Shown here in pieces: positions 1-64,000 of a DNA stretch of 64,000 nt. A model generated the notes under the pieces. It was not told the DNA's origin. It saw only the letters and a list, made by a program, of their open reading frames with translations, and did not search any database. The first letter of the stretch is position 1. Each line of letters begins with the position of its first letter. The stretch comes from Trebouxia sp. TZW2008 (taxonomy: Eukaryota; Chlorophyta; Trebouxiophyceae; Trebouxiales; Trebouxiaceae). Where the stretch lies: assembly GCA_002118135.1 (NCBI GenBank), contig BDIU01000025.1, forward strand, positions 62,001-126,000, in the 5' to 3' direction. The position numbers were made by a program, and so were the translations under genes.

Positions 1-90
1 TGACTGTAGTGGCATTTCTGCGTAAGAACAATGCAATGTAAGGACAATTTTTCTGGTGACCAATGCAGTTGTTATAAAGAGAAATTACTG
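1..90. repeat. Dispersed repeat copy, left edge
   Basis: The stretch TGTAGTGGCATTTCTG ... ATGTAAGGACAATTTT ... GGTGACCAATGCAGT closely resembles 59069-59155. Its full extent is cut by the window edge. Confidence 0.8.
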
Positions 91-3000
91 CACACAGGAA
101 GGGAAGCTCACTCTGCATGGCAAACAGGATCTCTACTTCACTGGCTTGTGCAAGGCGCTCCCCATGGATGTGGTCACTGGCCCCTGACAGCACAGCTGCT
201 GTGTGCAACCCACTCTTCAGCCCCACAATCTGCACAGCAGGTGCTTTGTAGCTCAACTGAAGGTGCGCACAACTTTGCAAACACAACACAGTGGCCCAGA
301 TGGCACAAATGCTTGCTTTGCTTGCCCTCTGAAACAAGGCTCTGACATGACAATCCAGATGCCATCCATGTTCAGTGCCAGCCTAGGTTTCCAGTTCACA
401 AGTCACCCGGCACAAGACAATGCTCGTGAACATCTGATTCAGCATGAGTCCAGGCAAAAGCTCTTGCCGATCATTCCGTCAGGTCTATATCCCAACTGTG
501 ACCATGCAGACGCCTGAACCGCCATATGCATACATGTGGCATTGGTGACATACCTCCAGCAGGCCATCATCAAAGATGGGCTTCTTCAGGTTCTTGACCT
601 GCTCTTCAGGCATGTGGTGGTCATGCAAGCCCCACAGGTCACGCCCGCCCATATACGTCTGCAGGTTGATCATCACAATAGCTCGCACGCTCTTGGGAAT
701 GATGAGATTCTCCCACTCTTGATCTTCCCCTCTTCTGAACTGCATCACCAGTGATCAGGTTGTCACAAGCCTGCAAGCCAGGGTGCTGATGCAGCAACAA
801 TTGAGCCCAAATGGATGCAGTCATCTCTTCAATGCGGAGACCTGAAGTCAGGACATTCTGCTTGTATGGCCATGCAGTGTGGGATCAAGTCACTGCATCC
901 TGGCTGCATGGTGCTAGTGAGTAAGGGATCTAACCTATAAGGACATTGCAATTGATAAAGCAGTCACCGCATGCTGATTGCAGTGACAAATTCCATCAGG
1001 AACACTTTGACACGAGGACAGTCTTCATGGCAAGAAATGTAGTCATCACAGCTGAAATTGATCTGGCTGTAATTTAGCAATGTTTGGTGTAACGGGCTCT
1101 GCACTCAGCTTGCTTACATGGGCAACACCCTTCTGCTACACATGTGTGATGCTGACAGCTGGGTCACCCATATGCTGGTGATCAAGACGTTTTCGAGGTT
1201 GTTCAAGCCAGGCTGCTGCTACAGGTATGGTCTAGGTTGAGTGCTTTGGGTCGTGTGATGTTCCGGCTGACTCGCTGCGCAGTCATTACATCAAGGAAGC
1301 ACGGCAGTTGTTGTGGTTGTGTAATGTTGAGGGCTGACTCACCCGTACGCTCTGGATCTTCCTGCAGAGGGGTTTGGCGCCCCACAGCCAGCCAGTGGCA
1401 GTTGCCTCGTAGAAGTACCAGCAGATGTTCTGCCACCGATGCTTTGCCAGGTGAGGCTTCTGCTTCCGTATGTCGTTGAACCTGCATCAAGCTTACCACA
1501 CTTCACGAGCAAGACTTGTCCATGGCGCAACAACTGAACACGTCTTCATCAAAAACAAAGGCCATAGAGGCTGAAGCGGCAGGAGTACAAGAGTGGGATG
1601 GCAAGGCATCTGTTCAATCAACGGAATATCTAGAGTCACATAAAACCAATGGCAAGTGTTTCCTGTGGCAGTCAGAATAACTTGTGTAAGCTGCTATTAA
1701 CTTGCACAGCTGGATTGCAGTCATACAATTGCAAGGCCACAAATCGTATTAACAATCTGCTTTGTGCATGAGTTGTCAAGAGGCCTGAACGCTGCCAAGT
1801 CACAAAATGCCAAATATGTTTGCAAGGGCATTTTACACACCTGTATGCAGCTTCAGCATCTAAGCCAACTGTGAAGTAGTATGTGAACTTCCCAGCACGT
1901 TTGCTGCCTTGTATGCTGCTGTCCTGCTGAATGTGCACAGCTGAGGGCAACTCATCGTCAATGAAAGGGGCCTGCTGGCTCAATGGGATATCTCGCCGCC
2001 TTTTGGAGCCCTCTGCCTGCCCATCATGTTGCCCATCAGCCTGCCCATTGTATTGCCCATTAGCCTGCCCATCGGCCTTGGACTGATGGGCACTCTGCAA
2101 GGAGTTGTGGGCGTACTGCTCTGGCAGGCCTGAGGACATGCTGATTGACCATAGATCCATGCCCCGCACTGTTGCATCCCCCACACCCTTGATCATCTGC
2201 ATATACAACCAACAAGATGTCATGCAGACTGCAACCACCCTGACTGCGACAGCCAGAATTTGCAGGCCTGAGGATGTGAGGATGTGCTGATGGACCAGAG
2301 GTCCATGCCCCATCTAGTTCCTTGATCATCTGCAGTTACGCTCATTGTTGTGTAAAGCAGACTGCAAACATCCTGATTGTGACGCTAAAAATCTTGCAGG
2401 CCTGAGGACGTACTGATAGACCAGAGATCAATACAAGGCACTGGTGTGTCCCCCATTTCCTTGATCATCTGCACATGACTTTTGCAGTCTTGTTTCAAAG
2501 GGGCAAAGTGCACTACGTATGACTTGAGTGCTTTGGCAGGATGCAGGTGTGCTTACATCGGAACATGATGCCTATCCCCAGGACAAGAGAACATTGCATT
2601 TATGCAGGACTCACGCAATAGGTGTGGCTCACAGTACTGACAATGCAGGTCTGCTTACATCAGGCATGGAGAGTGAGATGACTATTTTGCAATTAAGTCG
2701 TGCAAAGGACATGGCTTGAGCACTGAGGATGCAGGTTTGCTTACATTAGACATGGAGTGCCGGTCTTTGGTCCACAGCCTGCTGGCCTTGTGACCCCAGC
2801 CCAGATTGACTGACATGCCATTGCCTGTGCCCAGAGGAATCACAGCTGCTGGCGGTGCCGGCAGTATACCAATCTCCCTGCATGCGCAAGGCAACCTTGA
2901 GCAGTGCTGGTGCAGGTAAAGCCATGCCATTGCTGGTGTACAAAGGGATCACAGCGGCCGATGGTGCCGGCAGTATGCCAATCTCCCTGCATGCGCTAAA

Positions 3001-4870
3001 GTTGACAACACTGATGCAATTGGCAGAGGGCAACTGCTGGCATTCAAAACCCGGCCTAGGTTGACTGGCATGCCGTTGCCTGTGCCCAGAGGAATGACAG
3101 CTGCTGGTGGTGCTGGCAGTATCCCAATTTCCCTGCACGCGCAATGCTAAACTTGACACCACTGAAGCGATTCACGGCAGCTGCTGGCCTGGTGGCCCCA
3201 ACCCAGGTTGACCGGCATGCCTTCTTCTGTGCGCAGAGGAATGACAGCTGCTGGTGGTGCAGGCAGTATGCCAATCTCCCTGCATGCGCAATACTAGCCT
3301 CAGCAACCCCGATGCAGTTACCACAGTCATTTTCATCCCAGACTCCCCTGTATGCTCATTGTCGGACACAGCAACCCCGATGCTATGGCCAGAGTCAGCT
3401 GTGAATGATGCAAGAGACAGCATGCAGCAAGGCTGCATGACACCCAAGCACTGTCTGCAAAAGCTGTGTGCTGTTCAGCCATGTGTTGTGAAGGACAGCC
3501 TGATGCTGCGTCTATCCCATGCACTGACGTTCCTACGCAGCTGGCCATGAAGGGACTTCGCCCTTTGAAGAATTGAACATCTGCCAATGTCTGGTATGTC
3601 TGTCATCATCTCAGCTTGCACGCAAAAGACTGCTTGTATGATGTTGATGAGAGATATCTCAAACACTGGCAGATATTCAGATCAATTAAGGCTTCTAACA
3701 AAGGAGTGCTTGAGAGCTATGATGTTGGAATACTTGTCACGCATTGGCACATCAGCGGTTTCAGTTGCTGCCACATCAATTTGGCCTGGCATCTTGTCCT
3801 ACAAGGATGCATTCAACCTTCGCTGGCAGCATCAATGCTTGCTGGCAGAATCAAATGTTACTGGCAGAATCAGTCCTGATTGGTCAAAATGACAGGCTGT
3901 GCAAAAGCCAACTGTAGGTACCATGGTAGAGTAGTGGTTGCAAAGTCTGATGCTGAATCACATCTCACACATTGCCTTCATCAGGAGCGGCAATTGCTGA
4001 CACACTGCTGGCGTCTTGTTGCAACAACAGGCCAGCAGTGCTAAGGTCTTGCTGACAGAAGTGACAGGCTCTCACCCAATGGCCTGCAAAAGCCAACTAT
4101 AGGTACCATCGCCCCCAGCTGCCACCACTCTCAAGTTGTGTTTGATGTGATACGCCTTTTCGTCTCCCTCCTTGATGGCAGCGTCCAGATTCTGCCAGAT
4201 GGTCTTCAGCACATGGTCAGGCTTCTGCTTGGGCAGCTGGTACACCTGCATGGCGGAAGCTGTGCTTCATGACAGGCATGCAGCTAAGGCACCAGGATAA
4301 TGTGAAGGGCCAAGGGGGAAATTGTGCTGCAGACCAGGCTGAAACAGACATTCGACTTTGGCAATAGCTCTTTCATGAGGTTGTGACAAGTCCTGAGATT
4401 GCATGGAAACTTGTTATGCATGTGGCGAGGCCTACCTGAACAACACCGACTACCTGCCCAAACAGCTTCAGCAAAGCCTTGCCGTATTGGCCGCCTGACT
4501 TTGGATTGATGAAGACAAGAGTTGGGTGTGGCGGCAGCACACCAACATGCCTTGCTGTTGAATGGTCATGCTTGGGCAAATCATCCCGGGTTCCTTGCAA
4601 GTATTTGCTAGGCACGCTGTAGATCAGCAAATTGGGCTATTTCCTATGACCTTAGACAACACTCACAGGAAGCTGAAGCCGATGAATGCATTGGCCAAGA
4701 CAAACTCACTGGTAGGGCTGCCGCAAATCGTTGTCCAGGTGCAAGCTCTGCAAGAACAGAAAATTCGTGTTGAGATCCATGAGGTCTCTGAGTCACACAA
4801 CGTCGTCTTCACCTACCTCTGATTGCAGGTCGTCTTGAATTCCGTCCACTGCGTCGAACTCTTCCGGCAT
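1..4870 (-). CDS. Diacylglycerol kinase, plant-type, 3' end off the window
   Basis: Phosphorylates diacylglycerol to phosphatidic acid. Exons (minus strand): 4870-4817, 4747-4710, 4616-4436, 4245-4076, 2877-2745, 2196-1841, 1481-1343, 739-554 and 229-112. All phases join, giving about 458 residues before the left edge. The catalytic domain begins with VFINPKSGGQ (about residue 66), followed by the nucleotide-binding AAGGDGTYSWLL (about 133) and PLGTGNGMSVNLGWG (about 162). The accessory domain carries YYFTVGLDAEAAYR, FNDIRKQKPHLAK, NLQTYMGGRDLWG, FDDGLLE and GLKSGLHTA. There is no C1 domain, as in short plant DGKs, which are about 490 residues long, so little is missing. The start at 4870 is chosen because an in-frame TGA lies upstream with no ATG between. 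Introns are large and hold decayed copies of the exon 2877-2745 and of the start of exon 2196-1841. An insert rich in DGQ/NGQ repeats lies in exon 2196-1841. The last donor, at 112, is less certain. Confidence 0.9.
2119..2468 (-). repeat. Threefold tandem copy of a DGK exon start
   Basis: Three copies of an acceptor plus exon start follow each other. Each reads CAG then ATGATCAAGG, with exon starts at 2468, 2329 and 2196 (periods 139 and 133). The functional one is 2196, because it continues into the accessory domain. The copy at 2468 still encodes a similar peptide ending in SSGLQ. The copy at 2329 has shifted frame. The duplicated block also includes intron sequence. Confidence 0.85.
2745..3279 (-). 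repeat. Fourfold tandem copy of the DGK nucleotide-binding exon
   Basis: Four copies of the exon that begins EIGILPAPPAAVIP start at 3279, 3132, 2986 and 2877 (periods 147, 146 and 109), each behind an intact CAG acceptor. Only the 2877 copy keeps LGTGNG, GWG and a donor. The 3279 copy reads LRTEEG, the 2986 copy reads LYTSNG, and the 3132 copy keeps LGTGNG but loses the GWG. Three short copies of the exon's 3' edge and donor also lie at about 2541-2570, 2645-2670 and 2731-2755. Confidence 0.85.
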
Positions 4871-6382
4871 GACGTACGCTCGCACCGCAGAGCGAGCCTC
4901 GAGCACACTCAGATAGTCTCAGGAGAGCAGTCAGAAGAGTCCGTTGTGTCGGAGAGGTCTCTGAAGATTTAATATCGACTTTTGCGCCGTTCTCGACACC
5001 TGGGGAGTCCGCACGTCGACTTCTGGTGCACTTGCACAACGTCTGCTCGTGAGTCGGGTGCGCAATGCAGCGCGTTTCATATTCGCTGCTCATATGATCG
5101 CACGTGCCAGGTCAGGTGCCAGGCAGCTTAGTCATGTAGCTGCGTAGGAAGACCGAGCTAGCTGCTGCCATGTGCAATTTTGTATTTTGCTTTGCAGCAG
5201 AGTTTCGATAGGACATTCGCAGTGTGCATTGAATTGAGAAACATGTTAGGGTGCATGCCCGAAGACATCGAGCAGACTGGTCTGCTAACCAAAGGATGTA
5301 AATAATATCTACTAAATATCTCTCCATGTGTGCAAGAAAGAAACGAAAATCATCGATGCACATTTTGATTATCGAATTGGCATGCATGCATCTGATGTGG
5401 CACATGATGTCCCAGAGCACATCATTGCTGCACAATGCAGACCTCATGAAGGTGTGCGTGACTGCTGAAGGCAGCCACACTAGATCTTGTCGAATATGTT
5501 TGAGCTAACATAAATAGCCGTGGACAGATTCAGTCATATTATGCAAAGGAAAGTTGTCTATCAGGAAGCAGAGTCAGACCAAGGAGATGAATGTACTCGG
5601 CTCATGCCCAAGCATGAATGTTACAAACACATGGCAGTAGCTGCTTTCCTGCTGCAAGGTCTGATCATGTGCCTTTGGCGGCATCTTGAAGAACGCATAC
5701 GCATCAGCAGTGCAGCGTGCATGCAGAAGCTTAAACAAGCAAGGTAATTGATCGTTTTGGTACAATTGTCATGGAGGTTGAATGGTGCAGCAGCCAGGTG
5801 GAACTGTAAAGAATGGACGTTTCAGTGTCCAGGCAAATGCCGTCATTGTTGCAGACCATTGAAAGGCAGTCTGCAGATCAGTAGCAGGCCATATGATCGC
5901 TGACCCTGCTGTGCAAGCGCTACTGTCAATGACGCTGCATCGCGTATGCTTGCCACTCCACTGAACGCAACAGGCTATGCTGATGAAGTCGATGTGCAAA
6001 GCTGCACTGTTGAGCCTGTAGTGATGCTGGCTGTGTCGTGGACTCTGCAATGAGCTTGGTGCCAGGGCTCACCCCATTGCTATAGCCACAGCAGTTTCTA
6101 TGAGAATAGACACTGTCTCATGTGCCAACTGCTGAAGACAGGCACAGGGTGGCAGGACCAGCTTGTGTTGCCAGAGAAGCCAAGCAACTTATGTTGAGCT
6201 ATGCCTTGACACCAGGTAGAGCCTGCAACAGAACATCGCTCATTGCCATTTGCACACCTGTTTTGTTACATGTACTGTCTGCACCTGTTGATGCTGTTGG
6301 ATGTGCTGTTTTCTTGTGACAAGCACAACATGAAAGGAAACAGGCTGGAATTTTGGCTTGATCACTTTCGCATGCGGGCGTG
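4871..6382. other. Intergenic, no gene recognised
   Basis: Between the DGK start and the 3' end of the SET-domain gene, both on the minus strand. It should hold the DGK promoter and 5' UTR and the SET 3' UTR. Frames here are short and show no family resemblance. Confidence 0.5.
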
Positions 6383-9300
6383 TCATGCAACCAGGATCTG
6401 TACCTGTATCTGCTTGCCTATTTGGTTGATGGCAGAAAGCAGCAATCGCTTCTTCTCCAGTCGGAATTGGATTGCAAGCTTCATATCGCTGGACAGCGGC
6501 TGACCAGCCTTGTCTAGTCCTAAGCTAAGGGCCTGTTGGTCTTCCTGTGGGACTGAAGGCCACTGGGATAGCAGCAAAGTGCAGACTGCCGCAATAGTCC
6601 TCAGTGACCGTACCTGTGGAGATCAGTGGCGCACATTGAATGTTTGATGGACCATATAACCGCATACAGGAGGAAGGGATAGTGTCCAGAATGACAGACT
6701 GACAAGAACATTGTGTATGACATAAAATACGGACATTCCAGGCAAATCAGGCACATCTTGCGCTTTGTCGGGAATGCTGGCCTCTGCAACTCGGTTTATG
6801 CATTTCATTCTTATCTCTCACAGTATATGAGTATATGAGTATACGAGCAGTGTATAGTCATCCACACTGCATCTAGACACTCATGCAAGCAAGCGAAACG
6901 GTGCATGGCAGCTGTGAGCTCTGTAAGGCCAACAGCTAAGCTGTATGGCATCATATGGCTGTGCGCTGCCACTCATGACTAACACTCATGTCACTTGTGA
7001 TGAACATGCGTGAGTCTGATGGGTACATAGCCACTGCCACTGGGTGGCACATGCGAGCGTCCTTGATGGCTGGTTGAAGGGCGGAAAACGCTACTGTTTT
7101 TCATGACTGACCTCATTGGCAGGGTTGAGGGGTATGCCCCAAGCCCCCAGCTTTGCAATTGACCCCAGCTCAGTTGGGTTCTTGCAATACAGCATTCTGA
7201 CTGCTGCCAGCAGGCGGGGGTCCACAGGGGGGTTCCCCCCTATGGCCACCTCCAGGTTGGCAGTGGGTCCCCACAGGTTGAGATGTGTCAGGGCTTGTTC
7301 CTGCCAGAGGGGCAGGCTGGTGCTGGAGGTGGTTGTGCCCTGCCCTTTGGTGGACCATAGGTGGGAGCTGTGCAGGTGAGCTACCTCCTTGGCAGCCTGT
7401 TGACATGCAGTGAGTTTCAGTGGCACTGCTTGCAAATGGCAAGCCCCACAGGTTGAGGTGCATGAGGGGGTGTTCCTGTCAAAGGGGCACCACCTTGGTG
7501 CTCAAGGTGGTTGTGCCCTGCCCTGGGTGGACCACAAGTGGGACCTGTGCAGGTGTGCCTCTTCCTTGGCATCCTGACTGTGATGTGGTGATTGCTGTTG
7601 TGGCACAAACAGTTTTGCAAGCATACAGACAATGCTTTGACAACTGCAAGAACCAAGAATACAAAGTCAGCATGAGACTGGACCAGTGAATCATCATACG
7701 TAATACTCAATACGCAATACATGATATGCAATACCCAGTATTTGGAAGTATGAATCACTAAGGTGCAGTGCAAATTGTGGAATACGCAATACGTTTGGGC
7801 CAATACGTAATACCCAATACGCAAGTATCATACAGTGTCAATCAATGAGATCAATAGCATGGTGTTTCACTGGACTGTACACCTACAAACAGACAGCCTT
7901 TGCCAAGATTTTTGCCTGGAACAGGAACAAAAGCGCAAAACGGGAACAAATGCTGGTTGCATAGGCAGCAGTGAACAGCCATGTCAACATATCAAGCTGA
8001 CACTGCATGTGTGGGCGAAGTTGTTGCAGCGCTTGCTGCAGAGATGTCAATATGACATGCTTGCAGCTAATTGACCCATACAGGCAAGGTAGCTCTCTAG
8101 TAGATCACCTCTGATGCATTGGCGTCAATGTGTTGTGCATGTCACACACTACACTGTACCATTATTTCAAACTCAACTACTTGCAACTCACATATGCCGT
8201 ATTGCGTATTGAATAGTGTGTACAGTGATCCACTGCAGCTCACCTCCAGCATCTCAATATTGAACCTTAGCTGAACCCTATCATGGGGATTGTTGTCCAC
8301 AACAAAGCCATAGTCCATCAACAGGAAATCATTGGGCAGGTTGCCATAGCTTAGCAGCAATGGCTGCTGCTGGGGTATATGCTCCAATGCCACTAGCTGC
8401 AGGCTCTTGTCTTTTTGCGGCTGTAACTTGCAGTTGGGGCTGAAGCTGTGGTTGCACATGTCAATAAGTGGCAGCATGGCCGCTGGCTGAGAGGGCCCTG
8501 CTACACGGAAAGCCCTTGAGGTCACCACTGCTAGTGCCCAACCAAGGGCATTGGCATCAATGAGAGTGCCAGCAAAGGTGTCTGCAGGGGTACCCGGGAG
8601 GGGTCGCAGAGCCCCCTGGGCAAAGTTGAGCAGCCAACGGCACCTCATTTGGACCTGCTGGCTGACTGGTGCATACTGGATGGCTTGCAGGGGTTCCCTG
8701 CCAAAGAACATGGGGATGCCTGGAACCCCCACTGGCAGGTTGCTGATGTACGGACTGAATCTGGAATCTGCACCTTGCACTCTGTGTGCCAGCACCTGCC
8801 AAATTCACACAGCTTGATGTTGGTCAATAACTGGACAGGTGACATGTTGCTTGTAGTCTGTCTACTGACTGCAACAGTGAGTGCATAATGATTATCTAGG
8901 AACTGAACTTGGAATCTGGGCCTTGCACTCTGTGTGCTGGCACTTGCAAAGGTTACCTGGCTACAAGGTGCACAGCAGCAAGTGCACAAGAAAGATGTAG
9001 GCACTAAAGCTAGAAGTTGTGCCTTGCACCTGCAAATGTTACATGGCTTGAAGTTGCGTAGTCACTGCGGCAGTGAGTGCACAAAGATGATGCATGGACT
9101 CAGTATAAACCGTGCCTTGCAAAATGTTACACGGCGTGAAACCGCCAGGGAACTGCAGCGAAACGGGTCAGCGGCACACTGGGCAGCTCACAGATGAGAC
9201 TGCTGTGAGAGCGCGCACGAAAGGCCTGAAGCAGAGAGCATCAATGCATGTTGTCTATTTGCTGCAGCAATGTGTAGGGTGTGCAGCTACAGAACGTGCT

Positions 9301-10393
9301 TGCTTGCAATTGTAAGTGCTACTGTCATTTACTGACTCTTTGGACACAAGCTGCACCCAGATTGCAGGGAGGAGAGATGCAGGATGAGACACATGCTGCT
9401 GAGTTGAGCAGCATGATACAGTATGAGCACGCTGGCAAGTAATGCAGGGCTCTGCCCTGAGATTGTTCAACATTTCTTGCCCATGTTTGATCACTGAGAT
9501 GTGGTATTGTCAAACTTGTCAGCAAAGTCTGGAAAGTTTGAAATTGAGGCTGACCTGCAGTGCTAATTTGGCACCCCATAGCTCTGGTGGAACTTGCTCA
9601 ATCAGTGCCAGCAGCTCAGGCTGAGTCTGCTCATCATAAGTCAGCTGACAATGCTTGGGCAGATGCACAAGACACTGTCCTGGTTTGAGGTCCTGCACAG
9701 CACTTCATAGGGCTCCTGTTCAGGAATGCCTTGCGAAAAGTCGCTGCACAGTGCAGATTTGGTCTGAAGTTGATGTCCTTTGGGCAGGAAAGTTGCATCA
9801 TTGTGCACGGAGAGGCCGGATAGATTGCACACTGGTCAAGGCCAAGTCTTTCTGTAGTTTGCTGCCTGCGCCGATTGTTGCAATACTTACAGATAGTAGC
9901 TTGTCAACATGCTGCAATCTAGCAGCACGAGCAGGTGCTGCAAACATAGGCTTGGCAAACAGAGCCAAATTGTACAACCTGGAGCATACAAGCAAGACAG
10001 GCCGGGATGGCTTGTACAGGGTGTAGGCAAGCACCTGAGCAGACCATAAGCCATAGCCTGAGCCGTCACCAGCTGGCTGAACAGATACGCCTTCCACCTT
10101 GCCACCTTGCTGCTGCAGCCAGTGAGGCAAGGCAGCAGGTGAGTCTTGCAAGCACGCTGTGGTTGCATGTAGTTGCCTAGGCCGGACTGCTACCCTGGAT
10201 TCAGGTCTCTATCAGCTTTTGTGTGAACAAGCGTGCAGATGTGAAGGCAAGTATGACAGTGTTTCAGATTTGCAATGATGTCCTTGCAGAATTGACACGA
10301 CGTTGCCCACCTTATGGGCCTTGATAAACGAGGCAGCGAATTGGTACGCCTATCAAGATACGCAAGGGTGTGACGAACGCAGGTGACTACCAT
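6383..10393 (-). CDS. SET-domain protein lysine methyltransferase, rubisco-LSMT-like, probably plastid
   Basis: Transfers methyl groups from S-adenosylmethionine to protein lysines. Exons: 10393-10311, 10194-10035, 9692-9555, 8795-8244, 7300-7112 and 6613-6383, which join in phase to about 450 residues. The N-terminus (MVVTCVRHTLAYLDRR...) is basic and rich in Arg and hydroxylated residues, like a transit peptide. The split SET domain starts at WLQQQGGKVEGV and continues with LLALIEQVPPELWGAKL, FSPYISNLP (about residue 140), PLIDMCNHSFSPNC (about 236, the cofactor and catalytic core) and LPNDFLLMDYGF. The substrate-binding C-terminal domain reads EVAIGGNPPVDPRLLAAVRM and MKLAIQFRLEKKRLLLSAI. 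Length and order fit LSMT/aldolase methyltransferases, and the substrate is not known. A possible donor near 6401 could move the stop. Flanking introns carry copies of exon starts. Confidence 0.9.
7112..7530 (-). repeat. Duplicated exon start in the SET gene
   Basis: The start of exon 7300-7112 and its upstream intron recur at about 7420-7530. Both have a CAG acceptor, GAACA and the sequence for HLNLWG. The distal copy soon diverges. Confidence 0.75.
7697..7833. repeat. AATACGCAATAC-rich repeat
   Basis: Runs of AATACGCAATAC, AATACGTAATAC and AATACCCA are interspersed with GGTGCAGTGCAAATTGTGG. The core GCAGTGCAAATT followed by ATGCAATA recurs at about 38613-38650 and 39960-39990, and a GTATTGCGTATT stretch lies at about 8190. 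This is a dispersed repeat family within introns and spacers. Confidence 0.7.
8750..8970 (-). repeat. Duplicated start of the main SET exon
   Basis: The start of exon 8795-8244 (GCACACAGAGTGCAAGG, then AGATTCCA) is repeated about 151 bp upstream near 8946 with an AG acceptor. Weaker remnants lie near 9040 and 9120. Confidence 0.7.
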
Positions 10394-10907
10394 TGCACAG
10401 CACAGTTCCGCCTTAGGGACAAGTGTTATGGCCGGTCGGAGCTACATACGGTTGTACAAACTAGCAAAGCCGGTCATCGCAGCCCTAGCAGCTTGTGTCA
10501 CGCTGACGCACGTTGCGCATCAGTCAGCACGGGGCAAGTTCTTCTTGCAAGATCGCAGTCTCGAGCAAGAATGCAAAGGTCAGAAGCAAGTCTTATGTCG
10601 CAGCGTTGCTGTTTTGCATCCAGTAAGGTCGGTTGCAGACGCGAGGTGCACAACTGGTGCTGCCTGCGACACAGTTGCACAAACCATTACAAGCATTCGC
10701 TTTGCAGTTGCCGCTTCTCAGCGTCGATCCTGCCGTGGTCCTGTGCTTCAACTGCAGCTCTGCAGGGCTGCTCTGCAAAATGGATCAGTAGGCTCAGTTT
10801 GAACAGACCCTTGCATGTTCATTCAATCAATCACATCAGTTCAAAACTTCTTCACAGGAAGGGTCCCAGGTTTTTTTGCGGTGTGGTGTTGCAGCGCCTG
10901 TGTCATC
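10394..10907. promoter_or_regulatory. Divergent spacer between the SET and F-box genes
   Basis: The two start codons face away from each other across 514 bp, so this stretch should carry both promoters. Open frames on the plus strand (about 10390-10802) have no recognisable domain. No core promoter motif stands out. Confidence 0.4.
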
Positions 10908-12206
10908 ATGCAAAGAACGCGAAATAATTACCTTGACTTGATCCCTTTGGAGCTATGGGGCAGAATTCTGTTGAACGTGGAAGGTGGTGTCGGGGAGGGC
11001 CTGTGTCTGAGATACCTTGACCCTCGCACTTTGTTTGAGGAACAGTTTCAACTTCATCGCCTACGCGCCGTGTGCCGCCGCTTCCGTGATGCGTTCTATT
11101 CCGAGCCATTGCTGTCACGAGGGCTGATGCTATCGCCTACCTTGCCTCCCAGTAGCCTTGACAGCTTGATCACCTGGCTGAAGGCATATGGCAAATTCGT
11201 GCGGATTCTTGCAGTCGATGGCATGTCACGTGGTCTACACGCCACCTTGAAGGCACTGGATCAGGATGGAACAGACCTGCGTTCCGTGTTCCTTACCAAC
11301 AATGATGCCAATCTGTCCGTGTGCATGCTGTCTCCATTCACAACACTCACCTCCTGTGAGATCATCAACCCTGAAATTTCCGAGAAGTATCCAGCATTTG
11401 ACATCAGCTCCCTTAGCAGTCTGCCAAAGCTTGAGAAGCTGTTTTTGACGGATGGCATTTTTACATCTACACAGCTACCTTTGCAGCTAAGCATTTTGGC
11501 AATTGAAGACAGTTTGCTGACGGTGCAAGAGACATGCGCATGTGTCTCATCGCTGCACAAGCTGTGTGTCATCAATACCACTGTGTCTACGCCTTGTCCT
11601 CAACGGTTTGGTGCTTGTCCTGTTCTGGAAGAGCTACAGCTGGAGCGCTGTAATATCCGGCCCTTAGCAGATGTTGATCAAGGCTGGTGTGATTTTCAAA
11701 AAGAAAGTCTGACTATTTTCCCTAATTTGGCTGATCTATCTAAGCTAACACAACTCAAATTGGTTCATGCTAGTGACTCTCCTGCAGAGACGCCTGATTT
11801 TGATTTGAGCTGCCTTTGCTCTTGGACATCATTCGAATTCTTGCAGGTGTTCGTTGAGAGTAGTCCTGTTTGTGTATCCGCAGGCTTGACTGCTCTTCAG
11901 AGCCTGTCATATCTGCTGATAGCATCTAAAGGCGGCAATGATGAATTGGACTTGACGCTAGAGCTGGACTGGCAGCACATGAAAGCGCTTTGCCGCCTTG
12001 ACATGAGAGATTTGGTGCTGTCGTGCAATGATGACATCTTGGGGTTGAGCAGCTTGCAAAACCTGAAGCACTTGACCTTGAAAAACTGTCAGCCAGGTCA
12101 TGGCATGCCCAGCTTCAAGCACGTGGGCGCGCTGGTGTGCTGCTTGGCAGAGCACCGACCTGATATGCAAGTCATCTTTGATGGTGAGACTGTTGGCACG
12201 GAGTAG
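10908..12206 (+). CDS. F-box-like / leucine-rich-repeat protein, single exon
   Basis: A single open exon of 432 codons. The N-terminus, LDLIPLELWGRILLNV followed by LRAVCRRFRDAF, has the shape of an F-box (LP-x-E-x-W-x-x-I ... L-x-x-VC-x-x-F), which would dock an SCF ubiquitin ligase on SKP1. Leucine-rich repeat-like segments follow: LSSLPKLEKLFL, ADLSKLTQLKLVHA and LSSLQNLKHLTLKN. These would be the substrate-binding part. I chose the ATG at 10908 because the F-box begins right after it. An in-frame ATG at 10815 would add 31 residues of low similarity. There are no introns, unlike its neighbours. The substrate cannot be inferred. Confidence 0.75.
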   Translation: MQRTRNNYLDLIPLELWGRILLNVEGGVGEGLCLRYLDPRTLFEEQFQLHRLRAVCRRFRDAFYSEPLLSRGLMLSPTLPPSSLDSLITWLKAYGKFVRILAVDGMSRGLHATLKALDQDGTDLRSVFLTNNDANLSVCMLSPFTTLTSCEIINPEISEKYPAFDISSLSSLPKLEKLFLTDGIFTSTQLPLQLSILAIEDSLLTVQETCACVSSLHKLCVINTTVSTPCPQRFGACPVLEELQLERCNIRPLADVDQGWCDFQKESLTIFPNLADLSKLTQLKLVHASDSPAETPDFDLSCLCSWTSFEFLQVFVESSPVCVSAGLTALQSLSYLLIASKGGNDELDLTLELDWQHMKALCRLDMRDLVLSCNDDILGLSSLQNLKHLTLKNCQPGHGMPSFKHVGALVCCLAEHRPDMQVIFDGETVGTE

Positions 12207-13477
12207 AATACAAGACATGCCGCAAGATACACCTGCAGCTACTGCTACACCTCTCTTGCTGACCAAACATAGGACAATATTTGTAGCAACAACTTACTTG
12301 TTCTAGCACAGCTGCTAAATGGTGTCTAGACCATGTTCTGTCTCGCCAGGCTTGTTTGAGCATCACAATATGAACGTCTTATGTACGACCATTGCAAGAC
12401 AGACAGCAAAACCTTAAACTAGATGTGTTTGGAAGCCTGAAGGGGTTGAACTCAGGCCTATGAGTGGACCAAACAATATGACCTTGGGCAAACTAGAGGC
12501 TAGCATTGTGCGAACATGTCCATACCACCTGAAGCGCTTGAGATCCGAAGAGCATGAACCTGTGTGACAATATGTCTGGCTCTGGCAAACAACCACCACA
12601 CACATCTCAGACAAAAGGAAGGTATAGTTGCAGAATAACACTGCTTGAGGACACAACCAGTTGATATTTGCAAGCATATGGCACAACCTTCCTGGTGTGC
12701 AAGCAGCAGCGCATCATTTGCGCAGCAAGTGATATGAAAGAATCTCCCCTTTTGATCTGATGTAGTCACTCCTCATTTGCAATTCGTCCAAGCAGCTGGC
12801 TCTACCCCTGCTTTACATGAAATCTGATTTGATAGCAATGCTGTGGCGCTCATGTGTGTGGTATGCTCGCATTCAAAAAGGGATCACAGCGTTTGCTTGA
12901 TCCAACTTGTGTACATGGCACATCTTTACAGCCAACTTGACCTTGCCACCAAGCATTTGGAATTATTTCTGCACAATTGACGACAGCAGTGCAAGAAGCT
13001 ACTACCCAGACTGAGTCAATGATTTGTGCTGCATTACAAGCAGACACATGCATGCGCACTTGAAATGAACGCAGTAACAACGATGCACCAACCTTCAAAC
13101 ACCTTGTTTCAAAACTTTGCCAACAACAAATGGCATAATGGGGTCAGCCCAACAAAAAAGCTGCAAACACAATGAGTTCCTGATCCCATTGGTGAAATAA
13201 AGAATGCACAAGCTGCCTCATGGTCTGAAGCTTTTGAGGTTCAAAGCTGCTGGACATTTTGCATGTTGTGAACAATGATCACTGTCCTGCCTCTGTCAAT
13301 CCTGCCTGTGCATCTGAAATGTAGGCCACAGTGCTGGACGTCAGTCTTGTCACACCACCAGCAAAGCATGCCTGTTTTAGCTGACAGAGCTGTATAGAGC
13401 TTTTGATGCTTAGCCAGGAAACGCCTACACCATATTTGGTGTTCTGCCTCAAGTTTAGATGTGCACCTGTGCTACAT
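12207..13477. other. Convergent intergenic stretch, no gene recognised
   Basis: Lies between the 3' ends of the F-box gene and the bL33 gene. Frames are short, with no domain match. It probably holds both 3' UTRs. Confidence 0.5.
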
Positions 13478-13848
13478 TTACTTGATCTCCTTGTGAACAG
13501 TGTGTCTCTTCAAATGTGGGTTGTACTTTTTCAACTCCATCCTTCCTGTTGTGTTCTTACGGTTCTGCAAGCATATCAAAGCAGTAAGAGGGGAGCTGGT
13601 GCAGTGATGTGCATCGCCTGACCAGGCCGCGCGAAGAACGCAACAGACAATCACACCTTTTGTGTGACGTATCTGGAGGGAGTAGCTCCCTCTGGGCGGG
13701 CTTCTGTGCATTCTAGGGTGACTATGCATCGAACTCCTTTCTTCTTTGCCATGCAGGTCACCTGCCGTGTCGCCTGTGGGCTAGGACGAGGTGGCGAGAC
13801 TATCTTCCACGAGGGACGCGATCCCAAAAAGGAGGATGTGAGCTGCAT
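13478..13848 (-). CDS. RPL33: Plastid ribosomal protein bL33, nuclear-encoded
   Basis: A small protein of the large subunit of the plastid ribosome, near the E site. There are two exons, 13848-13657 and 13564-13478, joined in phase 0, giving 92 codons before the stop. Residues 1-32 ([14 protein letters not shown]...) look like a transit peptide. The mature part starts at [17 protein letters not shown] and ends [17 protein letters not shown], close to the cyanobacterial and plastid form. The zinc cysteines are largely gone: one Cys remains in LECTEA, and the second pair is replaced by NPHL, so this is a zinc-independent variant. The gene is plastid-encoded in many land plants. A copy here, with a transit peptide and an intron, indicates transfer to the nucleus. 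Its start lies 202 bp from that of the SKIP22-like gene. Confidence 0.92.
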
Positions 13849-14050
13849 CTTTGCCAGGTAAATAACGACACTCGCCAACTGCCTTGAACACAGCTTGTCG
13901 CCAGCGTTGCCACCTGCGATTCATTTTGTTTTTACACCCGGGATATTCGAAGTTTTCCTTGACTAGCTTCTACAGCAGTTTCATCAACCTGCCTGCACAT
14001 CAAGTCCGCCAGAGTGCCTAACCGGATAGCTCAGAAGGCTCGCGCGTGAC
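13849..14050. promoter_or_regulatory. Short bidirectional promoter region
   Basis: Only 202 bp separate the divergent start codons of bL33 and the SKIP22-like gene, so both promoters and 5' UTRs must overlap here. Confidence 0.55.
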
Positions 14051-17000
14051 ATGCGCCTGAAAGTTAGAACCCTCGGCGGCGATGTCGAGCGTATCAGCGT
14101 TCCAGATGGCGTCACTTTGAGGGAGCTGAGACAGCAGATCACTGACCAACTCCCACGATTTGCCGTAGATGAGCTCAAGCTGTCTCTGAACAAACAGGTG
14201 CAGGCTGCTGAAAGGTTTGTTTTGCCCAGAGCATGTGAGTCATGGCATTGTATCAACAGTTTTGTGTGCGGCAGACCGAGATCGAAGGTTCAGACCAGGA
14301 TACCGTGCGCGCAGCAGGCATATGCAGTGGAGACACCCTGTGGCTTCTGTCTGCTGCTCTCGAGAATAATGGCTCGGTGTTGCCAACAGCAGCCCAGATG
14401 ACCCGTGTGCCAGCCCTACAGACTCCTCAACTTAGTGGCCCTATTGCAAAGGCTTCTGCAGTAGGCCAGCAAAGGGATGCTCAGCCCGCAGTCATGCAAC
14501 GCCAAGCGCTGGCAGAGCAGCAGGCTGATGATGTTTTGCAGCAGCTCCCAGAGGTAGTGTGCGCTTGTTGTCAGAGTCACTGTTGCTCTGAACCATAAAG
14601 CCAGCTGCGGCTTGCGACTTGTTAATCAACTCTCTGCTAAACCAGATAACCATGGCTGCTAAAGCGCCCTGACATGATTGACGTGTTGCCGTTGCCCTCA
14701 CAAGTGATGCAGCTGTTGCAGACAGTTGAGCCATCTTAGCCAGGCCTGCTCAGCTGCATTGTCCACAACATCATATGAAGTTTTGCCTCTGCCAGTGTCA
14801 GATTGATCAAGTGCATGAGTGTTTAGATGATTGATTGATTGATTGATCGATTTTGATTGCATGACTTTCATCTGCAGGCCGAGTTGTCAAGCCAAGCCTC
14901 CACGTCAGGCAGACCAGATTACTTGCAGAGGGTGCTTGACAGCTGCACTGGTTCCCTGCGAGACTTGCACCAATTGATGCTTCTGACTATGCACTCAGTC
15001 CTGCTGGAAACAGGCATGCAGCTTGCACTTCAGGTCAGTTGTAGCAATGCTTTCTCCAGCGCAGCTGCACCCACAACTGAACGAGTTGTGCGTTCAGCAT
15101 CATGTGCCTTGACATATGCTGAAAGCCAAAGACACAAGCTGAAAGTTGAAGTCTGTCTCCACGACATGACTCACATTTTTGCACAATAGCCTGGACTGAT
15201 TATGCATACGCTTCTGATTTGCTGGTAGTCAATGGTGGAAGTGCTTGCTCACTATCTGTATCTGCTGTACAGGATGAAAGATACAAACTACCTGCAGCCG
15301 CGTTGTCCAGATGCAGCACTTCTGTTTGTCAGTTGCAGTACAAGCTGCCAGAGCAACAGCATCAGTCTGTATTTGAGGTCAAATACATCTGTTTGGGGCC
15401 AGCGCTTGCCTGCATAGCAGCAACATGCAGCGGCAGCAGACTAATCACATTAAACATACACCTGCAGCAACACTTCCAGCAACGTGACTACAAAGGTGTG
15501 AAGCCCCGCATCATCATGATATGCATGCAAGTGGTGAATGAATGGCTCATTGACCAGATTTAGCAATGCAGGTAAACTGCAAGGGAGACAAAGATAACAT
15601 GTTGTCAGGAATTTTTGCACATCAGGAATTAAGTCACAACTCACTTGCAAACGCAGCTGCTGCACCTAATCTCTGTCAATGTTGAGTGCATGCCCGCAGC
15701 AAACATTGCTTACAATGTGGTGTTCGGTGGCCGACCCAGGACACAAGATTAAAATTCAATCTGTCCCTGCACTTGCAGGCATAACATTCACTGAAGCCAT
15801 TTCCCTGTACAATAATGTGCAACAGCTATGGACAGAACTGAAGGACGGGCTGGCTCTCAAGCTGCTTGCCAGTCTGCAGCAAGCTGCTGGCCTAAGCCCA
15901 CAATTTGGCTTGCTGGCGCTGCCATCAGAGCTTAAGCTGAAAATCCTTTCCCACCTGCAGGTAACAACAGCAGTATTCACAGTACTGCAATAAAATAGGT
16001 GTTCTAGCAAAGGTGTAACAGCAGTACTCACACTTGTACAGTAAATAAGATGTTGCAGCAAAGGTATAACAGCATTAGCCACAGTTGTAAATTAGGTTAG
16101 ATGTTCTAGCAAAGCTGTAAGGTGCATATGGTGCCTACAGGTGAGCATCTCTTGATTGAGCTGCTTGCATACACCTTGATGTCAATTTTGCCTCCTGAGT
16201 ACTGACACAAGCCTCCTGAGTACTGACACAACCTTAGCATTATTGATACCTGCATGTTCATCACGATTGTGTTGTGTCAGCAAGATTTTGAGCACTGAAG
16301 TTGCAAAGGCCACATGAGATGCTGCAAGATTGGCCTTTCTGAGTGACTCTTTCAGCTGCTCAGTACAATGTCATGACGCTGATCTCTACATGCTTCGTTT
16401 TGTGAAAGGCGCCCAGGATGTAGTGTGTGTATCTTGTGTCAACGAAGCTCCATGTAGTTGCAGGCAAAGCAGCTTTGTGCTTTGCAATGCTGTTGCTCAG
16501 AGCTGAAGCACACAGCAGGCAGCAACTCCTTGTGGCAGGACTTATTTCAACAAGAGTTTGGCTCTCTCAGAGTTTCTCCAAGAATTGCGAGCTGGCAGCA
16601 GCTGTTTGCCGGGAAGAAGAGGTAGTAGTTGCCTCCTGCTGTTATAGTCTACCATACACATCTAAGCTACTGTACACAGCAGCTGTCAAGTTTATTACAA
16701 GTTGTGAACATCTCAGGTTCTGTACACAGCCGCTGTCAAGTGTGCCACAAGCTGTGATTGCAAGTAGCATGAAAACCACTGGTTGAACAGCTTGCAGCTT
16801 TGGCCATACAGTCATCATTTGCACTGTCTTCTCTCGCTGTGTCGAGCTTGCTCTGCTTTGTCTTTTGGCACCAGCCAATGTTGCCAGAGGCATGTTTGCG
16901 GATGTGTCAGTAATCATGCCAGCGCGATGATCACAAAATTGCAATTTACATGCCAATATCATGATGTGAACAATGTAAACATCATGGCAATTCCATCAGT

Positions 17001-17295
17001 TCAAATCTGGAATAGTGTGACAATGCAATCCACATGACAATGCAATTGTCATGCCTGTGCAAGCATTCTGACAATACAATGCTTTGGACAGAACACAGTG
17101 TCTTTGCACTGCAGTGAAGAAAGACGCCGAGGGTATGAGCCTAGAATTGTCAGAAGGCATAGGATGCCAGGTCCCTTCCCTAGGCATGGCATTTTTGCTC
17201 CACCAGGGCCCCAGGGCATCATCAACGGTAGGGTGCTGCAATACTGTCCTGATGTAAGAAGAACTGCAAAATTGCTCATATCAGACTGTTTTTAG
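14051..17295 (+). CDS. SKIP22/FBXO7-like F-box protein
   Basis: A predicted SCF adaptor with an N-terminal ubiquitin-like domain. Exons 14051-14197, 14260-14553, 14878-15033, 15273-15495, 15779-15960 and 16571-16621 join in phase. The N-terminus, MRLKVRTLGGDVERISVPDG then LRELRQQI, is a ubiquitin-like fold. The FBXO7/PI31 central domain gives YLQRVLDSCTGSL, LMLLTMHSVLLETG and QLQYKLP. Next come LWTELKDGLALKLLASLQ and the F-box FGLLALPSELKLKILSHLQ, completed by ELAAAVCRE. A final exon from about 17115 encodes an Arg/Pro/Gly-rich tail (PGPFPRHGIFAPPGPQG) like the C-terminus of FBXO7/PI31 proteins, but its phase needs one more small exon between 16622 and 17114 that I could not place. The stop at 17295 is therefore tentative. 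The family resemblance is to Arabidopsis SKIP22. Confidence 0.82.
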
Positions 17296-19041
17296 TCTGC
17301 AGTGGTACCGCCGAGTACAGTCTTTGACGCACAACTGCTTTGTGCTCAGGCAACCATGTATCAGAAGTATACTCCACCAGCTTAGTAGTCATCTGTGATC
17401 AAATTGAGCCAGTGTCACACATGCAGACTACAAGTAGAGCAACTTGAGGGCCTGCAATGATTGGCATGATTACTGTTTCATGTGTTGTTTCTGTTGAGCT
17501 TCCAGCATGGCAGTTATGACTTTGTGCTGTCGGCATGGGTACTGCAGTTGAGTTTGGGACAGCTGCTTGCACACAGCAATCCCTTATAAAAACAGTGTAT
17601 AAGAAGCTTGTCAGAGCAAAGACCAGGGCTTTGCTAGCTGGAGAGTATCCTGTAGCTCTTACTGGCCATGTGCCTGCAGAGCTGCTTGTATGCATCTTGC
17701 TGGCAAGCTTGCAATGGATAGCAATCTCCTTCTGTCTACAATGTGTTTTCAGCATGCAAATTCCTCCTTTGTCTTGCCCAAAAATGTGATAGCATGCATA
17801 GTCATTGGCAACAGCTGCTTGAGCTGATGCAGGAGGGGACTATGACCGGCTTCCACAACCCTTTTTGGGCGGCACCCCTGGGATGTTTGGGGGCGCGCTG
17901 GGGGGATCTGGATTTGGTGAAGGTCCTCCTTCTCTGTTCCTTGGTGGCAGTCGCACATCAGGCAGAGCTGCACGAGCAGCTGGCAACTTCCGCTTGTCAT
18001 AAGCTGACCGTTTGGACAAAGTCCAGAGTCCATGTGTTTGTGTGTGTGTAAAGCCTGTTGTTGTGAAGAGGGTCAGTGTGCATACTGTACCATACACATA
18101 GGGAGCAGATCTGATGACTGCAGCCAGGCGGGCTGTGCAAATTCAATTAGCAGCTGACTGGTCTAGCAAAGTACTCGCCAGAAGTTCCTTCCTTTTGATA
18201 GCTGTGGAATGTGGCACCCATAGCTTCCCTCTCTCCTTTGCTTAAGTTGCTCTTGTTTTCATGCAACCAATGCTGCTTGCTCTATCATAGCGTCTACAGG
18301 CTGCAGCTGCATCCTGAAGGTCGGAACAGACACGAGAGGGAGTAGCTCTCTCAGAGTTTTGCCTTTTGTAACACAATGGTGCATGCTAAATAAGATCTGC
18401 TGCTCACACACAGGCTCAAATGCAACAAGCATGGTCTGGCAAATTGCTGCTTTGACCCTGTATAAATACTCTCTTATATAACACACAGCTGTGAAAAGCT
18501 GCTGATAGCTATTCTGAAAAATCGACTGACGCCAGCTGCGACGAATCAAAGTACATAGTACATAGCCACAGGTGCATAGCATACATCTGGCTACAATAAC
18601 ATCAAGTAAATCCTGGTAAAGACTCTTTGCTGAATTCGGAATTCAGTCAGAACCAACACCTTAGATCAAGCATTAAATGGCTACTTCATCATCAAACGGC
18701 CAAACTATGCAGCCAATAAAACATTATTGAAGCATCAATGCTGCAATTATATGAGGTAGGCCATCAGGCCGATGTGTAATAAACACGTCGCATGCATGAC
18801 AGGGCTTGCTTCAGCACAGCACCCAGGCAACACTAGCTAATCCAATGAGCATCATGCTATGGTCATGTTACTGTCGCCTTTTGGCCTTGCAGATATTTGC
18901 CTGAGCCTGCAATCTCCAAGCAGCAGAGGTCTGCTGCATCACATTTTGGTCCAGGCACGCTGCCACAAATTCCTGTCTTCAACAATTGAAGTACAATATA
19001 CGCAGCGCTGTCAAGAACATTTTGTGATATGGCAACCCTCG
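17296..19041. other. Convergent intergenic stretch, no gene recognised
   Basis: About 1.7 kb between the end of the SKIP22-like gene and the 3' end of the DCC-family gene. Open frames are short and match no family I know. Some of it may be UTR or an undetected last exon. Confidence 0.45.
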
Positions 19042-19989
19042 CTAGGTGTCAATGAATCTCTCTCGGAAAGTTGGATCACACATGCGACAAGATTCTGTCT
19101 TGCCAAACACCTGATACCTGGTTGTTGCCACCTGCAACGGGGAACTGATTAAGACGTGTGCAGAAGCTGTCCTTGTGTAGTGTCAAGATAGCAACACACT
19201 ACTCCATACAATATGCAAGAAAACAATTGGCATGACAGTAAATGCAAAGCAAGGACCCACCAGGTCGTATGCTGCATCCCTCAGAAAAGAAGGAATTGGC
19301 AGGCCGAGGCTTCCCAGAACGTAGAAGGGTGTATTGAGCCTGCGCCCAATACGGAGTACAGCCTCCGATTTGGCGTATGCATGTCCAGGCTCGACAAGTA
19401 CTACTGAAGACAGGTCGCCTGGCTCTCGCCCAGCTTGTTTCAGTAGCTCACTCCCAGCTTTGCTTTGCAGCGCAGCCAAGCGATACTGCCCTTTCTTATC
19501 CCAGTCAAGCAGGAAATTTACTGCTCCATTGCACCTGCATCAGTTTGAAACCATATGGAAACCTAAGACAAGATAGGTATTGCTGCTTTAGGTGAGCTGC
19601 ATGCATATGCGACTCTTACAGGTTGCAAACGCCATCAAACAGGATCACCGGCCGGTCGTCAGTTTTAAAGTAATCCGCGCTTGGGGAGGCAGGTGCTTTC
19701 TTCACTGCTGCCACTGGCTCAGGTCCACGACGACACCCAGACCTGCGAGCCTACTTCATTTTTCATACGATAGCCAGCAAGAACGCTCAGGACCTGCGGT
19801 AAGATGTTAAGGCCCTCACCTCGAATGTGAATGTGCAAAGGCAGAGCGGTCGGTTGCCAAACGTGCCTGACAGCGGGGTGGTGCTTGAACGATCCCGCTA
19901 TTTTGAGCTCTGAAAGCGTTTTCATTGCGGTGGAAAGCGGGTCTGAGCAAAGCTTGCCGATTGCTCAGCAGAGTTGTTGATGACGTCAT
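19042..19989 (-). CDS. DCC-family (DUF393) thiol-disulfide oxidoreductase-like protein, organelle-targeted
   Basis: Exons 19989-19820, 19742-19620, 19534-19261 and 19131-19042 join in phase to 218 codons plus stop. The N-terminal part (MTSSTTLLSNRQALLRPAFH...) resembles a transit peptide. The DCC signature is RPVILFDGVCNLCNGAVNF, with the CxxC split by the second intron. It is followed by YRLAALQSKAGSELL, SSVVLVE, KSEAVLRIGRRL and the C-terminal RYQVFGKTESCRMCDPTFRERF. Order and length are typical of this bacterial- and plant-type family, whose substrate is unknown. The ATG at 19989 is the first in frame, with a TGA just upstream at 20038-20040. Confidence 0.9.
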
Positions 19990-20451
19990 GACAGCAGGCG
20001 CTGAAAGCCTGACACCTGCCAGGTCTTGGATGATCACTCAGGAGGAGACAGAGCATGGAAGCTGTAAAAGCAGCTTGAAGTTCCTCTTCTTCCGTCCGCG
20101 ACATTGCTGAAGCGCTTCTCGCGACAACGAGCGTTCGGAATTGACGTAGCGCACAGCAGGCGCAAAGCTCGACTCGACGTGACTGAGCTCAGCGTTGTAA
20201 TCCAGCAAGCGTCCGTCACGAGAAAGCAGATGTACACAAGCGACGCCCGGACTTTTTGATCAGTACTTCTGCGGCAAGATGGCTCGGGCCCTGCGCTCGA
20301 TGGACAGAGCGGCGTCAGCTTCCGGAGATTGAAGCTGTGGTCACGCTTGACTTTCATACCGAATTTGGTCGGTGCGAGGCGTCAGGCAAGGGGTCCTCCA
20401 GCTGTCTCGGCTGGCCGGCGTGCAGGGCATATCCGCGGGTGTTGTCATTCC
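19990..20451. promoter_or_regulatory. Divergent spacer between the DCC and HERC genes
   Basis: 462 bp separate the two divergent start codons. No clear core promoter motif was seen. Confidence 0.4.
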
Positions 20452-23400
20452 ATGCTGCCAGATAGACCTGTGTTGCACCATGGTACACACATCTTCTGCT
20501 GGGGAAGAGGCGATCTAGGTCAGCTCGGCAGTGGACAGGACCAGAGCGCATCACAGCCAGCGCTACTGCAAGCTATGGAAGCCAAGGATGTCTCGCATGT
20601 TGCCGCAAGTATCTACAACACAGCATTCATCACAGGTACTGCTTCATGCAGCTTGTTGCTCATCACTTGCATCTGTAAGCAGGCACAGCGTCAGAGACTG
20701 CCATGCAGCTTCATGTTGTAAGGTGTTCATTTGCTAAGACTGTCCTTCAGCAGTATCATTTGATGTGCATGCATGTAGGCTCAACATGAGCCATCCAATC
20801 ATCCAAACAACAACATCACATTGTGTCTCACACGTGACAGCCAACAGCATCAAGCTCACCCGTAGTGCAGAGCCTGACACCCATGCTCGTCTCACAGCAC
20901 TGTGCATGCGGCTTGCAGCGGATGCCGAATTGTGGACAACAGGCAGCAACGACAGCTGTCAGTTAGGTCATAAGGGCCATGACAACCAGCTGTCTCCTAG
21001 CAGAGTGGAAGCGCTTGATGCTCATGGGGTGTGCCAAGTGGCATGTGGGCATCAGCATATGCTGGCAGTTGCTGATGCAGGCGCCTTGTGTGCCTGGGGC
21101 GCTGCAGACTCTGGCCAACTAGGTCAGAAGCCCTGTTTGCTTTGTAACCCATTTCTGTTTGTCACCGCCTGTAAGATGCCTTGCGTTTCACTTGGTGCAT
21201 GCAATCAATACATTATGAATTTTGATATCCATCATAACAATAGTAGATCACACTTGCTAATATGGCTTCCAGATGTTTGGAGCACAGATTCTGTCTCGCC
21301 AGGCGAGCAGTAAGGACGTGTGATGTTCAAATGTTGATGATCAGGCAAGAGAATGTCACTCCATATCTTCCTGTGACATCCACAAAATGCATGCCATGCT
21401 AAGCTTGTGATAAAGACTCGTGTTTACTTCTCAATTTTGAAATAGCGCAGCAGTCATTGTGTGCTGCGCATACTCACAATCTTTGCCAACTTTGAAATGC
21501 TAATTCCAATCCACAAAGCGTCGGCAAGTCCACAGTCTGCCACAGTCTTGTGTCCAGGTCTCACTCAACAATCTATTGGCAACACTTTGCCTACCCAACA
21601 GTCAAGATTGTATGGGGCCTCTACTGCATTGAGACAGCTCTTATCATGGTGCAGTATGAATCACTGCAGGTCTTGGGGAGCAGGTTGGGGTTGAGCAGCC
21701 TCATCCAAAGTTCATCAAGGGCACTCAGGAGCACCATTTTGTGAGGGTGGCAGCAGGCGCTGGACACTCTCTAGCACTCACAAGCTCAGGCCAGATTTGG
21801 AGCTTTGGCCAAGGCGGATTTGGCATTTTAGGTACACCACGCACTATTTGATTGCATCTTTAGAGCTGGCTGACAATTTCAGGCAGTGTGCATCTTTTGC
21901 ATGAGAACTGCACTGGCTGAGTAGGCCTACCTGCTGATGCAAAGAGTTTGCGTGAAGTTCGATGCAGGAGGCAAGTGGCTAACTGCACTGCATCATTGTT
22001 CTGCTGGCTCACACAGTAGCTCCAGAGCTGTTACTGCACATCAACCTGTTCCTAACTCTCAGCGGCACTGATGCTCAAAGGCCAAGAAGTGAATGTCATT
22101 GTGCATATGAGGCAGTGTTTCGCCAGTGACAGTGTACGGATGACACAGAGGCATCAGCAACCAGACAAAAGCAGACTCGGCACATGTCAAGCAATTTTGT
22201 CGATGTCACAGGGCAGGGCGACAGCTTTGTTGCCAATGTGCCTTGGCCGCTGCCCAGCCTAGCAGCTCTTGGCATAGTACAAGTGGCCTGTGGGGAGTGA
22301 TAGTGCTGTTCTGACAGTGCATGGCCAGACCCTTACAAGGAATTACAGCAAGGCAAACTTTTCATGCTACAGGGCAAGGCGACAGCTTTGTTGCCAATGT
22401 GCCTCGGCCGCTGCCCAGCCTAGCAGCTCTTGGCATAGTACAAGTGGCCTGTGGGGAGAGTGATAGTGCTGTTCTGACAGTGCATGGCCAGACCCTTACA
22501 AGAAATCACAGCAAGGCAAACTTTTCATGCTACAGGGCAAGGCGACAGCTTTGTTGCCAATGTGCCTCGGCCGCTGCCCAGCCTAGCAGCTCTTGGCATA
22601 GTACAAGTGGCCTGTGGGGAGAGTCATAATGCTGTTCTGACAGTGCATGGCCAGACCCTTGCAAGGGGTTACGGCAAGGCAAACTTTGTTCATGTTACAG
22701 GGCAAGGCGACAGCTTTGTTGCCAATGTGCCTCGGCCGCTGCCCAGCTTAGCAGCTCTTGGCATAGTGCAAGTGGCCTGTGGGGAGAGTCATAATGCTGT
22801 TCTGACTGTACATGGCCAGATCCTGACCTGGGGCAGGGGCAAGTATGGCGCTTTGGGGCTGGGTGACCTGAACAGCTGCAGTTGGCCTCAGCTTGTGCTT
22901 GGCTTGCCAGAACCAGCTTCTCAGGTTGGCTGTGGCAAACGCCTTTTGCGAATGGCTTAGCAAAACAACAAGCAGTCTATTTCTCTCAGTAGATTGGCGT
23001 AATTTTGTGAGTGACCCTTGACATGGCATTGCCTTGCTGGGACATTGCCAGGAAGTTCCTTTTGCTGATTGACATATCTGCATGACAAGCACTCTCGCGC
23101 TCAGCTTGCCAGAACCAGATACTCCTTGCTGCTGGGCTACAGTGATGATTCCTCGTAATGACTGTATGCTAAGAAACTAGTCCTCAAATGAGAGTGTCCT
23201 TATTTAAAAGTGTCATTGCAGTGACTGTCCCCATTTGCATTGTCTTGTTAAGAGCATCTCTTGGTATCAAGAAATCACTGTACCCAAACCGATGCCTCGA
23301 CGTGAGCATCTCCTGATATCAAGAAATCACTGCACCCAAAACGATGCCTTGACATGCCTTGAAACAACATCAGATTACCATGACACTGTCTTGCCATGAC

Positions 23401-26400
23401 AATACCTGGGCACGCACATGTAGAAAGTAGCCACATACTGGCTTGACATCTGACAAGCTCTTGATTGGCTCGGCTGCATGGATGACAGGTGGCGTGTGGT
23501 GGGGAGCATACCATGATGGTCGCGCCAGAGGGGAGGGTGTACACCTGGGGCAGGGGCAATGTGGGGCAGACAGGCCTTGGTACCACTGACACAGTCAATG
23601 TGCCCACCAGGCTTGAAGCTCTGAAGGGTCAGCATGTCGTGCAGGTCAGTGCTGCCGCCTCCTGTTGCTGATTAGTATTGGTGCCTTCTGTGGCTGACTT
23701 GGGTTGACAGCGTCAAGTATGCACAGGCTACCACTGAAACAGTTGATGTGCCCACCAGGCTTGAAAGCTTAGAGGGTCAACATGTCATGCAGATTTATCT
23801 TTGTGTCTGTCACTTCTGATTTGCTTTGGCCTTTACCAAAGCCGCCCACGGCCATCAACACCGTTGTCTAGGAAGTTGTATGTATGTACTGTTCTGAGGG
23901 GTCTCAGGGCTTCATGAGTTCACTTGCTTTCTGCAGAGTCTTGTGACATTAGTATCCACAAGCTTCAATAAGCTCACCAGCTGCAGTGTTCTGTGACCAC
24001 ATGTGGCACTCTGCACACTGTCTGGCTACTCTCGCAGCTTCATCTTTGTGCGCTTTGCTGTGCTTGTATCAAAGCAGAACCTGCACTGTTCAATTTTGCT
24101 GGTTGCAATACACTCGATAAGTGCAGATAGCATCAGCATGCTGGCAACTGCCTCTTGACTAAAGCATTGCTGATATATGCAGATCACGGCAGGGCTACAT
24201 CATAGTATGACTCTCACAGTCAGCACTGGTTGTGCTTGCAACTGCCAACTGATTGTAGTGTTGCACGTGCAGATAACAGCTGGGCTACAGCATAGCATGG
24301 CCCTCACAGACAGCCGCCAAGTGTGGGTTTGGGGGGACAACAGTGAGGGCCAGCTAGGGGTACCCACCACCTCCCCCTGCCTCACCCCCACCTGCATGCA
24401 AGCTTTCCCTCAGGAGGCTTCAGTTATGTACATAGTAGCAGGCGGCGAGCACAGCATAGCTGCTGTGCATCATGTCGGGGATGATAATGCTGACCAGAGC
24501 AAACACATGTGGACAGAGTGCAGAGGCCATGGGGTTGCTGCAGTGCCCTGCCCTTCCCTGTCTGAGGGCCTCAGACAACAGAATGATTACCCTAGGAAGG
24601 TATGATAAGCCGTCATTTGCCGGACACAATGTGGACTGTCTGTGTTCGCTGTGTCACTGTGTGTGAGGGTGTGTTACGAACACCAGCTTGAGCATGCAGA
24701 GAAGGGACGAAATTGAGCTGCATCTGAATGCATATGATTCTACTGCAGTGTTGCATAAACTGTAGTGACCCCAGATCTGCACTGCATACTTCAAAGACAT
24801 GCTTGACAGCTCACCAGTATGGCTGTTGTCTGCACTCTTGCTAAGCATCAAACGCGAGGACTGCAGCACTGAAACCATCTCAGCTTGTGCACACAACAGA
24901 CTCAGATACTTACACTGCTGGCATGCTTGCCCAACTATCACCTCATACAGTCCAGTTCTTGCCCAATGCATTGGCATTACTGTGGCATAAGTAGTCTTGG
25001 CCATACATGACATTGACTAGACCTGAGTCTGAGTGTGCAAACTGCAGGTCAACTTGTTGAAGCGTAGCACCCACGATCTTTTCTCGTGTCCCGGCTTCAT
25101 GCTGTACACCTTTGAGAGGAGATTCAATGGGGACGAGCCTCAGGTCCAAACACCTGCTGCTTCCAGTGGTACTGGAGTTCCCTCAGCGGTGCACCACCCG
25201 CCACATGACATTGATCTGGCCCTGGTTACCGATACGTATAATCAGCTGTTACAGGTACACCGCAAAACCTTTTGTCACTCTGCTGCATGACATTGACCTG
25301 GCCCTATTTATGAATATGCAACACAGCAATCACAGGCACCGCTACAAAATCTGTATTGTGTCTGTACGCAAAGCGCAATCTTGATAAACATGGTACCAAG
25401 ATGCGTTGCAAAGCCTTGAAAAGGCTAGAACAGGCAAGAGACCGCAAGCGCCCTGACAGCGCGCCTTTCAAGGCGTCTGCAGCCTGTTGCCTGTTCTGGC
25501 CTGTGTACAGACTTCAAGCCTGGTCTGCGCGTTCTGCTTGCATGCGTTTGTGCTGTTACAGGTCATACTCCTGTGTCTGTACCAGCAGTATGCGAGCCTG
25601 TCAGCATCTGTAGCAGCATGCAATCAATACAAGTTGATGCTGCCCTGATCTAGCCTGACGTTTGCCTGTCAGCATTGCACAGCTGTGCTAGCTGACATAG
25701 CGTACCTTCTTCATGCTAGAATCTGCTTGACTTTGGCATGCCAGCACTCAATGGTGGTACACGGCATACTTCCTCTTGATGCCAGACACAGCCTGACCTT
25801 TGCCTGTCAGCATTGCAAGGCTTTGCTGCATGGCGTGACTGCTTTTGATGCTAGGCACAGCGCGACTCTTCCACAGTTGCGTTCTGCATTTGTCCTCCGC
25901 GGCACGCTTCCTGCTGGCGTCAGGCACAGCCTGAATCTGGCAACCAGCATCACACAGCTGCGTGGCACTATTGCTTCTAAGGCTAGACACAGCTGGAGTT
26001 TGGCATGATCATTGCAGATGCTGTAGCGCTGTGGCTGCAGGTGTTCGGTGCTGCAGTCCTCAGTATGGTGTGTCAGGCGTGCTTGAAACAGCTTGATATA
26101 GTGCAAAGCGCCTTTGACCACGACACAATTTGGCTTTCACATGCCAGCACCCAAGAATTCTCCTGCATGTCATACTTCCTCCTGATGCTACAGTGCTGCG
26201 GCTGCAGGTGTTCAGTGTTGAAGTCCTCAGTGTGGTTTGTCAAGCGTGCTTGAAACAGCTTGATATTGTGCAAAGCGCCTTGAATCCTGATGCGCATCAG
26301 CCCAATGGTCTGGAGTCTCGAGCACAGCAGCAGCAGATTCCTACCATGTCAGAGCCATATCAGCTTATACGAGCCCTGTTTGTGTTACTGCTGAATCCTT

Positions 26401-29400
26401 TGAATGGTATGCACCCTGCTGCTTGGTTTGCTAGGGTCATTGCTAGGGCCTGCTTGTCATGCGCCATGCTTCTTTGCTGTCAGTGCAGTTTGGTCATCAT
26501 CATAGACAAAGGCCATGTAGCTCTCCTGAGACTTTGCAACTGAGTAAAACCTGCACTACATTCTGGCAAGGCTCCTGCCTGTTGCCTAGCACTTGTTGCT
26601 GACAGGCATTGCATCTCAAAAGCTGCACGGGCTGTTGCGCCTTGCTATCTTCCTGCTTCAGTCTTGTAACCTTGTGCTGTCTCACTAGTGTATCAATACA
26701 AGCACACGCAATCTAAGGATACTCAAGTCGAGGACATCTTATTGTAGAGACAACGCACTTGAGAACCAATCACTGCATTCTGGCTGCGTTTGTACTTCTG
26801 TAAGGACAGCTCAATGCAATGACAGTTGTGTTGAATACAAGAATGCAGTCATTTCAACCAAAACGGGCACTGTACAAGTGCTGTCCAAAAACCTTTGTAC
26901 AAGAGGTGGTTGCCAACGCAGGGGACCACACAGGCATGGGCACGCAGCTGATGGAGAAGCTGGCCTTTGTGATGGCCAGGATACAGCAGGCCCACAAGAA
27001 CTGGCTGTCCGGCTGGCTGCGGGACCTGCCCCTAGACCAGTTCGCCCTGCGTTGCGTCCGCCCTGTACAACACTACCTTGCTGGTCTTGCTGCCAGACAG
27101 GTGCATACCCTGTCAGTCAACTTCATGTCATATAGTGTGTATAGCTTGCCCCTGAACCAATTTGCCCTGCACGGCATCCGCCCTGTACAACACAACCTTG
27201 CTGCTCTTGCTGCCAGACAGGTATGTATCCTGCCAGTCAATTTTTGTGTCATACAAGTGTGTATAGCTTGCCCCTGGACCACTTTGGTTTGTGGTGTCAG
27301 GCCTGTACAACACTACCTCGCTGGCCTTGCTGCCAGGCAGGTACACTCCCCACTGCCGCTGCCACTTCTGACTGTTGTCGACAAGCCTTATGGTTTGCAA
27401 AGTGAAGATGTTGTGTATGTTTTGTCTCCCAGCCTGGCAATTGTAAGAGTCCATGACAACGACCTCAGGTGGGCACTTATAATGGTCATGACAGTTCACT
27501 TAACTTGCCCTTACAATGGCGGAACATTCTGTGCCAGGCTGAAAGGTAGTTTTAGCAGTCCATAGTGCTGTGGTTTTGGACAGTGGTAGCCATCGCAACT
27601 TGTTCTCCTGCATCCTGACATGCACCGCTCTGCCATTGGCATAGCCATCATTGCCTGAACGTTCCCTCTGATGTGTTTCACCGCTGCTCCAGGTTTGCAT
27701 GCTCATATTCTGCATGGCAAATTGTACAAAAATGAAGTGTATTAGCAGATTTTGCATGACTTCCTGCAGACATGTATTGTGTGACTGAAATACATCACGT
27801 GTTTTGTACTCTACAAGTGCATGACAGAAGGCTGCAATGTATGCAGGGCAGCAAGGCAGCCCGCGAGAACTTGATGCGCGGTGTACATCTACTCAACATT
27901 CTGTACCTGTCCAACGAGAGTCGAAGCACCAGATTGCCTCGGTCAGAATTCTACAACAAGGATGTGAGCCAGCAAGCGGACCTGGCACAGGAATACATGA
28001 TCTGGCGGCATCTGCTGGTAAGCAAACCCAAGCCAGCCCATTAGCTCACCACCTACCTGTCTCTTGCAATTGACGTCGGCAAGAGGTTCTTGAACCAGGG
28101 TGGGCCGGCAGGCGGATTTGGCACAGGAACGCATGTTTTGGCAACACCCGTTGTTAAGCTTACTCAAGCCAGCCGATTACCCCAGCATCTACCTGTATCT
28201 TGCATGTGACCTGAGTCAGGGTTCTACAACAAGGATGTGAGCCAGCAGGCAGACCTGGCACAGGAATACATGATCTGGCGGCATCTGCTGGTAAGCAAAT
28301 TCAAGCCAGCCCATTATCTCAGCACCTACCTGTATTTTGCATTTGACCTCAGTCAGAGTTCTACAGCAAGCGTGTTGGCCAGCAGGCAGACCTGGCGCAA
28401 GAGTACGTGATCCGGCGCCACCTGCTGGTAAGCTGAGTCAAGCCTGTACGTACTGATCTGCTGGTCTTTGCCCAGCCAGCTTGGGGATGCATGGGTCAAG
28501 TGGCTGTGCAGTTGCTGTGTTCATGCTACACCAGAACTTAGCTTCATCACACGTGAATGACTCTGCGTCGACTGGCACATTGATGTCACACACGCTGTCG
28601 TAGTGATAACCATCCACATGATTATGCTGACTGTGGCAGGAGCAGCACAAGGCCCGAGGGGGTCAGGCTGGGGAGGGGGGTCGAGGCCTGAGGGAGCTGC
28701 TGACCCTGTGTCAGCCGCCCTTTGTGCCAAATGCTGAAGCCAAGGCTTGCGTCATGCAAGGCTTGATCTCATCGTGTTCAGACTGACTTGTGGCTGAGCA
28801 CTTCTCATCATTGTGACTATGGCAGGAGCAGCGCAAAGCTCGGGGGGTTCAAGCAGGGGATGGGAGCCGAGGCCTGAGGGAGTTGCTCACCCTGTGTCAG
28901 CTGCCCTTTGTGCTGAATGCTGAAGCCAAGGCGCGCATCATGCAAGGGGAAGCTCTCCTCATCAAGCAGCATCAAGTGCAGTCGTCTGCCATTCAGGTAT
29001 ACAGTGCCTTGTCTACGCAGCAACTGTATCTGTTGTGCCTGAGCAAAGTGTCTTCACATCGAAGTAACAATCACTCACCAGAGTTTACAGTCCAGGGTAG
29101 GGAGCCAGATGTGACTCAATGGACTTCCTGGCTTGAAAGCACAGGTGAATGTATTCACATGCGAAGTCGCCTCTGCAGTCAGTCTCAGGTGCTGAAACTG
29201 CTTCAAGGAGCACATAAGGGGCCAGCATGTGCTGGCAATACGACTCAGTCCAACCCAGGTTGCGGATGAGATTGATGTTGGTTTTGCAGCAGCATGGTCT
29301 GGAATCTTTTTCAGTGCAGTTCTGAAATTTGAAATCATTACCTGAGTATGGCTTTGATGGCCAACAATAATTTGGTTTCAATATTGTGGGCAGACACAGC

Positions 29401-32400
29401 AGCAAAGAGCTACATGTGATGGGAAACTCCACATGAAACTCACATTTACCAGCATATCTGTGCAGGCCCTGCTTCAGGGAGTGCATTCAGCCATGGTGCA
29501 ATACCCGAATGTGCGAATCTGCTGCACAGATGCGCTGCAGGACGCAATACAACAATTGCTGCAGCAACGCCTACACTTCCTGTCCTGTTCGCTCAGTGGA
29601 GTTTCAGCGATAAATCAATACTTACTCTCTGCTCCATCAGTGATAAATCAATACTTACTCTCTGCACCATCTGCAGGCTCTGTTCCAAGGAGTGCATCCA
29701 GCCATGGTGCAGTACCTGGACGTGCGCATCCGCCGGACAGACGTGCTGCAAGATGCCATGAACCAATTACTGCACCGGCCAGAGGACCTTAAGAAGCCCC
29801 TACAGGTCACTTTCATCAGTGGGGGTCTGGAAGAAGAGGGTCTTGATGAAGGAGGGGTCACCAAGGAGTTCTTTCAGCTGCTCACACGTCAAATCTTCAA
29901 TGAGGTACCAACTCGCTGTCGCGCTTTGTTGCTTGCAGCCTTGAGTCAAGATTAGCATGGCATCTGTCTTGACACTTTTACCACTAGGGCTGTAGATCGA
30001 GAGAGTCCTGGTCAAGGCGGGCTCACAAGGAGTTCTTTCTTCTGCTTATGCCCAAAACTTCAGTGAGGTGCAGCTGCACTGCTGGTCTATGTTATGTTGT
30101 GCTAAGTTGGTAGTGAGCAGAGCATATCCTGAGCTGCAATGTTCCGCTTTGCTGTGCCATGTAGTCTCATGCCATGTTGTACCATTTTCTAAAGCCTGCT
30201 GTGCTAGCTAGCAATCCACCTGCAGCTGCTGTGGCCTTCACACTCTGCATATCAGCTCCTTCACACATGATCATGTGCCTCTTATTGCTTACAGATTTTG
30301 TGCTGCAATTGAGTGCACTCTGCTGTGTGCTGTCAGCAGTACAAGCCCAGTAATACCTTACGAACAGTATTGGGTGGCCTGCACCTGCAACCGGTGCTTT
30401 ATGCCATGAACCTGTCAAAGCGCATGTTGATCAATGCTAGACTTGGACCATGTAAGTGGTCCAAGTCTAGCACTGACTCGTGACGGTGCACCCACACCTG
30501 TCTCTGATATTCACATGCGTAAGGTGGCTTGTTGCTATCTTGCTTGCATGTGATTAGCTGTATGAACATAGAGTTGACTTGACTCCTTTGTTGGTGGACG
30601 GGGGTTTGGCATGTTCAAGTATATAGAAACACCCGCACATTTTGGTTCAGCCACCTGTTTATGGAGCTGGACACAGAGTGCAGGCTGATGGCCAGTGTAT
30701 GAGGCACAAGTCTTGTCTCACCCGCCAATTTGTCCATGGCGTTAGGATGAGGGCACATGAAGTCAAATTTGGAAAGTCAGTAGTGGTAACTGATTCTTGA
30801 TGGTTGCACAGGAATTTGGCATGTTCAAGTACATGGAGAACACCCGCACCTTTTGGTTCAGCCACCTGTCCATACAGCTTGACACAGAGTTCAGGCTGGT
30901 GGGCAGTGTGCTGGGCCTGGCCATCTACAACGGTGTCATCCTGGATCTGCACTTCCCACCGGTCGTCTACAAAAAGCTGCTGCATGGCAAGCCCAACTTT
31001 CAGGTGAGTGTAAACCTGGCAAATCATCAGGAAGCTTGACTGTGCACAAGCTTGGGCAACTGTCCTGGCAGCATGCTTTGCTTCACAGCACAAATGTGAA
31101 GGTGCAATGCAAGTGTTTCAGGTGGTGCAAGCGTCCTTTTTGATCTAATCTAGCATGGCACCTTTGGAGGCATCATGTTCTGCGCGGTGTCTGGCAAATG
31201 CAGTCTCAAGCTTGCTGACCAGCAATGCCATAGTGTGCTGTTCCACAAGATTGCACCCATTGCATCGCAGACAAAAAGCTTCAAGCAAACGCAAGCAAAC
31301 AAAGGCATGCAGTAGGTTTTGTCAATATTCTTACTGTCACCCACCCTGGATTGATCTCTTGCAGGATTTGCAAAAAGCAATGCCAGACTTGGCGCATGGC
31401 TTGCAGCAGCTTCTAGACTACCCTGGGGATGTTGAGACAGATCTGGCCACCACTTTCTCAGTAGAGGAGGAAATTTTTGGTGAAATCCAGACACATGAAC
31501 TGGTACCAGGTGGCAGCAGCGTTGCAGTCACCAACAGCAACAGGCAACAGTATGTGGACCTGTACACTAGCTGGATCCTTGAAGAATCGATACAGAGGCA
31601 GTTTGCCGCATTCAGTGAAGGGTTTCATCAGGTGATTACTCACCTCCCTGCAGAACAGATGACCTGAATCTGATCAGGTACATGCTGAGATCTTCAGGAA
31701 GAATTCGACTCTGGGTACGATTAAGCAGATGCCTTTTACCAGAACACACATTTGCAAGGCAAGTTCCCTTGATCTGCTGTTTGGCATGCAAGCAAAACCT
31801 TTACCCTTTCTTACATGTCCCATCAGCCGTGTGCTGTCAAGCTTGCATGCCAAGCATGTATCGCCGTCACTTTTGCCATGTCGCAGATGGGCAAGTCAGC
31901 CAGCCGTCAGGCGTGACACTGTTGCATTTGCAGAACAGCTGCTCATGGTGGCCAGCATGTTCTTGCAAGGGCAGCCTTGCCATGACTGTCAGCAGCATGC
32001 ACTAGTCTCGTCTGCTCTAATGATCGAGATTTGAGGCATGCTGCCAGGCAACACAAACAAGCATCTATTGTTGCTGGTCAACTATGCAATGTCAGTGTTG
32101 GCCTTACAAGAAATCCTGGCAGTCACCAGCAGCTGTTTGTGCAGGTGCCTGTTGCCTGAATGCTGGCTGACTTGCCCATTTGTTCTGTTGCACAGTCAAC
32201 AATGACTGCTTGTGAGTGTTGCCTGACTCCATGCCCTGAGCTCGACTGGGTGCTGAAGCAGAGACAAGACTAGTGCATGCTGACAGTCATGCAGTAGTCC
32301 TGTCTGCGCTACAAGTCCAAGGGGTGGCATCAGACAACACTCACAAGCAGCTGTTGTTGCTGTTGACTACATGCATCTGCAAGAACAGCTTCTGATGTTT

Positions 32401-34352
32401 GCCAGCGTGTTCTGGCAAGTACAGCTGTCTATGACTGTCAGCAGCATGCACTGGTCCTGCCTATGCCACAACACCCAGTTGAGCTCAAGGCATGGCGTGA
32501 GGCAACACTCACAAGCAGCCATTGTTTATTGTGCAATAGCATAGATGGGCAAGTCAGCCAGCTGTCAAGCATGACACAGTTGCATTTGCAAGAACAGCTG
32601 CAGATGATTGCCAGCATGTTTTGTGGATACAGCAGCTGTGTCATGACTTTCAGCAGCATGCACTGGTCCTGTCTATGCTGCAACATGTCTTTGAAGCCAA
32701 GAAATGGTGTCAGGCAACACGAACAGGCATTTACTGTTGACTGTGCAACCGCGTAGATGTGCAAGTCAGCCAGCCGTCAGGCATGTGGCAGCTGCATCTG
32801 CAAGAACAGCTGCTGATAAATGCCAGCCATAAATAGCCAGCCTGTTCTTACCAGATGAGTTGTGTCATGACTGTCAGCAGCATGCATTTGTCCTGCCTAT
32901 GCCACAACACGCTTAAGCTCAATGCATGGAGCCATGTACTACTATGGAAAAGCATGAGCCAGGTGATGGCTTGCTTAGCGTGGGTTTTCAATGAGCTCAA
33001 TCTTGCTACAAGCTGAAGATTTGACTCTGCCGTGTATGTGTGCTGGGCTGGCTCTACAACTGCTTGTGGCTGGTGGCTGTTGATTTGGTTCTGCTGCAGC
33101 CGTGTGATGGCCTGGCTCTCCAGCTGTTTCAGTATGATGAGCTAGAGCTGTTAATGTGTGGCCTGCCTCACCTAGACTTCTGCTTTCGTTACTTCCCATC
33201 TGTAAAATTTTTTCTGCTGGTGTTGCAGGTGTGTAATGGCCTAGCCCTATGGCTGTTGCAGTCCAATGAGCTGGAGCTGTCAATGTGTGGCCTTGCCCAC
33301 CAAAGACTCTTGAGCTCTGTTTGACCGTGTGTCGATGTTCATTTGCTGGTGTTGCAGTTGAGCGATGGCCTGACATTACAGTTGTTGCAGCACAATGAGC
33401 TGGAGCTGTTGGTGTGCAGCCTGCCCCACCTAGACTTTTTTTTCACCTTGTCAACCACGACGAATTTGACTGTGCAGGTCTGTGATGGCCTGGCTCCATA
33501 TGTATTCCAGTATGTGAGCTGGAGCTTTTGGTGTGCGGTCTACACCACCTAGACTTTTGGTTTCACCTGGAGAACAATGATACTTTCCTTTCCGCAGGTG
33601 TGTGATGGCCTGGCTCTACGGCTGTTCCAGTACGATGAGCTGGAGCTGTTAGTGTGTGGCCTGCCGCACCTAGATTTTGCAGGCCTGCGGGCTGCTGCAC
33701 AGTATGATGGGGGCTACTCTGCAGATCACCCCCTCATTGTCCAGTTCTGGGAGGTCATCATGGCCATGACCTTTGAGGAGAAGAAGAGCTTCCTCAGATT
33801 CTGCACAGGATGTGACAGGTAGGCAACATGACACAATAGAGCACGTGCCACTTGATGCAATGTTCAAGACCCAAGTGGTCACTTGGGCATGAGAGTATTT
33901 GTGACACCACTCACACCTGAGCTGATGCATACGCTGCGCGATTCCGCACAGATATAGGTTGTACAGGTGCTGTTGCTGATGCTGCTGATGCAATGTCTCA
34001 TAATTGGTGCTGCCATATGTGCGGCAAGAATTCATTGGACGACAATCATGTCCTGTGTGACTGCAGCATTGCATGTGTCTGGCAATCACGCTGCAAGAAT
34101 GCACACCAGCACTCACTTTGTCCTGATTGCCTATGTATGCTAAGCGTGTGCCTTTTGAAATGCAGGGCTCCAGTAGAGGGGCTTTCAGGGCTCAGAATGA
34201 TCATCCAGAAAGGTGGTCCTGATTCAGACCGGCTTCCCACATCCCACACATGCTTCAATGTCCTTCTGCTCCCAGAGTACTCTTCTAAGCAGAAGTTGCG
34301 CAACAGACTCATGACTGCCATTCAGAATGCACAGGGCTTTGGTCTTCAATGA
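20452..34352 (+). CDS. Small-HERC-type E3 ubiquitin ligase (RCC1 repeats plus HECT)
   Basis: A HECT ligase takes ubiquitin on a cysteine and passes it to substrates. Exons: 20452-20635, 20919-21122, 21670-21831, 22701-22924, 23489-23644, 24273-24599, 25048-25254, 26208-26406, 26922-27100, 27847-28017, 28826-28996, 29677-29904, 30812-31003, 31365-31631, 33598-33818 and 34166-34352. They keep phase and give 1092 residues, close to animal HERC3/4. RCC1 repeats fill the first 420 residues ([65 protein letters not shown]). The middle resembles the HERC linker ([17 protein letters not shown]). The HECT domain has [48 protein letters not shown] and LPTSHTCFN, whose Cys (codon at 34251, about residue 1060) is the catalytic one. 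Nearly every intron from exon 4 onward carries decayed copies of the adjoining exon edge. Confidence 0.93.
22212..22924 (+). repeat. Fourfold tandem copy of an RCC1 exon
   Basis: Units start at 22212, 22373, 22536 and 22701 (periods 161, 163 and 165), each behind an ACAG acceptor and each encoding [18 protein letters not shown] and VQVACGES. Only the last reads on into [12 protein letters not shown]. Units 3 and 4 are in frame with each other (165 bp, 55 codons). The copies are very alike, so the expansion is recent. Confidence 0.92.
23560..23800 (+). repeat. Second copy of the 3' edge of HERC exon 5
   Basis: The exon end (CAGTCAATGTGCCCACCAGG ... CATGTCGTGCAG) is repeated about 150 bp downstream at about 23728-23793. 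The donor there has been lost: CAG is followed by ATTTAT. Confidence 0.8.
24183..24340 (+). repeat. Second copy of the 5' edge of HERC exon 6
   Basis: CAG acceptors precede similar starts at 24183 and 24273 (period 90). Both encode ITAGL-HSM-LT. The upstream copy loses similarity after about 13 codons. Confidence 0.8.
25655..26030. repeat. Minisatellite of about 69 bp units in a HERC intron
   Basis: Five to six diverged units of roughly 65-75 bp. Each has a core like GATGC-AG-CACAGCCTGAC followed by TTTGCCTGTCAGCATTGCA. A further unit lies near 26115-26185. Read on the plus strand, 25685-26008 has no stop and shows a 22-23 residue period around [13 protein letters not shown]. The minus strand is open too. 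Confidence 0.75.
26041..26300 (+). repeat. Second copy of the 5' edge of HERC exon 8
   Basis: The start of exon 26208 is repeated 167 bp upstream at 26041, each behind GGCTGCAG and encoding [15 protein letters not shown]. Confidence 0.85.
27025..27340 (+). repeat. Threefold tandem copy of the 3' edge of HERC exon 9
   Basis: Copies end at 27100, 27220 and 27340, exactly 120 bp apart. Each ends GCCAG(A/G)CAG and has an intact GT donor. The first two encode [18 protein letters not shown] peptides in one open frame. Confidence 0.9.
27938..28427 (+). repeat. Fourfold tandem copy of the 3' edge of HERC exon 10
   Basis: Copies end at 28017, about 28155, 28290 and 28427 (periods of about 137). The first, third and fourth keep CTGCTG|GTAAGC and encode [16 protein letters not shown] or a close variant. 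The second is degraded. Confidence 0.9.
28640..28996 (+). repeat. Second copy of HERC exon 11
   Basis: The acceptors at 28640 and 28826 (186 bp apart) each lead into [20 protein letters not shown]. The upstream copy loses the exon's second half. Confidence 0.88.
29466..29800 (+). repeat. Second copy of the 5' edge of HERC exon 12 and a 31-bp direct repeat
   Basis: The exon starts at 29466 and 29677 both encode GVH-AMVQY and DALQDA or DVLQDA; only 29677 is in the functional exon. Between them (about 29608-29670) a TGATAAATCAATACTTACTC unit occurs twice. Confidence 0.85.
29835..30069 (+). repeat. Second copy of the 3' edge of HERC exon 12
   Basis: A copy of the exon end (CACAAGGAGTTCTTTC ... 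CTTCAGTGAG) lies at about 29996-30069 with a GT following. The true exon end is 29904. Confidence 0.75.
30435..30472. repeat. Perfect 16-bp inverted repeat (hairpin) in a HERC intron
   Basis: TGCTAGACTTGGACCA, a 6-base loop TGTAAG, then the exact reverse complement. The arms match without a mismatch. Confidence 0.95.
30602..30905 (+). repeat. Second copy of the 5' edge of HERC exon 13
   Basis: The stretch encoding [18 protein letters not shown] is repeated about 210 bp upstream (from 30602). There it is interrupted by an in-frame TAG and a TGA. Confidence 0.88.
31880..32940. repeat. Array of about 200-bp repeats in a HERC intron
   Basis: About five diverged units share GGCAAGTCAGCCAGC, GCATTTGCAAGAACAGCTGC and CATGACTGTCAGCAGCATGC. 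They fill most of the 2-kb intron before exon 33598. Confidence 0.8.
33100..33680 (+). repeat. Fivefold tandem copy of the 5' edge of a HECT exon
   Basis: Starts at 33100, 33229, 33358, 33478 and 33598 (periods 129, 129, 120 and 120), each behind an AG acceptor and encoding variants of [19 protein letters not shown]. Only the last continues into the HECT C-lobe. The upstream four vary in amino acids, and some are open across the supposed introns. Confidence 0.92.
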
Positions 34353-34763
34353 ATCTCGTCATGTGCATTTGCAGTCATATCAGCGCTGGCATGCGGTTTC
34401 TTTGACCTGTCTGTATGTACGGCTTCTGCTTGTTGTTGCGTACCCGCTGAAGCATCACAGTATATTCAGCTGTCATGTTCCCAATACATATCAGTACGGT
34501 TTATAAGGGCGGCAAACTACAGTCTGTTCAGAGTGTCATGGTTTAAGACTAGTGTGCACAAAGCGTTTTGCTGGAATGTAGCAAAAGCATTATTCAACAG
34601 GTTTAGTGGTACACAGTTCTGGCTAAAGTGATTGTGCTCCTCTTCAGTACACCTATGTCGAAACAAATCTCCTATGATTTGTCGATTTATTGGGTAAAAA
34701 TGAAATCACTGAGCTTCTGACTCAGCACAGACAGGCAACGTCGCTCTGATTCGCTCATAGTTT
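34353..34763. other. Convergent 3' spacer, HERC and FAH genes
   Basis: 411 bp between the two stop codons. Expected to hold both 3' UTRs; nothing else seen. Confidence 0.5.
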
Positions 34764-35384
34764 TCAAAACTGTACCTTGTATTGCAACTTCTTTCCCCAT
34801 GTCAACTCGGCTAGCTGGCCATCACTAACAGGGCCCACACCAACTGGTGTGCCTGTGAAAATGACATCTCCTCCACACAGCGGGAAGTACTTCTTGATGT
34901 AAGGCAGTATCTCGTCAGGCTTCATGCTCATCTCATTGCCTTTGGCATGCTGAACCTTCTTGCCGTCAAGCTTTAGTGCAAATTCCTCGCTCATGTAGTT
35001 TGAAAATTGCTTCAGGTCTACCCAAGGCCCGATGATGGCTGAATTCGTGAACACCTTGCCTATCTCCCATGGCCAGCCATTGTCTTTGAGATCCTTCTGT
35101 ATGTCTCTCAATGTGAGATCAAGTCCTAGTGATACTGCATCAATCTGAAGGTCTTCGCTCAGCCTCAGTAGCAGCTCGATCTCGTAGTGCACAACGCCTC
35201 TGTCCTTCGGAAGTTTGACTTGCACTGTATCATGCTGAGATCCAGCGATGACAGCAGAGCTTGGCGGTTTCATGAACAGCACTGGTTTTGGGGGAACCTT
35301 GTCTCCCAACTCCTTGGCATGTTCGAGGTAGTTTTTGCCCAGCAAAATCATCTTGTCGAACGCATGGCGAGGCGCCCTTGCCAT
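34764..35384 (-). CDS. Fumarylacetoacetate hydrolase-domain protein (FAHD1-like)
   Basis: A single-exon gene of 206 codons before the stop. It matches the FAHD1 family of acylpyruvate hydrolases and oxaloacetate decarboxylases through the whole length: ILLGKNYLEHAKELG at the start, PVLFMKPPSSAV, VHYEIELLLRLSED (the two glutamates bind the metal), LGLDLTLRDIQKDLK, GWPWEIGKVFTNSAIIGPW and the C-terminal CGGDVIFTGTPVGVGPV. The length is close to the 220 residues of human FAHD1. I start at the ATG at 35384; the frame opens two codons earlier without an ATG. No transit peptide is visible, unless an upstream exon has been missed. It lies head-to-head with the formin. Confidence 0.92.
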   Translation of the reverse strand: MARAPRHAFDKMILLGKNYLEHAKELGDKVPPKPVLFMKPPSSAVIAGSQHDTVQVKLPKDRGVVHYEIELLLRLSEDLQIDAVSLGLDLTLRDIQKDLKDNGWPWEIGKVFTNSAIIGPWVDLKQFSNYMSEEFALKLDGKKVQHAKGNEMSMKPDEILPYIKKYFPLCGGDVIFTGTPVGVGPVSDGQLAELTWGKKLQYKVQF

Positions 35385-36063
35385 CGCCAACCAGGTACGA
35401 CCAAGACAGCAGGAATGATACCTCAGACAGCCGCTTGCGCTATCAATGCATTAACACACAAGCATTGACAAGCAAACCATGAGAAGGTCAAAGGCAGTGA
35501 GCGTGCTGAGCGATCTCAAGGAAACTAACTCAGGAGTTGATCTGATCTGAGCCGATCGGCTCAGAAGTCTGCATGCATGCAGACGCCACTGTGCGGCTCG
35601 TGAACTGGCGATCGGTTTGAGCTAGACATCCTGATGGCTTCAACATCTGCTCAAAGTGTTGCAATGGACAGAAAACAGAAAACTACTTGCAAGCAATTGC
35701 TGTCATGCAAACAGCCAATCGCAACAAATGCAGTTGCAGCTCATCTCATGTCGATCGTGATGAGGCAAGAATCTTTCAGCTTGTCGGGCTCAAGATCCGC
35801 TTGCGTTTGCCATTCATGCATGCCTTGGCATGTGTGTGCTACTCATGACTGCATGCATGTGACACCCCGCACGTGAGCTTGTCATTCCAAGCCCGCTACA
35901 GACAAAACGGTCTCGCATCACGCGTTTGCGCTGCGGTTGTGCAGAATAATGTGATTTGATCACGACATATCGTGCTGCACTACAGGACCTGTGCGTGACT
36001 GCATTCGCTTGACTATGCGGCTGCCAAGAGAGCATACGATCTTGAGTCGATGACCCTGCAGCT
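35385..36063. promoter_or_regulatory. Divergent spacer between the FAH and formin genes
   Basis: 679 bp between two divergent start codons. It contains short palindromic GCATGCATGC-type runs and no recognisable gene. Confidence 0.4.
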
Positions 36064-37372
36064 ATGTGGTCCTGGCTGGGCAGCGTTGCCACACCAAAGA
36101 CTGAGCCAGAGAAAGACAAAGCTGCTCCATCAACAGCCCGAACATTGACCACTGGAAACGCTAGTCCAAACGGCAGCCGGTCCAGCTCCACTGCATCTTT
36201 CAAACGCCCAGACTCCGAGAAGACTCCCGTCGTCCAGGTCACAGACAGAATATGCGCCTTTGTGTTCGGTGAGTTGTCACTGCAAGAAGTTTGGTGGCGA
36301 ATGTGCATGATATCCGGATGCGTTGTAGCAGACCAGACCTGTAAAACCTGTATACATATGCTTTTTCAAAGCGCGTGTCTCTTCCTCATTTGCGAACGTG
36401 ATGTGGTGTGCAGAGGAGGATCCTTCAACATGGAAGGAGGCCTTTCATCTGTCAACGCTGTCAGACAGGTAGCCTTCTGCTCATGAATGCTGGCACACTG
36501 TCTTGGGAACAGTGCAGGAAAACATCTTTCGCCACAGGTACAAACACGTGCTGCAAACAGCGTCAGAAAGTATTGCTGGCAGCTATGGGCCCAGTCCAGG
36601 CATTCTTGCTCTCAACCTTGGACCTGTATGGAGTAATGCGGACGCTTACAACTTGTTTGGCAACAATGTGATCGAGATTTCCTTCAAGGAGTGGGAGAGC
36701 CCTCCTGGCCTTGGGATATGTCCCCTAGATGTCATATTTTCAGTGTGTTACAGCATATCAAGCTGGCTTAGCCTAAATGAGGACCATGTTGTGGTGAGTC
36801 CTCCTCAAACTCAGTCAAATTCCAGCCATGCAAATCACAGCAATAAAGCACCCCTGCCTGATCAAAGTGCATCTCTGTTTGAACACTGACTGCACGTATG
36901 ATCTGTTAAGATCATCTTCAGATCAGCATTTGTTGTCAGGTGTATCTTTGCACAGGCAGCCATCATTAGTTGCAGTGATGTTGCTAAACATTCTCAATGA
37001 ACCTGAGACTCAGAATCAGATAGGGCTTGCCTTTTGTGGCACATGCTTTTAGACTCATTGTCTAGTTCAAGCATGCAATACAACTTACTCTTTGTCTGTC
37101 CGGCAGGTTCTGCATACGCGCAGCTGCTCAGGCACAGGCATGTCTTTTGTGCGTTTCCTGGCTGCCTGCTACCTCACCTTCAACATGGACAGCCTGACTG
37201 TGGAGAAGGCTCTGGAGACCTTGCCTGTCCTACCTCTGCTTCATCAGTCCACAGGCGTTGCAGGTGTGAGTCTTGTCAAGTGTTTTGCATTCAGCTGTTG
37301 CAAATGTGATAGCTCAGACACTGAATCAGCCAAGCATTACCACCAGCAGCAGCAGCAGCAATGACAGGAATC

Positions 37373-37410
<38 letters not shown>

Positions 37411-40400
37411 CAGCAGGCAGCAGCAGCAGCAGGTCGATGATAAAACAACCTCAGACAGCAGGTTCAACACACAGGCTGGTTCTGCAGCAGCAGCAGCTGC
37501 TGCACATCATTGATCAGCAGGACAGGCATCAATTTTTGGTGTTTGAGATCAAAGAGATCATGCAGTCTTGCTACACAAGCAAACAGTTTGGACAACCTCA
37601 TACCCTGAATACAACAGGAGCCAAAGTCAGGCAAATAAAAGCTGCAGACTGCTGCAGACTTCTGAAGCAGTCTGCAGCCTAGAAACATCAGCCAGGGTGC
37701 ACATTTGCATGATCTTACATGGCGACTAATGCACATCTGCACAATTGACTATGACATTTGCTGCACATTTGCATGATCTGTTTTGGCGTCGCTTCAGCTG
37801 GCTAGCTCTGCAGGTGCAGGCCAGGGGGACGTCAGTCGCCTAGGAGAGGCCGCCAGCCTGCCAGCCATGGTTGGAGCTACCTCTGTCAAAGTCCAGCACT
37901 TTGCCAGCACCAGGTATGCAATTTCTTTGATGCATTCTGCAAATTCCTTGCATGTAATCATGAGGTACAGCTTGTGCTGCAAAGCACGTTTGTCTGATGC
38001 ATGCGACAGGCAGTTTGAATAGCGCATGTGGGAGTGCATAGGGGCTGCTGACAAGCTCGCCTGTTGTGGAAACTCATGTTCCAGGCTGCTGTATTGCAAT
38101 ACAATGCGTAATCTGATTAGTCTGCCCAAATCGTCACTTGCCTGCCTATAGCATGAACAGCACACATGTACACACCTTGTAAAGCTTATTGCATGCAGAA
38201 TGACACCAAGCATGTGCTATGAAAAGCTTTGTGCAAGCAATGCAGTCCTGCTGAGGCATGTCTGTCTGCTCAGGTATGTTGGGCCTGCTCAGCAAAGGTA
38301 CGGCGAGTACTTCTGTGGGGTGCTGTTCAACCCAACCTTGCGGCCACCCTCAGAGATCACCAAGATGCTGCGCCGCATTGTTTTCAGCCCTTTTGACTTC
38401 ATTGCCCTGGCAGCTGCTGACCCCACCCTTGATGGGGTGTGGGAGAATGACAACCCTGCTCCCTTTCTAGTGCTGTATCAGCATGGCAAGAGTGTATGGG
38501 CTGGGCCTCCAGAGGACCAGGTAGGCTTAGTTGCCGCCCTGCCTTCTGGCAGAATCTCAGTGCATTTTGCACTCAAAGCTCAAAATGCAAGCGTTCGTGA
38601 GCATGGATCACTGAGATGCAGTGCAAATTGTGAGATATGCAATACAACAATACCAATGCCTGAAGTGCAACGTGCAAGCATCTCAGCGTGACAGTCAGTA
38701 TGGTGGGCCCTGCTGCAATCTAAACCATAAAGCCTACAGATAAAGTCCTCTGCAAGTTTGTTTGATCCTTGCCGTCATAAAGCAAATACTGTGCTTCAGC
38801 TGCTCCAGCGTGATTGCTGTCCCGGCTATAGAGACGAAGCACCAGCAGCATATGTTTCAGCCACCGCGCAGCAAGGAGCCAGTCTTGCAGGCTGTCGAGA
38901 ATCATGATACATGCCAGTACTGATCCCTGCTAAGCAACATTCTGCTAGCCAGTAAGCTGAACCATGACCACAATCATAAGCAGAATCTCACATGATTCTC
39001 GCACACTGCAGGAAGGCTTGGTGCCCTTCAACATCAAAGTCCCGGTAGTTGGTGACATCACCATAGGGGTGTGGTTTGGCCATCACAACCTAGGGCAGCG
39101 GCTGCATGGCAGGCCCTCCCTGTCCTACGCTTTTCACACAGCTTTCCTGTCAGCTGAGACCATCCGTGTGAGCCTGCCCAGCCTCGACATCAGCAACAAG
39201 CGCCTCTTTCCTGCAGACAAGGCCACCAACTTCTTCATGGACGTCACGCTGGAGGATACACAGGCTCCTCCAACTGCAGAGTAAGCATCTGTCAGGCTGT
39301 ACTTGCCAGAAACGCAAGCAGAGATCCCTGTCGCATATTGCCATGAGCTTTCCTGCCATGCATACATTGACTGCTTGTACCTTCAGAAGGCTGTCTGTCT
39401 CGCTGGTACTCCCTGTTGGACAAAATGAGCTGATTGACCATGCATGCTGTGAAAGCTTGCATGCTTAGAATGCAATGTGTGTGCCTCATCTGCAGAATGT
39501 GATGCTATTTCATTTAATGTGTTACTGCATCAGCAGCAAGCTGGGTTGATGATGATGTTGATAAAGGCCCAGAAGTATGACATGCTCACAATGTTGCCAA
39601 TTTCAGCACCTAGCTTGTGCTGCTGCTGCATGTCATGTCACCATGGAGACATTCATGCCGAGCACTGATCAGTAACAGGTAGGACAGACCCGTGGCAAGC
39701 ATTGGTTATGGACAGATCTGAACAGAATACAATGTCTGCGTGCAGGATGGCGGGACATATTGAGGAGGGGGACTTGGTGAGGCTGAGGGGCAAATGGCAG
39801 GAGACCATGGCCAAGATCCATGGCGCCTCTCCCTCCCCTGCCAAAATTGTCCCAGAGTAAGACCTTCTACTCTACTGGATAACACAGCCAGTGATTCACC
39901 ATAGATAAAATCCAAGCTACAGTGGGCAGTACCTAAGTGCATCAGAGAGTAAATGACTTAAGTGCAGTGCAAATTGGCAATATGCAACATGTCGGCGTCA
40001 AAGTGCAATCCAAAACCCGCAAGTATTGAGGAATGACAACCACTGAGATGACGACTATGGTGATGCATCACTTCCTCATCAACATCATTGCCTGTCACTG
40101 CAACTGCTTAACATGAGATTGCTGAGAGGTACAAGCCACTCTTCTGTAGACAGCAGACAGCTGGTGTGGGCGCACAGCTGCTGGCAAGATATGTCAGCGT
40201 GACTTGTTCTTGTTATGGTAGTCTGATAGCGCTCAGACAGCTATAGCAGCAGCAAACCCTGCTGACGTCCCCATCAGTCTGTGCCACTGCATGGCTGCAT
40301 TTCTGCAATGGTTGCTGCAGGCATGCATGAGAATTTTGTGATTCCAGATCATGTGCCTTGTGTGCGATAGTGAACATGATGGCAGCATGCACCGTCCAAA

Positions 40401-43400
40401 GCTAGTCTGAGCATGCAAGCTGTGCAGCAAGACAGAAGGCATGTACGGCTTCGTGCGGGAGATGAGGGGTCCTGTAAGCAGGGCTCATCACTGTGCATGC
40501 TAAACATCATCAACTTGCTGTTTGCCGGAAGACAGAAAGCATGGATGGCGTGCTAGAGGAGATGAGGGGTAATATGCCCATCAAGTATGGGATCAGGCTG
40601 AGCAGACAAGCTGCTGCTGATTGCTGCGCATGTCTAAGCAGCATAACTCGGCTGTTGCAGGAAGACAGAAAGCATGGATGGCGTGCTGGAGGAGATGAGG
40701 GGTAACAAGTCCTTCAAGCAGGGGTCCAGGCTGACTAAGCAAGCTGAGGCCCAGGGCACTGCCATTGTGGCCTCCTCCCACAGCCCTTTCACCACTGAGC
40801 CTGTCCCTGAAAGAGATGGGGGACCCACTGCAAGCACCTCAGATTCAGATGACACGTGAGCCTCATTTGCCCTTCAACAATGGTAGTCCATGCAGTCACC
40901 TCTCGTCTCAACACCTTCAGCAACGCCTTACACTCTGTATGCCGGTCTGTTGGCTGAGCCCTTGCGTCCTGTCCAAGAAAAGCTCTGCACCTGGATCTTG
41001 GCAAACAAGGCACCAACAGAGTGGATGTGAGGCAAGTCCATGTGTCAGGTGGCGCATGCCTGCAAGCTGTAAGACAGATTAGTGGGCACTGCATTGCCTA
41101 TACTGCTGACTGTGCTGCTTGCAGGCAAGGCCACGCTGCTTTGGCAAAAGCTGTGGCCCGCTACAAGATGACACCTGCTGAGAAGGGCAAATCTGTCACC
41201 CCATCGTTGAAGTTGCCCCTTGACAGCATCACCAAAACCAGAAGCCCCGCACAGGTGGAGTCCTCACGCACCATCCAGTCCCCACAACAGAGCGAGTCAT
41301 TCAGGGAAGCCCGCACAGCGCTACAGCAGCACCTTGAACATCATGCTTCCTCAGACTCAGTTGCATCCACACCGTCATTACCAAGCTCAGACTACGCTGC
41401 CAGCGTGAACTCCAACAGTCAGGCGACATCCTCTAGACAAGGCAGCAGTCGTAGGGCGCTCAGGCTCTCTCCCTCAGAGCTTCACAGAGCCAAGCAACGT
41501 CAAATGCTGGCTGACAGGCAGCGCCAGTTCAACCAGAAGCAACAATCATTCAGCAAGCTGCGCCCACTAGCAGATCAGGAGGCCCAGTCCAGTGAATGGG
41601 AGACCAGCTCTGTGTCATCACAGTCAGAGTCCGAGTCTCAGGCTAACATGCCAGGGCCTCACACGCCTGTGCCTCAAGCCAGATCTGCCCTCAGCCCTAC
41701 TGCTGGCGTAGCTGCCAATGGGCGTCCTAAACAGGACCCGCCAAGCAGCCCTGATGCAAGGTCCACCAGCACGTTGCCTTCTGCTAATGGGCGCTCTCAT
41801 CGGGGCCTGTCCAGCAGCCCTGATGCCACCTCTACTAGCACTCTGCTCACATATACAGCCAGCAAGGAGTCAGCTGAGCCAAGGGTAGTTGTCAACATCA
41901 CTGTGGTCTATGATCAGCCAACTGCTTCCCAGCAGAATGCCTCGGATAGAGCTGCAGCAGGCAAACGCAAAGCGCACAAGCAGGGTGAGCCTGCTGCAGT
42001 ACTACCTGGCCTTGGTGCAAATGGTGTTCTTGACAGCAAGGCACTGCCAGCCTCACCTTTTGCTTCTGCCTCCTCACAGATAGCCAATGGCATTAGCAAA
42101 GAAGCTGTCAATACTGAAGTTGTGTCATCTAGTAAAGCTGATTCTGAAGATGCATCGTCTAGCAAAGCTGACCCAGATGCAGCCATGCTTGTCCCCTCTG
42201 TGTCTCGTGAGCTCTTCCCAACAGATCAGCCAGAAGCAGCACAGCGAGCAAAACAGGCGCCTCAAGCACAAGAGCCTGCCAGCACAATTGATGCTCATGC
42301 ACAGCCTGCAATTGAGGCAGTCTCTGCCAAAGGTCAGGCTGTTGTTGCTGAGCAGAAACCTTCAGACACAGCTGTGCCAGCAATACCACTGGCTGCACCC
42401 CCACCGCCACCCCTGCCTCCTAGCAAAACACAGTCAGCAGCAGCGCCGTCACCGCCGCCACCTCCACCTCCAGCCAGAGCTCAGTCAGCAGCAGCACTAC
42501 CGCCGCCACCTCCCCCACCGCCAGCCAGGACTACCTCAAGTCCTGCGCCACCGCCACCGCCGCCACCACCTCCTCAAGCCCCTAGCAGGACACTCTCAGC
42601 CCCTGCACCACCCCCACCTCCTCCCCCACCACGACCAGCAGGGGCGCCTGTACCACCGTCGCAACCGCCAGTGCCAGCAGCCCCTCCCCCCCCACCCTTG
42701 CCATCTGGAGCTAGGGGCCCACTGCCCCCGCCCCCACCTCCAGGTGAACCTCACAGGGTTGACAGCAAGGTTCACTTGACTGGCTGTCTAGACCCACAAG
42801 AGGGGCTCCATGTGCCTGTCTGATTTTTGTCATGGTCAATCATATGTCACATGAGCTGCATGACCACCTTCAATGTATGCCTCAACTTGATCACCAGACA
42901 CATATCAGCACACAATATGTGCAAAGTAGGACACAATGATTTGACGCGCACACACACATATATACACAATCCCACAATGATTTGACGCCGTGCTTGATCA
43001 ATGAAAGCAAGAAAAGACATTGTGGATGGCAGGTGCGAAAGCAGCCCCACTGGCACCACCGCCTCCGCCAGGTGCACGTGGGCCACCACCTCCACCCCGA
43101 CCTCCAGGGGCCAGGGGTCCTCCCCCACCTCCCCCACCCCCTGGAGCTAGGGGTCCGCCTCCTCCGCCCCCACCCCCAGGAGCCAGGGGGCCGACCCCTC
43201 CGCCCCCGCCTCCAGGTGCACGAGGCCCACCAGCACCGCCGCCACCTCCAGGGGGCCAACCGGGTGTGCCGCCCCCACCCCCACCACCCAGGGGTGGCAG
43301 AGGCCCATCGCCACCTCCACTTCCAGGGGGCAAGCTGGGGCCACCTCCTCCTCCAGGTAGCTTTGTTACACATGTAACTGAACGCAGCTGCTAGATGCGC

Positions 43401-46400
43401 TAGCCTGTCAAGAGCTCTCGTTTCTGTGCCAGAATCCGGCTGTGCAGATGTGTGAGATGACTCAGAGCTTTCTGCATGGTTTGTGAAATTTGGTTGCATG
43501 TTGCTACTATGCAAGCAGGAGAGCTCAGTTTGCGTATGGCCTACATACCACTTGTATGTGTCCTGGGGAATTGTGTCAATGGGTTCTATTGTTACTGCCT
43601 GCATTGGTCATGTCAGATGGGGACGTTTCAAAGGGGCCAAGGTTGACTCACTGAACCACGTCATGCTGTTAAGATTGGGCTTATGCCGCTGCAACTTCCT
43701 GCATCTGCGTAGCAACAGAACAGCCTTAGCAATCCCCCCTGTGCCTCAAAAGCATATTTAGAGGCAGGTTTTGTTGACAGGGAAGAGCAGCGCAAATAGT
43801 TTTGCATGTTTTGTACTTGCTCAAGCAAACTGTTAGACCGGAGCTGATCCAAGCTCAAAATGTACGACGTGACATGACAATGGGTCACATTTGCTCAGGT
43901 GGCCGGGGTGCTCCTCTTCCAGCCCCTATGGCCCCAGTAAGGCAAGTGCTGCAGCCTAGCGTCAAGTTGCGGCCCTTCTTCTGGTCCAAGGTGCCTGCCA
44001 ACAAGGACAACATCTGGAGTCGGGTGCAGCCGCCTTTCCCTGAGCTAGAGAAGGGCCAGATGACGGCCCTGGAGCACCTGTTTGCCCAAACCGCCACCAC
44101 TATCACTCCTGGCAGGAAGAAGAATTCATCTGACGGTGTGTAAATTGCATCCTTACCAGAGCACTGCTCGGACTAATGCCTTTGCATGAGCAGCAGCTAG
44201 CAAATCAGCTTGCCTCTTGAGTTGCAGCACCTTGGTGTGCCAGTCACATGCATGCTGTGAGGGCATCAACATCTCAATCGCAAAGCCCTTCCAAAAGGGT
44301 TGAAACAACCTTTAGATTTGGCCTTTAATTTATCAAAGTAGGTAAGACACAATATAGGCTGTCACAATGCCGTACATGCACATGTCCTGCTGCGGTCTGA
44401 TGCAAAGCTTGTGTGCGGCATTCGCATCAGAAGAATGGCTGTGCAGGTGGGGTGACCCCTAGAAAAGCGGAAAAGATCAGTGTGGTGCCTCTGTCACGGG
44501 CCAACAATGTCTCCATCATGCTGACTCAGTTCTCGCAGTTCAAGAAGGGCCCACAAGAGATCCGCCGCGCCGTTGTGACTGGCGAAGGGCTGTCCTTGGA
44601 GCGCCTGGCATTGCTGCTACAGGTGGTCTCCACACTGCACACCTGTATGCCCAAGCTGTTCACGCTGAGCTTTGCATACTGCCTGTGAGCAACTTCATCC
44701 TTGCAACTGATGTGCCCAGCACACATAGGGCTTTCAAAGGTGGTGCACTAGCATACAAGCTGCAGAGACTGAAGCTGTTGATTCAAGGGCTTGAGCTGTC
44801 TGCATATTTCGTCACACTTGACAAGACATTGTAAGATGTAGCACAACATGGCTGCCTGCAGCATCTGTCTTTGACCATGAATCAGGAGCTTGCATGGCAT
44901 GCAGATTGCTCCCAAGGAGGATGAGCTGAAGGCATTCCAGGCTTTCAGGGGCACATATGATGACCTGAGCCCGCCAGAGCAGTTCCTGTATGTCATGGCC
45001 AGTGTGCCACGCCTCAATGACAAAATCAATGTCCTCATCCTGATGCACCAGTTTGAGGTCAGTCTGCTGCAATGTCTCTCACATGTCTTGTACCATCTGT
45101 ACTTCTGTGACACTCAAACTAAACATTCCAGTCAAATTGCTGATTACACTGGTCACCGACACAGTAATGCAGCATGGTGCAAGAGATAGCTTTGTCAGGC
45201 TGGCTGGAAGCATTGATTTTTCTGGCAGTGATCACAATGTCACTTGCATCTTCGTGCATGTCATGTTTTACAGCCCTTGACTGACATCTCACAACGTGAT
45301 ACCATTGTTGCAGTGTTCTGCAAGCAGTGCAGAAAGTTTGACATGAATTTTGCAGGGCTTTGTGAGCAGGGCCAAGGCCAGCATCGACAGTGTAGACAAG
45401 GCGTGTGGGCAGTGCTCTAACTTTGATGCATCGTTGCAGGGTTTTGTGAGCAACGCAAAGGCCAGCATAAACAGTGTAGACAAGGCGTGTGGGCAGTGCT
45501 CAAACTTTGATGCATCTTTGCAGGGCTTTGTGAGCAGTGCAAAGGCCAGCATAGACAGCGTGGACAAGGCGTGTGGGCAGGTGGGCAACAGCCGCCGCCT
45601 GCAGGAGGTACTCAGAGCTGTGCTGGCTGTTGGCAACGCCCTCAACACTGGCACTGCCAGGGCCTCTGCAGATGGAGTCAAGCTGGAGTCTCTCATGAAG
45701 CTGGCTGATGTCAAGGTAGCTTTGCACTGCATGCCTGATGCAAAACAAGCTGGTCTGCCTAGACAGGACTCATGCCACTCACCCAACCCTTGTGCTGGCA
45801 TGTCTGTTGTTTTTGGTACATGCAACAAGCAACATGTGCTTGTGATGTACAAGTGTCCTTGCAGAGCACAGCTGCATCATGTCTGTCACTGTGCAAAGCT
45901 GCCAATCAGCACCATGAAGCCGTCAACAACATGTGTAGCAACCTTTTGCACATCAAGTCTCTGGGCGCATGTTGCTGCAAATGTCAAGCAAGATTATGGC
46001 ATGACGTTGCATTGACACTTGCCCTTTTTGCAAATCAGCTTAGTATGGCAGGGGCAATACGTGCTGTCGATAGTGAAGGAATCGCATGGCATAGCCCGCA
46101 AGGACACAACTTGTCACTGCTTTGAGTGGGCTCTTGCCTGCTACAGGTGACAAGGCCCACATCAGCAGCAGCGGCAGCAACAGCAGGCAAGGCCAGTCCT
46201 CCCAAGGATGGCAAGGATGACACCCCCAATGATTCAGAGGCCGACCCCCCCAGGCCTGAAGTGCCCCCAGTCACCACCCTGCTGGAGTTTGTGGCCTGGG
46301 TGGTGCTGACGGGGCACGCTGTCGGCAGCAAGGCTGTTGAGGACTGGAGCAAGGGGCGTGGAGGGTACCTCATTGACGAGCTGCATCAGGTCAAGGAGGC

Positions 46401-47470
46401 CTTCGTCCGTGTCCAGGTGCCGGTTTGACCCACCTGCTAAGCTTGACTACCCTCGCATCTCATCTTTGCTTTGCGTGTGGCACACAGAGTCAAAGACCTC
46501 GCTTACTCTGCACATCTAGACAGGACGGTCTTGTGTGGACCAGCACACCTAGTCTCTTGCAGCAAATGTGCCATTGATTAGCGCTGCATAAAACATCAAG
46601 GCCTGCTGTCCATGTCAGTGGATGAAAAGGTGCAGCTGCTCACATTTATGAGATGCATCTGCAGCATTTAAGAATGTTGCCCTTGTCAACATGCATCTCA
46701 CAAGACTTATCAGATGTGAGAAGTCAGCACATGAACTTTTGCCACAGGGGGAGATGCAGGAGGCATTGAAGGCCATAGATCTAGGCGTTGCAGCTGCCAC
46801 TTCTGAGTTCAAGGCTGCAGCCAAAGCTGGCAAGTCAGTAGTCACAATGAACTTGACCATCCTCAGCAATGACCACGATGACGGCAATGGTGACAGGCAA
46901 ACAGGTAGAAGCTTGTCAGGCAAGCGTGGGAGCAGCAAAACCCTCGGCTGGAATGCAGCTGCCGCAGCAAAGCATGAGACAGCTAAAGCCAGTGTGGGTT
47001 CTACTGTTGTCAGTGACAATCTGCTGTTGAAGAAGAGTCCATTGATGCAGCGGCTTGCACAGAGGGCCATGGAAAACGAGCAAGCAGCTTTGGCAGAGGG
47101 GAGGCATACAAACCGAAATGGTATGCTATATGGCTTTGTGCCCAACACTCATGTAGAAGAGGAGGCAAGTACCTCAGGCAGGGGCTTACAGGAGGATGTG
47201 CAACAGGTCAAAGTTGAGCTGACAGGAAACGATGTTGCTGAGGAAGAGAGCCAATTCAGTGCAGTTGTAGGAGCTTTTGTGGCTGAAGCTCAGCAGCAAA
47301 AGTCTGAGATTGGCAAACATGCATTTCAGACGCACCAGAATGTGCGCAAGCTTGCGCTTTTGTTGGGAGAGTCCTCTGAATCCGAGGCTTCTGTGTTGTT
47401 CAGTAGTGTTGTCAGTTTGGCTGATAGCTTTGATGCTGCCTTCGCCAGAATTGCAGGTGTTACCAGGTGA
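36064..47470 (+). CDS. Formin with PTEN-like N-terminus (class II plant-like), FH1 and FH2
   Basis: Nucleates and elongates actin filaments. Exons: 36064-36268, 36414-36468, 36538-36793, 37107-37263, 37814-37913, 38274-38520, 39012-39280, 39746-39856, 40661-40855, 41125-42743, 43033-43356, 43899-44135, 44447-44622, 44905-45057, 45524-45715 (or from 45356 or 45440), 46147-46416 and 46748-47470. They give 1762 codons in phase. A PTEN-like domain comes first (VTDRICAFVFEEDP; the loop HTRSCSGTGMSFVRF keeps a Cys but no CX5R Arg, so it is probably inactive). A C2-like part follows (LVPFNIKVPVVGDITIGVWF). FH1 is two proline-rich blocks (about residues 955-1180). FH2 has LRPFFWSKVP, NVSIMLTQFSQFKKGP and VLAVGNALNTGTARAS, with a Pro/Asp-rich insert at 46147-46280. 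The last exon could have another donor near 47467. Confidence 0.9.
37345..37433. repeat. CAG microsatellite in a formin intron
   Basis: CAG/CAGG triplet runs, about 25-30 triplets in all, with interruptions. They lie in the intron between exons 37107-37263 and 37814-37913. Confidence 0.9.
40441..40735 (+). repeat. Repeated 5' edge of formin exon 9
   Basis: The exon start encoding KTESMDGVLEEMRGN is found at 40661 (functional) and 40528, 133 bp upstream, where the acceptor CAG has become CCG. A shorter remnant (CGGGAGATGAGGGG) lies at about 40441-40482. Confidence 0.85.
42390..43356 (+). other. FH1 proline-rich coding repeats of the formin
   Basis: Two exons carry the FH1 region. The end of exon 41125-42743 has runs such as PPPPPPPARAQSAAA, and exon 43033-43356 has about ten copies of a PPPPPPGARG-type unit of about 36 bp. 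Such runs bind profilin-actin. The antisense strand is open and glycine-rich but is a shadow. Confidence 0.85.
45356..45607 (+). repeat. Threefold in-frame 84-bp repeat at an FH2 exon start
   Basis: Starts at 45356, 45440 and 45524, exactly 84 bp apart, each preceded by TTGCAG or TTTGCAG. Each encodes GFVS-AKASI-SVDKACGQ. All three are in frame, so using the first, second or third acceptor adds 56, 28 or 0 residues. Only the last copy continues as VGNSRRLQEV into FH2. Confidence 0.95.
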
Positions 47471-48213
47471 TGTGTTGAGAAGGTTCTTAGACTTTCTGAT
47501 ATTTGTGTGCCTTGTACTCTTGTGTCTTTGTCCAGCAAACATTTTGATTTTGACCCTCAGGGCCTTTTATGCAGGCTAACAAATGTACGTTCAGGCATTA
47601 AGCGACTACAAGTTGCCTGTGTTCATTGAGTTTAGGCTGATGCTGCCCAACAAACTTACTACCATTCCGCCATGTCATGGACACACTCAGATCTGAATTT
47701 GTTCTCTGAAGTTCTTAATATGTCTGGAAAGACAGCTCAGCAGTACTCTACAAGTGGCAGGCAAGTAGACATGCTGCAAGTTGCAAGAACACAATGACGA
47801 TGAAAGTCACACTCTTGGTATTCTGTGCCAATTCCCTCCACGTACCTAGCTGGGCCTCCTGAGCCTGTCTAGCACACGTTTAGAATGAGGACAACCTTTT
47901 CCTCTGATGTGCAAGCTGCCAAGGTCTGACTGCTCACGCCCAGGAGCCCTTACTCACCATTTACGTCACAAGGCTCCGTGTGCCCTGCGTTGACTGCTTC
48001 GTGACTTAGCGCTTGACAGCTCGGTCGTGCGAGGTCGTTGGCAGGCACGTTGGCCGCACAAGTCAGGGCAATTTTGCACATCATCCATTGAACGGCAACG
48101 TGCCTGCTTGTGACGCTGCATCATCTTCTGACGTCTGTTTGATCAAAACGTAAGCTAGCTTGTCGCAAGCCTTGCGCGCAAAACCATCAAAGTGTCCCTC
48201 ATTTCTGCGAGCC
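47471..48213. other. Intergenic, formin to DENN gene
   Basis: 743 bp between tandem genes. Expected to contain the formin 3' UTR and the DENN promoter; no gene seen. Confidence 0.5.
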
Positions 48214-51200
48214 ATGTTCAAGAGCTGCTTCGTGGCTCGAGTGGCGGTTGAGAAGATTCGAAGTGTGGAGCTGTTTTGTACGTTCGATGATCCTCAAACC
48301 CTCGCAGCTGGTCCCCTTGACCTGCCACCAGCACAGGCCCTGGGGGGCTTTTGCTTTCCTTTGGGATCAGACAATGTCACGCCAAAGGAGTACATGGCTC
48401 CTGAGGTACAATGCCATACTCCCCTGCACTGTGGCAGCACTCAAGCAAGCCACACATGCGGTGGACACTTGGGACACTGCTGACGTTTTATGTATGTCCT
48501 CACTTGCAGGAGTACTCCTTCACATTGACAATGGGAGATGGGTCAAGACTACATGGCTTCTGCAGGCATGATACATCGAACTGCTGCTGAATACCTGAGC
48601 TTTTTCTCAAACTTTTGCTTGTACAGGAGCTTTCTGCCTCCAAGGCCGGCAGCCACACTTACTCGCACAAGCAGCAGTATGCGCTATCCTCAAGTGCTGT
48701 GCATAATCAGCCAGCATCCCTGGTTCTCCTTTTACTACAAGATCTTGCAAGTCACAGAGCAACTGCTGAAGCAGGACAATGTGCTCAACACCTACAACAG
48801 CAAGCAGTTGGCACCTAACCACCCAGCCAGCCTCTTCTTGACAGACTTGTGCTATCAATGTCCCCAGACACCTATTCCTGGCAGGATCATCAGGTACTTA
48901 CAACATGCTCACGGCTTCCACAGCATGGCTTGTTGGCAGGTGCTTTTGAAGCGTGTGTAGCCACGCACTCATTGTTTTGTTCAATACGCTTGCGAGTCAG
49001 GCTTTAGACTCAAATGATTAGGTATGTACAGATGCAATCATCTCCATCCAGTCTGTCAGAGACTCTTTTGAACCAACTAAATGTGCAAGGCACAAGTCCT
49101 TGTATCAGCAACTCTGAGCAACCTAAAGCAGGGTCAGACAGAGCAGGGCAGCTGAGCAGATGCATGCAGTGCAGGGTGCAATATCCAAAGCTGGACTCCC
49201 CCCTGAGCATCAGCCCTCCAAAGAGGATAGGTTGGACTGAAGGTGCAGATCAGCTGCTTAGCAGGTCAGCTCTGCATCAGCCTGCATGACCAGCTTGCAT
49301 GATGCAAACAAGATAGCGTGCTTCACCTTGAAAACATTGCAATTGTGTGGCATTGAACACAGCATTCCTTCCATGTCCTACAAGCAGCCTTGTGATGTGT
49401 TGTGCATCCACAGTGGCAGCACTGCCTGCTCTTACTGCAATACAGGCACTGCTATCAAATCAGCTGCTGTACAAAAGACCTGATAGCATATTCAGCGAAA
49501 TGTGGTGATTGAAACATGGATGCAGTCTTACAGACAGCCTTGGTCTGTTGCTTCAAAAGAATCAAGCAGGTTTTGTGGGCATCAGTATCAGGTTGTCTGC
49601 TAATGTTGCTAGCCTGCCTATGCTGCAATGTCAGTCAGCATTGCGGAACGCGGCATGTGGGCTTGATGCAGTCTTGTTCTGCAAGCTATGGGCGTACTCC
49701 TGCTTTTGAAGCTGTCTTGCATGCTTTCAAAGCAGACAATCCCGCTGGCTCTTTTTCCAAGGTCTGACAAGTGAAAAGCCAGACCATCACTTGTTTGTTG
49801 CCTGCAGCTCTGATCAGCACATAGAGCTAGAGATTCCACCAGACTTTGGCAATGGACCCTGGAACGCCGGCATCCCCTTAGCCCGACTACTATGGCATGT
49901 GCCAGTGCAAGGGCTGATGACCCTGCTGGCTGCACTGCTGCTGGAGCGTAGGGTCATCCTAGTGGCTCAGGATAGGGACAAGGTGTCAGCAGCAGTGCAT
50001 GCTGCAGCAGCCCTGCTGTACCCTTTCCGCTGGCAGCATATCTACCTGCCTCTACTGCCCATTGCTCTCAAGGTCAGCAAAGCTTGGTGCCCTTCTTTCA
50101 TGTTGTGCGGCTGAGTGCATGCACTACAAATGTGTCATATCAAGCCTGAGCATCTGACGTTGACAGACGCAGCCGACAGCGTTCAACTGCAATTGCAAGT
50201 ATGCCAGTGCACAAAGGCATCTGTCACAAGGTTTAGCAAGCACAGCAATGTTCAAGCGGGGGGTTCTGGTCATGAACTCTGGGTCAAGCTGTTGGACATT
50301 TGTGCAGCGCCTGCAGTCTTCTCGCAGACCTGCAGACAAGCTGCTGGCAAAGTTGGCTGTGGCTGCTCCCATCAATTTGTCCCTAGGAAGACTTCTCAAT
50401 ATGTACTAGCAACAGCTAGTACATGAAGCATCAATTGCATGTGTGCTGCACATGTGGACAGGCCTACTTGACGGCGCCCATGCCATTAAATAATACTCAA
50501 GGCATGGTGTGTCATTCTTACACGCGCCGTCGTGTGTGGGCAGGACTACTTGACGGCGCCCATGCCATTCCTAATTGGGCTGCAAGCCAGTCTGCTGCCT
50601 AGCCTGAAGCAGCTGCCCATGGACGAGGTCAGCCTGATAGACCTGGACCTGGGCACCTGCCAGCCCCCTCCAGGCTCCCCTACAGACGATGCACGCCATC
50701 TGCCCTGGGCAGACCGACTCCAAGCTGCCCTACAGGTCTGCTTTTGTCCCGAGTATCACCCAGCATATTTGTCTTGTTATGTGCTCTCAACCTATTGCTG
50801 ACAGACCTGGACCTGGGTACCTGCCAGCCCTCAGCAGGTGGCGGGCGTCATCAGGCTCCCCTACAGACGATGCACGCCATCTGCCCTGGGCAGACCGCCT
50901 ACAATCTGCCCAGCAAATTTGTATAGCACGCATATAAGCACCTGCTTCAGTGTTATTCTTTGTGAAGCAATCTGCAACCAGATCAGGAGTAGCAGGTTCT
51001 CTGCCATGATATCAGCAGTCTGGCTATCTGCTTTTGCATTCGCATGTATGTAGGTATTTGCTTGTGATTGTATGTATGTATGTAGGTATGTATGTATGTA
51101 TGTATGTATGTATGTATGTATGTATGTATGTATGTATGTATGTATGTATGTATGTATGTATGTATCTGCTTTTGCATTCGTAAATCCAGCTCATCTTGCT

Positions 51201-54200
51201 CCAATGACGTGCAGATCCTTTGTCTTTTGCCCCCGACCTTCTGCAGATAAGGCTGCTGTTACTAGTCCTTGCAAGTGTGTTAGCTTGCAGGGCTTTCAGA
51301 ACTGCAGACCGCCACAATGCCCATGGCCATGCTGAGCTTGAAGAGCTGTCAAAATTGCAATCAATGAAAACGCTTATGGACATGCTCACAGGATGTTGCT
51401 CAAGCGGCGATGCTTATGAACATGCTTACAGGATGATGCTTATGCAGCAATGCTTATGGGACATGCTGCAGGTGGTGTATGATGGTCTGCGCAGCCCCAC
51501 AGAGTTTGAGAGCACCCCAGTCATTGCTCATGTGCTGCAAGAGTACTTCCTGCGCCTGCTGGGCCGCTACAGGGAGTTCATCCAACCTGAGGGCACCCCC
51601 CAACAGCCCTCTGCAACTGCAGATGACTTCACTGGGCCAACCCTGCAGAGGTGAGACTGAACAAGCATTTTGATAAGCAGAAACGTCCCAATTGCCTCAC
51701 TCTGGTGATATGCGTGAAAGGCATGACCCACTTGCACCGCAATCGTGCTTTTCATTGCCGTGCGTTGTCTGTATTTCAGCAACTATTGTGTGTTTCCTGC
51801 ACCTGAAAGGCCTCACAGGAACGAGGAGTTCTGTTTCTAGGGGCAGCATGTCAGGTTGTGCAGTCTTCCCCCTTGTTTGGAGCATCAAAGGGCTACTGTG
51901 AGCCACTGGGATGTTTGCCTGCAGGAACAGCATGTCAGGCAGGGACGGGGAGATCAGGGCGCGCCCCTCCAGCAAGCAGAGCCCCAAAGCAGCCACTGCC
52001 GGCCGCGCTGCACCAGATGATGATGGCTACCTCAAGTAGGCTCCAATCCTCTTTCCTCAATTGATCAATGATTGCATCACACTGCTTCTGACAGTTATTG
52101 CTGCCTTTGCACAAGCCTCTACATGCGATCTGTAACTGAAGCAATTCAGCAGTGCCTGCTATTGCACTGTGGAGGCGTGTAACTTCATGGTCGTCTGATG
52201 TTTTGACACATGTGCATATCGTGATCTGTCTTGCATGTTGCTGCTGATCTCCATGCCGCTCAGCAGCTTTGTGTACAGGCACCATTGATGTGATCCCCAA
52301 CTGCTGCTATACAAATGCCTCAAAGCACAAGGTGTTGTAGTCCTTTGGCATTGGGCAACAGGGGCCTTCCAAACATAGCAGACACCCAAGCAAAAAGTTT
52401 CCTGAGAGTCAAGCATTGCTCCAGCTGCATCATGCAGAGGATAGCATAGTTTTGGGGAAAACTTTGGTGGGCTAGACTTTCCAATGCCATCTTGAGCCCT
52501 GGCATCAAGCTTGATTATATGTTGTGTTGGCTGAGTCTGTGTACGCGAACATGAGCAAGGCTTGGTGTGCAGGGGTGATGGTTTCCAGTTTGACCACCAA
52601 TCCTTTGTGGAGAGCCAGGGGCGCAACAAGAATGCACAGCAGTTTCTGAGGCTGTTCAGGCACAGCCAGCTGTACGAGGTCTTCATCAATGAGCGCCTCA
52701 AGCTGGCCAGCCAGCAGTACAAGACAGATGATAAGTTTGAGAGTAAGGTGTGCCTCTTGATCTTTTGTCAAGATCTTTGTGTTAGCCGCTTGGTTGGAGG
52801 ATCTAGGCTTTCTCTATGCAAGGTGACTCGTGCACAAGGCAGCCTATCTTATGGCACAAGGCAGTCGGCTATATGCAAGGCTTGGCTGTGCATCAGGCAG
52901 TCTTTTGTCTGACTTTCAAAAGTCGAATATCAGACGTCCCTACACAGACACTGAGAACAAGCCTGCCTGGCAAGACAGGACTAGGCCCACACATACCTAG
53001 CACATGTGCCGGACTGTGGAGTTATGAGCATCACACTCAGGCAATTCTTCTCATCACACACGCAATCTTCCTTATGCAAGGCTGGGGCGCATGATTGGCG
53101 TGTCACCACATTCTGACAAGCATTTAAGGCTGTCTTCTGCAAGCTGCTGCTTGGGTTTTGTAGCATGGTGATCTTGATTCAGCTCCACATGAGTTGTGTG
53201 GCATAATCAGGATGCTTGATTATTAGTGAACTAGTCAGTCAAGGTTGTTGGCACAGTCAGTGTGTTACCAAGATATGCATGGTGTGCAGCATGCAAACTT
53301 GTCTCCTGGATGTCAATGCCGACCTCATCCATCAAACAATTGCAAAGTGGAGATAGAGCAAGACTAATACCATAGAAATTAGGTTGCAGCAGTACAGCAT
53401 TGTGGTGCTGCGCAACTTTTGCAAGGGGTTTTTTTGCTGCATCTTGCAGGTAGCAGGAACCTGCAGCCATTGAGCTGTCAATGTTTTGCTTCCTCTTTGT
53501 CTCTGCCTTTGTGTCTGACCAGCAGCCTCAGGCGCTGTGTTGCAATGTGCAGGTGACAAAAGTCTGCATTGACTTACTTGTCAAGCTTTTGTTTGTTCCT
53601 GCTGGTTGCTGCTTTCATTATGTACCAGTAGCTACAGGCGTCCAAGTCCAAAGTGCAGACAGCAGAAGACTGCAAACACATGCTGATCATTGATGTTTCT
53701 CTCCTTGTCTCTGCCTTGACCTCTTTATGGCTTAAATGACTGCTTGTGCCAATTGCAGGTAGCAGAAGCATGCAGCCGCAGGGCACAAAGCTGGAGTACG
53801 TTTGCCAAGGTGGGGCAAGCTGTGCAGGGCAGCGGCTCCTCTGTCAGCAACCTGTCTGACCTCATGCACAAGGGCCGCAACATGGTCAAGGCAAGCTCCC
53901 ATTTATTTATTTGTGTTCATGCATTCTAATTGTATGCTAGGCAGGCTCAGCAGGCCCAGCTAGCTACGTACTGGAACAATCAATTGCCTCCAATTTGGTC
54001 CTGTGCTGACCTGAACCATTTGCACTGAGCATGGAGCGAAGTGAGGTCCTTGTTCACGGTTGTTTGCCAAGTGTATTGGGCTTGCCCCTAGCCTAGCAAG
54101 CTCCCACTGCATCCCGCACCCCTGCTCTAGAGTAACGGAATGTGCAAAATTCGCAGACTTTTGAGCACCCAGTGCTTGACAACTGATAAGTTATCAAGCT

Positions 54201-56923
54201 GATCATCGATCAGGGCGTTCCACAAACCCTCCTGCAGTGATGCTTACCCTGGGCATAAGTTTTCTGCAGACTGCATGCCCTCCACAAAGTAGACCAATTG
54301 TGGTTCTAAAGGCTTTGACTATGCATACGCATCCCACAGTTTGCACTGAGCAAGCGTCGCTCTGGAGGCTGTGCACATGATGGTACATATCTCAATTTGC
54401 ACAAGGCAGCACTCACTAAGCCAACAGGCCTGTAGCTCTTGCGTGCAATGTCAAGGCATTCTGTACAGCCAAAATTTGCATTTGTGTTGGTAAGACTCAA
54501 CAGGCATTGCTGCCCCACTTTTTCACCATGCTGAACCCTGTAATCCTGTGGGATTAAGGTTTGGATGTTGTTACTAGTGTCATTAATTTGGCATATTTAA
54601 GTGACACATGCTTGAATTTGCTGCAGACATTTGCAGAGAAGCACCGGTTGACTTCAGAAGATGGGGAGCTGTTCCCCTCGCGAGAGAGCAGCTTTGTACG
54701 CAGCAGTGGCAACTCATTTGGAGGGCGATCTGGTTCCTCCTTCACTGGACGCCTGCCCTCCAGGACAGGGCCCCCTAACCTGCAGCGCTTCTCTGGAGCT
54801 TCAGGTACATTCAATGTTCCAACGCCCAGGCACTGTGATGTTGCAGCTCACTCAGGTGTTGGGATTGTGGCATCTGTTTACCCAACGTGGTAATAAGCAC
54901 CTAACCTGCAGCGCTTCTCTGAAGCTTCAGGGATCTTTCATGCCCCAATGCCCAAACGAGAATGATGGCTCACAGTGATGTGGCTGCTCAGTTGGCAGGT
55001 ATGGGCCGCTTTAGCTGCAAAGCTTCTGGAGCTTTGCGTGAGCTCATGCCTCAATGCCCAAGCTCAGAACAATGTTGCACAGTAATGTTGCAGCTCAGTT
55101 AGCTGTTGAGGTCTGGGCAAGAGGCGGTATGTACCAGCCAGCCCGCACCGCATCCCAAGGTGTTGCAGATGTGCTCTACCCTTCAGCCACAAAGCTCAGA
55201 ATCATCAATCATGCCTTGCAAGCAATGCCTTGAGAAGAAGTACAAAAAGGATACTCTAGTCAACAAGGCTCGGTGTGTGTGGCATTAAACTGCATTGGTA
55301 TACGTCGGTCAAATGTGACGCAGCTAGCTGTTACAGTGTCTGCACTTGGATGACAAGAGGTGCTTTTATGCTGCTGTCAGCTACTGCATATATCTTATGG
55401 CAACATGCAAAGTGTCCCTCGTCGCGCGGCTGCCTATTTATACTTGGAAGCAATGTGCTGCAGTTGGGTTGCACTCCAATGACGGACATCAACACAACAG
55501 CTCGCCGCGGGACGTCAACATGGTGAAGGCTCAGATCAACGGCATCATGCATGAAGACTCCCTCCCCTTCTACGATGAGACCCCTCCCCAGTCGGCAAGC
55601 CCTTCCAGGCAGACCTCATCCACCCCAGCCAACCCCCAACCCCTCACAAGGGCGCACAGCCATACCCCTCAAGCCTCACAGCTGCATGCACCCAGCCCAA
55701 AGGGGCGCTTCTCTTTTGCGGGGAACCCCAGCCGCCTGTCAACTCAGGGCTCGTCTGTTGACTTGGGCGATCTGGGCATCAGTAGCTCAACAGGCATGTC
55801 AAGAGCCAGCTCAAAAGACTCAGGTCATATTGCAAGTCAGGGTGCCAGTCCTTATGCGTCAGGCTCCTGGCAAGGCAGGCTGAGCAGGTCAACAGGCGAG
55901 CAGCAGCAGCCGGCAGCAAGGCATGCACAGAGAGTTGCATCACGCCATGGCTCAGATCAGCAAGCCTCTGCTTACTCTTCCATAGAAGCCATGCTGAGCA
56001 GCATCCCTGAGAGCCTCAGCCTGCCCAGCATGCCCAGCATACCCAGCGTGCCCAGCATGTCAGAAATCGAGCGCTCCATGCAGTCAGGCTGGAGCTCCTT
56101 CACAGGCAGCCTGGGTCTTGCCCCTGCTACCACCCCCCAAGCAGCTGCAGTCACCCCTTCTGACTGGACTGCTTTTGCTGAGGTCAGCAATCCAACAGCC
56201 AGTCAGCCAGCATCTACGGCAAACGCAGTCTCTAGTGCACCTTTCACAATGGCTCAGCAGCAGCCAGAGGCATCGTCTTCTGCCTGTGTGTTAGGCTCAT
56301 CACAGCAGCGGGGGAGTGTCAGTGGGCTAAGTTCAGGGGGTCAGTCGCCACGTAGCATGCAGCCGCCGCTACCGTCCCCTCGCAGGAAGTCTATAGGACT
56401 GCAGGATATAGATCCTCTAGCAGCTGCGAAAGAAGCAGCAAACGTGCCACTTAGAGCCATGCCTTCAATGCGGCAATCGTCCCAAGCAAGGACAGGTAGT
56501 GGGCCAATGGCACAGCTCAGTGCAGACTCAACAAGAGCGGGCAGTGGGCCAATGGGTCAATTCACTTCAGATGCAGCATCAGCCTCAAGTAGCTTCAGCA
56601 GGTCTACAGAGGCACATGCGTTGCCTGATGGTGCCCCTGCATCTGGTGTAGATATAAGCCCTTCACATAAGTGGTCTGATTTTGCTGATGTAACTTCAGC
56701 AAGTGAGCAACAAGGAGTCAGCCAGAGCACCCAAGCACAGGGTGCTGGTGCAACACAGCAGAACAGTAGTCCTGCTAGTACTGATCTCTGGGCACAATGG
56801 AGCTTGCCAGTCACAGCTCAGGGCGACTCTGTTAGTGCTAACGACAACAAGGACAAGTCAGATGCCTCTCATGCTCTTGCTGCCCTATCTTTGTCCGGTC
56901 AACACTCACTTCTTGATCTGTGA
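48214..56923 (+). CDS. DENN-domain protein, probable Rab guanine-nucleotide exchange factor
   Basis: DENN proteins activate Rab GTPases in membrane traffic. Exons: 48214-48405, 48510-48565, 48627-48893, 49808-50072, 50544-50735, 51472-51650, 51925-52035, 52573-52747, 53759-53890, 54627-54804 and 55464-56923. They join in phase to 1068 codons. The upstream DENN part has GGFCFPLG, YMAPEEYSFTLTMGDGSRLHGFC and YPQVLCIISQHPWFSFYYKIL. The core has LLAALLLERRVILVAQD, YPFRWQHIYLPLLP and YLTAPMPFLIGL. The downstream part has FLRLLGRYREFI, FVESQGRNKNAQQFL and YEVFINERL. The C-terminal 500 residues are Ser/Gln/Pro-rich and look disordered. Introns after 48565 and 53890 use GC donors. I start at the ATG at 48214, because the longer frame lacks an earlier ATG. 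The small exons 51472, 51925 and 53759 are the least certain. Confidence 0.88.
50401..50424. repeat. Short perfect inverted repeat in a DENN intron
   Basis: ATGTACTAGC, a 4-base loop AACA, then GCTAGTACAT. Confidence 0.8.
50462..50930 (+). repeat. Copies of both edges of DENN exon 5
   Basis: The exon start (CTACTTGACGGCGCCCATGC) is at 50544 and also at 50462, 82 bp upstream. The exon's second half, encoding SPTDDARHLPWADRL, recurs downstream at about 50799-50920. One exon therefore has duplications at both edges. Confidence 0.9.
51069..51165. repeat. (TATG)n tetranucleotide microsatellite
   Basis: About 23 tandem TATG units with two interruptions, in the DENN intron before exon 51472. Confidence 0.95.
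54770..54950 (+). repeat. Copy of the 3' edge of DENN exon 10
   Basis: CTAACCTGCAGCGCTTCTCT, a Gly/Glu codon and GCTTCAG occur at the exon end (54804) and again at about 54901-54931, where the donor GT has become GG. A weaker trace lies near 55016. Confidence 0.8.
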
Positions 56924-57643
56924 CAGCACTAGTCCTTGACAATAATCTGTTATTGTTGATGTTCATGACTTGAAAAACTGCAGTGCCAGTCTGCACATGA
57001 CTTCACATGCAAAACAGCTGCATGTTTCGATACGAAAGTTGGTTATACACATGCTGAAGTTGCTGTCTATGGTCTTGATCATGACGTCAATCCTGCAAAT
57101 TGGAATCTGTTGCTGCATCCTGCTACCTACGTTTTGACGTTGCTTCTACTTGACTGGAACGATGAGACTCTGTGGCTGCTTACTTGGCTAATTGCAAAAC
57201 CAGAGTCTGACAAATTCGCTGCATCATATGCGCTGCACCAGCCTAAACCATTGGCAGCTGAAGGTCTATGTCTTCTGGGTGCACTACCCTTCCGTACTGA
57301 TCTGTGATATGCAAAGCAGGACTGACTCTAACAGCCATTCTGCGCTCTACCCATAGCTGCTCTTCCAGTTGCCTTGCTTTGACCCTTCCTTTCGCCAGGA
57401 TTTGGGTGCTAGCAGTCCACCACTTGCTGAGCAGCATGGCTCTGCAGACCAAAGTCTGTGAGCAGCAAGTCATTGCAAAGCAGTTGGAGCCCATGCCAGA
57501 GTTGCTGCCGAATCGTGCAAATTATGACTACAAATGCTGTGCTCGATGTGCACACCTAGTACTGTGCATCATCAACACGTCAACAGTGTGCCTATTGAGA
57601 AAGCATGCAACTATTGCATGAACATCAGTCAATGCACAATAAC
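56924..57643. other. Convergent spacer after the DENN gene
   Basis: Between the DENN stop and the last PP2C-like exon I can support. A final PP2C-like exon may lie at about 57335-57400, but its acceptor is weak. Confidence 0.4.
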
Positions 57644-60600
57644 CTGCGGGCGCGATGGAACTCCACATGCAGCATCTTGATCTGTCCCCAGCGGTGCTGT
57701 GCTCGCTCAGAGGCCGCTTGTTGCTCAGCGCTCCTGATCTTGCCCTTAGGTGGAGGTGTGCGGGCTGACACTTCAAAGGCTTGGTTGAAAGATGTTGCGG
57801 GCCATCGCAAGGCTAGCACAATGGCTGACATGTCCCCATGCACGTCCCTGCACCCAAGAATGCATGCACATCAGACACTTGCAGCAATTCAGACGATGCG
57901 TAAAGTGATTGCAAATATGAAACTGCACAAGACTTCCATGTGCAAAACGTCAGATTTGGCTTCATGCGACCTGCCAAATTTGCTCATGTGCCATGTACTT
58001 GTTTGCATCGCTGCATGTAATTATATGCCTCAACGCCCACAGAAACAGCACATGCATGGCCAAATATCTGCAAAGCCATAATGCAATTTACCTGCGGGTG
58101 AGGCCTGTCAGAGGGTCTTTTCTGAGGGGAGCTACAGACTGCCTTTGTGTGAGGGGCAGGCTTCTCAGAGTGTCCTCAGAAACTGCCTGCCTTAGCTTGT
58201 GTATCCTGCATGGCCCACTGACGTTCTCAATTTCCCTGGCTGCTCGTGTAATGAGACGTCAAGTCAGTTGGAGCTATCTGAGTTGATGTAAGACTCATTC
58301 AGACAATCAGTCGACAACACTGCTTTCATGTAGCTTTGAAGGTGATGCAGCGCAGAACAACCAGCACTGTTAGCCGGACTGCTGATTGGCTGGCACACCT
58401 TGTGACTTTTGCAGCAACCTTCTGCATAGCGTACAGCACGAGGGACTCCGCAGCATTGGCGGCAGCTGCGTCTTTGCTTGGATAAGCCGTGCTGGCAGGC
58501 TTTTGTGCAGCTGCTTGCAGTGGGCTGTTGGTCACGTCACACAAGACAGCCACTGTTGGAGGAGCCTGACTCGCGTGTGCCTGCACAGAATCACTTTGCA
58601 ATCATTGTCATAACAGAATTTGTGCTGCAGCCCATCATGTTGCTGAACAGTATGCTTTGTGCAGAGTATGCGTGCCATGAGCACACACAGGATCCAGGTA
58701 AAGGTGATTCTACTTGATCATGTACGTTTGCAGTGCCGATTGCTCACATGCCCACAAGAGGTGCTGACTTGCTTCCAGTTGGGAAGGCTTCAGCAGATTG
58801 GCCTGTCATGAGGGCAACTGCTTTAGGGTGTGCATGCATGTATACATTTGCCCTACTGCTGTGATAGTTCTTTTGGCAGCCTTTGGATATGCCCATGCAT
58901 TGGACGCACTGAGATCAGCAAAGTCCAAGCTGAGGGCCACAACGCCAGGCAATAATGGGGCGTAATTTTGAGTTGTACAGTAATTTCTTGATGTAACGAC
59001 ACTCAATACAAGGACATTCTTGATGTAAGGACAATGCAACTGGGAGATGAACACTGAATTCTGTCTACAGTGGCACTTCTGGGCAAGGACAATTTGATGT
59101 AAGGACAATTTTCTTGGTGACCAGTGCAGTCGTCATATGAAGAGATTACTCTGGTGCAATTGCCAGGCAGCGTCATCCATCATATCTGATGTTACAAGCC
59201 TTGCATCCCACACGTCTGCGCAAAGCCTTTCTGAACAGCGCTGGCGCTCTGCTGTGCAAGCTTGTCACATCATGGGCAGCAATGACAGGCGGTGGGTAGA
59301 GTGTGACCTTGAGGTGAAAGTGCAGGCGCAGGGCTGCATCATGAGGCCTGAGGCACATGCAGCTTCTGCTTGAAAGCATAAAGTTACCCAAGCAGTGCCG
59401 ATTGCTCACAAGCGATGCTGACTTGATGTCAGGTGGAAACAACTTGAGCTGATTGACCCTTGACACAGGCAAACCTTGCATCTCAGCAGTCCACAACCCA
59501 AGCACAGGAATGCCAGGAAGTGGTCAGAGTGCGACCTTGAGGTGGAAGTGCAAGCGCAGTGCAGCATCATCAGGGCTGAGGCAGTCCCACAGCCCTTGGG
59601 AGGCCACCACCAGGTGCTCATCTCCCGCATGCACCCGCTGCTCCGTTACCTGGGCTGTGCTGAATGCTGTGGCACCTGGGAACTGCTGCTTGGACCCTTG
59701 CTGTTTGTTGAATGCATCTGCATAGGTCATAACAACCATAGCGTCAGATGAAAAGCTCTAGTGTAGGTGCTAGGTGTGCATGATCCAGGTTTAACCTTGC
59801 CAGGCAGACACAGCCTTGTGTTTGTGAGATTGACTCCTGAACAAGCACTGATGCCAGAGTTGCGTCTATGCAGCCAGCTTTAGTTTTGCTCAACTGCAGT
59901 GGCATTTGTAAGTACAGGTCAAGCACTGCAGCACGGCATCCCTCATTGTACACCCACGTTGTTCGTTTGAAGGCATGCAGCTGCCAATTCTGCTGACAAC
60001 TCAACACACCTGATAGGGCCCTTCTCTTGAAGCGGCCTGCTCCTATGCAATTCATCTGCTGCTCTTCTCCCCTGCACACCAGTAATCTCCATTACACTTA
60101 CATTGTCCGATCAGATAACACAGACATTCCATGCGATGTTTACATGCTGCAGCCTCTGCTGATGCTTGAATCATGCACAGATCTCAACTGCTTTTGCTCA
60201 AAGAGGTTTCCAGAATGACAATGATGGCGTAGGGGGTTCTTCCATTCATGCACATATATGTGCAAAGGCAGTGACGCTGAGGGCAGATGGGGCACCTGTC
60301 AGCATGGCCAAGCACCAGGACTTGGGTACGTTGGACAGCAAGGCCATGGAAGAGCTGCCCAATGACAGGCTGCCCTAGCTGGCCCACTTGAGCCGCCGAT
60401 AGCTTTTCAGTCTTGAAATCCAAGTACAGCACAACACCAGCAGCAGCTGACACAGCACGATCCTGCACGTGTGAACTATGATGATTGCCACAATTGGGTG
60501 CAGCAGCTGTTTTGGCAGCCCTTGTGTTTGTTCATGCACTGGCATGTGCATGAAAGGTCTGCACTACATGCTGATAAGCGTACCAGGGGTGACAAGTTGG

Positions 60601-61161
60601 TGTTGTCAAGGAAGGCCTGATTTAAGGCAGTGATGCTGTCTTTCAGCACGCTTGGTATATCTCCTTGACTACTGATCTGGGTCTGCTGGAATATCTGCAC
60701 AACTGTAAAGGTCTGATGTCTGGCAGGTGTCTTTGCAGATCAACTTGCTACGTGTGGCTGTTGCACTCAGCAGCCCCCATACTACACGTACTTCAGAAAG
60801 CTGTTCTGTTGCTCACCTGGTAGATTGAAGCAGTGGCAAATGCTGCAGCTGCCTTGTTGTCATCCAGACTTTCGAAGAATGCCAAGAAGATGCTGCTTTC
60901 TTCCAGTACCACAGAAGAGAACTTGACATATGGCAGGCTGGCCACCCAGGTAGCTGCTGATGCTCGTACCTGCATGCATACTTTGTGATGCTGCCAATGA
61001 CAAGCAATTGCATGCATCGGCGAAGACCAAGATCAACTTGTCAAACACACCTGTAAGCCTGTGGGTGACAAGTGGATGGGGTACACCTGCTTTTCGCATA
61101 TGCCGGTCCCTTCGAGGGGATCCTGCACCTCTTCTGATGTCTTGCTATTGCAGCAACCCAT
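57644..61161 (-). CDS. PP2C-fold protein, acylated N-terminus, probable pseudophosphatase
   Basis: Exons 61161-61051, 60969-60817, 60694-60584, 60462-60296, 60071-60010, 59717-59536, 58580-58399 and 57847-57644 join in phase to about 390 residues, the size of a PP2C domain; the last exon is open. The start MGCCNSK fits N-myristoylation at Gly2 with palmitoylation of the cysteines, so it should sit on a membrane. PP2C landmarks are recognisable but altered. The DGHGG metal site reads ESLDDNK after IFLAFF. GDSRA reads GQLGQ after KLSAAQV. SDGLWD reads SQGLWD in EHLVVASQGLWDCLS. The final DNIT reads GDMSAIVLAL. With these Asp residues lost it is unlikely to be catalytic, like the animal pseudophosphatase TAB1. 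The family call rests on the order and spacing of these motifs. The C-terminal end is uncertain. Confidence 0.72.
58985..59155. repeat. Dispersed repeat copy matching the left edge of the window
   Basis: Contains TACAGTGGCACTTCTG, GATGTAAGGACAATTTTC and GGTGACCAGTGCAGT, matching 1-90. Similar TAAGGACA pieces lie at about 885-1020 and 26790-26840. This is a repeat family of unknown type, possibly a short non-autonomous element. Confidence 0.75.
59260..59565 (-). repeat. Copy of the 3' edge of PP2C-like exon 6
   Basis: The exon end encoding DDAALRLHFHLK (donor at 59536) is repeated 228 bp downstream on the minus strand (donor at 59308) as HDAALRLHFHLK. Both have AAG|GT. Confidence 0.88.
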
Positions 61162-61557
61162 TGTGCCTTCTTTGCGCAAGTTCGTTTGCCACAGCGTCAG
61201 CCGCAACGGCGATGCAGGACCCTTGCTCGGCAAGTGTAGACTGGCTGTGACCTTAAAGGTGCAGTGCTCAAGTATCCAGATGAGCCATCTTGCAATTCGT
61301 CTCATGCGCCCTCAAACGCCAGCAAGAAGGAGATGTGATGACGTCGCGCATCGCGTTCGGTCATTGCAGTTGCGTAGCAATGCTGCATGCTGGGCATGCA
61401 CCTGCTTGAAGCTGACTAATTTGAAATATTGAAAGCTTTAGCGCACGTGACGGCGATTTCGCTGAGCTTGCTTCAGGTGGTTGTGTCACTTTGAGCTATA
61501 CTTCAGCGCTCGTTGACACCTTGATCTGAAGTCTGCCTGATTTCACAGCTGTGGTAC
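61162..61557. promoter_or_regulatory. Divergent spacer between the PP2C-like and plastid membrane protein genes
   Basis: 396 bp between two divergent start codons. No specific motif identified. Confidence 0.4.
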
Positions 61558-62825
61558 ATGACGGCTGGTTGCCTGAGCACCTCAGCGTGTCTGCTGCCAC
61601 AGCTAGTGACCAGCGGCTTGACAGGACAGGTCAAGTTTTGCGGTAGATACAGCTTGAGAAGTCGCTTGCGGTATGATGGCAGAAATGCCTTTAGTTCTCG
61701 GCAATGCTATGGCCCACGCCAGCGATTGCGCGTGATTTCTTATGCTGAGTATGATCGTGAAGCACCACAATACCGCTCGAGATTCGGCTCCACAACGCCA
61801 ACTGGTGTGACGAGCACTGTGCAGTCTGTCTCTTTCAATCAGCAGGTGATCTGGGTCAAGGAGCTGTCATCGCATGCGTGCTTCAAGCTTTGTCCGATCC
61901 CTAAGCATATGTGTGTCTGCAGTTGCTGCTCGTGCTGAGCATACCAGCTCTGGCCCTTGGCTTACCCCTGGTGCTTGGTCATCCCATAATCTTTATTGTC
62001 ATCCCTTTTGTTGTATACAAGACACCAGCTCTGAATAGTCTTGTCGAGCCCTTGCTCACCCCTGTGCTACAGTCCATTCTGAGCGGCCTTCGTCCTTCTG
62101 GCAGCCCTAGATCAGAAGGCTTTCCCTGGCAACAACAAGTGAGGCACAGTCTTACTTATGTTCTGCTTGCTACGTGTGTCAGTATGGCTGCAAAATTGTC
62201 ACTGTTCTTGTGCACAACTTGCTGGCCAGATATGATCGCTTGACACAGTCAGACAAAGGTTGACACCTGCCTTCTTATGCTTGTGATGCAGACTCGTCAA
62301 AGCTCCTGGTCATCATCTCCACCAATTGACGTTGAATACCGGTCTCTGCCTGCGGACTCAACCACTGACCAGTACAGTCAGACAGGCACACCAACAGCCA
62401 CACCCAGCGCCTCACAAACCCAAGCACCATCAGCAACAGAGTCAGAAAGGTATACCACATATGAACAGCCCAGCACAAGCTATGCCAGCTCACAGGCTTA
62501 CACCCCTAACAGACAGCAGACCCCGAGTGACGCTTCCAGTAGACAACAGGTGATGTTTGACGCTTCTAGCAGGCAGAGAGTCAGGTTTGACAGGCAGCAG
62601 GGCACAGGTGTGTCAGATAACACAAGATCTCGCAGAAAAGTCAGCATCAACCCAACGAATCTGCGAAGTATGGAGAATGGCAGGATTGTCAGACAGGCAA
62701 CTCCTGATCAAGTTGGAGTTAATGTAGGACCTGAGTCTCCTGTCACTGCGGAACCCAACTCAAATCTTGTGAGGGCATTGTTAGGTGTGTTTCCCTTTTT
62801 ACGCCATTGGGGTGGCTTCCTGTAA
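61558..62825 (+). CDS. Predicted plastid membrane protein, function unknown
   Basis: Exons 61558-61845, 61923-62138 and 62292-62825 join in phase 0 to 345 residues. I do not recognise a named family. Residues 1 to about 60 (MTAGCLSTSACLLPQ..., then RSRLRYDGRNAFSSRQ) are rich in Ser, Arg and Ala and poor in acids, like a transit peptide. Residues 97 to about 130 form one or two membrane spans (LLLVLSIPALALGLPLVLG and HPIIFIVIPFVVY). An amphipathic stretch, LVEPLLTPVLQSILSGL, follows. The C-terminal half is Ser/Thr/Gln-rich and probably disordered, with a local repeat around SDASSRQQVMFDASSRQRV, and ends in a hydrophobic RALLGVFPFLRHWGGFL. Confidence 0.7.
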
Positions 62826-63546
62826 TTGAACCGTCACATGGCTGCCTTGAGCGCCATACTCTGAAACCACGTCCAATGCTTGCCACCTTATAGCAAGCTG
62901 CTCAGCATAGCGCTGTATAGATCTATAGAGTGTTGAGGTCAGAAGTATTGAACATTTTACTGAGGCCTTCTGCACACATGGTCATTGCTGCGACAAGTCT
63001 GAATGTACCTTTCTTGACATTGATGGCATGATTCATTGTGTTGTCTGTAGCTTTGAAGCAGCAGCGTCTTGTGCAAAGAACATGCTCTTTGTGAACTTGT
63101 GAATTGTGTTGTCACACAATGATGTGAAACTGTGGCTCTTGGCCAGCAACACAGGTCTGTAGTGAAAACAATATTATTTCGGGACAAATTGACTGAAAGC
63201 AATGTTGCTGTGCTGTGTAAGCTACACAATTGGAAAATTGGTAGTTTTGTGCAATACATGCTTACAATGTAATTACGGCAGCACTTGAGCAGATGAAAGC
63301 AGCAAGTCGTGCCATGATGACTTCTTTAAACGTTTACTAGTTTCTACTGAGGTTTACTAAACCACAGAGCTGCACAGCAACACATGCATGAGCATTCAAA
63401 CAAGTCCCCTACACAGCAGCACACACATGACCACAAACCACTGTGAGCAGAACTGGACTGGTCTGGCACTGCAGCGCAAGTGTCAACACTGCAGCACCAG
63501 ATCATATCCTACATAAGACGCTGCCGTTGCAGCAACACATCTTGAT
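62826..63546. other. Convergent 3' spacer
   Basis: 721 bp between the stop codons of the plastid membrane protein and the ABC transporter. No gene seen. Confidence 0.5.
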
Positions 63547-64000
63547 CTAACGCCCACCAAGCGACCTCAAGGACATACAGCTTTCAGTATGTGCCATGGA
63601 GCCCAAACTTGCAGAAGACGTATTCTTTTGCATCTGCCTTTGCACCAATGTAGCATACACACCACCTGCTTCAACGAGCTCGCTATGACTTCCATCTTCG
63701 ACAACTACACCTTTGTTGATGACCCTGCATGAAGAAAGACATCAACAGGTCAGCCAGCGCATGTATCTGTGCTATGTCCTGGTCTGCCCTGAGCAACACA
63801 GCAAGGATGGCACACACGCGCTGAGACCGCGGCCCTACAAGACACACTCATGAGACCGCACCTTCTGATCATTCACATTTGTATCTGGCTTGGACTTTGC
63901 AAACACAGAAATGAATCCACAAAGCATGAATGTGACAGAAAGGTCTAGCCATGCAGAGGATGGATGGTCAGGCCAAACTTACAGTATCCTGTCTGCATTC
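63547..64000 (-). CDS. ABC transporter, C-terminal end (5' part off the window)
   Basis: The last exon, 63724-63547, joins in phase to an exon whose end is 63983 and which runs off the right edge. The join gives NADRILVINKGVVVEDGSH followed by SELVEAGGVYATLVQRQ, the classical end of an ABC nucleotide-binding domain just after the switch histidine, as in ABCB (MDR/TAP/ATM) exporters. A 25-residue Ser-rich tail precedes the TAG. The subfamily and cargo cannot be told from this piece. Confidence 0.85.

Follow-up and report, generated by a model that had tools for sequence, protein, structure and literature searches.

Tandem copies of exon-intron junctions at many exon edges in the green alga Trebouxia sp. 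TZW2008

RESULTS

Duplicated exon edges in the window. Extra tandem copies of exon edges are a real feature of the window, by which we mean the whole stretch of 64,000 nucleotides analyzed here, from an apparently lichen-forming alga (contig BDIU01000025.1, positions 62,001 to 126,000). The first-pass annotation had claimed about twenty such edges in at least six genes, with periods of about 80 to 230 bp and two to five copies. A hand count of printed alignments gave 22 edges on both strands, in DGK, SET, HERC, formin, DENN, and PP2C-like genes, and the window alignments showed the periods and copy numbers as claimed. A site was counted if at least one extra copy carried the splice site or ended at or near it. 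Pfam backed the named genes, with matches for 9 of 10 exons in one run and all four sequences in another; scans of the window for Rfam families (gathering threshold) and for tRNAs found nothing. The best explanation, toward which we lean modestly, is that local tandem duplications of an ordinary kind pass through a filter of selection and splicing and then decay.

In the HERC-like gene (plus strand), the RCC1 exon edge (22193..22827; Pfam RCC1) has 3.8 copies of 163 bp that are 95% identical, making 22208-22827 the most alike junction array of the window. At the 3' end of exon 23489-23644 (23581..23792), homology to the copy at 23729-23792 ends at the exon end (86% over 65 bp). Extra copies, here called decoys, accompany the acceptors of exons 24273-24599 (24139..24314; decoy 24139-24224, 73% over 86 bp), 26208-26406 (26017..26281; decoy 26017-26114, 89% over 98 bp), and 28826-28996 (28628..28947; decoy 28628-28761, 86% over 134 bp). 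On the donor side of the exon beginning at 26843 (27027..27345) there are 2.6 copies of 120 bp, and one predicted intron there is as long as one array period; a homologue search with the open reading frame at 26804-27565 was empty at an E value of ≤0.001. The donor of exon 27847-28017 (27937..28444) has 3.7 copies of 137 bp, several with GTAAGC. The exon starting at 29677, for which Pfam gave no match, is duplicated at its acceptor (29461..29774; decoy 29461-29563, 79% over 103 bp) and on its donor side (29808..30069; decoy 29973-30069, 74% over 99 bp). Two HECT exons are affected at their acceptors, 30812-31003 (30588..30909; decoy 30588-30698, 84% over 113 bp; Pfam HECT) and 33598-33818 (33078..33679; decoys 33092-33557, period of about 129 bp). 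In a query that left the decoys out, the HECT profile ran unbroken across the latter exon from the last copy onward.

The formin gene (plus strand) has decoys at 40419-40470 and 40483-40613 before the acceptor of exon 40661-40855 (40419..40746; 81% over 133 bp), with a copy length close to the period. At the acceptor of its FH2 exon (45324..45580) are three copies of about 84 bp, of which the last is the predicted working copy. When the query held all three, the Pfam FH2 match started at residue 50, immediately ahead of the third copy, and this continuation of the profile from the exon-proximal copy counts for tandem duplication. The FH2-exon copy was absent from eight relatives whose open reading frame extends upstream of the exon, and in the frame read the array appears to be lineage specific. 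In the DENN gene (plus strand; Pfam DENN), exon 50544-50735 is duplicated at its acceptor (50453..50569; decoy 50453-50487, 94% over 35 bp) and in its 3' part (50634..50911; copy 50798-50911, 80% over 114 bp). Further decoys lie at the donor of exon 54627-54804 (54774..54954; decoy 54900-54954, 84% over 55 bp) and the acceptor of exon 55094-55159 (54938..55103; decoy 54938-54996, 78% over 60 bp).

On the minus strand, the acceptor of DGK exon 1841-2196 (2131..2432) has decoys at 2277-2432, with ATGCAG/ATGATC set against CTGCAG/ATGATC in the self-alignment. DGK exon 2745-2877 has a donor decoy that retains GTAAGC (2633..2757; decoy 2633-2671, 85% over 39 bp) and several decoys upstream of its acceptor with a period of about 109 bp (2779..3296); the DGK protein typed with one copy taken there matched Pfam DAGK_cat. 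The acceptor of exon 8244-8795 in the SET-domain gene (8746..9140; Pfam SET) has a decoy at 8894-8950 and older copies reaching 9140, and the probable donor side of exon 59524-59717 in the PP2C-like gene (59277..59583; Pfam PP2C) has a decoy at 59277-59355 (84% over 79 bp). Outside the 22 is a 23rd site in an uncharacterized gene (7269..7576, minus strand), where exon copies of about 134 bp lie 175 bp apart at 81% identity.

Arrays in a wider sample. Self-BLAST of the window gave 56 repeat pairs, of which 50 were in direct orientation no more than 1.5 kb apart, and merging the local direct repeats (E value of ≤1e-4) left 30 arrays. Pairs with a period below 40 or above 600 bp, low-complexity pairs, and pairs more than half overlapped by an already accepted array were dropped before arrays were counted. 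The self-alignment that the first-pass annotation had proposed genome-wide found arrays throughout a 304-kb sample of eight contigs: 137 in all, with a median period of 138 bp and block densities between 1.0 and 7.5 per 10 kb. Summed over eight blocks, local matches were 279 direct versus 9 inverted. Shuffled sequence (one shuffle per 20-kb piece) returned zero repeat matches, which rules out a chance origin. Copy identity among the 137 arrays ran from 69 to 93% (5th to 95th percentile) with a median of 81%, as expected from the claim that copies differ in age. Sixty-two arrays span at least 0.85 of their period; the other 75 we call truncated.

Placement at splice junctions. Against our own ab initio, RNA-free gene models, 86 of 137 arrays overlapped a predicted junction, versus 63.2 ± 5.2 under circular shift. 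When genes were predicted again on sequence with the decoys shuffled out, 72 of 137 arrays spanned a splice junction, versus 38.5 ± 5.2 by random shift (maximum of 54 in 300 shifts), so that copies are indeed commoner at exon edges than random placement gives; under the same null, 13 arrays were intergenic where 24.6 ± 4.8 were expected. Per harmless position, the observed shares for junction, intron, and intergenic DNA were 0.67:0.21:0.12, compared with 0.35:0.37:0.28 for random units. Better detectability at junctions, summed over ages, contributes only about 1.1-fold, and an excess of roughly two- to threefold remains unaccounted for. Measured against harmless positions, intron-only arrays (23 for 0.256) and intergenic ones (13 for 0.191) have similar densities. 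About one exon edge in eleven bears an array (84 of 900 predicted junctions), acceptors more often than donors (54 of 451 versus 30 of 449). Introns with arrays are longer, with a median of 378 bp (103 introns) versus 246 bp (345 introns) without and 331 ± 20 bp expected from random array placement, in keeping with the proposed lengthening of introns.

Which copy adjoins the exon body. The working copy had been said always to be the one nearest the exon body at acceptors and the first one at donors. This direction rule held in 36 of 41 unannotated cases among truncated, mostly two-copy arrays (machine count) and in 49 of 61 single-junction arrays after decoy masking, but in only 62 of 102 cases among full-length arrays, whose inner copies are flanked by copies on both sides. 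We infer that the working site is the exon-proximal copy. Only one copy is contiguous with the exon when a tandem duplication crosses one splice site, so the rule follows from tandem geometry, and we dismissed it as a clue to mechanism. The site at 28628 in the window is an exception to the rule, produced by masking that retained the decoy.

Ends of the copies. Among arrays of at least 84% identity, 37 of 47 were much shorter than their period, versus 24 of 289, 13 of 235, and 20 of 181 in simulations; two-copy arrays of exact period length were rare in this class, and the spacers of most high-identity arrays matched neither flank strongly. Copies in truncated arrays measured 34 to 133 bp (5th to 95th percentile), with homology ending at medians of 9 bp into the intron and 73 bp into the exon; simulated truncated arrays, measured alike, gave 21 or 19 bp and 57 or 52 bp. 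Intron halves of full-length arrays were 0.69 identical where mismatched pairs gave 0.50, and 13 of 18 lay clearly higher than such pairs; for the intron flanks of truncated arrays the values were 0.57 and 0.50, with 8 of 24 clearly higher, and 0.57 is about what calibration predicts for the synonymous distance of truncated arrays. Spacers outranked other flanks on average (mean rank of 0.65, 34 cases). A model with unrelated spacers is weakened by this residual intron homology but was retained, because homology ended nearer the splice site in the observed arrays than in the simulated ones. Genome-wide searches with the decoy unit 28628-28813 matched only itself and the neighboring copy, and with one spacer only itself; for these two queries there was thus none of the dispersal of similar sequence over many genes that marks introner elements.

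Decay of the decoys. The kept copy held exactly one junction in 61 of the 137 arrays. Of these 61, 50 had the junction in the alignment together with at least 24 exon bases and 8 codons and could be used; 42 obeyed the direction rule and 8 broke it. Over the 42, pN/pS was 0.38 (0.29 to 0.49), where a neutral decoy beside a constrained exon should give about 0.43 (0.79 × 0.55, assuming an omega of 0.1); in truncated arrays it was 0.31 (0.23 to 0.43), versus 0.50 to 0.59 simulated. Gap events shifted the frame in 14 of 16 cases, and 5 stops were observed versus 15.4 expected. On these figures the decoys look mostly neutral. Their having fewer stops and nonsynonymous changes than neutrality predicts is left unexplained by tandem duplication. 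Decoy acceptors scored like real sites in 47 of 68 cases, where neutral decay at t of 0.1 to 0.2 predicts 0.42 to 0.63, and retention of decoy donors did not exceed the neutral level (24 of 60); we put no weight on this contrast, as the gene finder invented decoy exons that contain some of the predicted donors. In the examples read, the copies covered only part of an exon and usually lacked a second splice site. Decoys might act as alternative exons, as the first-pass annotation suggested; most of their gaps shift the frame, though stops are rarer than expected, and a minority of copies may serve as cassette exons or mutually exclusive ones. Array C178 8570 is among the few that appear constrained in both copies.

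The process had also been called continuing. The 95% identical junction array at 22208-22827 speaks for this, but only 16 of 137 arrays reach 90% identity, below a simulated constant birth rate.

DISCUSSION

Under ordinary tandem duplication, short local duplications, mostly of 60 to 250 bp and most commonly of 100 to 140 bp, would arise often, and selection would remove most of those inside coding sequence or including a whole exon. A duplication across one splice site would be harmless if splicing picked the copy that runs on into the exon body: the mRNA would stay the same, the intron would grow by one period, and the other copy would become a decaying decoy of exon edge and splice site. 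Further rounds would raise some sites to three to five copies. Constraint on the working exon would keep the exon half recognizable for the longest time. The origin of the copies is presumably mutational, and replication slippage or flap misprocessing is our guess. The excess at junctions, the early-ending intron homology, the scarcity of young arrays, and the stop deficit count against plain tandem duplication, and a junction-biased or exon-bounded copying process is possible.

One such process, which we regard as doubtful, is duplication itself biased to transcribed or exon-edge DNA, for example by transcription-replication conflicts, R-loops, or exon nucleosomes, with the same filter and decay. 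The junction and intergenic counts, the excess left after detectability, and the heavier load on acceptors all point that way. However, the counts rest on gene models predicted ab initio without RNA, introns were probably shorter at the time of duplication, which would push harmless duplications onto junctions, and intron-only arrays are about as dense per harmless position as intergenic ones. The shortness of most high-identity arrays relative to their period, their weakly matching spacers, the rarity of exact-length two-copy arrays, and homology ending nearer the splice site than in simulated decay would instead fit exon-edge segments pasted into the adjoining intron by template switching, bounded near the splice site with unrelated sequence between. 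We consider this unlikely as the source of many copies, since some spacer homology persists and since the 36 of 41 copies lying in the intron that adjoins the duplicated edge exceed the half or so that free insertion predicts.

Still less probable is a role for many decoys as alternative exon ends, recursive splice points, or splicing decoys, with either selection or gene conversion from the working exon preserving them. The low pN/pS of truncated arrays, an early pN/pS estimate of 0.34, the stop deficit, the real-like acceptors, and the few arrays constrained in both copies favor it; the frameshifting gaps, the neutral-like donors, and the partial, usually one-sited copies do not. An assembly artifact from mis-joined tandem reads has next to no probability and no observation in its favor: it predicts near-identity, whereas the copies are distinct sequences whose median identity rules it out for diverged arrays.

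Intragenic tandem duplication affecting introns has a precedent in internal gene duplication (Gao and Lynch 2009, as cited in PMC4974935), which can take in splice sites and introns; the arrays share with it direct, local, same-orientation copies inside one gene, but most of them cross a single splice site that was already there and make its intron longer. Their density in this sample is about 4.5 per 10 kb. Tandem genomic duplication near splice signals has been reviewed (PMC3443670), and in potato RdRp a duplicated intron-exon edge was used, giving a new intron and exon (PMC4974935); the geometry is the same here, but our copies appear to be skipped. Nonetheless, five predicted introns equal one period with both ends in homologous places (mean of 0.7 and maximum of 5 by shift, all arrays), and a few could qualify as new introns made by tandem duplication. 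Tandemly duplicated, mutually exclusive exons (PMC9013439) likewise put copies of exon sequence side by side within an intron, whereas our copies are incomplete, most have a single splice site, and most of the gaps in them shift the frame. The direct repeats described in PMC11782384 also lie at exon-intron borders, but they are 4 to 30 bp long and were compared between the two intron ends, unlike our truncated copies, which are longer and lie on one side of an edge. The portion of the Coccomyxa genome paper available does not describe the pattern. PacBio genomes and RNA evidence are reported for six Trebouxia lineages (PMC11523091), so the pattern is directly testable there.

The first-pass annotation knew of no name for the process at this density, and we found no description of such a density or junction-spanning form among the matches listed in open-licence literature; a new kind of process is conceivable but not required. 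The arrays are best explained as a relative of internal gene duplication in which introns already present become longer.

Transposons and drift usually get the credit for intron growth. Local duplication offers a route whose successive steps can be followed here in copies that differ widely in age, and the arrays are a natural experiment on the choice between two similar splice sites, on how often short tandem duplications arise, and on where latent splice sites come from. More tentatively, a mutation process favoring exon edges or transcribed DNA might add duplications of about 100 to 150 bp across splice sites at thousands of places, an intron ratchet that would leave proteins unchanged while latent splice sites accumulate; what is copied may sometimes be just the exon end, cut at the splice site.

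Number and form of the arrays

Gene models came from a two-strand hidden Markov gene finder trained on the window and 240 kb of seven other contigs (together the 304-kb sample); they are ab initio predictions from the DNA sequence, and their exons include decoys, the copies other than the one taken to be spliced. The finder converged on the donor CAG/GTRAG and the acceptor TGCAG/G and predicted 473 introns (median, 254 bp) and exons with a median of 113 bp. Pfam matched nine of 10 exons tested (DAGK_acc, SET, RCC1, three HECT, FH2, and two DENN), the exception being 29677-29886, and all four further sequences (PP2C, L33, FAA hydrolase, and DAGK_cat). We read the ribosomal L33 gene of the window as plastid type. 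Among the best 120 of 3041 matches, the hydrolase gene (34764-35384, minus strand) had 14 relatives at 77 to 97% identity, and stood at 50 to 57% to Coccomyxa, Myrmecia, Asterochloris, Botryococcus, Elliptochloris, and Symbiochloris, all Trebouxiophyceae, two of these genera being identified by JGI labels. The assembly holds 68.5 Mb in 527 contigs, and window G+C is 48 to 56%, near 50% over most of its length. Excerpts of the Trebouxia genome papers (PMC11523091, PMC12712428) give 49.6 to 51.1% G+C and sizes of 63 to 74 Mb; these excerpts contain neither "tandem" nor "exon," and "intron" once, in a reference. The hydrolase matches, genome size, and G+C point to Trebouxia or a closely related alga as the probable source.

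Self-BLAST in 11.5-kb pieces, followed by merging, gave 137 arrays (local direct-repeat sets) in the 304 kb, distributed by block as 30, 18, 21, 30, 18, 4, 5, and 11, and none in shuffled sequence. Local hits were 279 direct versus 9 inverted. The arrays had period quartiles of 108, 138, and 177 bp and copy identity quartiles of 75, 81, and 86%. Naive scaling yields ∼31,000 arrays per genome. Extra tandem copies of exon edges with their splice sites, reported by the first-pass annotation, can be seen directly in window alignments: tggcagGAGCAG occurs at both 28628 and 28814, and GTAAGC donors recur throughout 27937-28444. The pattern is real, dense, and genome-wide within the sample.

Density differed between 40-kb blocks, at 1.0 array per 10 kb in L019-L022 (contig C154) versus 7.5 in L011-L014 (contig C178). 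Other repeats were also present. The intron region 31882-32929 differs from other arrays in carrying the same sequence in some inverted copies as well as several direct ones (offsets of ∼209, 449, and 658 bp). A TGTA microsatellite at 51069-51165 has 24 copies with 97% matches, and a CAG repeat of ∼28 units (37344-37432) overlaps a predicted exon whose protein has alanine and glutamine runs. Three far matches were found in the window, among them an inverted 48-bp pair (47840-47887 and 53922-53969); 8-89 and 59069-59150, 59 kb apart, form an 82-bp direct match at 80% identity.

Placement at exon-intron junctions

With unmasked predicted genes, 86 of 137 arrays overlapped a junction, versus 63.2 ± 5.2 by circular shift, and 5 were intergenic, versus 19.9 ± 4.3. 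Because decoys can mislead the gene finder, we kept the most coding-like copy per array, shuffled the others, and predicted genes anew. A junction then lay within the kept copy in 72/137 arrays, versus 31.8 ± 4.9 under a simpler null and 38.5 ± 5.2 under a fairer one that also takes the most coding-like copy. The other classes fell below their expected counts under the fairer null: 23 exon-internal (34.3 expected), 23 intronic (29.8), 13 intergenic (24.6), and 6 mixed (9.7) arrays. Arrays in the sample are thus commoner at exon edges than by random shift, and the lack of an edge excess that would have contradicted the first-pass annotation was not what the sample gave. Duplicated acceptor edges numbered 54/451 and donor edges 30/449. 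The proposed lengthening of introns also held up, with a median of 378 bp for introns with an array versus 246 bp without (331 ± 20 by random placement).

For a random unit of observed length in harmless placements, one junction:intron:intergenic would be 0.35:0.37:0.28; we observed 0.67:0.21:0.12. Junction arrays stay detectable longer, ∼1.1-fold over all ages and roughly 1.2- to 6-fold among old arrays, where counts are small. Detectability accounts for part of the excess and leaves a residual of roughly 2- to 3-fold, for which ancestrally shorter introns, annotation errors, or a bias toward genes could account.

Splice choice

Duplication across an acceptor would leave the exon body joined to the last copy only, and across a donor to the first only. 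Since tandem geometry joins one copy to the exon body, a working copy nearest that body is expected under any mutation type. The first-pass annotation had held this rule to be invariable. It stood in 36/41 unannotated cases in truncated arrays, whose homology covers less than 0.85 of the period, but in only 62/102 in full-length arrays, where inner copies are flanked by neighbours on both sides. It was obeyed in 49/61 masked single-junction arrays and 42/50 arrays usable for decay measurement. As read from sequence, the rule implies splicing at the exon-proximal of two similar sites, and exon definition would favour that site. When the formin exon was supplied with three copies, the FH2 match began just before the third. 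At 27027-27345 and 33078-33679, the repeated site is CAG/GT, which could serve as donor and acceptor, and the predicted intron length equals one period, making stepwise (recursive) splicing conceivable there.

The three ∼84-bp copies of the formin array are 87% identical. The array was not found in the read-through open reading frames (ORFs) of 8/12 relatives, where one frame is readable; in seven of these the upstream part spans at least 37 residues, and in one the frame is open across the entire intron before the exon. The remaining four ORFs begin at the exon or within it and are hence uninformative. A homologue search with the HERC ORF found no relatives.

Decay of the copies and their origin

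Across the 42 rule-obeying arrays, pS was 0.288 and pN was 0.108 (pN/pS, 0.38 [0.29 to 0.49]). Purely neutral change gives a computed 0.79, and ∼0.43 is expected where the decoy is neutral and the neighbouring exon constrained, with omega taken as 0.1. Gap events were frameshifting in 14 of 16 cases, and splice cores, retained in 57/68 decoy acceptors and 42/60 decoy donors, were near neutral expectation at t of 0.1 to 0.2. Most decoys therefore look free of frame constraint. Some of them may nevertheless be partly constrained, or refreshed through gene conversion: only 5 stop codons were seen versus 15.4 expected, and pN/pS in truncated arrays (0.31 [0.23 to 0.43]) was below the 0.50 or 0.59 of simulations, although the frameshifts speak against this. 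The eight rule-breaking arrays gave 0.62 (0.41 to 1.0). At L011:8570-8874, two copies differ by 14 synonymous and 4 nonsynonymous changes over 40 codons, which suggests that both may be genuine exons.

Truncation affected 75/137 arrays. At identities of at least 84%, the truncated share was 37/47, versus 24/289, 13/235, and 20/181 when simple tandem duplication was simulated with neutrally decaying copies. The match between spacers and the expected flank was weak (mean rank, 0.65; 34 cases). Beside the junction, intron flanks were 0.57 identical in 24 truncated arrays, versus 0.50 in mismatched pairs (8/24 clearly above), and 0.69 identical in 18 full-length arrays (13/18 clearly above). Calibration puts the flank identity expected after decay to the synonymous distance of the truncated arrays near their observed mean, but the same mean would arise if some flanks were homologous and others unrelated. 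In truncated arrays, homology extended a median of 9 bp on the intron side of the junction and 73 bp on the exon side, versus 21 and 57 bp in simulations by the same measurement (19 and 52 bp with more indels). The plain model is therefore right on the direction of the asymmetry and wrong on its sharpness, and this sharp end near the splice site is its main misfit.

Excerpts of an intron gain review (PMC3443670) describe tandem genomic duplication, and those of a potato study (PMC4974935) describe a duplicated intron-exon edge whose copy gave rise to a new intron and exon. Searches of open-licence papers brought up no account of the junction duplication pattern. Because the junction excess, the sharp ends at splice sites, and the few stops stay unexplained by plain duplication and favour a biased or exon-bounded copying process, there is real room for the latter. 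On balance we lean slightly toward local tandem duplication of the ordinary kind, filtered by splicing, as the best reading of these arrays.
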